From Sialis fuliginosa (taxonomy: Eukaryota; Arthropoda; Insecta; Megaloptera; Sialidae), in NCBI GenBank assembly GCA_961205875.1, contig OY540818.1:384501-448500 (forward strand): a DNA stretch of 64,000 bases. The letters are read 5' to 3'. Shown piece after piece: positions 1-64,000 of the stretch (position 1 is its first letter; each line of letters starts with the position of its first letter). The notes under the pieces were generated by a model, which was not told the origin of the DNA, did not search any database, and was given only the letters and a program-made list of their open reading frames with translations. Position numbers and translations under genes: made by a program.

Positions 1-1
1 G

Positions 2-121
2 TCCCTCAAAAAAAGACTTATAAGTGAGTCTATCCATATTATTCAAGACCCTCTAAGTGTTAATTCCAGAGAAAATATTAATTATTTAAAACAAAATTAT
101 CATAATTTACTTCATGATTGA
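2..121 (+). pseudogene. C-terminal fragment of an unidentified protein at the window edge
   Basis: A 39-codon reading frame is open from the left edge of the window to a TGA at 119-121. It is lysine- and asparagine-rich, ending NYHNLLHD. The style resembles the C-terminal tail of a retroelement protein, but no motif identifies it. Most of the gene, if it is one, lies outside the window. It could be chance coding in AT-rich DNA. Confidence 0.2.
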
Positions 122-866
122 TTTTTTAAGGTTAAGTCAGTTGTATATTTACAAATGTCATTTCATATATCTATGTTTTTTCAGTTCTAAAAATTTTTTT
201 TTTATTTTTTTTGCTAAATTTAGGTTGGTAACTATTCAAATAGTTTGTGTGTTGTTGTTTATTTCATCACTAATTTAACCTAATTATTTCCGTTTCTTGT
301 CATTTGCAAATTTCTTTAAAACACATGGTTGTATATTATTAAAAAGTTTTTTTGGGTTTAAAATATTAATTGTCAATATAAAATAATATAATATAATGTG
401 TATGAAACTGATGGACTGGAAGAGAAGGAGAAAAATATTATGTGGTTAAAGTAGAATATATAATTTTAGTTTTAGGTAGAATTATATTTTTCGTTATTTG
501 CAAGAATGCTTTTGAAGTTTAATTTTGTTTATTTTTAATATTTTTCCTTCTTTTCTGAATTGATTGATCAATGTCATAGCGTAAGTAGAATAATTATTGT
601 TTTTCTGTTTCTATCTGAATTTTGTAAAAGGATTTTTCCTAATTTTGTAATATTATTTTGTAGATATTATATATTATAAAAAAAATTTATGCACTGAAGA
701 AGAATGGTTATAACATTCGAAAAAATAGCTATTTTATGAGAAATAAATGCACGTATGTGTAATTAAATAAGAAATTTTTTTTTAAAATTTTCTTTATTTT
801 GACCTTGGAAAAAAATCCCAATTTTAAACAATATTATTATTCGTCAATATGGTCATATACATAAAC

Positions 867-869
<3 letters not shown>
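122..869. other. AT-rich stretch without recognisable features
   Basis: Very AT-rich sequence with homopolymer runs. I see no ORF, RNA gene or repeat structure that I can support. Confidence 0.5.

Positions 870-906
<37 letters not shown>
870..906. repeat. (TA)n microsatellite
   Basis: About 18 uninterrupted TA dinucleotides. It directly abuts the degenerate interspersed repeat that follows. Confidence 0.95.
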
Positions 907-907
<1 letters not shown>

Positions 908-1709
908 GAGTTGAATTGAGAACCTCCTCCTTTTTTTTGAAGTCGGTTAAAAATGAATGTTCGTTTGTGTGTGACTTATAGACTCCGAAATTACTGAACC
1001 GATTTCAATGCGGTTTTCACCAATAGTTAGACAATTTTTACGAGCAGTATCGTGGCTAATAATATTTTATGAAAATCTAAGATTTAACATCAAAAGATTA
1101 AAGAGATTCTTTTGCACAGCGTCTTTTGTTTCTATGATGTCAGAGCTTAGAACTGTCATTTATATAAAAACACAGTAGCTATGGAATATAAGACGCTGAA
1201 AACAATTACTATATGTGAATGTCAGTTTGAATCATGATACCTACAAATATATATCTTTCCACCATGAGTTTGAATGAAAAAATATGCATTTTACAATATA
1301 AATAAACGGATTTTTATAAATTACAATAAAGAACTTCCAAGAGAGGTAACCTATTTATTTATTTTTGATTTTAATACAAATTCTAAGATAAGACCTGGTG
1401 TTTCCTGTGAGAAAATATAATTTTACACGATTTTTTCAATAACTACTGAATGGATTTTATTCCGGTTTTCACTAATGGATAGGTTAAGTTTAGGTGTATA
1501 ATTTGTGGATATTTTGGGTAAGTTTTATGAAGCCGGAAAAAACAATTCGTGGTGAACCGTGTGTTGTTAGCATGTTGGGTGGGCATGTTGGGTGGGTATG
1601 TTAGGTGGGTATGTTGGGTGGGCATGTTGGGTGGGCATGTCGGGTGGGCATGATTACTTTATGTTTAATTAAATTAATATCCCCGGGTAACACCGGGCCA
1701 ATGCGCTAG
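907..1709 (+). mobile_element. non-autonomous Helitron-like relic, 3' end preserved
   Basis: The right end has the hallmarks of a Helitron 3' terminus. A short GC-rich hairpin (CCCGG at 1682-1686 paired with CCGGG at 1693-1697) is followed 8 nt later by CTAG at 1706-1709, with a host T at 1710. The body is non-coding and contains two related blocks around 985-1030 and 1440-1500 (ACTGAACCGATTTCAATGCGG-like, then GGTTTTCACTAATGG-like). The 5' boundary is uncertain: the first 45 bp after the TA tract may be a separate repeat. A Helitron 5' TC end could not be fixed. Confidence 0.5.
1570..1653 (+). repeat. 13-bp minisatellite, six units plus a partial
   Basis: Units of consensus GCATGTTGGGTGG run at 1570, 1583, 1596, 1609, 1622 and 1635, ending in a partial unit at 1648-1653. 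Only a few C/T, G/A and T/C changes separate the units. The array lies 28 bp upstream of the Helitron-like 3' hairpin and is probably part of that element. Confidence 0.93.
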
Positions 1710-3352
1710 TATTAAATAATATATAAAAAGTTATTATTAAGTTTCTAACAAGTGAGTCAAATCCTTAATAATTTATAAATTTTCACAATATTGGAGTAAT
1801 AAGATAATAGTGTATAAATAAACATGTATTTTAAGCAAATGTGTTTTTCTAATGAAATTATTTTATTTATCGAATGTCATTTATGATACCTATATATTTA
1901 GATAACAAACGAACAAATGAAATTACTTTCTTATTTCTTAGTACCTATTGTTATTTAGACATGATGGTGTTTTTTTTAAGATAGAACTTTCATTAGAATA
2001 AAGCAATGTCGAAAACATAAATCAAAACTATATACAGCATTATTGTTACAAGAAAATAGTTTAAAAGTCCAAACTTTTTACATCAAAATATGACATTTAT
2101 ATCTCTATTTTTTTCATTAATTGCGACAACTTCTTCAAGCATATAAATTATAAACAATAATTAAAATAATAATTAAATTTACGTATTTATATATAATTAT
2201 CAATTTTTGAAGATATAAAATTATAAATGTATACAAGTATAGATATTAATTTTTTCTATGTATTACACTAACATGATAGTAGAAAAGCTTGCGTGTATTA
2301 TCTGTTCCTTATTTACCTAAATCAATTATATTCTTTTTAATGATTACTGATGACATTGATATTTAATAAAATACTTATAAAATTAATAAATACGGTTTTG
2401 GGCCTTCATAATCAGTTTGCCTTTTTATTTCTTAAATTGACAAATACTTTTACTTACTATTTTTAAGGCTATTAATTTTCAGAATATCTGATATAGATAA
2501 ATAATAAAATATTAGATACTGCGTCTAATTTATTTGAACAACACTGGAGTGAACGATATATAATTGTTTACCTACTTTACAACATGTGCATATGAAATCT
2601 ACAATTGAATTGTATAATATATAGGTAATACTTTATACAAAATAAAATATACCTATATCACAGACTCGAATATATCTAAAAGTTAATTCTTCAAAAAAAT
2701 ACTGTTTACGATGGATCATTGACTGTAATTGATAAGGTATTAATTTTATTTTTTTTAGTACAGGTATAACAATTTTCATTTAGTAATACTTTATTAATCA
2801 CTTAAACTTCTGCATATATTCTTTTCTGTGCTTTCATAATTATAATAATCTACAGAGTATAGCATTTTAACAACAGTGTATCCCTTATTCTTTTTCCTGA
2901 TCAATTTAAACAAAATGATTTTAATAAAAAAATGTATTAATATAAAAAATAAAATGCAGTACAAATATTTATTATAAAATTACTACACTTTCTCACGTAC
3001 ACAATTTCATTTCTTTTTACTTCTTCTTAATATAATATCAAGAGATTTTTAAAATACATAGGATATATTATAAACTAATTAAAAATAAATGTTTGCATCG
3101 AATTACTGACTATAGTCATTTTAAAAAATCTTTTAAATTAAAACATAACAAAATATTATTAAATTCATTCTAGAAAATTGGATACAAATTGCCGATAGTT
3201 AAAAGGTCTATTGAAATGTCTATACTCGTATATTTATCAAATTCACGTAAATCAGTAAACATTTCTAAAACGTTATTTTATAAGAAACTAATAAAATTGA
3301 AAATGAATAAGACCTCTACTATTTTCAATATATCAAGATCCTTTTTACTATT
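1710..3352. other. AT-rich intergenic DNA, nothing recognised
   Basis: Low-complexity AT-rich sequence. Every frame closes quickly, and I see no tandem array, RNA gene or inverted repeat of note. Confidence 0.5.
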
Positions 3353-4272
3353 TTATACATAACATACATGAAATGTACTGTATAAATAAAGTATAGTGAT
3401 CATGAAAAAATTCGAACTCGAAATATCAACGGAATTACACGTATTGAGGGTCCCTGACCATTATCTCATTGACGTATGTGTGTGTTTGTGTGCCTGTGTG
3501 TCTGTGAACGCTCTACAGCCAAAACGGTAAGACTTGCAGACATGGAATTTCAAACTTAAGGTTCTTGTATACTCTAGATGTGCACCTCCTAGTTTTTAAA
3601 ATCATCACTAAACCGGAAACGGATATTTACTGATGTCAATTTTTGAATTTTTCGAATTATTTTTGAAACGGTGCGCATTAGAAAAAAATGTTATGTTTAT
3701 AAAAAATGCTCATATCTATAATTTATGTCCTGTTCATTTTTCCCCCAAAAAATTTTTTTTAGAAAAGAATCGATTTTCTTTAATTTTTCAAATTATTTTT
3801 AAAGCGGTACGTATTAGAAAAAAAAGTTGTAGATACAAGTTATAGAGAATATTATTATCTATAATTTTTGTTTTAATCATATTTCAAAAAAAAAATGTGC
3901 AAAGAAATAATAATTTTTTTAAATTTTATTTCAGTGGGTTCATAACAGAAAAAAATGTTTACAATAAAAGTTGTAGAGAACGTTATTTTCTATAATTTAT
4001 AAATTATTCTTTTTTTGTATCTCTTATGGATTGACCAAAAAATAATAATTTTAGTTTTTATTTGAAAATAATTTGAATAATATGTTCCAGTTATCTATGA
4101 AAATAGCATTTATTCTTACAACTGTCAATTAAATTATGTATTAAAATATGTATTTAAATACATAATATCTATGAGATGTATAGAAATACTAATGTAATGT
4201 AAGAAAGTGTTAACTTATGTAATTTCTTCTGTATCATGATATATAAAAAAAGTCTCGTGCCGACCAGGGCAG
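3353..4272 (+). repeat. unclassified interspersed repeat, family X copy 1
   Basis: This segment is a diverged, opposite-strand relative of 56018-56951. Both copies begin with a CATGTATATGAAAT-like end leading into AAGTATAGTG. Both contain a GTGTGTCTGTG-type block followed by CGGAAACGGATATTTAC-like sequence, and both end in AAAAAGTC plus a G/C-rich tail closing in GGCAG (here 4252-4272). There is no coding capacity and I see no terminal inverted repeats. The class is unknown; the other copy has a 9-bp flanking direct repeat. Confidence 0.5.
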
Positions 4273-4332
4273 TTTATTACATAATAGCATACACAATGAC
4301 TATCTTCTAAACATCCATTCATATATTTAAAT

Positions 4333-6217
4333 AAATGAAATTCTATCTGCATTTACAATGCTCGGCCTCATGCAGCAGTTACAGTTCAAATTTTTTTTCG
4401 TAATAATGATACACTGCTTGTCACAATTAGTGGGACACTTTTTCAATGTAACACAGTTTTGGTAAAAATTGTCATATTAATATGAAAATTCATAAAAATC
4501 ATTAGTATGGTATTGTTTCAAAGCCCAAACAGTATAAACTTTGTGCGTGCATCGATAGTGGAGGGGTGAAAAATGGAAAGTGATAATTTCAAGTATTGAA
4601 AAAAAAGTTTAAAAACTGTTTATTGCAAGATAATGATATAATTCACATTAATTTTTATACGTAGAACTTATTTGAACCCTAAAGGTATAAACGATTTTTT
4701 TAAATCAATATTTAATTCTATTTGCCACCTGTTATCATCCCCTAAATTAAGGTTATTAGAAATATAGGAAAATATGAAAGAAATTTTAAAAATCTTTTTA
4801 TAATTGTCCATTAATTTCCATAGATACCTATATTTTCAATATTAATTGAAATAGAATTTATTTTATTTTTAAGAAATAAGAATTTAAGGGTAGTACCTGA
4901 TAATGTATTGTTTTAATTTTACCGGTGTAGAAAGATCAAATGTTGACCTTTTATATTACGAAAGGATTATAAAAAAATTCCACTAAATTTTTAGATACGA
5001 TGTTTTAAAAAAAGTGTATATTTTTTAAATTTAGGGTAGCTACATCTGTAGGGGTGAATTGTGGTGCACAAAATTTTCACAAAAATCTTCAAATAAGAGC
5101 ATCAATTGATTTCTCATAAAATCACACTTAAACAGCCAAATCCGTGAAGGGGGGATTTTGACCATCTTATTGGGCTAGAGCCTTTAATATTCTACCCTAT
5201 TATTTAGGCCGGTTTAGTATTTAAGGGTTGATGCCTACCCTTATAATTTATTTGTGTTTTTTAACATACAGTACCGTTGTATATACAGTTTACTACCTAT
5301 TTTGTAAATTTCAAAAAAATTTCTTTACCTACGTTGTTCGAATTAATTGTAATACACGGGGGGTTGAATATTAAAGGGTAGAAAAGTGGTTAAAAATTAC
5401 TGGATTTTATTGAAATTGTAAATTTATATTTATTGTGATTATTTCTAACAACCCTTGAAGATTTTTAAAATTTCTTTTATATTTTCCTATATTTCTAATA
5501 ACTTAAATTTAGGGGATGATAACAGGTGGAAAATAGAATTAAATATTGATTTTAGAAAATAGTTTATACCTTTAGGGTTCAAATAAGTTCTACGTATAAA
5601 AATTAATATGAATTTTATCATTATCTTGCAATAAACAGTTTTTAAACTTTTTTTTCAATACTTGAAATTGTCACTTTCCATTTTTCACCCCTCCACTATC
5701 GATGCACGCACAAAGTTTATACTGTTTGGGCTTTGAAACAATACCATACTAATGATTTTTATGAATTTTCATATTAATATGACAATTTTTACCAAAACTG
5801 TGTTACATTGAAAAAGTGTCCCACTAATTGTGAAAAGCAGTGTATTCAAACCATTCGCCACCCAGCCTGTAGCCCTGATTTAAATCCTATTGAACATGTT
5901 GGGGACATGCTTGAACGTGAAATTCGTAGTAACAATGTTCGAATCAATAACTTAGGGCAGTTACGTGAAATTTTGTTGGATGCTTGGACTTCAATAACCC
6001 AAGTTGAAATTCGAAATGTAATAATATAATATGGTTGATTCAGGCGAGAGGTGGTAATACACGATTTTAAATACAGAAGAGAGGGTTTGGAATCAAAAAA
6101 TAGAAGTGACAAACCGTATGGTCCTAATCTCTAATGTGACACACACGCACACGTTATTAAAAATAAATATCTTTTGTACTTAAAAAAATTGCGTACACTT
6201 TATTCTGACACCGATTG
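4333..6217 (+). pseudogene. Tc1-like transposase relic with right TIR, split by an insertion
   Basis: The frame before the insertion reads NARPHAAVTVQIFFRNN (ending at 4411). It resumes after it as RHPACSPDLNPIEHV up to a TAA at 6027-6029. These are the NARPH and SPDLNPIE motifs of Tc1/mariner DDE transposases (SPDLNPIE carries the last acidic residue). The aspartate normally just before NARPH is not present, and the N-terminal two thirds are gone. The right TIR ends in CACCGATTG at 6217, followed by TA. No matching left TIR was found, so the copy is 5' truncated. Removing the 4412-5842 insertion and one TA leaves the frame continuous, so the insertion entered an already integrated Tc1 copy. 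Confidence 0.85.
4412..5842. mobile_element. 1.43 kb non-autonomous DNA transposon with ~390-bp TIRs, TA target
   Basis: The left end starts CACTGCTTGTCACAATTAGT and the right end is its complement with a single change (AAGCAGTG at the end). Both sides carry TA (4410-4411 and 5843-5844). The inverted arms extend for about 390 bp (4412 to about 4805; about 5453 to 5842) with scattered differences. The interior of about 650 bp has no coding capacity. TA duplication and CACTG ends suggest mobilisation by a Tc1/mariner-type transposase. It sits inside the Tc1 transposase relic. Confidence 0.9.
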
Positions 6218-6219
6218 TA

Positions 6220-7109
6220 TATATTAACTGTTTTTCGAGAAAAAAATCTTAAAGAAAATTATGTTATAAAAAATACGTAGAAATTTAGAATTTTTCAAAA
6301 TGCAATTTCTCAGCCAAAATTAGAGAACTTGGTCGAAAATGGTCGTACAGCAATAGAAAAAATGCAAATTAAAGAAAAAAGTCTGATCTTCAAACATCTT
6401 TCATTTGATTTGATCAAAAAAATCTCTCAATTCCTGTAGAGCCTCTCAAAGATGATATACATTTTTGAATTTTTTTTCGGCGTTTCATCTTCAAAAAAAT
6501 GTTATCCTTAAGGATAATAAAATTTTCAATTTTCGAAAACTAGAACGTTCAAGCTTTAAAGGTATTTTTTTTAAACTGTTCTACAATCATTTTTCGCGCA
6601 TTCAAAAATACCTAAAAATATTGAAAAAAATTAGTGATACTTTAATTTTGGAATTTAGTGTAGATTGAAACAGTTTGTTTTTCATGTCATAATTTTTATC
6701 TAGGTACTCATTAAAATTGTACTTTATAAAATAAATATTACATACGAATATTGCATTTGTTCCTGTAAATACACGACATAAAATGGCGACGAGGATGGGA
6801 TTATACTATTTTGACTAAATAAAAAGAAATAGTAGAATACAAGTACAGCACGAAATCTCTATTACAATATTACGTATGTGAATGGCTGCGTTTATAATAT
6901 CTATAATGTTTGTTTAAATTACAATTAATTGCAAATAAAATAGAATAAAATACTAACAAAGCTTTTTTATAATACAAATTAAATAAAAGTGTAGTGATAA
7001 ACCATTTATTATTTAAATTTTTAAATATAGAGTTTTTAACTAATTTGATGCAATAAAGACTATTTTCGCTAAGCAAGTTTTAAATCAGCTGTGATTCAAA
7101 CACATTGCG
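6220..7109. other. AT-rich DNA, nothing recognised
   Basis: Low-complexity sequence beyond the Tc1 right end. Small ORFs here show no domain and no relatives elsewhere in the window. Confidence 0.45.
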
Positions 7110-7220
7110 GTGCGCTTAGCGCATGTCGCGCATGTGCTCTCTAAGCATAAACAGGGTCGTAATAGGGTCCTACTACGAGTGCCTTTTCTTCTACATATAT
7201 GTGTAATTATTTCTCTCAAA

Positions 7221-7517
7221 ATGCCACCTGCCGGGAGCACTCGCTCAGCGAGTACTAATGAAAAAACTGAAAGTGACAAAGCTATAGATATTGAAAATCT
7301 CATCTCAAACGTGCTGGAGAACTCATCTTTCACATCGACCATAAGAGAAATTGTTGAAAAAAGCTTGATAGAAAAAGAAAAATTGATAGAAGAAATAAAA
7401 AACCTTAAAGAAACCAACAAAAAATTAACAGAAGAAAAAGCTACCTTAAAGAAAAATCAACAACATACAAATGAAATTAAAGAAAATAATAAAACGTACG
7501 CAGAAACAGCAAAATAG
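7221..7517 (+). CDS. 98-aa lysine/glutamate-rich coiled-coil protein, probably a truncated retroelement ORF1
   Basis: The start is the ATG at 7221 (MPPAGSTRSAS); the frame is open upstream to 7110 without obvious coding character. From about residue 30 the protein is a long charged helix rich in E, K, I and L with heptad-like spacing, ending KTYAETAK before TAG. A coiled coil followed by a Y-A-x-x-A/K motif is common just upstream of the RNA-binding part of non-LTR retrotransposon ORF1 proteins, so this may be an ORF1 N-terminus cut short. It lies about 110 bp before an R2-like relic of the same orientation, but the two need not belong together. Identity is inferred, not recognised. Confidence 0.4.
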   Translation: MPPAGSTRSASTNEKTESDKAIDIENLISNVLENSSFTSTIREIVEKSLIEKEKLIEEIKNLKETNKKLTEEKATLKKNQQHTNEIKENNKTYAETAK

Positions 7518-7629
7518 AATAGTATCAAAAATATAAATAAAGGCCAATTAAATGAAAACAAAACAAAAATCAACCAAAATTCACCTAAAACAAGTACACA
7601 GCAAAACTTAGTGCACAAAAACAGTCTTG

Positions 7630-9164
7630 CAAATGGAGTGCCCGCCGGCGGTACATCTATGCCAGAACCCAGGACCTCTACGAGAAAAATCTAGGACTGA
7701 TTGCTAAGTATGTCAGACTTGGCATCAACTGGTTTGAAGACGATCCTAAGCATCCAGAGCCAGCCGATGTGGAACGGTTGTACAAAAGTCTCTGTGAAAC
7801 CAAGCCGGCTGTAAACCTTCCACAAATCGACCCCCCTGAAAGACTGATCCCCCTGAGTGAAGTGTTTGCACCGATCTCAGTGAAGGAGATTGTCCAAAGG
7901 TTGGGTTAAACCAAGTCTGACACTGTTGTTGACCCAGATGGGCTCAAAAAGGCAAATATAACAGGCAAGCCAGCAGCAACGGTCCTCCATATGTTATTCA
8001 ATAATATAATAATATCTAATAAACTACCCACGCAATGGAGGACCGATCGTACCACTTTGATACCGAAGGAGGGCAGAGACCCCTCCTTAGTACTAAATCT
8101 CCGCCCGATAACCATAAGCTCAATCCTGAGTCGTATTTTCTGGGGAGTGAGCGACCAGAGATTGAGAAAAGTGGTATGCTTCAACCCCCGCCAAAAGGGC
8201 TTTGTGTCCGAGGCGGGGTGCTTCAATAATGTGCACGTCCTAAATGAGATGCTCAGACACTCAAAGCGCAATCAGGGCTTGGTCGCAGTGCAATTGGACT
8301 TATCCAAGGCCTTCGATACTATACCCCACGAAGCCATAGGGCCAGTACTGCGGGGGAAAGGTCTACCCGGTATGTGGTAAGACTCGTGGTAGACAGTTAT
8401 AAGGACGTGCACACGATCATAGGGAATGATGCTCATTCCATTCCAGTCAAACTTCAGCGGGGGTCAATCAAGGGGACCTTCTTTCGCCATTTATATTTAA
8501 TGCTATTATTGACGTTGGTATCGCTGGAAAGGTTTCCAGGATATAAAGTAGGGGATGTTGACATCCACGTGCTGGCTTTTGCAGACGACCTCATTTTAAC
8601 TGCAAACACTGTACCACAGGCATGCGCCCTGCTAGGTGAAACCGAGTCCTTTCTCCGAGGGCTCGGAATGGCAATTTCCGCCCCCAAATGTTCCACATTC
8701 TAAATTAACATCGGTGGAGGTAAGGATAAAGTCTCCTGGTATCTAACCTAACCTAACCGTCTTTCACTGACGACAAAATCGGCAACGCTTGGCTATATCA
8801 GCTAAGCCTACTCAAGCCTTGTCGATTTATAACTGTCCTCCGCCTGCGAACCAACACGGCAGCGGATAAGATATCCGTACAGCGCGCCGGTGCACCGCCA
8901 AACGCTGATCTCTCGTGTAGAAGGTGTGGCAGCTTGTTGGAGACACAGGCACACATCTTGGAGCAATGTACTTCTACGAAGCCCCGGAGGATCAAGCGTC
9001 ATAATGATGTTCTCGGGGTGGTTGACCGTCTCACCACCAGGAACCTTGAGGCAGCAGTCACTTTAGAACCTACACTCCCTGACCCAGACGGTGGGAATCT
9101 CAAAACGTATCTGGTGGTAAAGAGCAGGGAAAGGGTCTTCGTGGTCGACATTATAACGTGTTAG
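7630..9164 (+). pseudogene. R2-superfamily retrotransposon ORF relic (RT plus CCHC plus RLE domain), copy 1
   Basis: In pieces over several frames: a conserved pre-RT region (YARTQDLYEKN near 7660), RT motifs (LRPITISSILSR near 8100; QLDLSKAFDTIPHEA near 8295; FADDLIL near 8580), a CCHC motif CRRCGSLLETQAHILEQC near 8917-8970, and the start of a restriction-like endonuclease domain (IKRHNDVLGVV near 8990, VFVVDIITC before the stop at 9162-9164). RT, then CCHC, then RLE is the R2 order. There are in-frame stops (TAA near 7908, others) and frameshifts. An internal deletion removes the segment between the RT thumb and the CCHC motif, with CCTAA repeats at the junction (8743-8758). It closely matches 41120-42150. 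Confidence 0.85.
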
Positions 9165-9761
9165 AGAACTTTTCTCTATTTTAAATAATTTATTTATTTA
9201 TTATTTTAATCCTTTGACTTCGATATATATTTATTAACTACCTCCACCCTATATACAGGTAGAGGCTTTTAAACTTGTGACATCCCCAAGTAACTTGGAA
9301 TCCGACGTTCATTATACAAACGACCGGACTTTTAATGAGGCCTAACCAACCTCACAAAATCTTTATTATTTTATCACATGGTGTGCGAGTCGCGACCTGA
9401 CCCCTCGCGGCGGCAGAGCCGGTTTTTACCGGGATGGACCCCTCCACGTGGGACCCCGCGGGCAACAGGTAAGATTACCTGGCGAAGTTCCGTTTAACTC
9501 TGATACGGCAGAGGATTATGCTTGATTTTTCCAAGACCTGGCAGTCGAGCAAAGGTTTAGAGGCTAGGAGCGCTAGATGGTAGATTTGCGAGACATGCGT
9601 GTGTTCCCAGTGGGGCAGGGGCAACTGGCGAATAATGGCGAGCACTATTCCATTAAGCTGGAAGCCGCCAGCCAGTGGCCCACCTTGAGGACAGTCTGCC
9701 TTAAGGTCACCACATCTGCAAGAACGTGGAAAGTGTGTGCGGGCAAGCCGTACATAGATCA
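9165..9761 (+). other. non-coding stretch between R2-like relic and 28S sequence
   Basis: The first 200 bp are AT-rich and may be the 3' UTR of the R2-like relic. From about 9370 the composition turns GC-rich without a recognisable ORF. The segment stops exactly where 28S sequence begins on the 3' side of the R2 cleavage site (9762). It could therefore be the 3' portion of an R2-type or R2-dependent insertion. Confidence 0.4.
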
Positions 9762-9941
9762 TAGCCAAATGCCTCGTCATCTACTTTGTGTCGCGCATGA
9801 ATGGATTAACGAAATTCCCACTGTCCCTATCTATTATCTAGCGAAACCACTGTCAAGGGAACGGGCTTAGAAAAATTAGCGGGGAAAGAAGATCCTGTTC
9901 AGCTTGATTAGTCTGGCACTGTAAGGAGACATGAGAGGCTG
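9762..9941 (+). rRNA. 28S rRNA gene fragment A (pseudogene)
   Basis: The sequence starts TAGCCAAATGCCTCGTCATC, the 28S sequence immediately 3' of the R2 site. It continues through TGGATTAACGAAATTCCCAC, the uninterrupted R1 site TGTCCCTATCTATTATC (9822 onward), AGGGAACGGGCTTAGAAAAA and TCTGGCACTGTAAGGAGACA. Several substitutions and short changes in normally invariant positions (CTTTGTGTCGC for AATTAGTGACGC, TGTC for AGCC) show it is not a functional rRNA gene. It continues into unidentified GC-rich sequence. Confidence 0.92.
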
Positions 9942-10053
9942 ATGTCAGCCGCGTCCGATGCTCGTCTGGATCCGAGTTCGGTCTCGAACCTTGGCCACCC
10001 ACGGAACTTCCTTGCTATGAAACTTCGGTGTCATTGCGGGGCGGGCGCGTGAT

Positions 10054-10079
10054 TTTTGCCCAATGCTCTGAATGTCAAT

Positions 10080-10131
<52 letters not shown>
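10054..10131 (+). rRNA. 28S rRNA gene fragment B, left flank of the R2 site
   Basis: TTTTTGCCCAATGCTCTGAA leads through AAGCGCGGGTAAACGGCGGG to ACTATGACTCTC, the 28S sequence just 5' of the R2 cleavage position. 28S identity stops at C10131. The 110 bp before it (9942-10053) are GC-rich and unidentified. Confidence 0.9.
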
Positions 10132-10687
10132 GGTGCGCTTGAGCTAGGTCACTGTTTCACCGTTTCAGGGGAGCAGGCCTCACCTGCATAGATCAGCCTT
10201 GTATCAGGCGTGACTCACATGTCAGTTGGGGAGAGGTGTTAACGCAACCGAACTGTTGCAGTCAATACAGCTGCACATCCGCTGGCCATTTGGCTGGTGC
10301 TAAGATTGATAGGCGGCTAGGTCTTCCTAGACCGAGGCCGGTCGGAGTGGACAGTCTATGATCGCAGCCACTGCTGCAAGGATCACGACCATCCTGATCC
10401 TTTCTGCGCGAGGTAGTGCGTACAAACAGAACACCGTTCCCGAGGGAAGGGGAGCCGTTGTGGATCGCACGCCGATGCCCGTCCCTGGGCGGGTCTCCAT
10501 GCCCTTCCCATCGACAGGAACACGGTTCAGGTGTCTCAGCGGCCATTACGATGCTGCATGCCTGGGTGTAAGACGGAATCGTCCGGTTCTGTTAGTGTGT
10601 CTGCAACGGTAATACCTCGGTGCCAAGGGGTCCCCGCCGTAGCTATATATCTCGCTCGCGGAATGCACGGCGGGAGAAATGGTGTTT
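10132..10687 (+). mobile_element. ~556-bp non-coding insert at the R2 site of 28S
   Basis: 28S sequence is interrupted after GACTCTC and resumes as CTCTTACAATAGCCAAATGC, so the insert sits at the canonical R2 target, possibly with a 3-bp CTC duplication. The insert is GC-rich with no convincing protein. A full R2 element is over 3 kb. This could be a heavily deleted R2, or an R2-dependent short element of the SIDE type known from Drosophila. No part could be matched to an R2 ORF. Confidence 0.55.
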
Positions 10688-10696
10688 CTCTTACAA

Positions 10697-10729
<33 letters not shown>

Positions 10730-10763
10730 ACATAAATGGATTAACGAGATTCCTATTGTCCCT
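10688..10763 (+). rRNA. 28S rRNA gene fragment C, R2 site to R1 site
   Basis: CTCTTACAATAGCCAAATGC through TCATCTAATTAGTGACGCAC and TGGATTAACGAGATTCCTAT to TGTCCCT at 10757-10763, where 28S identity ends and the R1-clade element begins. This is the interval between the R2 and R1 targets of insect 28S genes. Confidence 0.92.
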
Positions 10764-11054
10764 CTGGTCTCTCTTCAAAACGTATAAATCTTTCGCCCTT
10801 CAACCAGACACAGACTATTGTAAATATCTTTTATAATATCCTAACGTCTGGTTGGACTAATCTTACTACCGCTTATCTCTGTACTGCTTTCTTACTTCTG
10901 TCTGTCCCTCTCTTCACGGCATCTGGTGGCTCTACCTCCTCGTGGTGAAGGGCGGGCAACGCTCCGAGGCGATTAGTCGTGGACTAGTGCCACGCAATAA
11001 GCCCCCTCGGACGGCTAAACGAGTCCAAACACAAATTAAATTTTAACTAACTTG

Positions 11055-12302
11055 ATGGCCTCAAAGATAACATGTAGCGACTGCGCTCAGGAAGATGAAG
11101 CTGAACATCTTTCTGACAATACAATCGCACCCTGCACCTCTACTCCCGGACTAAAACAAACTTATGATGAAATCCAATCGGCATTAAACAACCTCTCTAA
11201 AATGGTTACAACTTCTAAAGAGCCAGTTAGCCGAAGACATGAGATGCAAAATGATATCTCAAAAATTCTTTGTGCCGTAACAAAACTTCAGTCACTGACC
11301 AACATAAACCACAATACCTATGGTAATATAAATAATAAATTAGATCAGATCATTCAGAAAATCGCTATTCCACTTCCTACAAAAGTTGCTCCGACGTTTG
11401 CGGAAGCAACTAAATCTGCGACATTTCAAGTACCACCTAAACTGAAGATACCCGGGAACAAACCCACTGAGCCTAAAACGATTCATCGCATCATAATACG
11501 ACCTGATGACGGGTCTAACATCAGTTCTAGTGATCAGACTAAATCTGCGGTACTCACCAACATCTCACCTAATAAACTTGGAATTAAAATTGATCGAATT
11601 ATCAGATCCTCTAAAAATTCAATTATTCTAGAATCCACATCTGACTCTATCAACAAACTAATTAATAATCCAGCTCTTACCAAAGCAACACTTCGGGCCT
11701 GCAAACCTGAGAAATTCCAGCCAAGATTGCTGCTTCATAATGTCCCAATCGGGATTAAGGAAGAGCAATTATTGCTTGGGCTAAGAGAACAGAATCTATC
11801 AAACATTAATTTCACTGCATCCATTAAGGTGATTAAAAGACTACCCTGCATTAACAATCCACGCGTGGACGGTCAAAACCTTAACGATGAACCCCAGAAG
11901 AAAAACAAAGCTGTTATAAAATTGCCTCATGGAAATCCTCAATTCAACAATTGGGTCATAGAAACTACCCCCGAAACACGAGATCAAATTATGGCACTAT
12001 CTAAGATCTACATTGGATGGAGTTCAATCCGAGTCACCGATCACTTATACATTAAGAAATGTTATAACTGCCAAAGATATGGCCATTTCGCCAAAGAATG
12101 TCGAGGAGAAGCTGCCTGTGGCTATTGCTCCAAAAGCCACCTCTCTAGGGACTGTCCAAATAAAAGTTCCCTAACATGCCCAAACTGCAAACGAGCAGGC
12201 AATGGCACAAACGAATGTAAACACGACTCGAACGATCGGAACTGTCCGGTGTACAGAAAACATCTTGCCTCCATTATATCAAATATCAACTATGGCAGGT
12301 AA
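11055..12302 (+). CDS. R1-family-1 ORF1 (gag-like RNA-binding protein), 415 aa
   Basis: The ATG at 11055 starts MASKITCSDCAQEDEA. The N-terminal ~100 residues are polar and helix-prone (coiled-coil-like), followed by an F/Y-A-E-A-T-K motif near 117 and a basic middle region. From residue 336 come zinc knuckles: CYNCQRYGHFAKEC (CX2CX4HX4C), CGYCSKSHLSRDC (CX2CX3HX4C) and a third cysteine cluster starting CPNC. This is the usual R1/TRAS/SART ORF1 layout; such proteins coat the element RNA and help target it to chromatin. The last 11 nt overlap ORF2. No stops or frameshifts are seen. Confidence 0.88.
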   Translation: MASKITCSDCAQEDEAEHLSDNTIAPCTSTPGLKQTYDEIQSALNNLSKMVTTSKEPVSRRHEMQNDISKILCAVTKLQSLTNINHNTYGNINNKLDQIIQKIAIPLPTKVAPTFAEATKSATFQVPPKLKIPGNKPTEPKTIHRIIIRPDDGSNISSSDQTKSAVLTNISPNKLGIKIDRIIRSSKNSIILESTSDSINKLINNPALTKATLRACKPEKFQPRLLLHNVPIGIKEEQLLLGLREQNLSNINFTASIKVIKRLPCINNPRVDGQNLNDEPQKKNKAVIKLPHGNPQFNNWVIETTPETRDQIMALSKIYIGWSSIRVTDHLYIKKCYNCQRYGHFAKECRGEAACGYCSKSHLSRDCPNKSSLTCPNCKRAGNGTNECKHDSNDRNCPVYRKHLASIISNINYGR

Positions 12303-15300
12303 CCATCCCATAAAATTTATTCAAATAAATCTTCAAAGATCGAGACTGGCGACCTCTGAATTGAGGATATACTGTGAGGAAACAAATACAGACATCGCTT
12401 TGGTTCAAGAACCTTATAATTACTTTGACCAGTCATTCCAAAGATGGCGACTGCCCGGCTTTGGCAGCCGCAATAGAGTTTTAACACCAACTTCAAGCTC
12501 TAGATTTTATTCTGCAATCATTGTTTTCAATGATCAGATAGACTGCTTACTCATAACTAACCGCTGCGATATTTATAACACTATAGCGGAAATTTCGTAC
12601 CGAGACAAGTCTCTATACTGCATCAGCTCCTACTACCCCCCCAATATGGACATTGAAATATGTACCGCCACTACAAATGATCAACTACATTCGTTTCAAA
12701 CTGGTAACATTCTCTATTGTGGGGACACAAATGCCAAATCTACTCTGTGGCACTCCAATACCACAGATCACAGAGGCATATGTGTGGAGAATACTTTAAC
12801 CGTTAATGGACTTGCAATCCTGAATGAACCAAATAATCTGACCACTTTCTGCAGCCCAAATGGCTCCAGTAACATAGATGTAACTGCGACATCCTTGACC
12901 ATCTGCAATAACATAACAAATTGGAAGGTGATAGACTGCGCGGTCCATAGCGATCACAGAGTGATTTCTTTCACCTGGCTCACCCACACCCCGAGTTCTA
13001 CCACCCACCACTACGGCTTTTGCTATGTAAACATAAAGGAAGAAAATCTTCTGAGAGAAACTCTCCTAATGATAAGTGAATTGGAAAGAATATTTTATTG
13101 GCGGCCTTCCATCGAATCAATCGAGGAACGAGTCACGGCATTAACTTTTGGCCTAATGCGCGTGCGAGATCGCGTGTGTCCAAAACGACGCTTTACCACG
13201 AGATCCACCCCATGGTGGACTTCCTCCCTTGAACGGGCGCGTTCCCGTTTACGACAATCTCGACGACGTTTCCAGCGAAGCATTAATGATTATGACCGCC
13301 AAATCAATCATGCCCTTTACATAAGTGACGTTGAATCTTACAAAACTGCGATAGCAACAGCCAAAGAGCGTAGTTGGAGCCGATTTGTACAAAATGACCT
13401 GAATCACACTCCTTGGGGTACTACCTACAAACTGTGTACCAGAGATTCTCCAAATACAAATATAAAACATTCACTCAAAATAGATGACAACACCTACACC
13501 CATACGATGACAACAACCCTTATCCAAACTCTTGCCAAGATTTTCCCCGTTGATGATCCTGCCGCTGATCTTCCTATGCATGGAGACCTGCGAAACCGCG
13601 CGGCGCAAGCGACTGGTGACAGAAACGTTCAATTTTTCATCTCTGAACAGGAGACTGCTGACTTGGCATACTTCCTTAAAACCAAAAAAGCTCCTGGGTG
13701 GGATACCATCCCAGACGAATTCGTCAAGAAGGTTTATCCCTACATACTTACCTATCTCCAACGCTTCTTTGATGATTGTTTTTTCCTCGGGCACTTCCCA
13801 CGATCCTGGAAAATCGGCAATTTAACCACCTTCTATAAAGACCAAAACCGTGATGTCACCGATGTCAAATCACTAAGACCAATAACTCTTCTACCGACCC
13901 TGGGAAAAATGCTGGAAAGACTAATTTTGCAAAGACTATTGATGTACATTCCAGACAACATACTGTTCCACCCCAATCAGTATGGATTCAGGAAAGGGAA
14001 AAGTACAACCGATGCAATCCAACATATTATAACTAGTGTCGAGACAAGTCCAGAAAAATATGCTATAGCAATCATGATGGACATAAGTGGAGCGTTTGAC
14101 AATGCTTGGTGGCCTGCCATCATCTTAGCACTAGAAGACAAACACGCGCCCCACCAAATCATTGGAATAATCAAGAGCTATTTCACAGATCGTCGTATAG
14201 ATTTTAAAGCCAAACATTCTCAGGCCAGTCTAGAGCTGACCAAAGGCTGCCCACAAGGATCTGTACTTGGACCAACTTTGTGGAACCTTATAGTTAACTC
14301 ACTCCTGGAAACCATATTACCACCCTCCTGCCAAACCATAGCCTACGCTGATGACATAACCTTTGTCATCAGCGCCAGCAACCGCAACGAGCTGGAGGAC
14401 AGGTCTAAGACCTGCATGTTGTTACTCCATAACTGGGCTGAGTCCAATAAATTATGCATTTCCTCCTCTAAATCCAGGTATATCCTACTAAGAGGCTCCC
14501 TTATTCGTAACCCAACCATCAAGTACCAGGGCACAAACATCCAGAGGGTGCAGACAGTCAAATACCTTGGACTTTGGATGGATGAAAAACTCAGTTTCAC
14601 GCCACACATCCGCACTGTATGCCAGGAATCCAAAAATCTATTCTTCAAACTGCGAAGATACGTCCATCAAGTCTCCTCCATTGATGCCAATATCTTACGA
14701 ACCATCCTTAGACATGCAATAGCACCCAAAATTCTTTATGCTGCATCCTGTTGGGGTCACAGAGCCCATCTAACTCATAATCAACGCATCATCACTAGCG
14801 CGCAAGCGGCCTGCTGCCGTGTAGTGATCCACGGCTACTCCTCCGTCTCAGCGGAAGCAGCATTAGTACTGGCTGGCGAATTACCACTTTATCTTATTGC
14901 AGCTCAAAAATACTGCATCACAAGTCTTCGAACAAACAACGTCGCTCCCTTCCTCAATACCGAAATCAACAGGGCCAACTATGATGACCACCAAGCAATC
15001 GTTGCCCATATTAACACCACCATATCCAACATATGGCAGGAGCACTGGATGAACTCGGACAAAGGTAGAAACACCTTTCTGCTGACACCCGATGTATCGA
15101 CTTTTATAATCCGAATACCTTCTTATGATAGCCAGTTAACACAATTTTATACTGGCCACGGCGAATTTGGGGTGCACCTATTCCGTATAGGTAAGATTGA
15201 CTCCCCAAACTGTACCTCCTGTGCAGCACCGGATTCACCAATCCACCGACTTCTCTTTTGTCCTAAATATCATGATGAAAGACATCACCTCCGACAATAT

Positions 15301-15399
15301 CTTGGATACTGGTCGAACCGGGCACATGAAAATATCCATCCCGACCGAATTAATGAACTGCACGAGTTCATAATCCCATTCACCATCAGCAAGACCTGA
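12292..15399 (+). CDS. R1-family-1 ORF2 (endonuclease, reverse transcriptase, zinc finger), 1035 aa
   Basis: The ATG at 12292 is chosen because it overlaps the ORF1 stop by 11 nt and the endonuclease domain begins at once (FIQINLQRSR). Apurinic-type endonuclease: N13, E40 in VQEPY, CGDTNAKSTLW, SNIDVT and the SDHR motif. Reverse transcriptase: LRPITLLPTLGKMLER, the first catalytic aspartate in DISGAF (D597), GCPQGSVLGP and YADD at 685-688. A C-terminal zinc finger CX2CX7HX4C runs at residues 974-990. All catalytic residues are present and the frame is uninterrupted. The protein would nick the target and copy the element RNA by target-primed reverse transcription. Expression was not assessable. 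Confidence 0.92.
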   Translation: MAGNHPIKFIQINLQRSRLATSELRIYCEETNTDIALVQEPYNYFDQSFQRWRLPGFGSRNRVLTPTSSSRFYSAIIVFNDQIDCLLITNRCDIYNTIAEISYRDKSLYCISSYYPPNMDIEICTATTNDQLHSFQTGNILYCGDTNAKSTLWHSNTTDHRGICVENTLTVNGLAILNEPNNLTTFCSPNGSSNIDVTATSLTICNNITNWKVIDCAVHSDHRVISFTWLTHTPSSTTHHYGFCYVNIKEENLLRETLLMISELERIFYWRPSIESIEERVTALTFGLMRVRDRVCPKRRFTTRSTPWWTSSLERARSRLRQSRRRFQRSINDYDRQINHALYISDVESYKTAIATAKERSWSRFVQNDLNHTPWGTTYKLCTRDSPNTNIKHSLKIDDNTYTHTMTTTLIQTLAKIFPVDDPAADLPMHGDLRNRAAQATGDRNVQFFISEQETADLAYFLKTKKAPGWDTIPDEFVKKVYPYILTYLQRFFDDCFFLGHFPRSWKIGNLTTFYKDQNRDVTDVKSLRPITLLPTLGKMLERLILQRLLMYIPDNILFHPNQYGFRKGKSTTDAIQHIITSVETSPEKYAIAIMMDISGAFDNAWWPAIILALEDKHAPHQIIGIIKSYFTDRRIDFKAKHSQASLELTKGCPQGSVLGPTLWNLIVNSLLETILPPSCQTIAYADDITFVISASNRNELEDRSKTCMLLLHNWAESNKLCISSSKSRYILLRGSLIRNPTIKYQGTNIQRVQTVKYLGLWMDEKLSFTPHIRTVCQESKNLFFKLRRYVHQVSSIDANILRTILRHAIAPKILYAASCWGHRAHLTHNQRIITSAQAACCRVVIHGYSSVSAEAALVLAGELPLYLIAAQKYCITSLRTNNVAPFLNTEINRANYDDHQAIVAHINTTISNIWQEHWMNSDKGRNTFLLTPDVSTFIIRIPSYDSQLTQFYTGHGEFGVHLFRIGKIDSPNCTSCAAPDSPIHRLLFCPKYHDERHHLRQYLGYWSNRAHENIHPDRINELHEFIIPFTISKT

Positions 15400-15669
15400 G
15401 AACTCCATCGGCTACTTCGACCGAAGAGATGGCTAGACTAAGACATGAGAATCCACTAACACACACCACAGAGACCAGAGTCACAACCTTAGATTTAAGC
15501 TAGAATTAAGACCCAGAATATAACATTTATTTAACATTTTCATTATTATTACTAATATAGTTATTATTATATTATTATTATTATTATTATTATGTCCAAA
15601 CTGCTCCATGACGGGTTTTTGGTACCGTCAACTGTAATCTTTGTTTAAAAGCATTAATAAACGTGAATT

Positions 15670-15722
15670 GCTCTGCTACCAGCTGGTAGCAGAGCCCTTT
15701 TTTTTTTTTTTTTTTTGTCCCT
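15670..15722 (+). repeat. 26-bp perfect palindrome, T19 run and TGTCCCT at the 3' end of family 1
   Basis: GCTCTGCTACCAG (15670-15682) is followed by its exact complement (15683-15695). Then come CC, 19 T (15698-15716) and GTCCCT. The run is oligo-T on the coding strand rather than the poly-A usual for R1-clade 3' ends. The decayed copy J keeps a degenerate version of the stem, T8 and TGTCCCT. A second possible stem, TGACGG/CCGTCA, lies just upstream near 15610-15631. Confidence 0.85.
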
Positions 15723-16005
15723 GTGGCACTGAGGGCCCGTTTAACCCCTGTTTCACAGGGGAGCGGGGCGATTGCCTTCACCGGCCGTCGCGCGAGGATG
15801 GATACCTCAATAAAAATCCCCTACATCCTAAGGTCTGGATTTGTGCCGAAGGGATGCGTAGTTTTCACTACGTGGCCGTCAGGTGAAATCGGTCTCAAGC
15901 AAACCAACCTCGGGGCACCTGGCGCACCCCGTTGTATATAGCCTAGTTGGGCCTAAGGGCGTATGGTCCAATGGTCCTCAAGTCGTCCCATTGCGTGGGA
16001 ATTTT

Positions 16006-17370
16006 ATGTCAAATCCTAAAACTAAACCCGACGAGGAGGAAGTTAGAGCTTTCGGGAGGAGCCCGAGAGTTGCCAGATCTCCGCCCGGAGGTGCTGGTGG
16101 AACATCGAAGACGTTGGCTCCTATTTCAGTTGAGAGAACCAGGAAAACCAGCGTGAATACTGAAGTACAATCGCAGTCGAGGCAGGGCTCGATGGATAAC
16201 CTGAGCGTTAAGAGTTCAGGCAGTCTACCTAAAAGGAAGAGAACTGAAGAGGTAGATATAGATGACGACGAAGAACAGGACGTCATCCAAGAATGGGGAC
16301 CCCTGAGAGCAATTGGCGACAGGCTCAGGAAGTTTGTCCTCAACGACGCTAATAAAATCTCAAAGACAGCCGCAGAGTTCATTCTGGCCAGGGCGGCTGA
16401 GTACGAAGAGATCGCCAGAAATAGCATAACAAGGCGAGAAAAAGAAGTTGGAAGGTTGGAGGGCCAAATTGTTGAGTTAAGACGGCGTAGTGTCACTGAC
16501 GCCCCTGTCAGTAAACCAATCAAACCCTCATATGCCGCTGTTGCTGCAACTGCTGCTGCCCCGACCCCGACCCCCAAGAAGGCTTCAGGTCCTTCAGCTT
16601 CGGCTAAGCCCAAAGGGCGAGTGAAGACCTTTCCAGTCTTAATTAGGTCCCTAAAAGAAGGCACCTCCAGTGAGGAAGTGAAGCAGAAGCTTTTTAAAGA
16701 GGTTGCTACGGACAACTCCTTAAATGTAAGGGCCGTGGCAATAAGGAAGATAAGGGATGGCGTAGTCATGGAAGTGCCCACGGCTGCAGAAAAGGACCAG
16801 CTCCTAGGCTTCTCTAAATTAGCCGGTCTTCAACTCAAGGCGGATACTCCAAGGCCTTCTGGGCCTAAGATCCTGATCTACGATGTTCCGTCGACCCTCG
16901 ATAAGGACACACTTCTTGGCGAGCTTTTCAAGAAGAACCTTGTTGGCGAAATTGACATGACTGAAGCGTCTTTCAAGGAGGGGTCACGTATCCTCTCTAG
17001 AGGTGGAAGCAGGGAGACGGCTAACATAGTCGTAGAACTCCCCAGTAGGAGAATCACCGACCTGTTATGCAACAGGGGCAGAGTTTACTTGGGGTGGTAT
17101 TGTCTCCGGGTTAAGGAGACACACAATGTCATTAGATGCTTCAGGTGCTATGGCTTTGGACACCTTGTGGCCACCTGTCCTAAGGCGACGAACGTTTGTA
17201 GGGTGTGCGGCGTAGAGGGGCACTTGGGTGACAAGTGCAGCCACAAAGCCAAATGTAATAACTGCCATGAGCGAAATCGACCAAGCGACCACGCGACCAT
17301 GGACAATGACTGTCCTACATACAAGGATATGGTCCGGAAGCTAAGGAGCCGTCTCCGCAGTGATGGCTAG
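16006..17370 (+). CDS. R1-family-2 ORF1, copy A, 454 aa, intact
   Basis: The frame is open from 15883 but the ATG at 16006 (MSNPKTKPDEEEV) is preferred, because copies C, E and F have an ATG at the same point after the conserved 5' UTR GCGTGGGAA block. Order: S/P/R-rich N-terminus, acidic stretch DIDDDEEQDV, a helical region with a KEVGRLEGQIVELRRR coiled coil, PSYAAVAA, a basic segment GRVKTFPVLIRS, an RRM-like part (KILIYDVP), and three knuckles from residue 378: CFRCYGFGHLVATC, CRVCGVEGHLGDKC, and CNNC with H and C further on. RNA-binding gag-like protein of the element. It overlaps ORF2 by 8 nt (ATGGCTAG). Confidence 0.9.
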   Translation: MSNPKTKPDEEEVRAFGRSPRVARSPPGGAGGTSKTLAPISVERTRKTSVNTEVQSQSRQGSMDNLSVKSSGSLPKRKRTEEVDIDDDEEQDVIQEWGPLRAIGDRLRKFVLNDANKISKTAAEFILARAAEYEEIARNSITRREKEVGRLEGQIVELRRRSVTDAPVSKPIKPSYAAVAATAAAPTPTPKKASGPSASAKPKGRVKTFPVLIRSLKEGTSSEEVKQKLFKEVATDNSLNVRAVAIRKIRDGVVMEVPTAAEKDQLLGFSKLAGLQLKADTPRPSGPKILIYDVPSTLDKDTLLGELFKKNLVGEIDMTEASFKEGSRILSRGGSRETANIVVELPSRRITDLLCNRGRVYLGWYCLRVKETHNVIRCFRCYGFGHLVATCPKATNVCRVCGVEGHLGDKCSHKAKCNNCHERNRPSDHATMDNDCPTYKDMVRKLRSRLRSDG

Positions 17371-20300
17371 CAGTTTCAAACTGCTTCAGCTGAACTGCCA
17401 AAGGTCCGCAGTTTTGATGGCGGAGCTAGGGCTCATACTGGCGCGGGAGAAGTATGACTTTGCTCTCATCCAGGAGCCATATGTATGCAACGGGAAGGTC
17501 TGTGGCTTGCCCTCCGGTACCAGGATCTTTTCCTCCTCGGGCAACCCAAAGTCGGCAATTGTGGTCAACGGGGACTTTGTGGCTATGCCACTCCTCAACC
17601 ACATTACCGACTGTTTTAGCGTTGTCTCCTGCAGTGGTGGCGTTGACCTGTTGCTCTACTCGCTGTACTGCCAGTTTGGTGAGCCGATTGAGACTTTCAC
17701 GGATCGGTTGGACGCCATTCTGGATAGTGCAGCTGGCAGCAACATTGTAATAGCCATGGATGCTAACGCGACGTCCCGCACCTGGCACAGTAAGAACATA
17801 AGAAGGGGTGCCCTTAACGCGCTGAATGGTGCCATCCTCGAGGAATGGCTGATTGGTCGTGATCTGTCGGTCCTTAACGAACCGTCTGAGGACTATACTT
17901 TCAATGGTCCCAATGGATGCAGTGACATTGACCTGACGCTCTTCTCGGGTGATACCCGCTACGAGTTCGAGTGGAGAGTTGATGCTGCGGCTGTGGTCAG
18001 TGACCACAGTCTTATCAGGATCACCGTTTCGGTGAATGGCGACCCTAACCCTTCGGTTCAGGTTCCTAGCGTTGGCTGGAGAATCCCTGCAGACCCGTGC
18101 TGGCAGGATTACTGCCAGGATGTGGCGGTTAAAGCGCATGCTTTCGGCCTCGCAGAATGGATGACCTTGGACGTCGATTCCAAGGCCGCAACACTGGACT
18201 CCTGGTTGACCGGCGTCAATGACGCTCATTTTGCACGTAAAGCTCAGCGCGGTCGCATCACCAAGATCAAATGGTGGAACAGTGATCTGGATAGGCAGAG
18301 AGCTAAAGTCAGAAGTCTCAGGAGGAGAGTACAAAGAGACAGGAGGCGATCACGAGTATCCCTAGTCGCAACTGACCTCAGGAGGGAACAGAGCAAATAC
18401 AAGCTGTTAATTAAGAATGCCAAAAACAGCCATTGGCAGAGTTTTGTACACGACTGCGGTAACACTGATCCATGGGGCAGTGTTTACAAATTCTGCCGCA
18501 GAACTCGACTGCCCGGGGATCTATGTTCCCTCATGATTCGCGGGGTTCCCACCACCACCTGGGAGGAGTCCGCAGCTGCCCTGCTCGAGGAGTTCTTCCC
18601 CCCCTCGACATCCCCTGTCAACAGGGAATGTCTTCTTGCAGATCAGGAGTTTGAATGGGAGGAAATCGCGGATGCGTTCACTCGCACCAGAGGAAATAAG
18701 GCCCCGGGGCTGGATGGTTTCGATGGGCGCATGGTTAGAGCCGCCTGGGCGGCAATACCTGCCTACATCAAGGACCTCTTCGACAGCTGCTTGAGGGAAG
18801 GTTCCTTCCCTACACGGTGGAAGCAGGCCAGAGTAGTTTTTCTACTGAAGTCACCGTCGAAACCTAGGTCGAACCCTCGGTCCTATAGGCCCATCAGCCT
18901 GTTACCTGTTCTGGGTAAGGTACTCGAGCGTATCATGGGTGAAAGTTTGCACAAGGTAGTCAGTCCTCACCCAGCCCAGTTTGGGTTCATCAAGGGGAGG
19001 TCGACCGATGATGCGCTATGTCTCGTCGCTCGTGAGGTGTCATTGGCACCCTCTAAGTACATACATTCGTGGACTTCAGGGGAGCGTTTGATTACCTGGA
19101 GTGGGGTGTCATCTTCAATAAGCTGCGCGGGCTGGATCTGTCCGAGACGTCTCTTTGGTGCAGCTATTTTTCGGACAGGGCCGTGGTGTCGTCGAGCAGT
19201 GTTGGCATTGTCTCACGGCCGGTCGAACGCGGTTGTCCGCAGGGTTCAATTTGTGGTCCTACCATTTGGAACCTAATGCTTGACGACCTGCTAACCGTGC
19301 TGGTAGGGAGTGGCTTTCGAGTCGTAGCCTATGCTGACGACCTGCTGGTCCTGATCCCTGGAAGTAGCAGAGCTGAACTTGAGGGTCGCGCTGCCGAGGC
19401 TCTAATCCCAGTTCTTGACTGGGGGCGGAGTGTTGGTGTAGACGTCTCTAGGGACAAATCAGTAGCCATGATGCTAAAAGGCAGATTCAGAGGCCGCAAT
19501 CCTACGGTCAGGACCACACGTTATCGTGTGTGCCCGAAATCCGGTACCTGGGTATATTAATCGGAGAGAGGATGACCTACCACAGCCATCTCAGGTATGT
19601 GAGGGAGAAGCTGGCCAGTATGGCGGCGATGTTCCGGCGGGTCCTCAAAAAGGATTGGGGACTGAATAGGAGTTCTACCGACACTCTCATGCGCGGTCTC
19701 TTCCTGGCGTGTGCCCTATATGGAGCTCCGCTATGGTGGAGATTTGTCACCACGGTTAGAGGGTCGCAGGTTCTCAATAGCTGCCATAGGGTGGTCCTGT
19801 ACGCCTGCCTGCCTGTCTGCAGAACGGTCTCCACAGCTGCTATGCAGGTCCTCATGGGCGCTCTGCCCTGGGACTTGGAAGCAGTTAGGTCGGGGGCTAG
19901 GTACTTACGCAAGAGGGGGATTGATTTCGAGCTGGACTACGTTGCCTCCACTGACCTACGAGGGCTTGGACGCGAAGAAGTAAAAGCGCTCCTGGATAGA
20001 AGGTTGTGGGGTGAATGGCAGAGACGGTGGTCGCTCGCAAACACGGGTTCGGTGACCCGTTTGTTTGTTCCTGAAGTTTCGAAGCTCCGCGACCGACACG
20101 ACCTCGTGTGGAACAGATTCGTCTGTTTCCTCGTAACTGGACACGGCAGTCTAAATGCCTTTCTGAAGACCCGTAACCTGAACGACTCGGAGTACTGCCA
20201 GTGCGGTGGAGTCGAGGATTGGGAGCATGTCCTGGTCCACTGCGGTTACTACGAAGGTTTCCGGGATCTAGCCGCGATGGGTATATCCATGGAGGAAGAC

Positions 20301-20429
20301 GGAGCCTACACTTTCCAGAGGTGCCTGGACAGCGTCGCTACCTTTTCAGCCCTGAAGGACTTTGCGCGTGAGGCGTTCGTCAGAAGAGGTACCCATCGGC
20401 CACCTCCTCCTGCTGGGATACCGCCATAA
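17363..20429 (+). pseudogene. R1-family-2 ORF2, copy A, two frameshifts
   Basis: The ATG at 17363 lies inside the ORF1 stop region (ATGGCTAG). Endonuclease: LLQLNCQRS, IQEPYV, AMDANATSRTWH, SDIDLT, VSDHSL. RT: YRPISLLPVLGKVLER, FRGAFDYLEWG, GCPQGSICGP, YADDLLVLI. C-terminal zinc finger: CQCGGVEDWEHVLVHC, spaced CX1CX7HX4C, a feature shared by all family-2 copies. The frame breaks near 19055-19070 by a small deletion just before the first RT aspartate, and again near 19505-19530. Catalytic motifs are otherwise retained, so the damage is recent. Stop at 20427-20429. Confidence 0.9.
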
Positions 20430-20894
20430 TTCGGCGGACTGATAAGGTTAACCAGTACCAGGGTGGGTGAACACCCATACTGGTAGCTTCCCTCTATTTG
20501 AGGGGGCGGGACGCGACCGGCGGTCTATAAATAATTCGGTACCACGGGCTGACCAGGGGCCCCACAGGGCTATCTTCCCTGTGCCTGGTCACTTTGCGGT
20601 TGGCGCTTAGGCAGTTTCGTGGTGGTAGTGGTTAAACCCCACATCGCGGGGAAGGGGTGCTTGCCGCCCCGACGGGTGAGCAGCGTCATCTGCTCGGGCA
20701 CTGTACCAGCATAGTCAGTAGAGATTTAGATAGGTCTCGGCTCCACCAGTAGTCCGTAAAGTTTCACCACTGGAGGGAACTGGTAGTCTAACGCTCGTTG
20801 GACGAGTTGGTATGGCTTTCCATACCCCTCGCCCATGGGGGCCATGTGGTCATGCACCTTGTGCGATACCGCATGTAAAACTTATCTCGAATCC
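20430..20894 (+). other. structured 3' UTR of family 2, copy A
   Basis: About 460 bp that recur in copies B (24204-24681), C (29777-30249) and D (33307-33778). It is rich in short inverted repeats. One example is GGTATGG/CCATACC at 20809-20826, whose stem is kept in C and D (B keeps 6 bp) while the loop differs. In R1/R2 elements the reverse transcriptase recognises the 3' UTR RNA, which would explain the conservation. No poly-A tail is present; the sequence runs straight into TGTCCCT. Confidence 0.75.
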
Positions 20895-20901
20895 TGTCCC
20901 T

Positions 20902-23900
20902 GTGGCGTCCAAGCCCAAAACCTGCCCTCGGTCTTACAGGCCCATCAGTCTGCTACCGAGCCTGGGTAAGGTCTTAGAGCGGATGATGGTGGGTAGGCTC
21001 CAGAGGGTGGCTGGTGTCCACCCTACCCAGTTTGGGTTTGTTAGTGGTAGATCGACTGATGATGCCCTCTGCCTTTTCAACCAGATTGTCTCGACTTCAA
21101 CTACAAAGTACGTAATGGGTCTCTTCGTGGATTTCAAGGGTGCCTTTGACCACCTTGAATGGGGAGCCATCATAAATAAGATCCGCAGGTTGGAACTCCC
21201 GGAGCTACCTCTGTGGTGTGACTTTTTTAGCGACCGCGGAGTGGTTATGACCAGCCGCAATGCTAACATCTGCCGCACTATGGAACGAGGTTGTCCACAG
21301 GGGTCCATCTGTGGCCCGTCCATCTGGAATTTGATGATGGATGACCTACTGCTGGAGCTGGAGAATGGAGGTTTCCAGGTTGTGGCCTACGCCGATGATC
21401 TGCTGGTGCTCGTTACCGGGAACAGCAGAGCGGAAATCGAAGAACGTTCGACGGCAGCACTGGCCCCGATTTATAATTGGGGACGAAGTGTCGGGGTCGA
21501 TGTCTCCCTCGACAAGACGGTGGCGATGATGCTCAAGGGGAACTTTAGGGGGCGTAACCCGACGGTAAGGATGGGTGCTCACGCGCTGACCTGTGTAACG
21601 AGTGTCAAATACCTCGGCATCCAGATGGGTGAGCGCATGAACTTCTCTTGTCACTTGGGTCAATCCATATGAACTGGTCCAGCACTGGTTGCTCGATCAT
21701 TCTAAAAAAAAATCATTTTTTGTGTGTAATTACCCTAACATGTTGGTAGTTCGAAACGACCATTATTTTAATTTTATTGTTTTTTGTTTTCGCGTTACGG
21801 CCATATTTGTTCTACAGGTCGCAGCATTTTTTGTACTTTAAAGGGTTCGCGGAAACTAAAATATCTCAGCTTCTATCAAACCTTTCAACACGGGACTAAA
21901 AGAAAATTGTTAAGAATAAAACGGGCTATAAGATTACTTCTAGACATTTTCACCTAAATGTTATCCTAAAGGGTGAAATTTCAGCCTTAATTCTTAGTTC
22001 TTTTTTTTTTTAAAAAGCCCATTTTCAAGGGGATGTTTTTGCAAGAAGGGGAAAAGTTAACAAGTCAAATTATTTTTTACAAATAGGTGGGTACTAGTTG
22101 TATTCACACACCAAAGTTCAACTCTGAGACTTACCCCCCCTTTATTTTAAAAAATTCTCAAAATTTGAAAATTTGAGAAAATGGCACTTTTCAAAGCTAA
22201 ATAACTCTGGTGGGGGACCAGATAAAAATTTGAAATTTTTGCCCATAATAGTACTACATAATGGTATTATGTACCAAAAATTTTGAGATTGAGATTTGAC
22301 TACAAGCAGTGGTATTGCAACCACAAAAATTCATGTTTCAATGAGCGTATACATGTTGTGATTTTGTTTCAATAAAAATAAAAACATGTTATATCTTTGT
22401 TATCAGTTACTTTAAGTTATTATATGTGTTATAAATTTTTAAAGCTGACTTAATTTTCTATCTAAAAATAAAATATATATAGGGTGTCACCTTTGAAAAA
22501 CAAAAGTTGACATCATTTCCGGTTCAACCGGAAGTGACAGAAAATAAAAAATGAAATTTTAAAAACATTCAGAAAAAATACAATTTTTTTCTTCATTCAA
22601 CCATTCTTCTATTTCCAAGAAGAAGAAAGATAGTAATAGATATTATATTAATGTTGACACTCTGTATTAACATATGAACTCCTATTGAATATTGTGGTTG
22701 CAATACCACTGCTTGTAGTTAAATCTCAATCTCAAAATTTTTGGTACATAAAACCATTATGTAGTACTATTATGTGCTAAAATTTCAGATTTTTATCTGG
22801 TCCCCCACCAGAGTTATTTAGCTTTGAAAAGTGCCATTTTCTCGAATTTTCAAATTTTGAGAATTTTTTAAAATAAAAGGGGGCAAGTCTCAGAGTTGAA
22901 CTTTGGTGTGTGAATACAACTAGTACCCACCTATTTGTAAAAAATAATTTGACTTGTTAACTTTTCCCCTTCTTGCAAAAACATCCCCTTGAAAATGGGC
23001 TTTTTTCAAAAATAGAACTAAGAATTAAGGCTGAAATTTCACCCTTTGGAATAACATTTAGGTGAAAATGTCTAGAAGTAATCTTATAGCCCGTTTTATT
23101 CTTAACAATTTTCTTTTAGTCCCGTGTTGAAAGGTTTGATAGAAGCTGAGATATTTTAGTTTCCGCGAACCCTTTAAAGTACAAAAAATGCTGCGACCTG
23201 TAGAACAAATATGGCCGTAACGCGAAAACAAAAAACAATAAAATTGAAACAATGGTCGTTTCGAACTACCAACATGTTAGGGTAATTACACACAAAAAAT
23301 CAATTTTTTTTTAAATGATCGAGCAACCATTTAATTTAATTTTGTACCATTTCATATGGATTGACCCACTTGAAGTATGTAAGGGAAAAGCTAACGGGGC
23401 TGGTCGCGATGTTCCGCCGGGTGCTTAGGAAGGAGTGGGGTCTAGGCCGGAGGGCGGTCGACGTCTTAATCCGTGGACTGTTCCAAGCCTGTACTCTTTA
23501 CGGGGCTCCACTGTGGTGGCGTTATGCCACCACAGTTAAGGGCTCTCAACTTATCAACAGTTGCCACAGGGTGGTATTATATGCCTGCCTGCCTGTTTGT
23601 AGGACGGTTTCCACGGCAGCTATGCAAGCCCTCCTGGGCGCTCTCCCCTGGGATCTGGAGGCGACCAGAGTGGGAATCAGGTACCTGTATAAAAAGGGGC
23701 TTCAGTTCAACCTTGCCTTTATCTCCTCCGATGACCTTAGGGGCCTCGGACGTAAGGAGGTAAAGGCTCTCCTGGATGCCAGACTATGGCAAGAATGGCA
23801 GACTCGATGGGCGCAATCGATGACGGGCTCGGTCACGCGGCGCTTTGTCCAAGACGTCTCCTTGCTCCGCGGACGACACGACCTGGTTTGGACCAGGTTT

Positions 23901-24681
23901 GTATGTTTTATAGTTACTGGGCACGGAAGTTTAAATGCCTTTCTAAGAGCTCGCAATCTGCACGGCACTGAGTTGTGCAGTTGTGGTGAGACCGAGGATT
24001 GGGAGCATGTTCTGGTGCACTGCCAAGAGTACGACGACCTCCGTGACCTAGTAGCCATGGATGTTAGGGCCGAAGAAGACGGTATACTCTCGTTCCGGGG
24101 ATGCTTGCGCAACGAGGCCACCTTCGCTGCCTTAAGGAATTTCTCCAGGGAGGCGTTCACTAGGAGGACCACACACCGGCTTCCCCCCGCTGCAGTACAC
24201 TAAGGTCAACGCGAATGTGCTTTTAAGGTCAACCAGTACCTGGGTGGGTGAACACCTATACTGGTAGCCTCCCTCCATTCGAGGGGGCGAGACGCAACCG
24301 GCGGTCGATAAATAATTCGGTACCACGGGCTGACCGGGGGCCCCACAGGGCTATCTTCCCTGTGCCTGGTCAACTTTGCGGTTGGCGCTTAGGCAGTATC
24401 GTGGTGGCAGTGGTTAGACCCCACACCGCGGGGTACGGGCGTACATCGTCCCGGCGGGTGAGCAGCGTTATCTGCTCGGGTACTGTCCCTGCTTAGTACA
24501 GTAGAGAGTTAGGTAGATCTCGGCTCCACCAGTAGTCCACAAAGCTTCACCGCTGGAGGGAACTGGTAGTCTAACGGTTGTTGGACGAGTTGGTATGCTG
24601 TCACTCCATACCCCACGCCCTTGGGGGCCATGTGGTCATGCACTCTGTGCGACACCGCATGTAAAACTAACCTTCGACATC
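20902..24681 (+). mobile_element. R1-clade family 2, copy B, 5' truncated, split by a foldback element
   Basis: The copy starts after TGTCCCTGTGGC, inside the RT domain (AAGCCCAAAACC, matching copy C at 28200). It keeps RT motifs YRPISLLPSLGKVLER, FKGAFDHLEWG, GCPQGSICGP and YADDLLVLV up to 21657. It then continues after the insertion from 23373 through CSCGETEDWEHVLVHC to the stop at 24201-24203, followed by the 3' UTR. Removing 21658-23366 and one CACTTG restores an open frame, so copy B was an undamaged though truncated ORF2 when interrupted. The 5' truncation is typical of incomplete reverse transcription. Confidence 0.9.
21658..23366. mobile_element. 1.7 kb foldback element with ~650-bp inverted arms, 6-bp target duplication
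   Basis: The left end begins GGTCAATCCATATGAA and the right end is its complement. Both are flanked by CACTTG (21652-21657 and 23367-23372). The arms run inward about 650 bp with small differences, to CAGTGGTATTGCAACCAC (near 22308) and its complement (near 22694), around a ~370-bp non-coding centre. No transposase is encoded. A truncated copy in reverse orientation lies at about 57601-58362. A 6-bp duplication does not fit Tc1, hAT or piggyBac; a 4-bp reading (ACTT with GGGTCAATCC ends) is also possible, so the superfamily is open. Confidence 0.88.
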
Positions 24682-25342
24682 TGTCCCTGTGGCGGGAGAG
24701 ACTATGCTTCTCTAAGGTCGCTGCATGTGTGGCTGCGAGCCGGGCGGGCGTGCGTGGCCGTCTCTTTGGGTGGGCGGTCTGTGGCCTCTGTGAGGGTTTT
24801 CTTCCCTGTGCAGAATTCTCATGCGGAGGCTGCGGACTGCTAGCGCGGGGGGATGAGTCGTGCGTGCTTGCCGGGTTTGTGGCCGCGCGTGTTGTCGCCC
24901 TTCTACTTCCTAACCAGAGTGAGATTACCTCCCTCTTTTTTTACCACTCGGTTTACTTTTACCATCTAGGAAAGAGAGCATAGTTTGCCCGGACCTCCTC
25001 GTGGTCCCGCTGGGTGCGTCTCGTCTCGACGGGACGTAGCAGACTTTACGGGCTAAATTTTGATTTGATGGCCCGTTTAACCCCTGTCTTAACAGGGGAG
25101 CGGGGCGATTGCCTTCACCGGCCGTCGCGCGAGGATGGATACCTCAATATAAAATCCACTGCATCCTAAGGTCTGGATTTGTGCCGAAGGGATGCGTAGT
25201 TTTACTACGTGGCCGTCAGGTGAAATCGGTCCCAAGCAAACCAACCTCGGGGCACCTGGCGCACCCCGTTGTATATAGCCTAGTTGGGCCTAAGGGCGTA
25301 TGGTCCAATGGTCCTCAAGTCGTCCCATCGCGTGGGAACAGC

Positions 25343-26710
25343 ATGAATACATCCACAAAAACTAACGTCGACGAAGAAGTGAAAGCGTTTGGTAGGAGCC
25401 CTAAAGTTGCTAGGTCTCCACCTGGAGGTGTTATACAACAGGCAAAGTCAGCGCCTGTTACGAGCGAGAGAGCCAAGAAGCTCAGTATGAACTTGGAGGT
25501 CTTGCCAAAGTCGAGACATGGCTCGACAGAGAGCCTAAGTGCTCTGAGCACTGGGAGCCTTACAAAAAGAAAAAGGACGGAGGAAGTTGAACACAAAGAG
25601 GTCGTACTTGATGACTCGCAGGAGTGGGGTAAACTGAGAGCCATTGGCGACAGGCTCAGAAAGTTTATCTTCAGCGAGTCAAACAAAATCTCTAAGGCGG
25701 CCGCAGACTTTATTCTGGTCAGAACGGCCGAATACGAGGAGGTTGCAAGGCAGGCAGTCTCCAACAGGGATAAAGAGGTTGGTAGACTAGAAGGCCAAGT
25801 GATTGAACTAAGGCGGCGAAACATAGCGGAGGCCCCCCCGAAGCCGTCATATGCCTCCGTTGCCGCTGCAGCAGCTACTCCTACCCCTAAGCCTATAAAG
25901 GTTCCAAGGGTTTCTGCGGGTCCTAGTAGGCCGCCGGCCCCGCCTAAACGTGCAGGAAGGGTGAAGACATTCCCTGTCCTCATTAGGTCCACGGAGGAGG
26001 GCACCTCCAGCGATGCGGTGAAAACCAAATTGCTGAAAGAGGTTGCCACGGACAGCTCGCTCAACATCAGAGCGGTTGCGATCAGAAGGATCAAGGACGG
26101 TGTAGTCATGGAGGTGCCGTCGGTTAACGAGAAGGACCAACTGCTGGGATCCAGCAAACTTGCAGGATTAAACCTCAAGGCAGATGTTCCTAGACCTATG
26201 GGTCCGAAGATACTCATTTATGACGTTCCCTTGTCGTTTGATAAGGATACTCTCATAAGTGAGATTTACAGGAAGAACCTGAAAGACGACCACGGCATGA
26301 CAAAAGCCGAATTTTTGCAAGGATCCCGTATTCTGTCCAGAGGAGGCAATAAGAAGACAGCAAATATTGTTGTTGAGCTCCCTAATAAGAAGTCGTCTGA
26401 CCTGCTTTGTAGCAGGGGGAGGATTTACCTGGGGTGGTATTGCCTCCGCGTCAGGGAGACACACAATGTCTCAAGATGTTTTAGATGCTACGGATTCGGG
26501 CATCTAGTGGCTGCGTGCCCGAGGACCGGTAATGTCTGCCGAGTCTGCGGTGAAGAAGGGCACTTAGGCGTTGACTGCAAAAAAGCAGCTAAGTGCAACA
26601 ACTAAGTGGAACGGAAACGTCCCAGCAATCATGGTACAATGGACAATGATTGTCCGACATATAAAGAAATTATTCGTAGGATGAAGAGCCGTCTCCGTAG
26701 TGATGGATAA
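25343..26710 (+). pseudogene. R1-family-2 ORF1, copy C, nonsense mutation in the third zinc knuckle
   Basis: The ATG at 25343 (MNTSTKTNVDEEV). Same architecture as copy A: KRKRTEEVE, coiled coil with RLEGQVIELRRR, PSYASVAAAAA, GRVKTFPVLIRS, KILIYDVP, then CFRCYGFGHLVAACP and CRVCGEEGHLGVDC. At the third knuckle the frame reads KCNN then TAA (26603-26605) where copy A has the second cysteine. The frame continues to the original TAA at 26708-26710 and overlaps ORF2 by 8 nt (ATGGATAA). Only about 34 residues would be lost. Confidence 0.88.
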
Positions 26711-29700
26711 CTGTCTACGAACCCTGCAGTTAAACTGTCAGAGATCAGCAGTTGTTATGGCTGAGCTCGGTGTTATCCTGACCCAGGGCAGATTTGATTT
26801 TGCCCTACTCCAGGAGCCCTACGTCAGGAACACCACAGTGTGCGGCCTGCCGTCTAACGTCAGGGTGTTTTCCCCCTCCGAGAATCCTAAAGCGGCGATT
26901 GCTGTAAATGGGGACTTCGTAGCTATGCCCCTGCCTGATCTATGCTCTGACTGCGTATGTGTAGTTGCGTGTGGTGACAGTGCTGACCTGATACTTGTAT
27001 CGGTCTACTGTCAGTTCGGCGAACCAATTGAGCTTTTTATCGACCAGTTAGATCTGATCCTAGACCACTTGCCGCATCGTAACATAGTAATTGGGCTTGA
27101 TGCTAATGCAACCTCGCGAATGTGGTACAGTAAGTCAATCAGGGCAGGTGCGATTAATGCCGCCAACGGCGTTGTCCTTGAGGAATGGCTGATTGGCCGT
27201 GATCTATTAGTCCTCAATGAACCGTCTGAGGCCTTTACTTTTGATGGTCCTAACGGACGGAGCGACATTGACGTGACGCTTTTTCATGGAAACGCCCGCT
27301 GGTCTTTTGACTGGTGACTGGACCCCGTGGCTGTGGTCAGCGATCACAGCCTTATCAAGATCCAGATCACACGTCTTGAAAGCATCCACGCTTCTGAGCG
27401 GGTCCCTGCCATTGGCTGGAGGGTGCCTCTGGCAACTGACTGGCAGGACTACAGTTGCGACATTGCTTACGTTGCTGACTCTCTGAGTCTGGATACGTGG
27501 TTCTCCATGGATGTTGAGGCTAAAACCTCAACTTTGAACTCGTGGATAACTACCGCCAACGACGTTCATTTCATGCGGCAGACTCATCGTGGCAAAGCGA
27601 CGAAGGTCAAATGGTGGTCCGGAGATCTGGACTATCAGAGGACCAAAGTCAGGAGTCTTAGGAGGCGAGTCCAAAGGGACAGGAGACGCTCGCGTGTCTC
27701 AACTGCCGTAACTGAGTTGAGAAGGGAGCTTCGATCATACAAGGTCATGATCAAGGAAGCCAAGAATTCCCACTGGCAGGAATACGTGCAGGACCGCGGT
27801 AACTCTGACCCTTGGGGCAGTGTTTACAGGTTCTGTCGCAACACGCAAGCGTCTGGTGACCTGTATCCCATCACGGTACGTGGTGTTCCCACCACCTCCT
27901 GGGAGGAGTCCGCAACCGCGCTGCTCGAGGAGTTCTTTCCTTCTTCGACTTCCCCGGTCAATAGAGATTGTATTCAATCTGACCAGGAGTTCGACTGGGA
28001 GGAAATCGACCGGGCCTTTGTGAGAGTGAGGGGGCGTAAGGCCCCGGGATTGGATGGGTTTGACGGTCGGATAATAAGGGCGGCATGGGCGGCTGTCCCG
28101 TTTCACGTTAAAGACCTCTTCGACAGCTGTCTCAGAGAGGGTCTCTTTCCAGTGTGCTGGAAACGCGCCAGAGTTGTCGCACTCTTAAAGTCGCCGTCTA
28201 AGCCCAAAACCAGTCCTCGGTCCTACAGGCCCATCAGTTTACTACCGAGCCTAGGTAAGGTCCTGGAGCGGATGATGGTTGAGAGACTCCAGAGGGTGGC
28301 TGGTTTTCACCCTACCCAGTATGGGTTTGTCAGTGGTAGATCCACCGACGATGCCCTATGCCTTCTCAACCGGATAGTTTCAACTACACCGACGAAGTAC
28401 GTCATGGGTGTATTCGTCGACTTTAGGGGTGCATTTGACCACCTTGAGTGGGGAGTCATCCTGGACAAGATCCGTAGGTTGGAACTCCCGGAGTTACCTC
28501 TGTGGTGTGATTACTTTAATGATCACGGAGTGGTCATGACCAGCTGCGATAGGAGCATCTATCGCACTGTGGAACGAGGTTGTCCGCAGGGGTCCATTTG
28601 TGGCCCATCCATTTGGAATCTAATGATGGATGATCTACTGCTTGAACTGGAGCATGGAGGATTCCAGGTTGTGGCTTACGCTGACGACCTTCTGGTGCTT
28701 GTTACCGGAAACAGTAGGGCTGAGCTTGAAGAACGTTCAGCGAAAGCACTGGTCCCGGTTGATAACTGGGGCCGAAGTGTTGGGGTTGATGTCTCCCGTG
28801 ACAAGACTGTAGCCATGATGCTCAAAGGGAACTTCAAGGGGCGTAACCCTACCGTTAGAATGGGCGCCCATACGCTAGCCTGTGTCACGAGTGTCAGATA
28901 CCTTGGCATCCAAATAGGTGAACGAATGAATTTTCATTGCCACCTGAGGTATGTCAGGTAAAGCTTACAGGACTGGTTGCAATGTTCCGCCGGGTACTCA
29001 GAAAAGAGTGGGGTCTGGGCCGGAGAGCGGTCGACGTTTAAATGCGTGGGCTGTTCCAGGCCTGTGCACGTTATGGGGCTCCACTATGGTGGCGTTTTGC
29101 CACCACTGTCAAGGGTTCGCAACTCTTAAACAGCTGCCACAGGGTTGTGCTATATGCCTGCCTGCCTGTCTGTAGAACAGTCTCTACGATGGCTATGCAA
29201 GCCCTCCTGGGCGCTCTCTCGTGGGATCTGGAAGCGGCCAGGGCAGGAATAAGATATTTGCACAAGAAGGGGCTTCAGTTTGACCTCGGTTTCATCGCCA
29301 CCGATGACCTGAGAGGCCTTGGACGTAAGGAGGTGAAGGCTCTCCTGGGCGCAAGATTGTGGGAGGAGTGGCAGACTCGATGGTCGCAATCGATGACGGG
29401 CTCGGTGACACGACGCTTTGTCCCGAATGTCTCTTCGCTACGCGGACGTTATGACCTGGACTGGACCAGGTTTGTCTGTTTTATTGTCACTGGACATGGA
29501 AGCTTGAATGCTTTCCTAAGGGCTCGTAATCTTTACGACACCGAGCTGTGCAGTTGCGGATATGACGAAGATTGGGAACATGTCCTTGTTCATTGCCACG
29601 AGTACGATGACACCCGTGATCTAGAAGCCATGAGTGTTCGGGTTGAGGAAGAAGGAACCCACTCATTCCAGGGTTGTTTTCGCAACGAGGTCACCTTCGC

Positions 29701-29776
29701 TGCCTTGAGGAGATTTGCCAAGGAAGCTTTCACGAGGAGGACCGCATACCGGCTTCCCCCCACCGCAGCGTATTAG
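26703..29776 (+). pseudogene. R1-family-2 ORF2, copy C, one frameshift and two stops
   Basis: The ATG at 26703. Endonuclease motifs: LQLNCQRS, LQEPYV, GLDANATSRMWY, SDIDVT, VSDHSL. A TGA at 27315-27317 falls just before VAVVSDHS. RT: YRPISLLPSLGKVLER, FRGAFDHLEWG, GCPQGSICGP, YADDLLVLV. The frame is lost at about 28955 (1-nt deletion after RYVR), and TAA at 29039-29041 replaces a leucine codon. The rest continues through CSCGYDEDWEHVLVHC to the stop at 29774-29776. The low number of lesions implies a fairly young copy. Confidence 0.9.
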
Positions 29777-30256
29777 GGTCAACGCGGAAGCGCATCTTTA
29801 AGGTTAACCAGTACCTGGGTGGGTAAACATCCATACTGGTAGCTTCCCTCTATTTGAGGGGGCGGGACGCGACCGGCGGTCTATAAATAATTCGGTACCA
29901 CTGGCTGACCAGGGGCCCCACAGGGCTATCTTCCTGTGCCTGGTCACTTTGCGGTTGGCGCTCAGGCAGTATCGTGGTGGTAGTGGTTAAACCCCACATC
30001 GCGGGGAAGGTGTGCTTGCCGCCCCGACGGGTGAGCAGCGTCATCTGCTCGGGCACTGTACCTGCATAGTCAGTGGAGATTTAGATAGGTCTCGGCTCCA
30101 CCAGTAGTCCGTAAAGTTTCACCGCTGGAGGGAACTGGTAGTCTAACGCTCGTTGGACGAGTTGGTATGGCTTTCCATACCCCTCGCCCATGGGGGCCAT
30201 GTGGTCATGCACCCTGTGCGATACCGCATGTAAAACTTACCTCGACATCTGTCCCT

Positions 30257-33200
30257 ATACACAGTATACATAGTCCGAAGACAGAGGAGTCGCCTTCGTA
30301 GCGATGGCTAGCAGCTTTAAACTGCTACAGCTGAACTGCCAAAGGTCCACGGTGGTGATGGCCGAGCTAGGAGAAATATTGGCGCGGGAGAAGTATGACT
30401 TCGCTCTGCTTCAGGAGCCTTACGTCTCTAACGGAAGGGTCTGTGGTCTGCCTTCTGGCACCAAGATCTTTTCCTCTACTGGGAACCCTAAGTCGGCTAT
30501 CGTGGTCAATGGAGACTTTGTGGCCATGCCCCTTCTTAACCACTACACCGACTGCATCAGCGTCGTAGCATGCAGCGGCAGTGTGGACCTGCTGCTCGTC
30601 TCGCTGTACTGCCAGTTCGGTGAGCCGATTGGGACATTCACGGACCAGTTTGACGCTATTATGGATAGCGCAAGCAGTGGCAACATAATAATAGCTATGG
30701 ATGCAATGCGACGTCCCGTACTTGACATAGCAAAAATATACGAAGGGGTGCACTCAACGCGCTGAACGGTGTCATTCTTGAGGAGTGGCTGATCGGTCTG
30801 TTGGTACTCAACGAACCGTCCGAGGTCTATACCTTTAATGGCCCCAATGGACGCAGCGACATTGACCTAACGCTCTTCTTGGGTGATACCCGTTGCGAGT
30901 TTGAATGGAGGGTTGACACCGCGGCTGTGGTCAGTGACCACAGTCTTATCAAGATCACCATGTCGGTGGCTGGTGATCCAAATCTAAACCCATTAGTGCA
31001 GGTTCCCAAAGTTGGCTGGAGAATTCCAGTTGACACGTGCTGGCAGGAATACGGCCGAGACGTAGCGGCTAGGGCGCACGCGTTTGGTCTCGTGGAGTGG
31101 TTGGCCCTGGATGTTGACACCAAGGTCGAGATATTGGACTTTTGGTTGACCGACACTAATAATGGGCACTTCATGCGGAAGGTACCGCGTGGCCGTATTG
31201 CCAGAGTCAAGTGGTGGATCAGGGATCTGGATAAAAAGAGGGCTAAGGTCAGAAGTCTTAGGAGGATGCAGAGGGACAGGAGACGATCGCGTGAGTCTCT
31301 GGTCGCGACGGACCTTAGAAGAGAATATAACAGGTACAAAGCGATGATTAAAAAAGTCAAAAATAGGCATTGGCAGGACTTTGTACATGATTGTGGCAAC
31401 ACTGACCCATGGGGCAACGTCTATAAATTTTGCAGCAACACTCGGTCGCCTGGGGATCTGTGTTCCCTTGAAGTACGAGGGGCCCCTACCACCACCTGGG
31501 AGGAGTCAGCGGCTGCTTTGCTTGAGGAGTTCTTTCCTCTTGCAGCCTCCCCTATCAGTAGGGACTGTTTTCCGTGTGACCAGGAGTTTGAATGGGAGGA
31601 GATAGCCGATGCTTTTGCTCGAACCAAGGGACGCAAGGCCCCAGGACTGGACGGGTTTGATGGGCGTATGGTAAGGGCCGCCTGGGTGGCCATACCTGCC
31701 TTTATCAAGATCCTTTTTGACAACTGCCTGAGGGAGGGTCACTTCCCGACACGTTGGAAACAGACCAGAGTGGTCATATTGCTGAAGTCTCCAACGAAGC
31801 CCAGATCGAACCCGCGGTCCTATAGGCCCATCAGCCATTTACCCGTCCTGAGTAAGGTTCTTGAAAGAGCTATGGTCGAGAGACTGCGGAGAGTTGCCGG
31901 CTCCCACCCTGCCCAGTTTGGGTTCGTTAAGGAGAGGTCGACTGATGATGCTCTCTGCTTCGTCACCCGTGAGGTGTCGCTGGCACCCACCAGGTATTTG
32001 CTGGGTCTTTTCATAGACTTCTAGGGAGCGTTCGATTACTTGGAGTGGGGAGTTATCCTCGATTAGTTACGTGGACTGGGATTGCCCGAGGTGCGACTAT
32101 TTCAAGGACAGGACTGTGGTGTTGTCCAGCACCACTGGAAGTGTCACAAGGTTGGTTGAGCGTGGTTCCATTTGTGGACCATCTATATGGAATTTAATGC
32201 TCGATGACCTGCTGTTCATGCTGGTGGAGGGCGGCTTTCAGGTCGTTGCCTATGCTGATGATCTGCTGGTCCTAATCCCTGGCAATAGCAGAGCGGAGTT
32301 GGAAAGTCGCGCGGCTGAAGCCTTAATCCCAATTGTGGACTGGGGGCGCAGCGTTGGCGTTGACGTCTCCCGAGATAAATCGGTCGCCATGTTGTTGAAG
32401 GGCAGCCTCAAAGGACGAAACCCAACCTAACGGATGGGGAGTCACACACTGTCTTGTGTGTCTGAGGTTAAATGCCTTGGCATCTTAATCGGTGAAAGGA
32501 TGACATTTCACCGCCACCTCAGGTACGTGAGAGAAAAGCTGACGAGCATGGTGGCGATGTTCAGACGAATTCTAAGGAAGGATTGGGGACTTGGTCGGAA
32601 GGCGGTTAACACCCTCATGAGAGGACTCTTCCAGGCGTGCGCTCTGTATGGAGCTCCGCTGTGGTGGAGGTTTGCTACCACTGTCAGAGGGTCGCAGCTT
32701 GTTAATAGCTGCCATAGAGTCGTTCTCTACGCCTGCCTACCTGTTTGTAGGACAGTCTTGACGGCTGCCATGCAGGTCCTTATGTGCGTTTTGCCGTGGG
32801 ACTTGGAGGTGGTCAGTGTTGGGGTCAGAAAGGGACTCGAGTTTGAGCTAGATTACATTGCCTCCGATGACCTCAGGGGACTCAGTGATAAGGAGGTAAA
32901 AGCGCTCCTAGATAGGAGGTTGTGGGACGAATGGCAGAGAAGGTGGTCGCTCGCGGATACGGGATCGGTGACTCGTTTGTTCGTTCCCGAGGTTTCAAGA
33001 CTCCGCGACCGCTTGAATATCGTGTGGAATATCTACTTCTGCTTCCTCGTCACCGGGCACGGCAGTTTGGATGCCTTTCTGAAAGCCCGAAGCCTCAGCG
33101 ACACAGAGTATTGCAGGTGCGGCGAGGTCGAAGATTGGGAGCACGTCTTGGTCCGCTGCGGGGAGTACGAAAGATTTCGGAACTTGGTCGAGATGGGAGT

Positions 33201-33778
33201 CTCCATGGAGGAGGATGGATCGTACAGCTACCGGAAGTGCTTGGACAGCGTTGAGACTTTCTCAGCCCTGAGGGACATCGCACGTGAGGCCTTCATGAAG
33301 AGATGAGCCTATCAGCTTCCCCCACTTGTGGGGACATCTCAGTAAGGAGTATAATCAGGTCAACCAGTACCTGGGTGGGTGAACACCCTCACTGGTAGCT
33401 TCCCTCTATTTGAGGGGGTGGGACACGAGCGGCGGTCTATAAATAATACGGTACCACGGGCTGACCAGGGGCTCCACAGGGCTATCTTCCCTGTGCCTGG
33501 TCAACTTTGCGGTTGGCGCTTAGGCAGTTTCGTGGTGGCAGTGGTTAAACCCCACATCGCGGGGAAGGGGTGCTTGTCGCCCCGACGGGTGAGCAGCGTC
33601 ATCTGCTCGGGCACTGTACCTGCATAGTCAGTAGAGATTTAGATAGGTCTCGACTCCGCCAGTAGTCCGTAAAGATTCACCGCTTGGTATGGCGTCACTC
33701 CATACCCCGCGCCCACGGGGGCCATGTGGTCATGCACTCTGTGTGATACCGCAGGTTAAACTAATCTTCGACTTCTGT
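30257..33778 (+). mobile_element. R1-clade family 2, copy D, 5' truncated near the end of ORF1
   Basis: The copy starts within the last ~50 bp of ORF1 directly after TGTCCCT. It then has ORF2 and a 3' UTR that ends in CGACTTCTGTCATT, a degenerate version of the junction motif. Oriented head to tail with its neighbours. Confidence 0.85.
30304..33306 (+). pseudogene. R1-family-2 ORF2, copy D, multiply broken
   Basis: The ATG at 30304 overlaps the ORF1 TAG by 8 nt. Endonuclease LLQLNCQRS and LQEPYV are intact, but a 1-nt loss near 30702 destroys the D-A-N-A-T-S block. From 30801 SDIDLT and VSDHSL follow. The RT has TAG right after the first catalytic aspartate (LFIDF, stop at 32022-32024), another TAG about 40 bp later, a 9-bp in-frame deletion removing CPQ from the GCPQGS motif near 32163, and TAA at 32428-32430. 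YADDLLVLI and CRCGEVEDWEHVLVRC remain. This copy cannot be functional. Confidence 0.88.
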
Positions 33779-33785
33779 CATTGAT

Positions 33786-34674
33786 CTGAGGACACCGTTT
33801 AACCCCTGTCTTAACAAGGGAGCGGGGCGATTGCCTTCACCGGCCGTCGCGCGAGGATGGATACCTCAATAAAAATCCCCTGCATTCTGGTCTGGATTTG
33901 TGCCGAAGAGATCCATAGTTTCACTACGTGGCCGTCAGGTGAAATCGGTCCCAAGCGAACCAACCTCGGGGCACCCCGTTGTAAATAGCCTAGTTGGGCC
34001 TAAGGGCGTATGGTCCAATGGTCCTTAAGTCGTCCCATCGCGTGGAAATTTTCATGTCTATTACTAAAAACAAAATCGACGAGGAGGAAGTGAAAGCTTT
34101 CGGGAAGAGCCCTAGAGTGGCTAGATTTCCGCCCGGTGGTGCTAGTGGAGCACCGAAGACGTTGGCTCCCAGTTCTGCTGAGAGAACCAGGAAACCTAGC
34201 GTCAATATTGAAGTTCATTCGCAGTCGAGGCATGGCTCGATTGATAACCTGAGCGTTAAGACCTCAGGTAGTTTACCAAGAAGGAATAGGACAGAAGAGG
34301 TAGACATAGACGACGACGATGAACAGGAAGTCATGCACGAATCGGGGCCCCTGAGAGCAATTGGCGACAAACTCAAGAAGTTTGTCCTCAATGACGCCAA
34401 TAAAATCTCTAAGACAGCCGCAGAGTTCATTCTGGCCAGAGCGGCTGAATACGAAGAGATCGCCAGGAAAACCATAACAAGGCGAGAAAAATAAGTTGGA
34501 AGGCTGGAGGGTCAAATTGTTGAGTTAAGACGGCGCAGCGTTACTGATGCCCCCGCCAGTAAACACTCATATGCCGCTGTTGCTCCAACTGCTGCTGCCC
34601 CGACCCTGACCCCTAGGTCCACCAACTTCTGCTAGGCCCAAAGGGCGGGTGAAGACCTTTCCTGTTTTGATTTA
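33786..34674 (+). pseudogene. R1-clade family 2, copy E: partial 5' UTR and ORF1, 3' truncated
   Basis: The copy starts at CTGAGG (33786), the same point of the 5' UTR as copy A. The ORF1 ATG at 34054 (MSITKNKIDEEEV) is followed by the acidic and helical regions to a TAA at 34492-34494. Decayed sequence then runs to GTGAAGACCTTTCC, where the copy ends abruptly at the 5' end of copy F (34675). The 3' half is missing. A 3'-truncated non-LTR copy is unusual and suggests that copy F inserted into it or that recombination joined the two. Confidence 0.8.
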
Positions 34675-35282
34675 GGCGGGAGAGACTATGCCTCTCTAGG
34701 GTGGCTGCACGTGTGTCTGCGGGGCGGGCGGGCGTGCGTGGGCGTCGCCTTGTGTAGGCGGACTGTGGCCACCATGCTGCAGCCTGCTAGCGCGGGGGAT
34801 GGGTCGTGCGTGCTTGTCGGGCTTGTGGCCGCGCGTGTAGTCGCCTTTTTACTTCCTAACCAGAGTGAGATTACCTCCCTCTTTTTTTACCACTCGGTTT
34901 TATTTACAATCTGGGAAAGAGAGCATAGTTTGCCCGGACCTCCTCGTGGTCCCGCTAGGTGCGTCTTGTCCTGTATGAGACGTAGCAGACTTTACGGGCT
35001 AAATCTGAGGGACCCGTTTACCCCCTGTCTTGCAGGGGAGCGGGGCGACTGCCTTCACCGGCCGTCGCGCGAGGATGGACACCTCAATAAAAAAACCCTG
35101 CATCTCAAGGTCTGGATTTGTGCCGAAGGGATGCGTAGTTCTTAGTACGTGGCCGTCAGGTGAAATCGGTTGTAAGCGAACCAACCTCGGGGCACCTGGC
35201 GCACCCCGTTGTATGTAGCCTAGTTGAGTCTAAGGGCGTATGGCTCAATGGTCGTCTTGTCGTCCCATTGCGTGGGAACAGT

Positions 35283-36688
35283 ATGAGTAACCCTAATAAT
35301 AAAACGAGTGAAACGGAGGAGGAGGCTTAAGCCTTTGGGAGGAGCCCTAGAGTTGCTAGGTCTCCACCTGGTGGGAACAGAACACAGTCTTCTGCAACGC
35401 CTGGTTCTACAGGCAGGACTAGGAAACCAAGTCTCAACATCGAAGTCCTTCCCCAGTCGAGACATGGCTCGATGGAAAGCCTGAGCGCTGTGAGCTCTGG
35501 CAGCATTTCTAAAAGGAAAAGGACGGAAGAGACAGACAATGAAGTGGCACCAGAGCAAGAAGTTACGCAGGAATGGGGAAAACTAAGAGCTATCGGGGAT
35601 AAGCTCAGAAAATTTCTCTTCTGTGAGACAAGTAAAATCTCTAAGACTGCGGCAGATTTCATTCTCGCCAGAACAGCTGAGTATGAGGAGATCGCGAGAC
35701 AAGCAGTCTCCAGCAGAGATAAAGAAGTGGGTAGATTGGAGGGCCAGGTTATTGAGCTAAGGCGGCTCAATATTGCTGATGCCCTCCCCCCCCCCCCCCC
35801 CAAACCATCATACGCCTCGGTAGCTGCGACTGCTACTGTACCATCATTGATGCCATCAAGGACCCCTAAGGGTCTTAAAAAGGCCCCTATGGAAATAGCT
35901 CTCACGGGTTCACTAGCCACCACCAGTAGTAAGGGGCGCGTGAAGACTTTCCCAGTCCTTATTAGGTCCATGAAGGAAGGTACCACTAGTGAGGAGGTGA
36001 AGGCTAAGTTGTTTAAGGAAGTTGCGACTGACAGCTCCCTTAACATTAGGGCGGTGGCCATCAGAAGAATAAAGGATGGTGTTGTTATGGAGGTTCCCTC
36101 GGTTGCTGAGAAGGAACAGCTCCTCAACTTTAATAAGTTGGCCGGATTACAGCTTAAAGCGGACACCCCTAGGCCTTCGGGACCTAAGATCATGATTTAT
36201 GGCGTCCCCTCGCCCATCGACAAGGATATTCTCATAAAGGATCTTTATAAAAAGAACCTAGAAGGGAACATTGACATGTCTGAGGCTGTGTTCGTTGGGG
36301 GTCACGTATCCTGTCGAGACGTGGCAGCGAGGAAAATGCGAACGTAGTTGTCGAACTCCCCAATAGGCGGTCCAATGACCTGCTGTGTAGCAGGGGCAAG
36401 ATTTATCTGGGGTGATACTGCCTCCGGGTTAAGGAAACTTACAACGTTGTAAGGTGTTTTAGGTGCTACGGCTTTGGACACCTCGTGGCCACCTGTCCCA
36501 AGGCGACAAATGTATGTAGGGTGTGCGGTGAGGAGGGGCACTTGGGCGACAAATGTAACAATAGGGCAAAATATAACAACTGCTACGAACGGAAGCGCCC
36601 CAGCGACCATGGAACAATGGACAGCGATTGCCCCACTTATAGGGACATGGTACGAAGAATGAGGAGTCGTCTACGCAGCGATGGCTAG
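35283..36688 (+). pseudogene. R1-family-2 ORF1, copy F
   Basis: The ATG at 35283 (MSNPNNKTSETEEEA) is followed by an early TAA at 35328-35330 in place of a lysine codon. The same frame then runs on through KRKRTEET, RLEGQVIELRRL, a C16 tract at 35786-35801 encoding PPPPPP, PSYASVAATA and GRVKTFPVLIRS. A 1-nt deletion near 36295 shifts the frame. TGA replaces the tryptophan in YLGWYCLRV near 36413. The knuckles CFRCYGFGHLVATC and CRVCGEEGHLGDKC are preserved. Overlaps ORF2 at 36681-36688. Confidence 0.87.
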
Positions 36689-37185
36689 CTGCCTCAGACT
36701 TTTGCAGCTGAACTGCCAAAGATCCGCGGTGGTTATGGCCGAATTAGGACTCATTCTGGCTCGAGAGAAGTATGACTTCGCTCTGCTTCAGGAGCCCTAT
36801 GTTCATAACGGCAAGGTCTGCGGTCTGCCCTCCGGTACCAGTGGGGACTTTGTGGCCATGCCCCTCCTTAACCACTACACCGACTGCATCAGCGTCGTAG
36901 CATGCAGTGGCAGTGTTGACCTGTTGGTCATCTCGCTGTACTGCCAGTACGGTGAACCTACCGAGACGTTTACACATCAGCTGGACGGTATTTTGGATAA
37001 CGTAACAAGCAACAACATCCTTATAGCTATGGATGCCAACGCGACGTCCCGGATTTGGCACAGCAAAAATATAAGAAGAGGTGCGCTCAACGCTCTGAAC
37101 GGTGTCATCCTTGAGGAGTCGCTAATCGGTCGCGAACTGTCGGTCCTCAATGAACCGTCCAAGGATTACACCTTTAATGGCCCAA
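36681..37185 (+). pseudogene. R1-family-2 ORF2 N-terminus, copy F
   Basis: The ATG at 36681. Endonuclease motifs LLQLNCQRS, LQEPYV and AMDANATSRIWH are present. About 16 residues between GLPSGT and GDFVAMP are deleted. The copy ends before the SDIDLT motif where foreign sequence begins. Confidence 0.85.
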
Positions 37186-37224
37186 AAACTCAGGAAGTTT
37201 GTCCTCAATGACGCCAATAAGATC

Positions 37225-39740
37225 GTCCAGCTGAATCTACAATTTTCGCGTATAGCTACTGCCGAATTGAGGAATTACTGCGAGGTGAACAAGGTAGACG
37301 TGGCATTCGTCCAAGAGCCTTACTGCCGCCAGGACAAGACCACCCAGAAGTGGTGTATTCCTGGATATGAACCAAACTATAGAGTACTAATTCCAACGGC
37401 TATAATCATTTTCAATTCCAGTTACGATGCATAAACTTAACTCAGTACTCTGATAAGCTTACCATGTCTGCCCAGATCGACTTTGGATCTATGAAGACTT
37501 ACCTCGTAAGTGCATACTTTCTTCCTAGTGAGGATATCCACGTATGTATCAACAAACTGCTGGCCTGGTTAACCCACCTAGACGATAATGTAATATTGGG
37601 ATTTGACTCGAGTTATAAATCGACCCTGTGGCATTCCGAATTTAATGACCCTCGAGGTAATGCTGTCAACAATTTATTGGCAACTCTTGATCTCATTGTC
37701 GTCAATGAACCGGGAAATCTATCTACTTTTAGTGGGCCAAGAGGTGAGAGCAACATCGACGTCACCGCTGTCTCCATGGAAATGACAGACAAAATACACT
37801 CATGGGAAGTAATTGATAACGTGATTAATAGCGACCATAAAGTCATCACGTTCTGTCTTGCCACGAACACGCCTGATCGCAACTACAGAATCGTCCACCG
37901 ATACGAGGACATTAACATTGTCTCGGCATACTGTGCTACGAAATCTATGCTTATAAGCCTCGACAGGACCACACTATGGCACCCACCAGGGAATCTATCG
38001 ACGAACGCGTAAACTCCCTTACACAAGGGCTGATTGCGGTTATTAATCAAATTACTCCCCGAAGACGTATACGTATTGGAACCTAAGTGTGGAAAAGGCA
38101 AGACAGAAACTAATAAAGACCAGGAGGAAATTTCAGAGGAGCGTCAACGACCTCGACCGGGCTGTCAATCGCCGCATTTTCGACCTAGCGAATGCCAAAT
38201 ATAAAAAGGCCATTACCAAGGCTCAAAACATTTTTGTAGAGGAGGACTTGCATAAAACCCCTTGGGGGTTTACCTACAAACATGCTGCTGGGAAAATCCA
38301 TGAACGCACCAGCTTACATGCAGTCAAGGTCAACGATAGAGTCTACACCACAGACATAGCGGAAACTCTCGCTTACACCCTTGAGCACATATTTCCAAAT
38401 GATAACATACACGAAGATCTCCCTTATCACACCTTAGCGAGAAGGACCGCTGACGACTTTGTCGGCGACCTTGACACATCCTTCTCAATAACTGAGGGAG
38501 ATATATCTGATCTGCACCCCCTGCTAAAGTATAAGAAAGCTCCTGGACATGATACTCTGAACAATGAATTCCTCAAAATTGTATTCTCAATTATCACTCC
38601 CTACTTGCATAGACTGCTCGATGATTGCTTTCACCTACAGTATTTTCCGAGCACATGGAAATTAGGCATGCTTACTATGTTCCTTAAGAGTCCGGATAGG
38701 GACCGTGACGACCTCAAGTCAATGAGGCCGATTACCCTTCTTCCGGTCTTTGGCAAATTGTTGGAAAGAATCATTAGAATGTATCTTTTCCGATACATAC
38801 CTGAAGATCAGCTTTACCACCACAACCAATTCGGCTTCCGGACCGGGAAAAACACCACTGGTGCCATTTCCGCTGTGTTAGACGTGGTGAAGACCAACCA
38901 AAAATATGCTGTCGCAGTAATGATCGACATTAGCGGTGCTTTCGACAACTTATGGTAGCCTGAAATCTTTATAGCCTTAAGCAGGAAGAAGGTTCCCCAT
39001 CAATTAATTGGCCTCTTAAAGAGCTACCTGGAAAATCGAAGGGTAGTTTACTAAACAAACCACTGCTCTATGACCAAAGAGCTTACTAGAGGTTGCCCCC
39101 AGGGCTCCGTACTTGGCCCTACCCTCTGGAACCTAATCACCAATAGCCTGCTGGACACTCCGCTTCCTACTGGGTGCTACTCCATAGCGTACGCTGACGA
39201 CATTTGCTTTGGTATTACCGCAGACAGCCGCACAGGACTAGAGAGTAAGGCGAACATGTGCCTAGATATCCTAGCCAATTGGTCCATCCACAACAAACTT
39301 AGTATCTCTAATACTAAATCGTGTTACATATTTCTGAAAGGGTTACTCATGAGAAATCCCAGTATTAGGATGGGTGCGCACACATTAACTCGGCGACAAC
39401 AACTAAGATATCTTGGATTAACCTTGGATGAAAGGCTTTCCTTCCTACCACACATCAACAGGGTCTGCAATGACTCTATTGCTATTTTTCAGAAGTTAAG
39501 AAGGCTTGCCTCCAATGTTACCAAGATAAATAGTAACACTCTTCGGACCATCTATCGATTAGCTGTGATTCCGAAGATCTCCTACGCTGTTCGATGCTGG
39601 GGACATCGAGCCAGCCTAACTCACATCAAGAGAAAATTGGACAGCACTCAAGGAATCTGCTGCCGTACCATCATCCGAGGATACTCCACGATCTCGACCG
39701 ACGCTGCAAATGTCCTTGCTGGGGAAATGCCTCTCTCACA
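37225..39740 (+). pseudogene. R1-clade family 3, copy G: ORF2 fragment
   Basis: The fragment starts VQLNLQFSR at the endonuclease N-terminus, then VQEPYC. The catalytic block normally GDxNAKS reads GFDSSYKSTLWH, so key residues are lost. ESNIDVT and NSDHKV follow. RT: MRPITLLPVFGKLLER, DISGAFDNLW followed by TAG (38956-38958), another stop near 39052, GCPQGSVLGP and YADDICFGI. It continues to GEMPLS at about 39738, then joins ORF1 sequence of another copy. Less GC-rich than family 2. Lacks ORF1, C-terminal zinc finger and 3' UTR. Confidence 0.85.
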
Positions 39741-41119
39741 ACAAAATTAAATCCCAGACTCATCATTTATGATGTGCCCAAAGAGCTTTCGGATCGTCAA
39801 CTTGTCGATAATCTGATCAAGCAGAATACACTGAATGACTTCACTCCATCTGCGAGCGAAATTAAGCCCATAATAAGACTGGTGAATAGGAGAAATTCAA
39901 ATAAACTCAACTGGGTTATTGAGGTGACACCAGAAATAAGAAATTGGCTTATTCAACTTAAGAAGGTATATTTGGGCTGGTCGTCAGTGGGGTTGAAGGA
40001 CTACCTTCGTATTATCAGATGTTATAAATGCCAGAAGTTTGGGCATCTTGCTAAAGAGTGTCTGGGTCAAGAAACTTGTGGAAATTGCTCAGAGAACCAC
40101 ATTACGAAAGACTGCAATAACAAAAATGCTCCTATATGCGCAAACTGTAAGAGGATGGGACTACCCCCTGATGCGGTTAAACATGATACTGCAAGCCGCA
40201 CCTGCAAAGCATACATTAAAAAAGTAGATAGCAGCCTTAATAATATCAATTATGGATAGTAATCAGAAAATTCGCTGCAAAATTCCAAGGTTGCAACCAC
40301 GGAACTCAGATATTATTGCGAGCAGAATAAGATAGATATTGCGATGCTTCAGGAGCCCTACTGTTACCTTGAAACTGCGACGCATGTCTGGCGTATCCTG
40401 GGCTTTGGATCACAACATATAGTTCTTACCCCAAGAATCAGAGATAGATTCTACGCGGCGGTGATAATCTTTAATCCCCTGATTGACTGTATGATCCTAA
40501 CTCAGTTTTCCAATCGCCTGATTGTCACATCAGAGATCGGATTGAGAAATAATCGGTTCTATGCTGTCAGTGCTTACTTCCCACCCAACGATGATATAGT
40601 TGAGATTACTACCGAATTATTCATGTGGTATAATAATTTAAATGATAAGATAATGATTCTGAGTACTGATTGTAATGCAAAATCTGCTCTATGGTTCTCT
40701 ACCCACAATGATCACAGGGGAGAAGTAATGGTTAACTTTCTAGCCACCCTGGACTTAATCGTGGCAAATCAGCCTGGGAACCCTGCAACTTTCAGTGGAC
40801 CGATGGGAGAGAGCAACATCGATGTCACTGTGGCTTCCATTAACATGATTGACCGCGTCTCTGACTGGGTAGTATTGGAGGATACGATACAAAGTGATCA
40901 TCGAGCCATTAGATTTGATATTAGTGTACATAACGCAGCAATCCTTCACAAAACACTACAATTATTCTTATATAGATATGGAGGTTGTGGTGAGGGAAAC
41001 CCACTGCATGCTGGACGAATTAGATAAGAAATTCTATTGGAGACCTACTATAGAGTTGATTGATGAGCGGGTCACGGCCCTTATTCATGGACTGAGAGAA
41101 GTGAGGGACAAAGTGGTGC
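39741..41119 (+). pseudogene. R1-clade family 3, copy H: ORF1 C-terminus and ORF2 endonuclease
   Basis: ORF1 part 39747-40259: NPRLIIYDVP, then knuckles CYKCQKFGHLAKEC and CGNCSENHITKDC, third cluster starting CANC, ending NINYG before TAG. ORF2 ATG at 40252 overlaps that stop by 8 nt (ATGGATAG), but a frameshift follows within 60 bp. Endonuclease then reads LQEPYC, STDCNAKSALW (an S replaces the usual G before D), ESNIDVT and QSDHRA. The copy ends near 41119 within CACAAA, shared with the R2-like fragment that follows, so the junction is at microhomology. Confidence 0.82.
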
Positions 41120-42150
41120 ACAAATCGACCCCCCTGAAAGACTGATTCCCCTGAGTGACGTGCTTGCACCGATCTTAATGAAGGAGATTGTCCAAAGGTT
41201 GGGCAAAACCAAGTCTGACACTGCTGTTGACCCAAATGGGCTCAAAAGGTAAACATAACATGCAAGCCAGCAGCAGCGGTCCTCCATTCATCATAATAAT
41301 AATATCTAATAAACTGCCCATCAATGGAGGAGCAATCATACCATTTTGATACCGAAGGAGGGCAGAGACCCCTCCTTAGTACAAAATCTCCGCCCGATAA
41401 CCATTAGCTCAATCCTGAGTCGTATTTTCTGGGGAGTGATCGACCAGAGATTGAGAAAAGTGGCACGATTCAACCCCCGCCAAAAGGGCTTTGTGTCTGA
41501 GGCGGGGTGCTTCAATAATATGCACGTCCTAAATGAGATGCTCAGACACTCAAAGCGCAATCAGGGCCTGGTCGCAGTGCAATTGGACTTGTCCAAGGCC
41601 TTCAATACGATACCCCATGAAGCCATAGGGCCAGCAGTCTGCCCGAGTATGTGGTAAGACTCGTGGTAGATAGTTACAAGGACGTGTACACGGTCATAGG
41701 GAATGATGGTCATTCCATTCCCGTCATTCTTCTGCGAGTAGTCAAGCAAGGGTATCTCCTTTTGCCCTTTATATTTAATGCTATTATTGATGTCTTGTTA
41801 GCATCACTGGAAAGGCTTCCAGGATATAAGGTAGGGGATGTTGACATCCATGTGCTGGTTTTTGCAGACGACCTCATTTTAACTGCAAACACTGTACCAC
41901 AGGTCAGCGCCCTGCTAGGTGAAACCGAGTCCTTTCTCCGAGGGCTCGGAATTGCAATTTCCGACCCCAAATGTTCCACATTCTAAATTAACATCGGTGG
42001 GGGTAAGGATAAAGTCTCCTGGTATCTAGTAGATCCTGGGATGCAACTCAATGGTGGGGAGCGGATTCCGTATGTGGATGCGGATTCCAGGCTCACCTAC
42101 TTTGGCCTTAATATCTCCCTTGACTCTGCTCAGGGAGTTAGACCGGGAGC
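41120..42150 (+). pseudogene. R2-superfamily RT fragment, copy 2
   Basis: Nearly identical to 7840-8735: IDPPERLIPLSDV, EIVQRLGKTKSDTAVD, LRPITISSILSR, QLDLSKAFNTIPHEA, FADDLILTANTV. Beyond the shared part it retains the thumb (PYVDADSRLTYFGLNISLD near 42068-42110) that copy 1 has lost. The first catalytic motif reads KAFN where copy 1 reads KAFD, and a small deletion near 41625-41640 breaks the frame. There is no CCHC or endonuclease domain: the fragment is fused to an R1-like endonuclease end. Confidence 0.85.
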
Positions 42151-42224
42151 TACGAGTAGTGATACGAGATATATTCCACTTGCCGCAATGCGTCACCAAC
42201 GGTTTTATTTACAGCGGCAAGTGA

Positions 42225-43258
42225 GACGGGGGACTAGGTTTCCCCAGGATGGAGACCATTTCTGTTTGACCACTTTCATGGGACCGTGCGGTTCCAGTAA
42301 CATAGATGTCTCCACAGTTACAGAAGGACTTCTAAGATGTGCGCGTGACTGGCGTGTTGAGGAGGGTCTAATTCTTAGTGATCATCGAGCAATATTATTC
42401 GATATTGATCTGTATGGAATCGACAGACGTGTGGAGCGCAGATCAATATATAATTACAAAGATGTTAAGCTAGACGAATTAATACTAAAGATGGGTTACA
42501 TGCTTAATGAACTTAACGCTGCCTTTATTTGGCGTCCTAATATTTATGAAATTGAAGAGCATGTAGTCACTTTAACTAATGGTTTGACTAAAGTCAGGGA
42601 TCTGGTCGCTCACAAAGTTACATATAAAAAGAAGACCGTAGCTTGGTGGACTGTCTCAGTTGAGTCGGCGCGGAAGCGTCTCAAACAGTGCAGAAAAATA
42701 TATCAACGAAGTGCTAATAATGCAGACAGGGAGATAAATCGACTTACATACAATTCAAGTATTGATTCATATAAGAAAGCTATTTACAAAGCTAAAATTT
42801 CTAGTTGGGAAAGTTTTGTCAAAAATGACCTCTCAAAATCTCCATGGGGATTTACATATTGTAAATTGGCGGCTGATAAATTAAAAATAAAATTAATATG
42901 ACCTAATCAGAGATAATGCTTTGGGTACGCATGTTAATATAAGTGAAACACTTAATAAGATATTGAATAAGGTATTCCCTGATGATGATCGTGCTAGCGA
43001 AACAGCTGACCATCATGCAATCAGAGAGTCTGCTAATTTGACTACTGGAAATTTAGAAATAGATTTTCACGTCACAGAAAGTGACGTACTTGAATTGTAC
43101 CCTAGTTTAGGCAAAAAGACGGCTCCTGGTAAAGACGGCTTGTATTCACAATTTATAAAAATGGCATTTCCAATGCTTGTAACACATCTTCAGTATATAT
43201 TTGATAATTGCTTATTATTCGGATATTTCCCAAAGGTATGGAAGGTTGGCGTATTAAC
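42225..43258 (+). pseudogene. R1-clade copy I: endonuclease end and first part of RT
   Basis: The copy begins in a remnant of the FPPGGD region, lacks the GDLNAKS block, then reads TTFMGPCGSSNIDVS, LSDHRA, FIWRPN, the basic ESARKRLKQCRKIYQRS and SPWGFTY. After two stops near 42899-42912 it continues with VTESDVLELYPSLGKKTAPGK and YFPKVWKVGVLTR. There it stops, joined to ORF1 sequence of family 1 (copy J). The upstream frame is continuous with the R2-like thumb (42041-42901), so an artificial fusion ORF of 286 codons exists. Closely related to element L. Confidence 0.82.
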
Positions 43259-44175
43259 AAGATGCATTCACTAATCAATGAACATACCACAAACGACAAT
43301 CTAAATACAAAACTTGATACCATTTTAGAAAAGCTTGAGGCGTCAAAACCCTCTGGAGCTTTATCAAGTTACGCAGATCATGCTCGTGTCCCAACCATCA
43401 AGAAAGCCCCACCTAAACTAAAAATTCCTGTAAGTAAGTCCATCGATCCCAGAGCGATCTATCGAGTTGTCATCTGTCCTGAAGAGGGCTTCAGGATCAA
43501 GACAAGCACATATCACCAAACGCTCTTGGTATTAAAATTGACAAAATTGTCCGCACCTCAAAGAGCTCCATTATTTTGGAGTCTGAATCCGACAGCATAA
43601 ACAAATTGGTAGGAAACACCGCCCTGACCAAAGCTTATTTAGTGGCTACTCGAGCTGGTTAACTAAACCCAAGAATTCTGCTACATAATGTTCCCTACAA
43701 AATGGATGAGAGACAACTTGTGAACGGGCTTATCGCGCAAAACCTTAATGATCTAAATCATGAAGCCCAGGGGAATATTAAAGTTGTTGTAAAATTGCCT
43801 CGTGGCAACTCTCAACTCAACAACTGGGGCATAGAAACCACCGCCGAAATACGAGACCAAATCATGGAACTTTCCAAAATCTATATTGGATGGTGCTCCA
43901 TCCGAGCTACCGATCATTTATATGTTAAAAAGTGTTATAACTGCCAAAAATATGGCCATTTTGCCAGGAAATGTCGAAGAGAAGTTGCCTGTGGCTACTG
44001 CTCCAAAAGCCACCTTTCTAGGGACTGCCCAAACAAAAGCTCCTTAACATGCCCAAACTGCAACCGAGCGGGTAATGACACAAATTAGTGTAAACATGAC
44101 TCCAATGATAAGAACTGTCCGGTGTATAAAAAACGTCTTGCCTCGATCATATCTAACATCAACTATGGCAGGTAA
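43259..44175 (+). pseudogene. R1-family-1 ORF1, copy J
   Basis: PPKLKIPVSKSIDPRAIYRV, then a frameshift near 43500 and a TAA near 43662. LLHNVPYKMDERQL follows, and the knuckles CYNCQKYGHFARKC and CGYCSKSHLSRDC are preserved, with a TAG near 44085 inside the third cluster. The original stop overlaps the ORF2 ATG by 11 nt (44165-44175), exactly as in the intact copy. Confidence 0.83.
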
Positions 44176-46257
44176 CCATCTCATTAAATTCATCCAGATA
44201 AACCTACAAAGATCGAGACTAGCGACCTCCGAATTGAGGATATATTGTGAAGAGACAAATACTGACATCGCTTTTGTCCAAGAACCATACAACTACTTTG
44301 ACCAGTCAGTCCAAAGATGGTGACAGCCCGGCTTCGGCAGCCACAACAAAGTTCTGACACCAAGTCCAAATTCCAGATTCTACTCTGCAATCATTGTCTT
44401 CAATAACCAGATAGACTGCTTACTTTTAACCAATTACTGCGATATCTACAACACCATAGCAGAAATCTCGTTCCGAAACAAATCCTTATATTGCATCAGT
44501 TCCTACTATCCACCCCCCCCCCCCCCCCAATATGGACATCAAACTATGCACAGCCACTACAACTGATCACCTACATTCTTTTCAGACTGGCAACGTTCTC
44601 TTCTGCGGGGACACAAATTCTAAGTCCACCCTGTGGCACTCCAATGCCACAGATCTCAGAGGCACATGCGTAGAAAATATTTTAACCGCAAATGGACTCG
44701 CAATACTGAATGAGCCAGACCATCTGACTACTTTCTGCAACCCTAATGGCTCCAGCAACATAGACGTAACTGCTGCATCGCGATCACATAGTGATTTCTT
44801 TCACCTGGCACACCCACACCCCGAGCACCATCATCCACCAGTACGGCTTTTGCTATGAAAATATAAACGAGGAAAATTTTGCGAGAGAAACTTGCCAGAT
44901 GATGAGATGATAAGAAAGAATATTCTGTTGGCGGCCTTCCATCTAATCAATCGAGGAACGAGTCACAGCCTTAACTTTTGGCCTAATACGTGTGCGAGAT
45001 CGCGTGTGTATAAAACGGCCGCGTTCCCGACTGCGACATTCTCGACGACGCTTCCAGCGAAGCATCAACGATTATGACCGCCAAATTAATCATGCCCTCT
45101 ATATAAGTGAAGTTGAAGCTTATAAAACTGCGATTACAACAGCTAAAGAGCGTAGTTGGAACCGATTCGTACAAAACGACCTGAATCGCACACCATGGGA
45201 TACTACCTACAAATTATGCACCAAAGACTCCCCAAATACAGATATTAAATACTCCCTCAAAATAGATGACAACTCCTATACTCACACAATGGCAGCAACT
45301 CTTACCGAAACTCTCGCCAATGTCTTCCCCAATGATGATCTTACAGCTGATCTCCCTATGCATAGAGACCTGCGAAACAGCGCGGCGCAGAGCATGCGAC
45401 TGGTGATAAAGATGTTCAATTTTTCATCTCTGAACAAGAGACTGCTGACTTGGCACACTTTCTTAAGAAAAAAAAAGCTCCTGGGTGGGATACTATCCCA
45501 GACGAATTTGTCAAGATGGTTTATCCCTTCATATTTACTTATCTCCAACGCATCTTTGATGATTTTTTTTTTCAAGTCTCCTCCATAGATGCCAACAACT
45601 TACATACCATCTTCAGACTTGCAATAGCACCCAAGATTCTCTACGCTGCATCCTTCTGAGAGCACAACCAATGCATCATCACCAGCGCACAAGCGGCCTG
45701 CTGCCGTGTAGTCATCAGCGGCTACACCTCTGTCTCAGCGGATACAACACTCGTCCTGTCTGGCGAATTAACGCTTCACCTAATCGCCGATCAAAAGTAC
45801 TGCATTGCAAGACTACGAACGGCTAACGTCGCTCCTGTCCTCAACACAGAGATCAACAGGACCAATTATGATAATCACCGAGCAATCGTCCCCCATATCA
45901 ACACCATCATAACCAACATGTGGCAGGAGCACTGGATGAACTCAGCCAAAGGCAGAAATACCTTTCTGCTGATTCCAGACTAACGACCTTTGTACTCCAA
46001 ATACCTTTATATGACAGCCAGTTGACTCAATTTTGCACCTATTCCGTATAGGCAAGATCGACTCCCCTAATTGTACCTCCTGCACTGCACCAGATTCACC
46101 AATTCACATACTTCTCTTCTGTCCAAAATATAACGATGAAAGACTTCACCTCCGCTAATATCTTGGATACTGGTCAAATCGTGCACATGAGATCATCCAC
46201 CCCGATCGAATCAATGAGCTGCACGCGTTCATAATCTTTTACCACCGCCAAAACCTG
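44165..46257 (+). pseudogene. R1-family-1 ORF2, copy J, RT deleted
   Basis: The ATG at 44165. FIQINLQRSR and VQEPYN are followed by a TGA near 44321. A C16 tract at 44513-44528 replaces C7 of the intact copy and shifts the frame. CGDTNSKSTLWH and SNIDVT remain; the SDH block is damaged. LRHSRRRFQRSINDYDR and KKKAPGWDTIPDEF follow. At about 45572 the sequence jumps from the first RT block to VSSIDANN, deleting roughly 280 codons with both catalytic RT motifs. The C-terminus is decayed; the zinc finger reads CTSCTAPDSPIHILLFC. Confidence 0.85.
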
Positions 46258-46542
46258 AGAAGTCCATCGGCCACTTCGACCGCAGAGATGGCAAGACCGA
46301 GAAATGAAAATTACCGAATCACAACTACTGACACCAGAGAGACCAGAGTCTCAACCTTAGATTAAGTTATAATTAAGTATTAGAAGCATAACTTTCATTA
46401 ATATTATAACAAACTAGAAAATTGTTTTCACACTGTTCCATGACGGGTTTTTGGTGCCGTCAAATGTAATTTTGTTAATTATTAATAAACGTGAACTGCT
46501 CCACTACCCATTTGGTACTAGAGCCCCCTTTTTTTTGTCCCT

Positions 46543-47655
46543 TTGGAATATGGTTACAAATGATTTACTGGAGGCTGAATATCCAGAAAATTGTATGGTA
46601 ATTGCATATGCAGATTATATTTGTATAAGTATTAGAGCTAATAGTCGTGCAGAATTAGAAAGATTGGCTTCCTTGTGCTTATGCAATGTAACAATTTGGG
46701 CTGATAGTAATCGACTCCAAATTTCAATAAAAAAAACTTGTTATATATTGCTGAAAGGAACATTGATCAGAAATCCAACAATTAAATATAAAGGAAGTAA
46801 CATCTCCAGAAAGCGTGTTGTTAAATATTTGGGATTACATTTGGATGAAAAATTATCATTTATACCACATGTTAATATAGTATGTCAAAATTCAGTTAAA
46901 ATATTTCAAAAATTACGAAGATAAGTAATAACATACCTAAATCCAGACAGTGATGTCTTACAAACAATATATCGATATGCAATAATTCCTAAAATTGCAT
47001 ATGCAGCTTCATGTTGGGGAACCAGGGCAAATATTACACATATTAAAAGAAAACTAAATAGTACTCAAGCTATATGCTGCAGAACAATTGTATCAAACAT
47101 GGCTGCAAATATACTTTCTGGAGAAATGTCATTGTATCTTCAGATATTAAAAATTTACAGTGCCCAAATTTTAAAGACACATTAATTCAGTTAAAATATA
47201 TAACAAGACCTTCCATATTGAACAAAATCGTCAACATACTTTGGATAAAATAAACGATTATTTACATAACATTTGGCAAAGTGAATGGAAGAAGTGGATA
47301 AAGGCAGGATTACCTTTTTTTCCCAAAAGCTGATGTTTATGAATTTATAATTCCAAAATACGAGAAGAAATTTACCGAAATATTGACAGGACATGGGTAA
47401 TTTGGACAGAATCTACATCGAATTGGAAAGAGACAATCACCAAACTGCGATGCATGTGATTGATTCTCCAGTTCATAGAATAATGATTTGTCCAAATTTT
47501 ACAGAACAAAGGAGAGAGCTAAGAAAACATGTAGGACACTGGGCTCCAAGGATCCATGAAATAATAGATCCATATCTAATAGAAGAGCTCAAAGAATATC
47601 TTATAACTTCACCAGTGATTAACTTTAATTTGATATTAATTTGGTTCAAATAAAT
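46543..47655 (+). pseudogene. R1-clade copy K: RT palm to C-terminus
   Basis: The copy starts at LWNMVTNDLL, immediately after TGTCCCT. YADY replaces YADD near 46608. Then TIKYKGSN, VKYLGLHLDEKLSF, IPKIAYAASCWG, a frameshift after 46920, RTIVSNMAANILSGEMSL, and a C-terminal block with HVIDSPVHRIMICPNF near 47450 corresponding to the zinc finger. Probably the other end of copy I, but about 190 codons of RT between I and K are missing. Very AT-rich. Confidence 0.78.
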
Positions 47656-47681
47656 TAAATTAGAATTTTTAATATATGTTG

Positions 47682-47788
47682 CGGCTAGAACTAGGTGTAG
47701 CCGATTGCATTCGGCTAGAACTAGGTGTAGCCGTCTGTTATCGGCTAGAACTAGGTGTAGCCGATTGTATTCGGCTAGAACTAGGTTT
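47682..47788 (+). repeat. 30-bp minisatellite of hairpin units
   Basis: Units start at 47682, 47712 and 47742, with a partial unit at 47772. Each full unit contains CGGCTA, a 10-nt loop GAACTAGGTG and TAGCCG, so three identical 6-bp stem-loops stand in tandem. Located 27 bp after the end of the copy K coding relic, it may be part of that element's 3' UTR. Confidence 0.9.
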
Positions 47789-47926
47789 GAAATCTCGATA
47801 TCAGTTTTTGAATGTGGGGCTTATAAACTATAGTTAATTATATAAAATTTAAACATTTTCGTGTTAGTGAAAATGTAGTAATGTTATATACTATTTTATT
47901 ATGTAATAAATAACTTATTTATTTAA

Positions 47927-48922
47927 CCCTAGAGTAGGCGCACTATGAGCATTTTGCCGCCTTCAACAAAAAACTATTATTTTTTCAATTGAGAGCTCGT
48001 TAAGGTCCAGCTTCCCAGTACCTGCCTCCCCTCTCTTCACCTACTTCTGTTATTAGTTTGAGCTTACTCAATGCAAGGATGTCGGTGGGACGAGAGGGTT
48101 GTTACCACAGCGTATCACGCGGCAGCAATTTGCTCACCACGCGCCCACTCACGTAAGCATAATTATTGTATTATTATTAAATCGTTATTTTTTATATGTT
48201 AAAATATTTGTGTTTTATTATTGCTTTTGTGTCTGTTTTAGCATAAATATTATATAAACTAAAATGTTTTTAGGTATTTCGCATGTAAATAGTCAAAAAT
48301 GAATAAACAAGACGCATTAATAACTCCTGGTTGGAAGAACCGTCTGATTTATAAGAAACTGGTTCACAAAGCTTAGAAAAGAATGTATCTGGAAGTGACA
48401 GAGCTACTGAACATAGTCAGAATGATACAGATACAGAACAGTCGGCGGTAGATTCTGACGAGAAGGTGCTATCTGTCTCACAAGAACAACCAACGCCTGC
48501 ACCACCTGCACATAGGAGGACCAAAAAAGGGTGCAATGTTTGCTCAAAGTTACTGTACAACGAACATTGTGTGTACATGTGTCAAGTCTATTTTACTGAA
48601 GCATATGCTGTAGATAGTAAAAACATATAATTTTGTTTTATTTTTCCGTTTTTGTTAATTTTCTGTAAGTAAAGTCAAACATGTTCCTAAAAAAACTGTA
48701 ATTCTTCCAAAGATGATTCAAATCCAAAGTGCATTAAAAATAATTACATTGTATTAATAAATATTACTTTTTCCAATAGTCTATGTTTTATTATGATCCT
48801 TTTATCAACTTTTTTCAATATCTTTTGTAGTATTTGAAAATAAAATTGCATTATAGTATGGGCGGCAAAATGCTCCCCACGCGCCCACTCACGTTTTAGG
48901 GACAGGCGCGCCTATTCTAGGG
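47927..48922 (+). mobile_element. piggyBac-like non-autonomous element with TTAA duplication
   Basis: Ends CCCTAGAGTAGGCGC (left) and the complement of CCCTAGAATAGGCGC (right), flanked by TTAA at 47923-47926 and 48923-48926. CCCTAGA ends and TTAA targets define piggyBac elements. A second, subterminal motif (CCACGCGCCCACTCACGT) occurs inside the left half at about 48137-48154 and again at about 48877-48894 near the right end. At 996 bp it is an internal deletion derivative. Confidence 0.93.
48376..48630 (+). pseudogene. piggyBac transposase relic, C-terminal cysteine-rich end
   Basis: A frame rich in S, D, E and Q runs into RRTKKGCNVCSKLLYNEH and CVYMCQVYF, ending DSKNI before TAA at 48628-48630. 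The C-terminal cysteine-rich finger is typical of piggyBac transposases. Upstream, an ATG at 48300 opens a short frame (MNKQDALITPGWKN) that soon stops. The catalytic DDD core is absent, so the N- and C-terminal parts appear joined by deletion. Confidence 0.75.
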
Positions 48923-48926
48923 TTAA

Positions 48927-49385
48927 TATTCTATAGAATACTGTTTTTCTGTTTGAAGAGGAATTTGCTGATTGTTCCAGTGGTGTAGTAAGACAAATTT
49001 TCGGTGGGGGAGGGGTAAATACATACGATTTAAATTTTTTGAATGTATTTTGAACTAAAGTCCAATTCGATTTAAATCGTAATGAAAAAAAAACAGAGAT
49101 ATTTCTTATTTAAATTTTTGATAGAAATAAATGCCTAGTCCTATAATAATGATACAACCTTTTGATATATGTTAATTTATAACGGTAAACTGAATTGCAA
49201 CAATAAATATATCATTTAATAACACAAATAGAAAAGTGGCAACAATGATAAATAAATACAACAATTGAATATACGCAACTACCGGGCGGGAAAGGGCGAG
49301 GTATCGAGTGATCGGTTTAGTGTGAAACATAACTCCATTCTAGTAAGCTGCATTGGCCGCACGTGCGTTTTTTATCAATTTCAAA
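48927..49385. other. AT-rich spacer, nothing recognised
   Basis: Between the piggyBac-like element and the KRBA2-like relic. The last 120 bp are less AT-rich and may be the 5' UTR or promoter of that relic (GTGAAACATAACTCCATTC), but no motif is diagnostic. Confidence 0.4.
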
Positions 49386-49850
49386 ATGGCGGCGAATGAA
49401 GAGTTACAAGTGATGAAGTCCAGTTTTTACGAAGAGTTTGACTGTGTATTGGCTTCGAAACACGATAATAACCGAAGTTATATGAATAAAACACACTACT
49501 TGAAGTTGATAGAAGACGTTAAAAAAAACTACGAAACGTACAACATTACAATATCGTCGTTTGAAACGTTTCGATGTGTGTAATATCGGTAATATCGATA
49601 AGTTAATTGTTCCCGTATCTAATACCGACAATCTCAAATACTACGTCAAGAACGAAGCTTTGTTCGATGTTCTTAATGAAATACATTTGTCTATTGGACA
49701 CAGTGGAAGAAACAGAATGGTTGTAGAAGCAAAAAAAAGGTAGGTACGCAAATGTAACTCAGGAGACCATTCTTTTATATCTTCGATTATGTAAGCCGCG
49801 TCTAATGAAGCAAAAATCCATAAAAAAAGGTCTCGTCGTGATACCCATTT
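49386..49850 (+). pseudogene. KRBA2-like / Ginger-type integrase gene relic (N-terminal part)
   Basis: The ATG at 49386 (MAANEELQVMKSSFYEEFD). A frameshift near 49575 is followed by the H2C2-type block EIHLSIGHSGRNRMVVEAKK. A 4-nt duplication (AGGTAGGT near 49738) then causes TAG and a shift, and TQETILLYLRLCKP and KKGLVV follow. This resembles the protein annotated KRAB-A domain-containing 2 in insect genomes, which is a transposon-derived integrase of Ginger/gypsy type. The integrase core is gone, replaced from about 49850 by Jockey-type sequence. Family recognition is from memory of the motif pattern. Confidence 0.6.
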
Positions 49851-50304
49851 TAATTATGCCTTTGCATATAGTGCTATTAAATACTGTGTTGTGTTATGGG
49901 GACATTCCCTTGAAGCGATCAGAATTTTCAGAGCTCAAAAAAGAATTTTAAGACTCATATTCAATATTGAATTTAGACAAAGTTGTAAACAAATTTTTAT
50001 AGACAATAAAATTCTAACGTACTGTATCTATATTTATGAAGTAATAATATACATAAAACAAAACATAAGCAACTTAAAATTTCACTCAGATATACACAAC
50101 TATAATACAAGACCGAATGATAATATATACATATATAATTTTTATAGGACAACCAGGTATAGCAATAGCCCTATATGCAAAGGCAGTAATTATTACAATT
50201 TACTACCTGATTGCTTAAAGGATATAAAGGACATGGGAGCATTTAAAAGTGGTTTAAATGATTTTTTATGTAAGAGGTGCATTTATAGTTACAAGATGGA
50301 ATAA
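49851..50304 (+). pseudogene. Jockey/CR1-type RT C-terminus
   Basis: The frame reads LWGHS, IFRAQKRILRLIFNIEFR, SCKQIFIDNKILTYC, HNYNTR and SPICKGSNYYNLLP up to TAA at 50302-50304. These are the conserved C-terminal blocks of Jockey/BS-type reverse transcriptases. No stops occur inside the fragment. It is 5' truncated at about 49850, where it abuts the KRBA2-like relic. The 3' UTR runs to about 50572 and ends CCGCT7 before GTCCCT. Confidence 0.75.
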
Positions 50305-50579
50305 TTTTTATTTTTTTCATTTTTATTAATTATAATTATAATGAATTATCATTTGTTGATAGCGTGATCGTTCCTTTCATAATTTGTATTGTTGAATTAG
50401 AATTTTGTTTATTTAATATGTGTATAGGTATATTATGTATGTTTATGTGTACGTATGTATATGTTATGAATATGTATTTCCTTTTTTTTTCTCTTTGACC
50501 TGTTCTATATATTTTATGAATAAATATTTTTCTATCTTCTATCACCCACCAGGTGGTAAATTCCGCTTTTTTTGTCCCT
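50305..50579 (+). other. 3' UTR of the Jockey-type fragment, ending T7 and TGTCCCT
   Basis: AT-rich, with alternating TATGTA-type sequence around 50420-50480. It ends AAATTCCGC, seven T (50567-50573) and GTCCCT (TGTCCCT at 50573-50579), the same terminal arrangement as the family-1 R1 elements. Element L begins next. Confidence 0.6.
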
Positions 50580-50724
50580 ATACTAGTGAGTATGCCGTGA
50601 ATAGATCAAAATATCAAAAATGAATCTTGCTAAAAATCAAATATAAAGTTATAAAAATACTTATTTAAATAAATAAAAATGCGTAAAAACATCAATAACA
50701 GGTTTCGGAACATATAAAATGAAG

Positions 50725-51025
50725 AAAAAATTTAAAAGAAAGTTAATAAATTAGTGAAAAACTCAAAATTAATAAATACACTAAACGTAAAATTTTCAAA
50801 TGTCAAATTGTTTTTTGTGATAAAAGTAAAGTGAGTTATATAAGCTATAAAAAAAGACAAATCTAAATAAAGAAGTGTGTGATAAATAACAATAAAAGGT
50901 CTTAGATTATAAAACAGTGAACAAAAATTAAAACAAAATTAATAAAACAGTGTAAACTCAAAATTAATAAATATATATTAAATGTAAAATTCAAAATGTC
51001 AAAGTGTTCTGTGATAAAATTAATT
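50725..51025 (+). repeat. ~195-bp diverged tandem repeat in the 5' UTR of element L
   Basis: CTCAAAATTAATAAATA, a TAAA(C/T)GTAAAATT-like block, ATGTCAAA and TGTGATAAAA recur at about 50762-50825 and 50957-51018 in the same order. Tandem repeats in 5' UTRs often carry promoter activity in non-LTR elements; here that is inference. Confidence 0.7.
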
Positions 51026-51225
51026 GGATATTTTAAATTTTAAACTAAAATATGGAAATTGAACCTAAATTAAATTAGAGTGAGTGTTTTTAAATCATAT
51101 TTGGCATATATAAAATCAGATCTAATTTTTTTTTGTCAAAATTAAAGTGTGAATTTTAAACTACACTACCAGTCGATTTAAAAAAGTCTTTTAGGCGGCA
51201 TTGCCTTCCTTGGGATATATCTATT

Positions 51226-52489
51226 ATGTCCGTTCCGGCTTCAGGTCTGTGCGACTTCAACCCTGTTTCGGGTGTTCGAGAGAGAAATAGTGATATTACT
51301 GATGATTCGCTCGTTGACGCAAGTTTCAATGTCTACACTGTGGAACCCCTGGAAATGATGATTTCCTGTCTTCATATGAGACAATTATGAAGATGACTAA
51401 GGAGTTGTCCACTATGATCACCTCGTCCAAGGAGACAAGCGATCGTCGTAATTTGATGCAGGGGTATATACGAAAAATAATTCGTAGCTCTGAAAGTATG
51501 ATCCATGAGCATAAAGCTGTAAAGAAGGATGTGCCTCTAGTTGAGAAAGTGAATGATTTAGCTGTTAAGGTCAATAGCCTAATAGAAGCATCAAAGAGTT
51601 CTATAATGGTCGCTTCTCAAGCGGTTGGGCCTTCATATGCGTCTGTGGTTTCTGGTGCGAAAAATATGAGCGATGTCACTAGCAACAAAACGGTTGCAAA
51701 GCTCAGAGTGCCTGGCAATAAAAATCTGGTAAGCAAGAACACCTCTAGGTTAATCATAAGGCCTAGCCCTGAGTATGGATACAAAACCAAAGATGAAACA
51801 AAGACGGCAATTATGAAACATGTTTCTCCTATAAAAATGGGACTTAAATAGACCGAGTAATAAAAATTGATAATGGAGCTGTGATTTTAGAGTCCGATTC
51901 AAATTCCCTTAATAAACTCATAGATAGTCCTGCCTTTAAGAATGCTAAGGTTACGGCGACCCAGCCTGGTGGACTACTCCCGCGTGTAATGCTGCACAAT
52001 GTTCCTGGTGATGTGCAAGACGAACAATTGATAGAAGCTGTCATTAGCCAGAATCTTGATAACACTGTTGTACCTTCTGACATCAAGGTAATAGTACGAC
52101 TGCCAATTCGTGATAGCTCATATGTAAATTGGGTTCTAGAGGTGAAGCCAACTGTCCGCGAAAGGCTATGTAAAATGACACGTGTATACGTAAACTGGTC
52201 ATCTGTGCGTGTTACAGATTATATAAGAATATTGAGGTGTTACAAGTGCCAGAGGTTTGGTCACATGGCTAGGGACTGTAAAAGTTCACAAACATGTGGA
52301 GGCTGTTCTGTAGAGGGTCATGACCAGAAACATTGTATAAAAATAGATAAATAACTATGTTGCCCAAATTGTAAATGAGATGGAATTGAAGGTGCACGCT
52401 TAATCATCTTGCATTAAGTCGGGAGTGTAAGATTTCTATTAAAAAAATGAACCAGATGATTCAAAACATAAATTATGGCCATAGACAAT
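51226..52489 (+). pseudogene. R1-type ORF1 of element L
   Basis: The ATG at 51226 (MSVPASGLCDFNPV), with a frameshift near 51355. Then TKELSTMITSSKETSDRRNL (close to the KMVTTSKEPVSRRHEM region of family 1), PSYASVVSGAK, KLRVPGNK, and TAG at 51849-51851. In a shifted frame follow ILESDSNSLNKLID, VMLHNVPGD, and knuckles CYKCQRFGHMARDC and CGGCSVEGHDQKHC. The third cluster is broken by a TAA at 52352-52354. Confidence 0.82.
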
Positions 52490-52505
52490 AAAAATACCGT
52501 CTGTG

Positions 52506-54379
52506 GTGATGGAAGGATTTCCTTCCCTAAAAATAATTCAAATAAATTTACAGAGGTCACGCTTGGCCACCTCGGAAATTCGAAGGTTGTGTGAGTCTCA
52601 GCACATAGATATTGCTCTTGTACAGGAGCCATATTGTTATAAATCGAGAGACACCAACCTATGGACAACACCTGGATTTGGCTCTTATATCAGAGTACAT
52701 AACCCTATTAGAAATGAGCGATTCTATGCGGCGATATATGTATTTAATGACAGTATAGATATATTAACACTGGACTTTCTGTCAAATAGCAAAACCTCAG
52801 TCGTACAAATATAGGTAAAAAGCAATACCATTTATTGTGTGAGTACTTATTTCCCACCTGGGGGTGATGTAGAAGAAGATTTAGAACATTTGCAAATGGT
52901 AATTGATCGACTTGCAGACGAGCATATTTTGTTGTGTGGTGATTTAAATGCAAAGTCCACGTTGTGGCACTCCAGCTTAGACGATATGAAGGGAAGAGCT
53001 GTTCAAAACTTCCTTTTGTCAAATGGCTTATATGTATTAAATGAACCAAATGCTTTAACTACTTTCATGGGACCTCGAGGTACCAGTAATATAGATGTTT
53101 CTTCTGTAACAAACGGCCTTGTTGGACGTGCACGCGAATGGAGTGTGCCTGATGGATTAATTCAGAGTGACCATAGGGTGTTATCTTTTTGTTCGATCTG
53201 TTGGGAGCTCATGTTATCACAAAGAAAAGGGTATTTTATAACTATAAAGATATCGATCCAGATCTTCTTGTCAGGGAGATGAGCGTAATGCTGAGACAAC
53301 TTGACGATGAGTTTATTTGGCGTCCTACCACTGATTCCATCGATGAGAGAGTCGTGGCATTAACAAATGGCTTGATAAGAGTCAGAGAGAGTGTCACGCA
53401 TAGAGTCAGTTATAAGGACCGCAAGGTTGCTTGGCGGACAGTGGCCGTAGAGTCGGTACGGAAACGTCTGAGGCAGATTCGAAGAATTTATCAACGCAGC
53501 GTCAACGACACTGATAGAAGACTAAATCATCAGATTTATAGACGTGTTTTAGATGCATATTCGATGATTATTTATAAAGAAAAAATCAAAAGCTGGGAAA
53601 ATTTTGTTAAAAACGTACAAGTTGGCAGCTGACAAGCTTAAAAGAAAAACTTCTATGACATCTGTCAGAGATGCTGTATCTGGATTTCATACGATAGACA
53701 TATGCAGCACTTTAATAAACATTTTACACACGGTGTTCCCAGACGATGTACGCAAGAGTGAAACTGATTCGTACTAGAGCTGAAATGGCGACAGGCGACA
53801 TAAATGTGGATTTCCACATCACTGAGCAGGATGTGCTTGAACTGTACCCTTCTTTGGTTAAAAAGACTGCACCGGGAATAGATGAACTACAGACACAGTT
53901 TTTAAGACTTGATTTTCCTATGCTTATATCACATATCCAATTAATATTTTATGACTGTATGATTTTTAATTACTTTCCAAAGGTGTGGAAGACTGGAGTC
54001 CTTACGACTTTTTTTAAATCGTCTGATAAAGATCCGACAGATATAAAGTGATTAAGATCAATAACTTTATTATCTGATATGGGCAAGCTCCTTGAAAAAT
54101 TGGTAAGGAAATACATGTATAAATATGTTCCAAAAGAGAATGTTTGAAACAAATCAACATGATTTTCGCAGTGGCTATAGTACAATCACGGCTATAAATA
54201 AACTTCTTCAGTGTGTGCGACAATCGAACCACAAATATATAGCAGCAATCATGATTGATATAAGTGGAGCATTCTATAGCTTATGGTGGCCTGCTGTCAT
54301 TGCCGTGTTGGACCATAAGGGTGTACCACATCAGATAACTAATATACTTAGAAGTTACCTGGATGATAGAGAAGTCTAA
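52506..54379 (+). pseudogene. R1-type ORF2 of element L, truncated and frameshifted
   Basis: Endonuclease IIQINLQRSR, VQEPYC, CGDLNAKSTLWH, SNIDVS, QSDHRV. TAG at 52813, a frameshift near 53195, FIWRPT and KRLRQIRRIYQRS; a deletion near 53620 removes the SPWG block. RT pieces: VLELYPSLVKKTAPG, YFPKVWKTGVLTTF, DISGAFYSLWWP (Y replaces D/N after GAF). The part with GCPQGS, YADD and the zinc finger is missing. Confidence 0.83.
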
Positions 54380-54404
54380 TATAATATAATATAATAATAT
54401 TTAT

Positions 54405-55121
54405 TATAAAATGTACCGGACGAATAAGTAAAAGGCGGTGGAGAGGATTCTCCACGGAGACGCCTCTCCTTAGAACAACACTTCGCCGGAACCGACTTCA
54501 ACCTGCGTCCTGATCTGGTAATCATCAGTGAGTCCAATAAGACCGCTGTCGTCGTGGACGTGGCCGTCCCATTTGACAATACCCCGGCGGCAATCGACGA
54601 GGCGAGACGTCAAAAGATCCTAAAATATACCCCACTTGCAAACTCCCTTAAAGAGAAGGGGTATGACGTCTCGCTGGACGCGATTATCGTCGGGGCGTTG
54701 GGTTCGTGGAATCCGGCCAACGAGAGGATACTCCGGGTGTTGGGGGTCAGCCGCAGCTATGCTAAACGCATGCGGTGCCTCATCGTGTCCGACGTAATAA
54801 GATGGTCGCGCGACATCTACGTCGAGCACGTATCGGGGCTGCGGCTGCTACACCGCACCCGGACATATATATTTTATTAATGCTTTTATTCACATATTTA
54901 TTTCTTAAACATCCTCTCGTTGATTGGATCCCACACAAATCTGATATTACACTGTGATGATTCTTTTTTAACTGTGATTGTTCATATATTTATTTACTAT
55001 ATAAGTTTTAATGTAAATTTTAACATTTAATGTCCATATATATTATTATATATATTTGCCAATGTTTTTCTTTTTTTTCTTTGTAATTATTATATTTTAA
55101 TAAAAGTTATTATTTTCCTCC
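54405..55121 (+). mobile_element. R2-superfamily 3' fragment with restriction-like endonuclease domain and 3' UTR
   Basis: Flanked by a 14-bp direct repeat ATAATAATATTTAT (54391-54404 and 55122-55135), which fits a target-site duplication. The fragment holds only the C-terminus of the ORF and about 240 bp of AT-rich 3' UTR. Severe 5' truncation is typical of target-primed reverse transcription. The target is AT-rich DNA and not 28S. Confidence 0.75.
54445..54880 (+). pseudogene. R2-type restriction-like endonuclease domain, C-terminal part of ORF
   Basis: The frame from about 54445 reads LEQHFAGTDFNLRPDLVI, AVVVDVAVPFDN, a conserved KYTPLANSLKEKG, ALGSWNPANERILRVLG and YAKRMRCLIVSDVIRWS, stop at 54878-54880. 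R-P-D, then about 15 residues, then VVDVAVP is the PD-(D/E)xK core of RLE-type non-LTR retrotransposons. The GC content is much higher than the surroundings. It is not the same lineage as the R2-like copies at 7.6 and 41.1 kb, whose domain starts IKRHNDV and lacks this tail. Confidence 0.85.
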
Positions 55122-55141
55122 ATAATAATATTTATATTCCT

Positions 55142-55183
55142 CCAGAATGGAGCCTTGAGGCGTACCTCAAGGCTCCATTCTGG
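55142..55183. repeat. 19-bp perfect inverted repeat with 4-nt loop
   Basis: CCAGAATGGAGCCTTGAGG at 55142-55160, loop CGTA, exact complement at 55165-55183. The right arm is coding sequence for VPQGSILG of a reverse transcriptase. The left arm has no coding sense in that orientation. Confidence 0.97.
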
Positions 55184-55490
55184 GACCACTGCTGTTTAAC
55201 CTATTTATAAATAATCTAACTGAACACTTAAACGACAATGTATTACTTTACGTCGACAATATTACCATACTCAGAAAAATAGAAAATAGTCTAAAAAACA
55301 TCACCGATAAAATAAATATATCATTAAAACTATTTAATGACTGTTTTGAAACAAACAGCCTAAAAATAAACATTTAAATTCGGCAAGTACGGCTCTATAC
55401 CCGAAAGAATTAAACTTAATACTTCAAAAGAAATAGTCTTACAAAACTCTGTTAAATCCCTTGGTATTATAATTGACAATTATCAAAATA
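55161..55490 (+). pseudogene. Jockey/CR1-type RT fragment
   Basis: GVPQGSILGPLLFNLFINNL, then LLYVDNITIL (aspartates of the YADD box replaced by VDN), SLKLFNDCFETNSLKIN, a stop, and SVKSLGIIIDN in another frame. Contains palm and thumb blocks only. It begins exactly in the inverted repeat. Confidence 0.75.
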
Positions 55491-55599
55491 TTGTTTTTTG
55501 CTTCGGAGTATGTAAAACATAACTTCAGAAAAAATATTACTAAATATAATATATCATCGTCTATAAGATATAAGATATAAATAATTGTTCAGGAGAAAA

Positions 55600-55682
55600 T
55601 GCCCCCCAACCGAGAATCGAACTTGAAAACCTTGTATTTGCGGAGCCGACTTGATACACCCTTAACCAACAGACTAGTTGTT
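55600..55682 (-). repeat. tRNA-like SINE head (minus strand)
   Basis: On the minus strand TGGTTAAGGGTGT (A-box-like, 55656-55668) precedes AAGTTCGATTCTCGG (B-box-like GTTCGATTC at 55614-55622) by a tRNA-like distance. It resembles a tRNA-derived promoter of a SINE. It is not a functional tRNA: I could not form an acceptor stem or a convincing anticodon arm. Confidence 0.4.
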
Positions 55683-55947
55683 AATACATAACGTTTCATT
55701 GTATATAAGGTGCTAAAACTTTAGAGCCCTTTTAGTATGTTTACAACTTAAGGATACACTATCACCATACGAAGTCTGCATCCAAACTTCATTTCCCAAT
55801 CCGTGCCCTCCCTTTGTCAGTCGAGAAATCCAACTCGTGCGCAAGCGTCGCGACTCTTGTGGTAGGAAAAGTCACTTCCGATCGAAACTTAAAATCTAGT
55901 AATGGTAAATCATTTTGCTTATACTTTGTAGTCGTGTATTGTGTAAC

Positions 55948-57140
55948 ATGGAGAGGAGACGCGCAGTTAAGTTTTCAGAAAATGAAAAGTTAATCCTCTT
56001 AAATATAATAAAAATATCTGCCTTGGGAACCACGGGACTTTTTTATACCTAACCTAACCTATTCTAACAGTGAATTGTATACGTGATTCTTTGTTTATTA
56101 AAACGTTTCTAACAAACTAACAAGAAAGAACAAAATGAATAATTTTATATTTATATAACAAGTGATTTTTTTAACGTAATAACTGAAAACGGATATTTAC
56201 TCTTGTAAATTTTTGGATTTTTGAATTATTTTTGAAATAAGAAAAAAATGTCTTAGATAAAAAATGTCGAGTATGTTATTATCTACATATAATTTATTCC
56301 CCATACATTTTTTCCAACATTTATGATTTAGCCAGAAAGATTTTTTTTATGTAATTATTTAGATTCACCTACACAGTTTACTCTCAGTATTACGTATAAG
56401 AAAGTCCCATGTTACCTACGGCAAATACACACACTGTTCAATCTCTGTAATACGTATAAGAAAGTCCCATGACACTCATGGCAGATATTTCTCCTCTGTT
56501 ATGAACCATTTGAATAATAATAATTTTTTTTCAAAAATTCGTTTTTACGAAAAAATGAATAGAACATAAATTATAGATATAGATATTACCTACATTTTTT
56601 AACTTGACCATTTTTCTCTATTTTGCACTGTTTCAGAGTAATTCGAAAAATTAAAAAATCGACGTAGGTAAACATCCGTATCCGGTTGAAAGATCGTTTT
56701 CAAAAATAGGACGTTTTCTTCCCAGCCAAAAATTAATCTTAAATATAAAATATCAGCCTTCTACGATTTGTCGTATTTGAGTTACAGCGCTTACAGACAG
56801 ACGGACACACAGACATCATGGCGAAAATAGTCAGAATGGATTCAGGGAAGGTCAAAATAGATAATTCCGTCAAAATTCGAGGTTCGAAAAAAATCGGCTT
56901 CACTATACTTATTTATAATAATGTATATTTCATATACATGGTATACGAAAGTAAAAATATATAGACATTATTGAGAATAAAAACATAAATAAAGCCGCGA
57001 ATATTAAAAAAAAAAACCTGGAACGAAATTACTGATAAATATAATCAACTGTGTGAGACAGGGCCTCGAAGTACCCAACAATTAAAAAAATTATACGAAT
57101 CTATGAAGGCATAATCAAATATTTGCCAAGTTCACGCATA
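55948..57140 (+). pseudogene. SANT/Myb-like (zeste-type) DNA-binding protein relic, split by an insertion
   Basis: The ATG at 55948 (MERRRAVKFSENEKLILLN) matches the start of the SANT-like domain found in many insect transposon-associated proteins. After the 56018-56951 insertion, ENKNINKAANIK, WNEITDKYNQLCETGPRS and QLKKLYESMK continue the domain, with small frameshifts. A second copy of the latter half follows at 57156. Function would be DNA binding; the relic is not translatable. Confidence 0.55.
56018..56951 (-). repeat. unclassified interspersed repeat, family X copy 2
   Basis: Flanked by TAAAAATAT (56009-56017 and 56952-56960), a probable 9-bp target duplication, and inserted in the SANT-like relic. 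Reverse-complement relative of 3353-4272. It contains two 60-bp tandem units sharing TACGTATAAGAAAGTCCCAT (56391 and 56451). Non-coding, without terminal inverted repeats. Confidence 0.65.
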
Positions 57141-57330
57141 ATATTTAGAAATAACTGAGAATAAAAGCATAAAACGAGCCGCGGTTATTAAAAAAAAGAA
57201 ACCTGGATTGAAATTACTAATAAATATAATCAACTGTGTGAGACAGGGCCTAGAAGTGCCCAACAAATTAAAAAATTATATGAATCTATGAAGACAAATT
57301 AAATATTTGCCAAGTTCACGCGTGCTTCCT
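56972..57330 (+). repeat. 184-bp tandem duplication of the SANT-like segment
   Basis: Unit 1 starts at 56972 and unit 2 at 57156, both TGAGAATAAAA(A/G)CATAAA, and run in parallel through CAACTGTGTGAGACAGGGCC to TTTGCCAAGTTCACGC. Divergence of several per cent shows the duplication is old. Confidence 0.9.
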
Positions 57331-57600
57331 AGAACGAAATGCACCAAAGGTAGGTAGTTAATTATTCAACAATTTAAATAAAAATCGATAATGTTGAGAT
57401 AAATTGCCTGGAATTGGTTAACCATTTAATTTTTATACAATTTTACTAAAAAATATTAGTTCAAAATTTTTTACAAAACGCACCTGATTATTATTATTTC
57501 GTATATTTTTAATTTTTTGACAATTTCAATCTAAATCTAAATTTATGCAAACATCAAAATGACATTTAATGAGTGTATTCGGGAACCGTCATTTTTACAG
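57331..57600. other. AT-rich DNA, nothing recognised
   Basis: Low-complexity sequence between the SANT-like duplication and the foldback copy. No feature supported. Confidence 0.4.
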
Positions 57601-58362
57601 GCAGTGGTATTGCAACCACAATATTCAATAGGAGTTCATATATTAATACAGAGTGTCAACATTAATATAATATCTATTACTCTTTTTTTTACTATTGGAA
57701 ATAGAAGAATGGTTGAATAAAGAAAAAAATTGTATTTTCTAAATGTTTTTAAAATCTCTTTTTTTATTTTCTGTCACGTCCGGTTGAACCGGAAATGATG
57801 TCAACTTTTGTTTTTCAAAGGGTACACCCTATATATTTTTTTATTTTTAGATAAAAAAATATGTCAGCTTTAAAAATTTATAGCACATATAATAACTTAA
57901 AGTAACTCATAACAAAGATATAACATGTTTTAATTATTATTGAAACAAAATCACAACATGTATACGCTCATTGAAACATGCATTTTTGTGGTTGCAATAT
58001 CACTGCTTGTAATTAAATCTCAATATCTAAATTTTTAGTAGGTACAATAACACCATCATGTAGTACTACCATAGGCTAAATTTTCAAATTTTTATCTGGT
58101 CCCCCATCACAGTTATTTAGCTTTGACAAGTGTCATTTTCTCGAATTTTCAAATTTTGAGAATTTTTTGAAATAAAGGGGGGCAAGTTTCAGAATTGAAC
58201 TTCGGTGTGTGAATACAACTAGTACCCACCTATTTGTAAAAAATAATTTGACTTATGTTAACTTTTCCCCTTCTTACCAAAACATCCCCTTGAAAATAAG
58301 ATTTTTCCAAAAAAAGAACTAAGAATTAAGGCTGAAATTTCACCCTTTAGAATAACATTTAG
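57601..58362. mobile_element. partial second copy of the foldback element
   Basis: It starts at CAGTGGTATTGCAACCAC, contains the centre of the 21658-23366 element in reverse orientation and one arm from CACTGCTTGTAATTAAATC to AATAACATTTAG. There it is interrupted by the gypsy LTR. The outer 300 bp of that arm and the whole other arm are absent here. Confidence 0.85.
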
Positions 58363-58476
58363 TGTTGTGTATTGCATTTTATTTTACATCTCTTTATATA
58401 TGTATATACATTTGCATATTAGAAACATGTCTAATATTGTATTACAATTTAATTATAATTTATTACATACATAACA
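58363..58476 (-). repeat. 3' LTR of the gypsy element (114 bp) with polypurine tract
   Basis: On the minus strand it runs TGTTATGTATG to ACACAACA, that is TG...CA, preceded by the purine-rich GTGAAGGGAG (58477-58486), the plus-strand primer site for LTR elements. The 5' LTR is outside the window, so the boundary is inferred from the ends and from the interrupted foldback sequence. Confidence 0.7.
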
Positions 58477-58623
58477 CTCCCTTCACATATAAAGAAAATA
58501 ATTATTCTATTTATGTATATAATATTTCAATTACAAATAAACTAACATCATTATTCTATAATATAATATTTACAATTGTTATTTTACATAGCATTACATA
58601 TATTTTATTTTTATTTTTTTAAT

Positions 58624-61535
58624 TTATATATCATATTTAATAACAGGTTTTATATCTCTTTTTGGATATCTCCTTTCATTTAAAACTGTTTCAGATTCTG
58701 TGTTTACATCTATTACAGTATTACTATTTTGATTATCACCACTAAAACTATTTTCTATAAAGTTTTCATTAGTATTATTTTCAGATTCTGTATCAGGGTG
58801 TTCCATTATTGTATCTTTATCATTAATCAATGTTTTATTATGATTTTCATTAAGATTGTCATTGTCAATTAAGGATTTATCAATTTCAGGTGTTATTGAA
58901 TATCTAATTAAACTTTTTCTTAATGGACGTATTTGTTCAGCATGTCTATACTGACTGCCTTTATCACTATCAACAACAAACGTTGAACTAGTGACTTGAT
59001 CTTTAATTATACCTTTTGTCCATTTGTTATCATGTTTCCCAAATTGACGCACTAATACCTCATCCCTTACATCTAAATCTATGTGTTTTCCACCTTTATT
59101 TATTATTTGTTTAGTTTGTTGAGATTCAACATGATTAGATGTTTCAGGACTGAGTAAATCAAATGTTGTACGTACATTTCTACCTAACAGTAATTTAGCT
59201 AGTGATTCACCTGTCGTTGAATGTATAGAATTACGATACATTCAAATAAAATTATTTAGAGCAAAGTTAAAATCTGTATTTTCATGAACTGCCCTTTTTA
59301 ATGTAGACTTTATTAATTTTACTGTAGCTTCCGCTTCTCCATTAGAGCTAGGATGATAAACAGGAGAGAAAATTTGTAATATACCATTTCTTTTTAAAAA
59401 ATATTTAAATTCTACTGAACTGAACGGCGGACCTGAGTCACTTACAAATTGTTGTGGCAAACCAAAACGCGAAAAAACGTTTCTAAAAATATTAATTATG
59501 TTTTTAGCGTTTGTTTTATTTGCTTCAAATACTTCTGGCCACTTAGACATTGCGTCTGTAATTATTAAAAAGGTGCGACCCTTAAATGGTCCTGCAAAGT
59601 CAAGGTTATTAAACTATACAGGTTGTCTCATATAGGGTAGTTTCACGCTATTGGTTGACGGCTAGTGACGTAGCCAGCCGTCAAAATCCATGGAAACAAT
59701 ATACGTGGAATTTAATTAGGCGCGAAATTTAAATTTATTATTCTATAGAAAGATACAGTTAATAAATAAAATATATCGTCTTATAAGACATAAATTATTA
59801 AAAATTTCAGCAATGAGGATTATTGAAATAAAGAATAAAATATATTAAAATTATTTATTAACATAATACATACATATATTTGAAATTAAAATATACATTT
59901 TATAAATAGAAAATTTAAAAATTATATAATGACCGATTATCTTGAAATTTTTAATAATTAAATCTACCATGACATTAATTGAATACAATTTTTATTTGTT
60001 ATCTTGAGAACCCAATGTATCATTTCCAGTTCTTCAATTATTTCTGAAAACATAAAAAATAATGTTAACCTGCTTAAATATAATGCTACAATAAAAATCT
60101 AGAGATGTTATGTATTTATTATTACAATATTAATAACAATAGTATTGTAAATAATTCAATTACTATCCATATACTGTCACTTTTAGATTGGTTCCTAATG
60201 ACGTCTATTACGGTTTTTATTTCGATATGTTTATTAGTTCTGTAGACGTCTTCAAGACAGCTCATGTATATATATATATTATATAAAGGGACCATATTAA
60301 CACACTTTTATTAGCATTTACTACCTGGCATTTTATTTCTAGTAAAAATCTGTAAACAAATATGTGAATATTATTATTTTTTAATTATAATATAATTAAT
60401 ATATTATAATAATCCATTTGAAACAATATTGTATTGTATTAATATGTAAATATAAACGTAAACTTACCTGAATTATATTTTGATCATTTTGATTTTTATT
60501 TGACAAATATTAATTGCAAAAAACAAAGCACTAGATCTATTAATTCAAATTTTCAATTTGACATTTGGACGGCCAGTGACGTCACACATACTCCTCTCCC
60601 GCTCAGTCCCCTTGCCCAAATGCTTCGTTATGAGGCAACCTGTATAGTTTAATAACCTTGCTGCAAAGTCAGCATGTATTCGTGTCCAAAGCTTTTTTGG
60701 CCATTGCCATGGAGTTAAAATTGATTTGTGTGGACACGGCTTTACTTCTATGCATGCTTCACAAGTTTTTGTAATATTATTTATGTCTTCGTCTATCCCT
60801 GGCCACCAAAAATATGATCTAGCAATACTTTTCATTTTAACTATTCCTAAATGACCGCTATGTAAATGTATTAATAATTGTCTTCTAAATTTATTTGGTA
60901 TAATGACTTTATAACCCCATAAAAGACATCTCTGTTCTAAAGAAATTTGATTCCTAATTTTATAATATGATGATAAATTATTATCTGTATTTTTATCTGG
61001 CCAACCGTATAATGTATGACGGTATACTTTACTTAAAATAGGATCTGACTGTATAGCATTTCTTATAGATTTTACATTGACTAAAGGAAAATCTTCTTCT
61101 ATCGAATTTATATAACTAATCTGTTCATTCTCCTCTTCCTTATGAAACATATCTAAAGGAAGTCGTGATAAAAAATCAGCTTTACAATTTTGATTTGTTT
61201 TAATAAATTGTATATCAAATTGATAATATAACCTGTCAATTCTACTGCGTATCTTTGTAAACGATTCGCTGTTGTCACTGGCAAACTTTTTTTTGGACCA
61301 AAAATTGAAATGAACGGTTTTGCGTCCGTAAATAATGAAAAATGTCTACCATAAATATATTGATGAAATTTACGAACCCCAAACATGATTGCTAGAGCTT
61401 CTTTTGAAATTTGACTATATTTTTTTTCTGTTTCTGACAATGTTCGCGAAACGCAAGCTATAATTTTTTCTAAACCATTATCCATTTTGTGAAATAAAAC
61501 AGCTCCGATGCCGTAATTACTACTATCACAACTTA
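58624..61535 (-). pseudogene. gypsy pol: RNase H and integrase, interrupted
   Basis: RNase H: CDSSNYGIGAVLFHK, SKEALAI and FTDAKPF give D, E, D; NRLQRYAVELTGY and, after a 1-nt loss, FLSRLP close the domain. Integrase zinc site: HLHSGHLG with ARSYFWWPGID and CEACIEVKP (HHCC). Core: HADFAG and VSDSGPPFSS supply the two aspartates, NGEAEATVK the glutamate. A C-terminal region with DEVLVRQFG and QIRPLRKS follows, ending at 58624. The 59601-60660 element splits the core directly after HADFA; the frame is otherwise continuous there. The TGA at 59242-59244 lies between core and C-terminal region. Confidence 0.88.
59601..60660. mobile_element. 1.06 kb DNA transposon with 25-bp TIRs and 9-bp target duplication
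   Basis: Left end CAAGGTTATTAAACTATACA, right end its exact complement. The inverted identity extends 25 bp, then continues with a mismatch. CTGCAAAGT flanks both sides (59592-59600 and 60661-60669). A 9-bp duplication is characteristic of Mutator-like elements. The interior is AT-rich with no transposase. Inserted in the gypsy integrase coding sequence. Confidence 0.9.
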
Positions 61536-63906
61536 TAGTCCAGTAACTTTGTCGCCTGAATGTATGGGGTAGTATGCGTTAAATCCGGTAGTTCTGATTT
61601 TTTGCAGACTTGTTTATGATGTTGGCCTAATGAATAATCCAAGTTTGTGACCTTGAGCGCCGAACGCAACTTTGTCAAAAATCGAAAAAACTGCGAAAAA
61701 ATCGTTATTTTTTCAAATTTTGGCGATTATAACCCTAAAGGACTAGTTTTTGAAAAAACTTTTTTAGAACGTTTTTAAAGTAGACTAAATTTGCTACAAA
61801 ATGATACTAGAATTGTCTCTGTAGACCCAATAGTTTCCGAGATTAAGCCTTTCAAAGTTTATCATTTTTTTCGAACTTCGCAATTTTTTGCAATATTTTA
61901 GACGTCACTCGAATAACTCTAGCGGGATGAAGTTCCAATTACCTTCGACGGAGTGTGCTAATATTGCTCGTGTGAAGTCACGAATCGGAACCTAGCAATT
62001 GGTCCCCAGTGCTCCGCCATCTTGTCTATTTTGCTACCTTACCGTGGTTACAGAGACAGCATTAAATATAGAGTTGATCATTCCAGGATCTTCCAGGATC
62101 TCTTCTAGTGAGTCGTTCACAATTATCTCTGATAATGAAAACATGTCAACATCGTCGTCACGTAATATTAGATTAAGATTAAATAAACTGGTAAAGTTTT
62201 AATTTTTGTCTTCTTAGATAAACTTAGAATTTAATTTATTATTATTGGCATACACTATTTATTATTATTATTATTATTATTAAATAGTTATAATACAACA
62301 GAACATTTAAAATATTATATGGTATGGTGATGAACTATAAAGCCAAAATTTCATGCCTAAGTACTCCAAGCAGAGGAAGATGCTGATAGGCTCATCATCA
62401 CTACAGCTGTAACTGCTGCCTCTACCTATGATATAGTGGTAGTCGTTGGTGAGGACATTGACTTGCTGATCATCCTTACTGCGATCTCAAACCAACGTGA
62501 AATTTTTTACAATAAATGTGGAAGAGGCAAAGCATCAGATGTCATGTATTCCAGCATCGTTTCTTCAAAATCCTCTTTGAAACCAGAGCTTTTCCTCTTC
62601 ATCCATGCCTTTAGTGGTTGTGACTCGACATCCTGCTTCTTTGGCTTAGGGAAGATGCAAATGATGTCCATAGTCGAAAAAAATCCGGACGTTGAAAAGC
62701 AAGCTGCGATTTTTCTCGACAACAACTCTACACTTGACGAGATAGCAGCAGCAGGAGAGCGAGTCATAATTGCTCTATACGGAGGCAACCCCAACACCCA
62801 TAACTTTGACGAGCTGCGGTACCAACTATTCACCAGGGCTGCGACGAAAACCAGCTTCAATCTAGCCAGGTTACCTCCTACACGAGACTGCTCGATTTCA
62901 CTGCTTGCGGACAAACAATCAGTTACATATCATTCATCATTTTCTATTCTCATGAACAATCTTCTTAAAGGTACAGGCGTGGTTGGGAGTCACACTGAAC
63001 CCTCTCTCCTGGGGGTGGATCTCCACGCCACAAGGCCTCAATCCCAAAATAATGACCAACACCTCTTACGGATGATTTCTTGTGGCACGAAGGGTTGTGG
63101 TAACGCGTGCAGCTGCAGGAAGGCAGGATTAAAATGCTCATCAGTCTGCAGGCACTGCAGCAGGGCCTCTTGTGACAGTATACCTGATGTTGCAGAAGTA
63201 GATATCCCAGAAGGCGACGATCTGTCCGATGTCGAAATGGAGGATGACTTGTGGGCACAAGACGTCGACGACTCATCACCATCCCCTGATGGAGATATGC
63301 CATCCCAATACGTACAGATACGGACGAACCTCAACCGGGACCTTTCAAGAGGGCTAAATTAATTTAATTTTGAATATTACTCAATTTCCTAACAAATAAA
63401 CTTATTAACTTTTGTTGTACTTATCTTTTTTACTTCATTATTCATAGCTTAGCTTAACATCATCGTTCACACTTCTCATTTTCTTTTTTAACATCCCATC
63501 ATAAAAGTACAGGGCTTCGATAGTATAATCAGGGTCAAAATTCATTCAGAACGACAGAATTGCAAAAAAAATGCGAAGTTCGAAAAAATGATAAACTTTG
63601 AAAGGCTTAATCTCGGAAACTATTGGGTCTACAGAGACAATTCTAGTATCATTTTGTAGCAAATTTAGTCTACTTTAAAAACGTTCTAAAAAAGTTTTTT
63701 CAAAAACTAGTCCTTTAGGGTTATAATCGCCGAAATTTGAAAAAATAACGATTTTTTCGCGGTTTTTTCTATTTTTGACAATGTTGCGTTCGGTGCTCGA
63801 GGTCACAAACTTGGATTATTCATTAGGCCAACATCATAAACAAGTCTGCAAAAAATCAGAACTACCGGATTTAACGCATGCGGTGATGTATAAAGTTACT
63901 GGACTA
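61536..63906 (+). mobile_element. 2.37 kb DNA transposon with ~330-bp inverted arms and TTA duplication
   Basis: Ends TAGTCCAGTAACTTT and its complement, flanked by TTA (61533-61535 and 63907-63909). After a ~25-bp unmatched interval the arms pair again from ATGCGTTAAATCCGGTAG inward for about 310 bp (to about 61895 and from about 63560). It encodes a protein with a CXC domain. Excising it leaves a continuous gypsy pol frame across the RT/RNase H boundary. The 3-bp duplication and the protein suggest an Academ-like or unclassified superfamily. Confidence 0.85.
62364..63362 (+). CDS. transposon protein with nuclease-like segment and Tesmin/TSO1-type CXC domain (C-terminal exon)
   Basis: The frame is open from about 62364 (QAEEDADRLIITTAVTAAS) to TAA at 63360-63362, about 332 codons, with no internal stop. 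There is no clear ATG at the start, so it is likely a 3' exon joined to upstream exons. Motifs: VVVVGEDIDLLIIL and HAFSGCDSTSCFFGLGKMQ, blocks seen in many uncharacterised insect transposon proteins with a PIN/XPG-like nuclease fold. Near 63080-63170 lies a cysteine cluster CGTKGCGNACSCRKAGLKC with CRHC, the CXC motif of Tesmin/TSO1 DNA-binding proteins. The C-terminus is acidic (EGDDLSDVEMEDDLW). An upstream ORF at 62145-62202 may or may not be an exon. Confidence 0.7.
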   Translation, partial: LQAEEDADRLIITTAVTAASTYDIVVVVGEDIDLLIILTAISNQREIFYNKCGRGKASDVMYSSIVSSKSSLKPELFLFIHAFSGCDSTSCFFGLGKMQMMSIVEKNPDVEKQAAIFLDNNSTLDEIAAAGERVIIALYGGNPNTHNFDELRYQLFTRAATKTSFNLARLPPTRDCSISLLADKQSVTYHSSFSILMNNLLKGTGVVGSHTEPSLLGVDLHATRPQSQNNDQHLLRMISCGTKGCGNACSCRKAGLKCSSVCRHCSRASCDSIPDVAEVDIPEGDDLSDVEMEDDLWAQDVDDSSPSPDGDMPSQYVQIRTNLNRDLSRGLN

Positions 63907-64000
63907 TTAAATATAATGGTAATTTTTGATCGTAATGGATCAGTACTTGCCCTGATTTTAATATACTTTTAATTTTATTAAAAGCATTTACACAATTTTT

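Follow-up and report, generated by a model that had tools for sequence, protein, structure and literature searches.

Repeated landing of R1-type elements at a 28S R1 site very probably underlies a head-to-tail stack in Sialis fuliginosa

How does one short motif come to stand at boundary after boundary in a run of retrotransposons? We addressed this question in a stretch of 64,000 nucleotides of Sialis fuliginosa (the window, C10:384501-448500) and in its own genome, of which 392 Mb in 20 contigs were searched. The original prediction regarded TGTCCCT, the core of the 28S R1 target, as the mark of retrotransposon junctions at 10757, 15716, 20895, 24682, 30250, 46536, and 50573. All seven positions were verified, and the motif is also present in uninterrupted 28S at 9822. 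On both strands of the window TGTCCCT occurs 17 times against 6.78 expected (sd 2.74), a count that none of 100 shuffles reached. Eight of these copies are R1-site sequence, namely the seven junctions and the uninterrupted 28S site, and the other nine, which are located at 24484 (within the 3' UTR of B), at 10903 (within family 1), and at seven places on the minus strand, amount to about a chance number. As the common junction sequence, however, TGTCCCT held only in its first four letters: TGTC is constant, whereas CCT is not, since the D/E junction reads TGTCATTGATCTG. The recurring element is TGTC, immediately 3' of the 28S upstream half-site. We consider it highly probable that R1-type elements of several lineages landed repeatedly at the 28S R1 site; the features are listed in Table 1.

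Table 1. Features of the window around the stack, from left to right
Feature	Position	Strand	Remarks
Broken R2-type element	7640..9761	+	Start approximate; resembles PDB R2 proteins in its RT and C-terminal parts; 3' end adjoins 28S at the R2 site (TAGCC)
28S fragment with uninterrupted R1 site	9762..9935	+	Right limit approximate; TGTCCCT at 9822, 60 bp from TAGCC; Rfam
28S fragment upstream of the R2 site	10045..10136	+	92% to the Rfam consensus at 10065-10112; limits approximate, the outer ones presumed by eye
Short insert between 28S halves at the R2 site	10137..10696	+	Probably a truncated R2-type element, judged from its borders
28S, R2 site through TGTCCCT	10697..10763	+	Left anchor of the stack; 94% to the Rfam consensus
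R1-type element family 1	10764..15715	+	Two uninterrupted ORFs; poly-T 3' end; CCHC, EN, and RT domains
Junction family 1/A	15716..15728	+	TGTCCCTGTGGCA
R1-type element A	15729..20894	+	Two breaks in ORF2; the C3 copy has a longer 5' UTR
Junction A/B	20895..20905	+	TGTCCCTGTGG(CG); final letters overlap B via microhomology
R1-type element B	20906..24681	+	5'-truncated in RT
Palindromic insertion within B	21656..23367	.	Arms 97% complementary
Junction B/C	24682..24690	+	TGTCCCTGT, then C 5' end GGCGGGAGAG
R1-type element C	24691..30249	+	Long 5' UTR
Junction C/D	30250..30258	+	TGTCCCTAT
R1-type element D	30259..33775	+	5'-truncated near ORF2 start
Junction D/E	33776..33787	+	TGTCATTGATCT; absent from the original prediction; same TGTCATTGATCTG on C3
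R1-type fragments E, F	33788..37186	+	Long 5' UTR in F from 34675
Broken R1-type fragments H, I, M and R2-type fragment	37207..43259	+	R2-type fragment from 41119
J	43260..46535	+	Decayed family 1 relative
Junction J/K	46536..46542	+	TGTCCCT
K, R1-type fragment	46543..47655	+	5'-truncated; end approximate
Hairpin and poly-T tail, 29 nt	50544..50572	+	Family 1 and J tails similar
Junction into L	50573..50581	+	TGTCCCTAT
L, R1-type element	50582..54380	+	Limits approximate; long AT-rich 5' UTR, broken ORFs; left border known from one copy

The left anchor of the stack was assigned to 28S by Rfam. A default scan of the whole window gave no 28S match. A scan of 9600-10900 with permissive filters detected LSU_rRNA_eukarya at 9600-9922 (E 9.9e-21), and the 28S consensus matched at 9762-9892, 10065-10112, and 10697-10763. 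In both 28S pieces that hold the R1 site (9822, 10757), this site lies exactly 60 bp after TAGCC, the R2 site, which is the R1-R2 distance published for 28S in the accessible text of PMC2718515 (Stage and Eickbush 2009). An R1 (28S-specific) insertion is thus placed 60 bp downstream of the R2 site and before TGTCCCTATC, and an R2 element with an R2-type RT, a C-terminal domain, and its 3' end at the R2 site precedes it. At the right end of the stack, comparison with the Rfam 28S consensus detected no downstream 28S half, a point against serial insertion. A census of the site in the genome returned 35 28S matches, of which 17 span the R1 site, nine end there, six start there, and three start further on. 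The break accordingly falls at the R1 site in 15 of the 35, the nine left halves ending at query positions 60-75 and the six right halves starting at 58-63. With good confidence in the explanation as a whole, we regard the window as the low-coordinate edge of a ribosomal-DNA cluster, whose 28S pieces run on to C10:705883.

Family 1 contains an ORF1 with CCHC knuckles and an ORF2 with both an APE-type endonuclease (EN) and an RT. Compared with PDB endonuclease chains, its EN scored best against TRAS1 (71.6 bits) and next against R1Bm (42.1). TRAS1 is a telomere-specific element of the R1 clade; family 1 resembles it in this best score and differs from it in lying at the 28S R1 site. Element A matched R1Bm best (69.8 bits) and TRAS1 next (55.2 bits) among the PDB chains. 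The EN of A was above the Pfam cut-off and its RT was below because the open frame breaks off, and its ORF1 had no Pfam match at E 0.001. The stack elements are therefore placed putatively in the R1 clade, on the basis of their insertion site and of the matches to the R1Bm and TRAS1 chains.

Since a 3' end precedes TGTCCCT at every one of the seven junctions except 10757, where 28S does, the motif might be a conserved 3' terminus of the elements. When the 3' ends were compared with their flanks, TGTCCCT belonged to the flank, and the ends of A to D carried varying letters after TGTC. The A-D type 3' end occurs at no fewer than eight places in the genome, four in the window and four outside. 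Among the places listed, TGTC follows in all eight and TGTCCCT in only three, so that five ends lack it. The letters after TGTC are CCTGTGG in A and B, CCTATAC in C, ATTGATCTG in D and at one place on C3, and TCAACCCTGC at two places on C3 and one on C10. The copy at C3:36476429-36471255 is 99% identical to A of the window and has the same end, CGAATCC, followed by TGTCTCAACCCTGC, which puts TGTCTCAACC after an identical end. Furthermore, two 3' end types without detected similarity precede TGTC: the A-D type, and a hairpin with poly-T found in family 1, J, and the tail at 50544-50572. R1-type poly-T 3' ends were also found in 28S that keeps its downstream half (L031, L033, and L034), before TGTCC(C/T)TATCTACTAT; L030 is altered there, and L029 was the one unlike an R1 3' end among the five right halves viewed of the six. 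The near-identical A copy with other letters, the two unlike 3' ends, and the R1-type poly-T ends before a downstream 28S half indicate that TGTCCCT is flank. The case that would speak for element sequence, 3' ends with TGTCCCT whatever the site, was not seen among A-D type ends in the genome, and the motif is shared by dissimilar 3' ends and by uninterrupted 28S. A terminus of the elements is thus a scarcely credible reading: it is refuted for CCT, and the sole constant part, TGTC, is itself 28S.

A second proposal was that family A-C used a distinct, non-28S target, TGTCCCTGTGG, and the stretch common to three junctions, TGTCCCTGTGGC, speaks for it. The extension shared by A, B, and C is real, although it is one base longer than had been stated, and B and C share 13 bases at the junction. 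However, GTGGCG extends into C at its 5' end (from 24691 on), and different letters stand after this 3' end in its other copies. In the array search that had been suggested, the 11-mer TGTCCCTGTGG formed no array elsewhere in the genome. It occurred 36 times in 392 Mb compared with 22 for the reversed control, and only the sites at A, B, and C were less than 10 kb apart, the next closest pair being separated by 17 kb on C3, in a test of 11-mer spacing, with R1-type ends viewed at the A, B, and C sites. Because GTGGC(G) continues into C and the 36 11-mers are scattered, with only those of A-C near one another, GTGG is not a second target and the additional letters come from the 5' end of the older C. 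It is therefore most improbable that these elements had a target of their own. The left flank of family 1, TGTCCCTCTGG, may be a mutated TGTCCCTGTGG.

The junction at 50573 required a different correction. TGTCCCT is present there, but the Jockey-type copy that had been named as its upstream partner is a bystander. When 50440-50572 was searched against the genome, 26 of the 31 matches stopped at query base 98-105 (about 50543 in the window) and three stopped earlier, while only the window copy and C3:36516574 reached the query end. Since 29 of the 31 matches stop before them, the final 29 bases before TGTCCCT look like an R1-type 3' tail. This tail is probably the remnant of an R1-type element after the Jockey-type copy had inserted just upstream.

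The proposal of serial insertion into the duplicated target was borne out by the flanks. The left and right flanks share 12 bases in A and 13 in B. Elsewhere, a C copy at C10:458573-463141 has 10 bp common to both flanks, and the copy of A on C3 is bounded on both sides by TGTCTCAACCCTGC, an exact target-site duplication of 14 bp composed of 4 nt of 28S and 10 nt of an older element. A duplication of about 14 bp is thus found in these four, whereas the flanks share 7 bases in C and in family 1 and 4 in D and in a C copy on C3; matching flanks are not a property of every element. L039 and L040, in which the upstream 28S half ends at CCCAC with no TGTC after it, also indicate that the duplication is not universal. 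Two refinements are needed: the stack grew on the 28S-upstream side of C, and D and the C3 copy of C require recombination besides insertion.

The duplications are nested and contain bases of older elements, so that neighbours are separated by the duplicated target with the newer one on the 28S-upstream side. The left neighbour of the C3 copy of A is 28S (CCCAC). On its right lies an L-like element. Homology of this element to L of the window begins at 51257, immediately past TGTC, and the frame that agrees with the start of L stays open for 84 codons. Of the 14 duplicated bases, the final 10 are thus element sequence, and this copy of A must have come in later than the L-like element, into whose 5' junction it inserted. 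In the window, the GTGGCG of the A and B flanks continues into C, indicating that C is older than family 1, A, and B. The C-type 5' end itself recurs at 34675 within F, twice on C3, and in a 28S fragment at C10:651609 after TGTTCCTATCTACTA. The duplications do not fix the order among family 1, A, and B, since the same letters would remain whether an element had entered left of A or right of family 1.

These features suggest how the stack may have grown. As in published R1 work, the target would be nicked just before TGTC, and reverse transcription would start at the nick, so that each 3' end would be followed by TGTC and whatever lay downstream. A duplication of up to 14 bp on the 5' side would restore the 28S upstream half-site with TGTC. 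The site would thus survive each insertion and admit a further element at the 5' junction of the one already there. The duplication would accordingly include the opening bases of the older element, as is seen in the C3 copy of A and as the flanks of A and B over C are read. Afterwards, deletions and unequal exchange from one stack to another may have rearranged the right-hand part.

Recombination is called for by flanks that do not match. The left flank of D reads TGTCCCTAT and its right flank TGTCATTGATCTG; for the C copy at C3:36458191-36454750 the left and right flanks read TGTCCCTATCTACT and TGTCTCAACCCTGC, respectively. A single insertion is inadequate for either, which suggests an unequal exchange between two stacks within homologous R1 sequence. 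We had also considered that TGTCATTGATCT at the D/E junction was a decayed TGTCCCTATCT; this was dropped since C3 carries the identical TGTCATTGATCTG. Contig C3 further contains a block (36553089-36550548) that is 95% identical to 8267-10760 of the window and pieces (36539267-36536811) that are 90-98% identical to H and I, but between these blocks C3 has D-like and A/D-like elements, whereas the window has family 1 to F. As the blocks are alike and the sequences between them are not, both rDNA edges seem to share an ancestor and to have been remodelled since.

These mismatched flanks, the UTRs common to several lineages, and the flanking blocks of C3 and C10, which are 90-98% alike and differ between, would also fit an array produced by unequal crossing-over or by amplification of one tandem unit instead of separate insertions, as has been proposed for D. 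melanogaster R1 arrays. However, A, B, C, and D are different lineages (third codon positions of A and C are 56-61% different) with different 5' truncations and lengths, and the C3 copy of A looks full-length and has its own 14-bp duplication. It is therefore unlikely that the array arose in this way; crossing-over or amplification is disfavoured as the sole cause and may have had a secondary role. An assembly artefact of rDNA repeats is less probable still. Assembly is difficult at rDNA edges, a few junctions within the stack (H/I, I/R2) lie inside genes, and the stretch L060 contains 2500 N, but the joins coincide exactly with the R1 site, and another contig follows this rule with an exact 14-bp duplication.

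If the stack grew by serial insertion on the 28S-upstream side, decay of the coding regions is a second source for the order. Stops and frameshifts were counted with query pieces from A and C, so that the counts are partly self-comparisons; codon numbers were rounded and one stop near the end of D was omitted. The breaks per 1000 codons were 0 in family 1 (open frames, 1480 codons), 1.3 in A (2/1505), 0 in B (0/527), 2.7 in C (4/1480), 6.0 in D (6/about 1000), 9.7 in E (2/207), and 4.8 in F (3/620). The trend over these seven elements had a Monte Carlo p of 0.0005 and a rank-permutation p of 0.022; for the first five elements, the values were 0.0009 and 0.067. B, which has no breaks though downstream of A, and F, which has fewer than E, are out of order. 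Further right and outside the trend test, the breaks against family 1 per aligned codons were 5/839 in H, 1/424 in I, 1/327 in M, 10/798 in J, 6/354 in K, and 11/969 in L. Since the fragments past F do not continue the rise smoothly, the gradient backs the order only within family 1 to about E.

The UTRs show a history different from that of the coding regions. In the region present in all four elements, coding sites split A and D from B and C at 95 sites, versus 15 and 10 for the other splits, and the RT stretch gave 69 versus 13 and 4. In the 3' UTR, the split was 9 for A with C, 3 for A with D, and 0 for A with B. While 56-61% of third codon positions differ between A and C, the two are 96.7% alike in the 3' UTR and, per 60-column window over the first 240 columns, 94-100% alike in the 5' UTR. 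In the pairs compared, the change in similarity is sharp near the ORF1 start and the ORF2 end, a pattern that strong constraint on the UTRs would explain as well. The disagreement between the splits, counted over 12 UTR sites, favours some exchange between lineages. It is conceivable, and we put it forward tentatively, that R1 lineages sharing a landing site share interchangeable ends and that the rDNA R1 site is a recombination hub. In such a hub, which would serve a quasi-community of elements, stacking would bring divergent elements head to tail, and template switching, gene conversion, or unequal crossover inside the stacks would keep the UTRs nearly identical while the coding regions diverge towards saturation. 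If confirmed, the mosaic would mean that divergent elements trade the parts that the enzyme recognises.

The accessible text of PMC2718515 describes tandem arrays of R1 in Drosophila and proposes that new copies enter the duplicated target on the 5' side of an R1 already in place; it reports a 14-bp duplication with variants of 11, 13, and 8 bp and, in D. ananassae, R1A upstream of R1B. The mechanism has thus already been published for Drosophila R1, and the depth of the stack, the mixed lineages, and the readable nested duplications are new here. As far as that text describes them, the Drosophila arrays resemble the present one in having head-to-tail R1 at the normal 28S site. They differ in that the present stack combines two kinds of 3' end with several deeply divided lineages and the right flank of D is mismatched, and in that the separators here carry bases of older elements (GTGGC, TCAACCCTGC) whereas those of Drosophila are a clean 14-bp 28S stretch. 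The R1 blocks of D. melanogaster and D. simulans beside rDNA or in flamenco, as presented in the accessible parts of PMC12400953 and PMC10495008, are similar as islands of broken R1 copies or tandem duplicates. The flamenco copies, by the same accounts, are on average 3.7% diverged and lack the 28S site, whereas different lineages are anchored on 28S here. No report of older-element bases in an R1 duplication was found in a literature search outside which most subscription papers lie, and a search with the letters of the site gave no related title among those listed. Copies outside the S. fuliginosa genome were not detected in the viral_contigs or genome_contigs collections.

From the nested duplications the order of events can be read. 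They also explain why an R1 insertion need not protect the 28S gene from further insertions. The 28S upstream half and TGTC are kept while the downstream sequence may be foreign, which suggests which half of the target must survive and makes recognition by the R1 endonuclease directly testable.

A and E share a short 5' start, for which no notable Rfam match was found when an HDV-type ribozyme and other known RNAs were sought. The RNA of this start, for which we claim no function, folds better than shuffles (z -3.13).

The 5′ UTRs (window 15729-15977 and 25066-25330) and 3′ UTRs (window 20446-20894 and 29802-30249) of A and C, two of the R1-type elements stacked head to tail, are common to both elements and about 97% alike, although the third codon positions differ by 56-61%. 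The splits derived from the UTRs and those derived from the coding sequence are in conflict. A and E, another stacked element, start with the same CTGAGG (window 15729 and 33788). In C, F, and the full-length-looking copy of A on contig C3, where the 5′ UTR is long, this point lies about 330-375 nt into it. The common start is a hint of an additional 5′ end for the RNA, which at this place folds more stably than shuffled versions (z -3.13).

Family 1, J, and the tail preceding L end in a hairpin and a T run, not poly-A, directly followed by the 28S target sequence TGTCCCT. A Jockey-type element (window 49801-50543), whose family is scattered over many contigs and whose 3′ region has 31 genomic matches including the window copy, has inserted into a probable R1-type element, 29 bp short of its end.

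At C10:582572-587022 and C3:36386926-36379613, 28S halves stop at CCCAC without duplicated TGTC. Since the closest right-hand 28S halves are 4-7 kb distant, these ends may mark a further candidate R1-type family inserted without duplication. One and the same rearranged R2/28S/R2/28S block occurs on two contigs, at window 8267-10760 and C3:36553089-36550548 (95%); the rDNA edge has apparently undergone segmental duplication.

B carries a palindromic insertion (window 21656-23367, arms of about 322 nt), and related sequence lies at window 57596-58362. Two other stretches, 61574-63879 and 4409-5845, are bounded by inverted repeats with 97-98% complementary arms 0.7-1.7 kb apart, and are possibly DNA transposons.

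Inverted repeats and 3′ ends in the window
Feature	Position	Structure
Inverted repeat pair	61574-61870 and 63583-63879	
Inverted repeat pair	4409-4796 and 5458-5845	
Family 1 3′ end	15660-15715	hairpin + 18 T
J 3′ end	46500-46535	hairpin + 7 T
Tail before L	50544-50572	hairpin + 6 T
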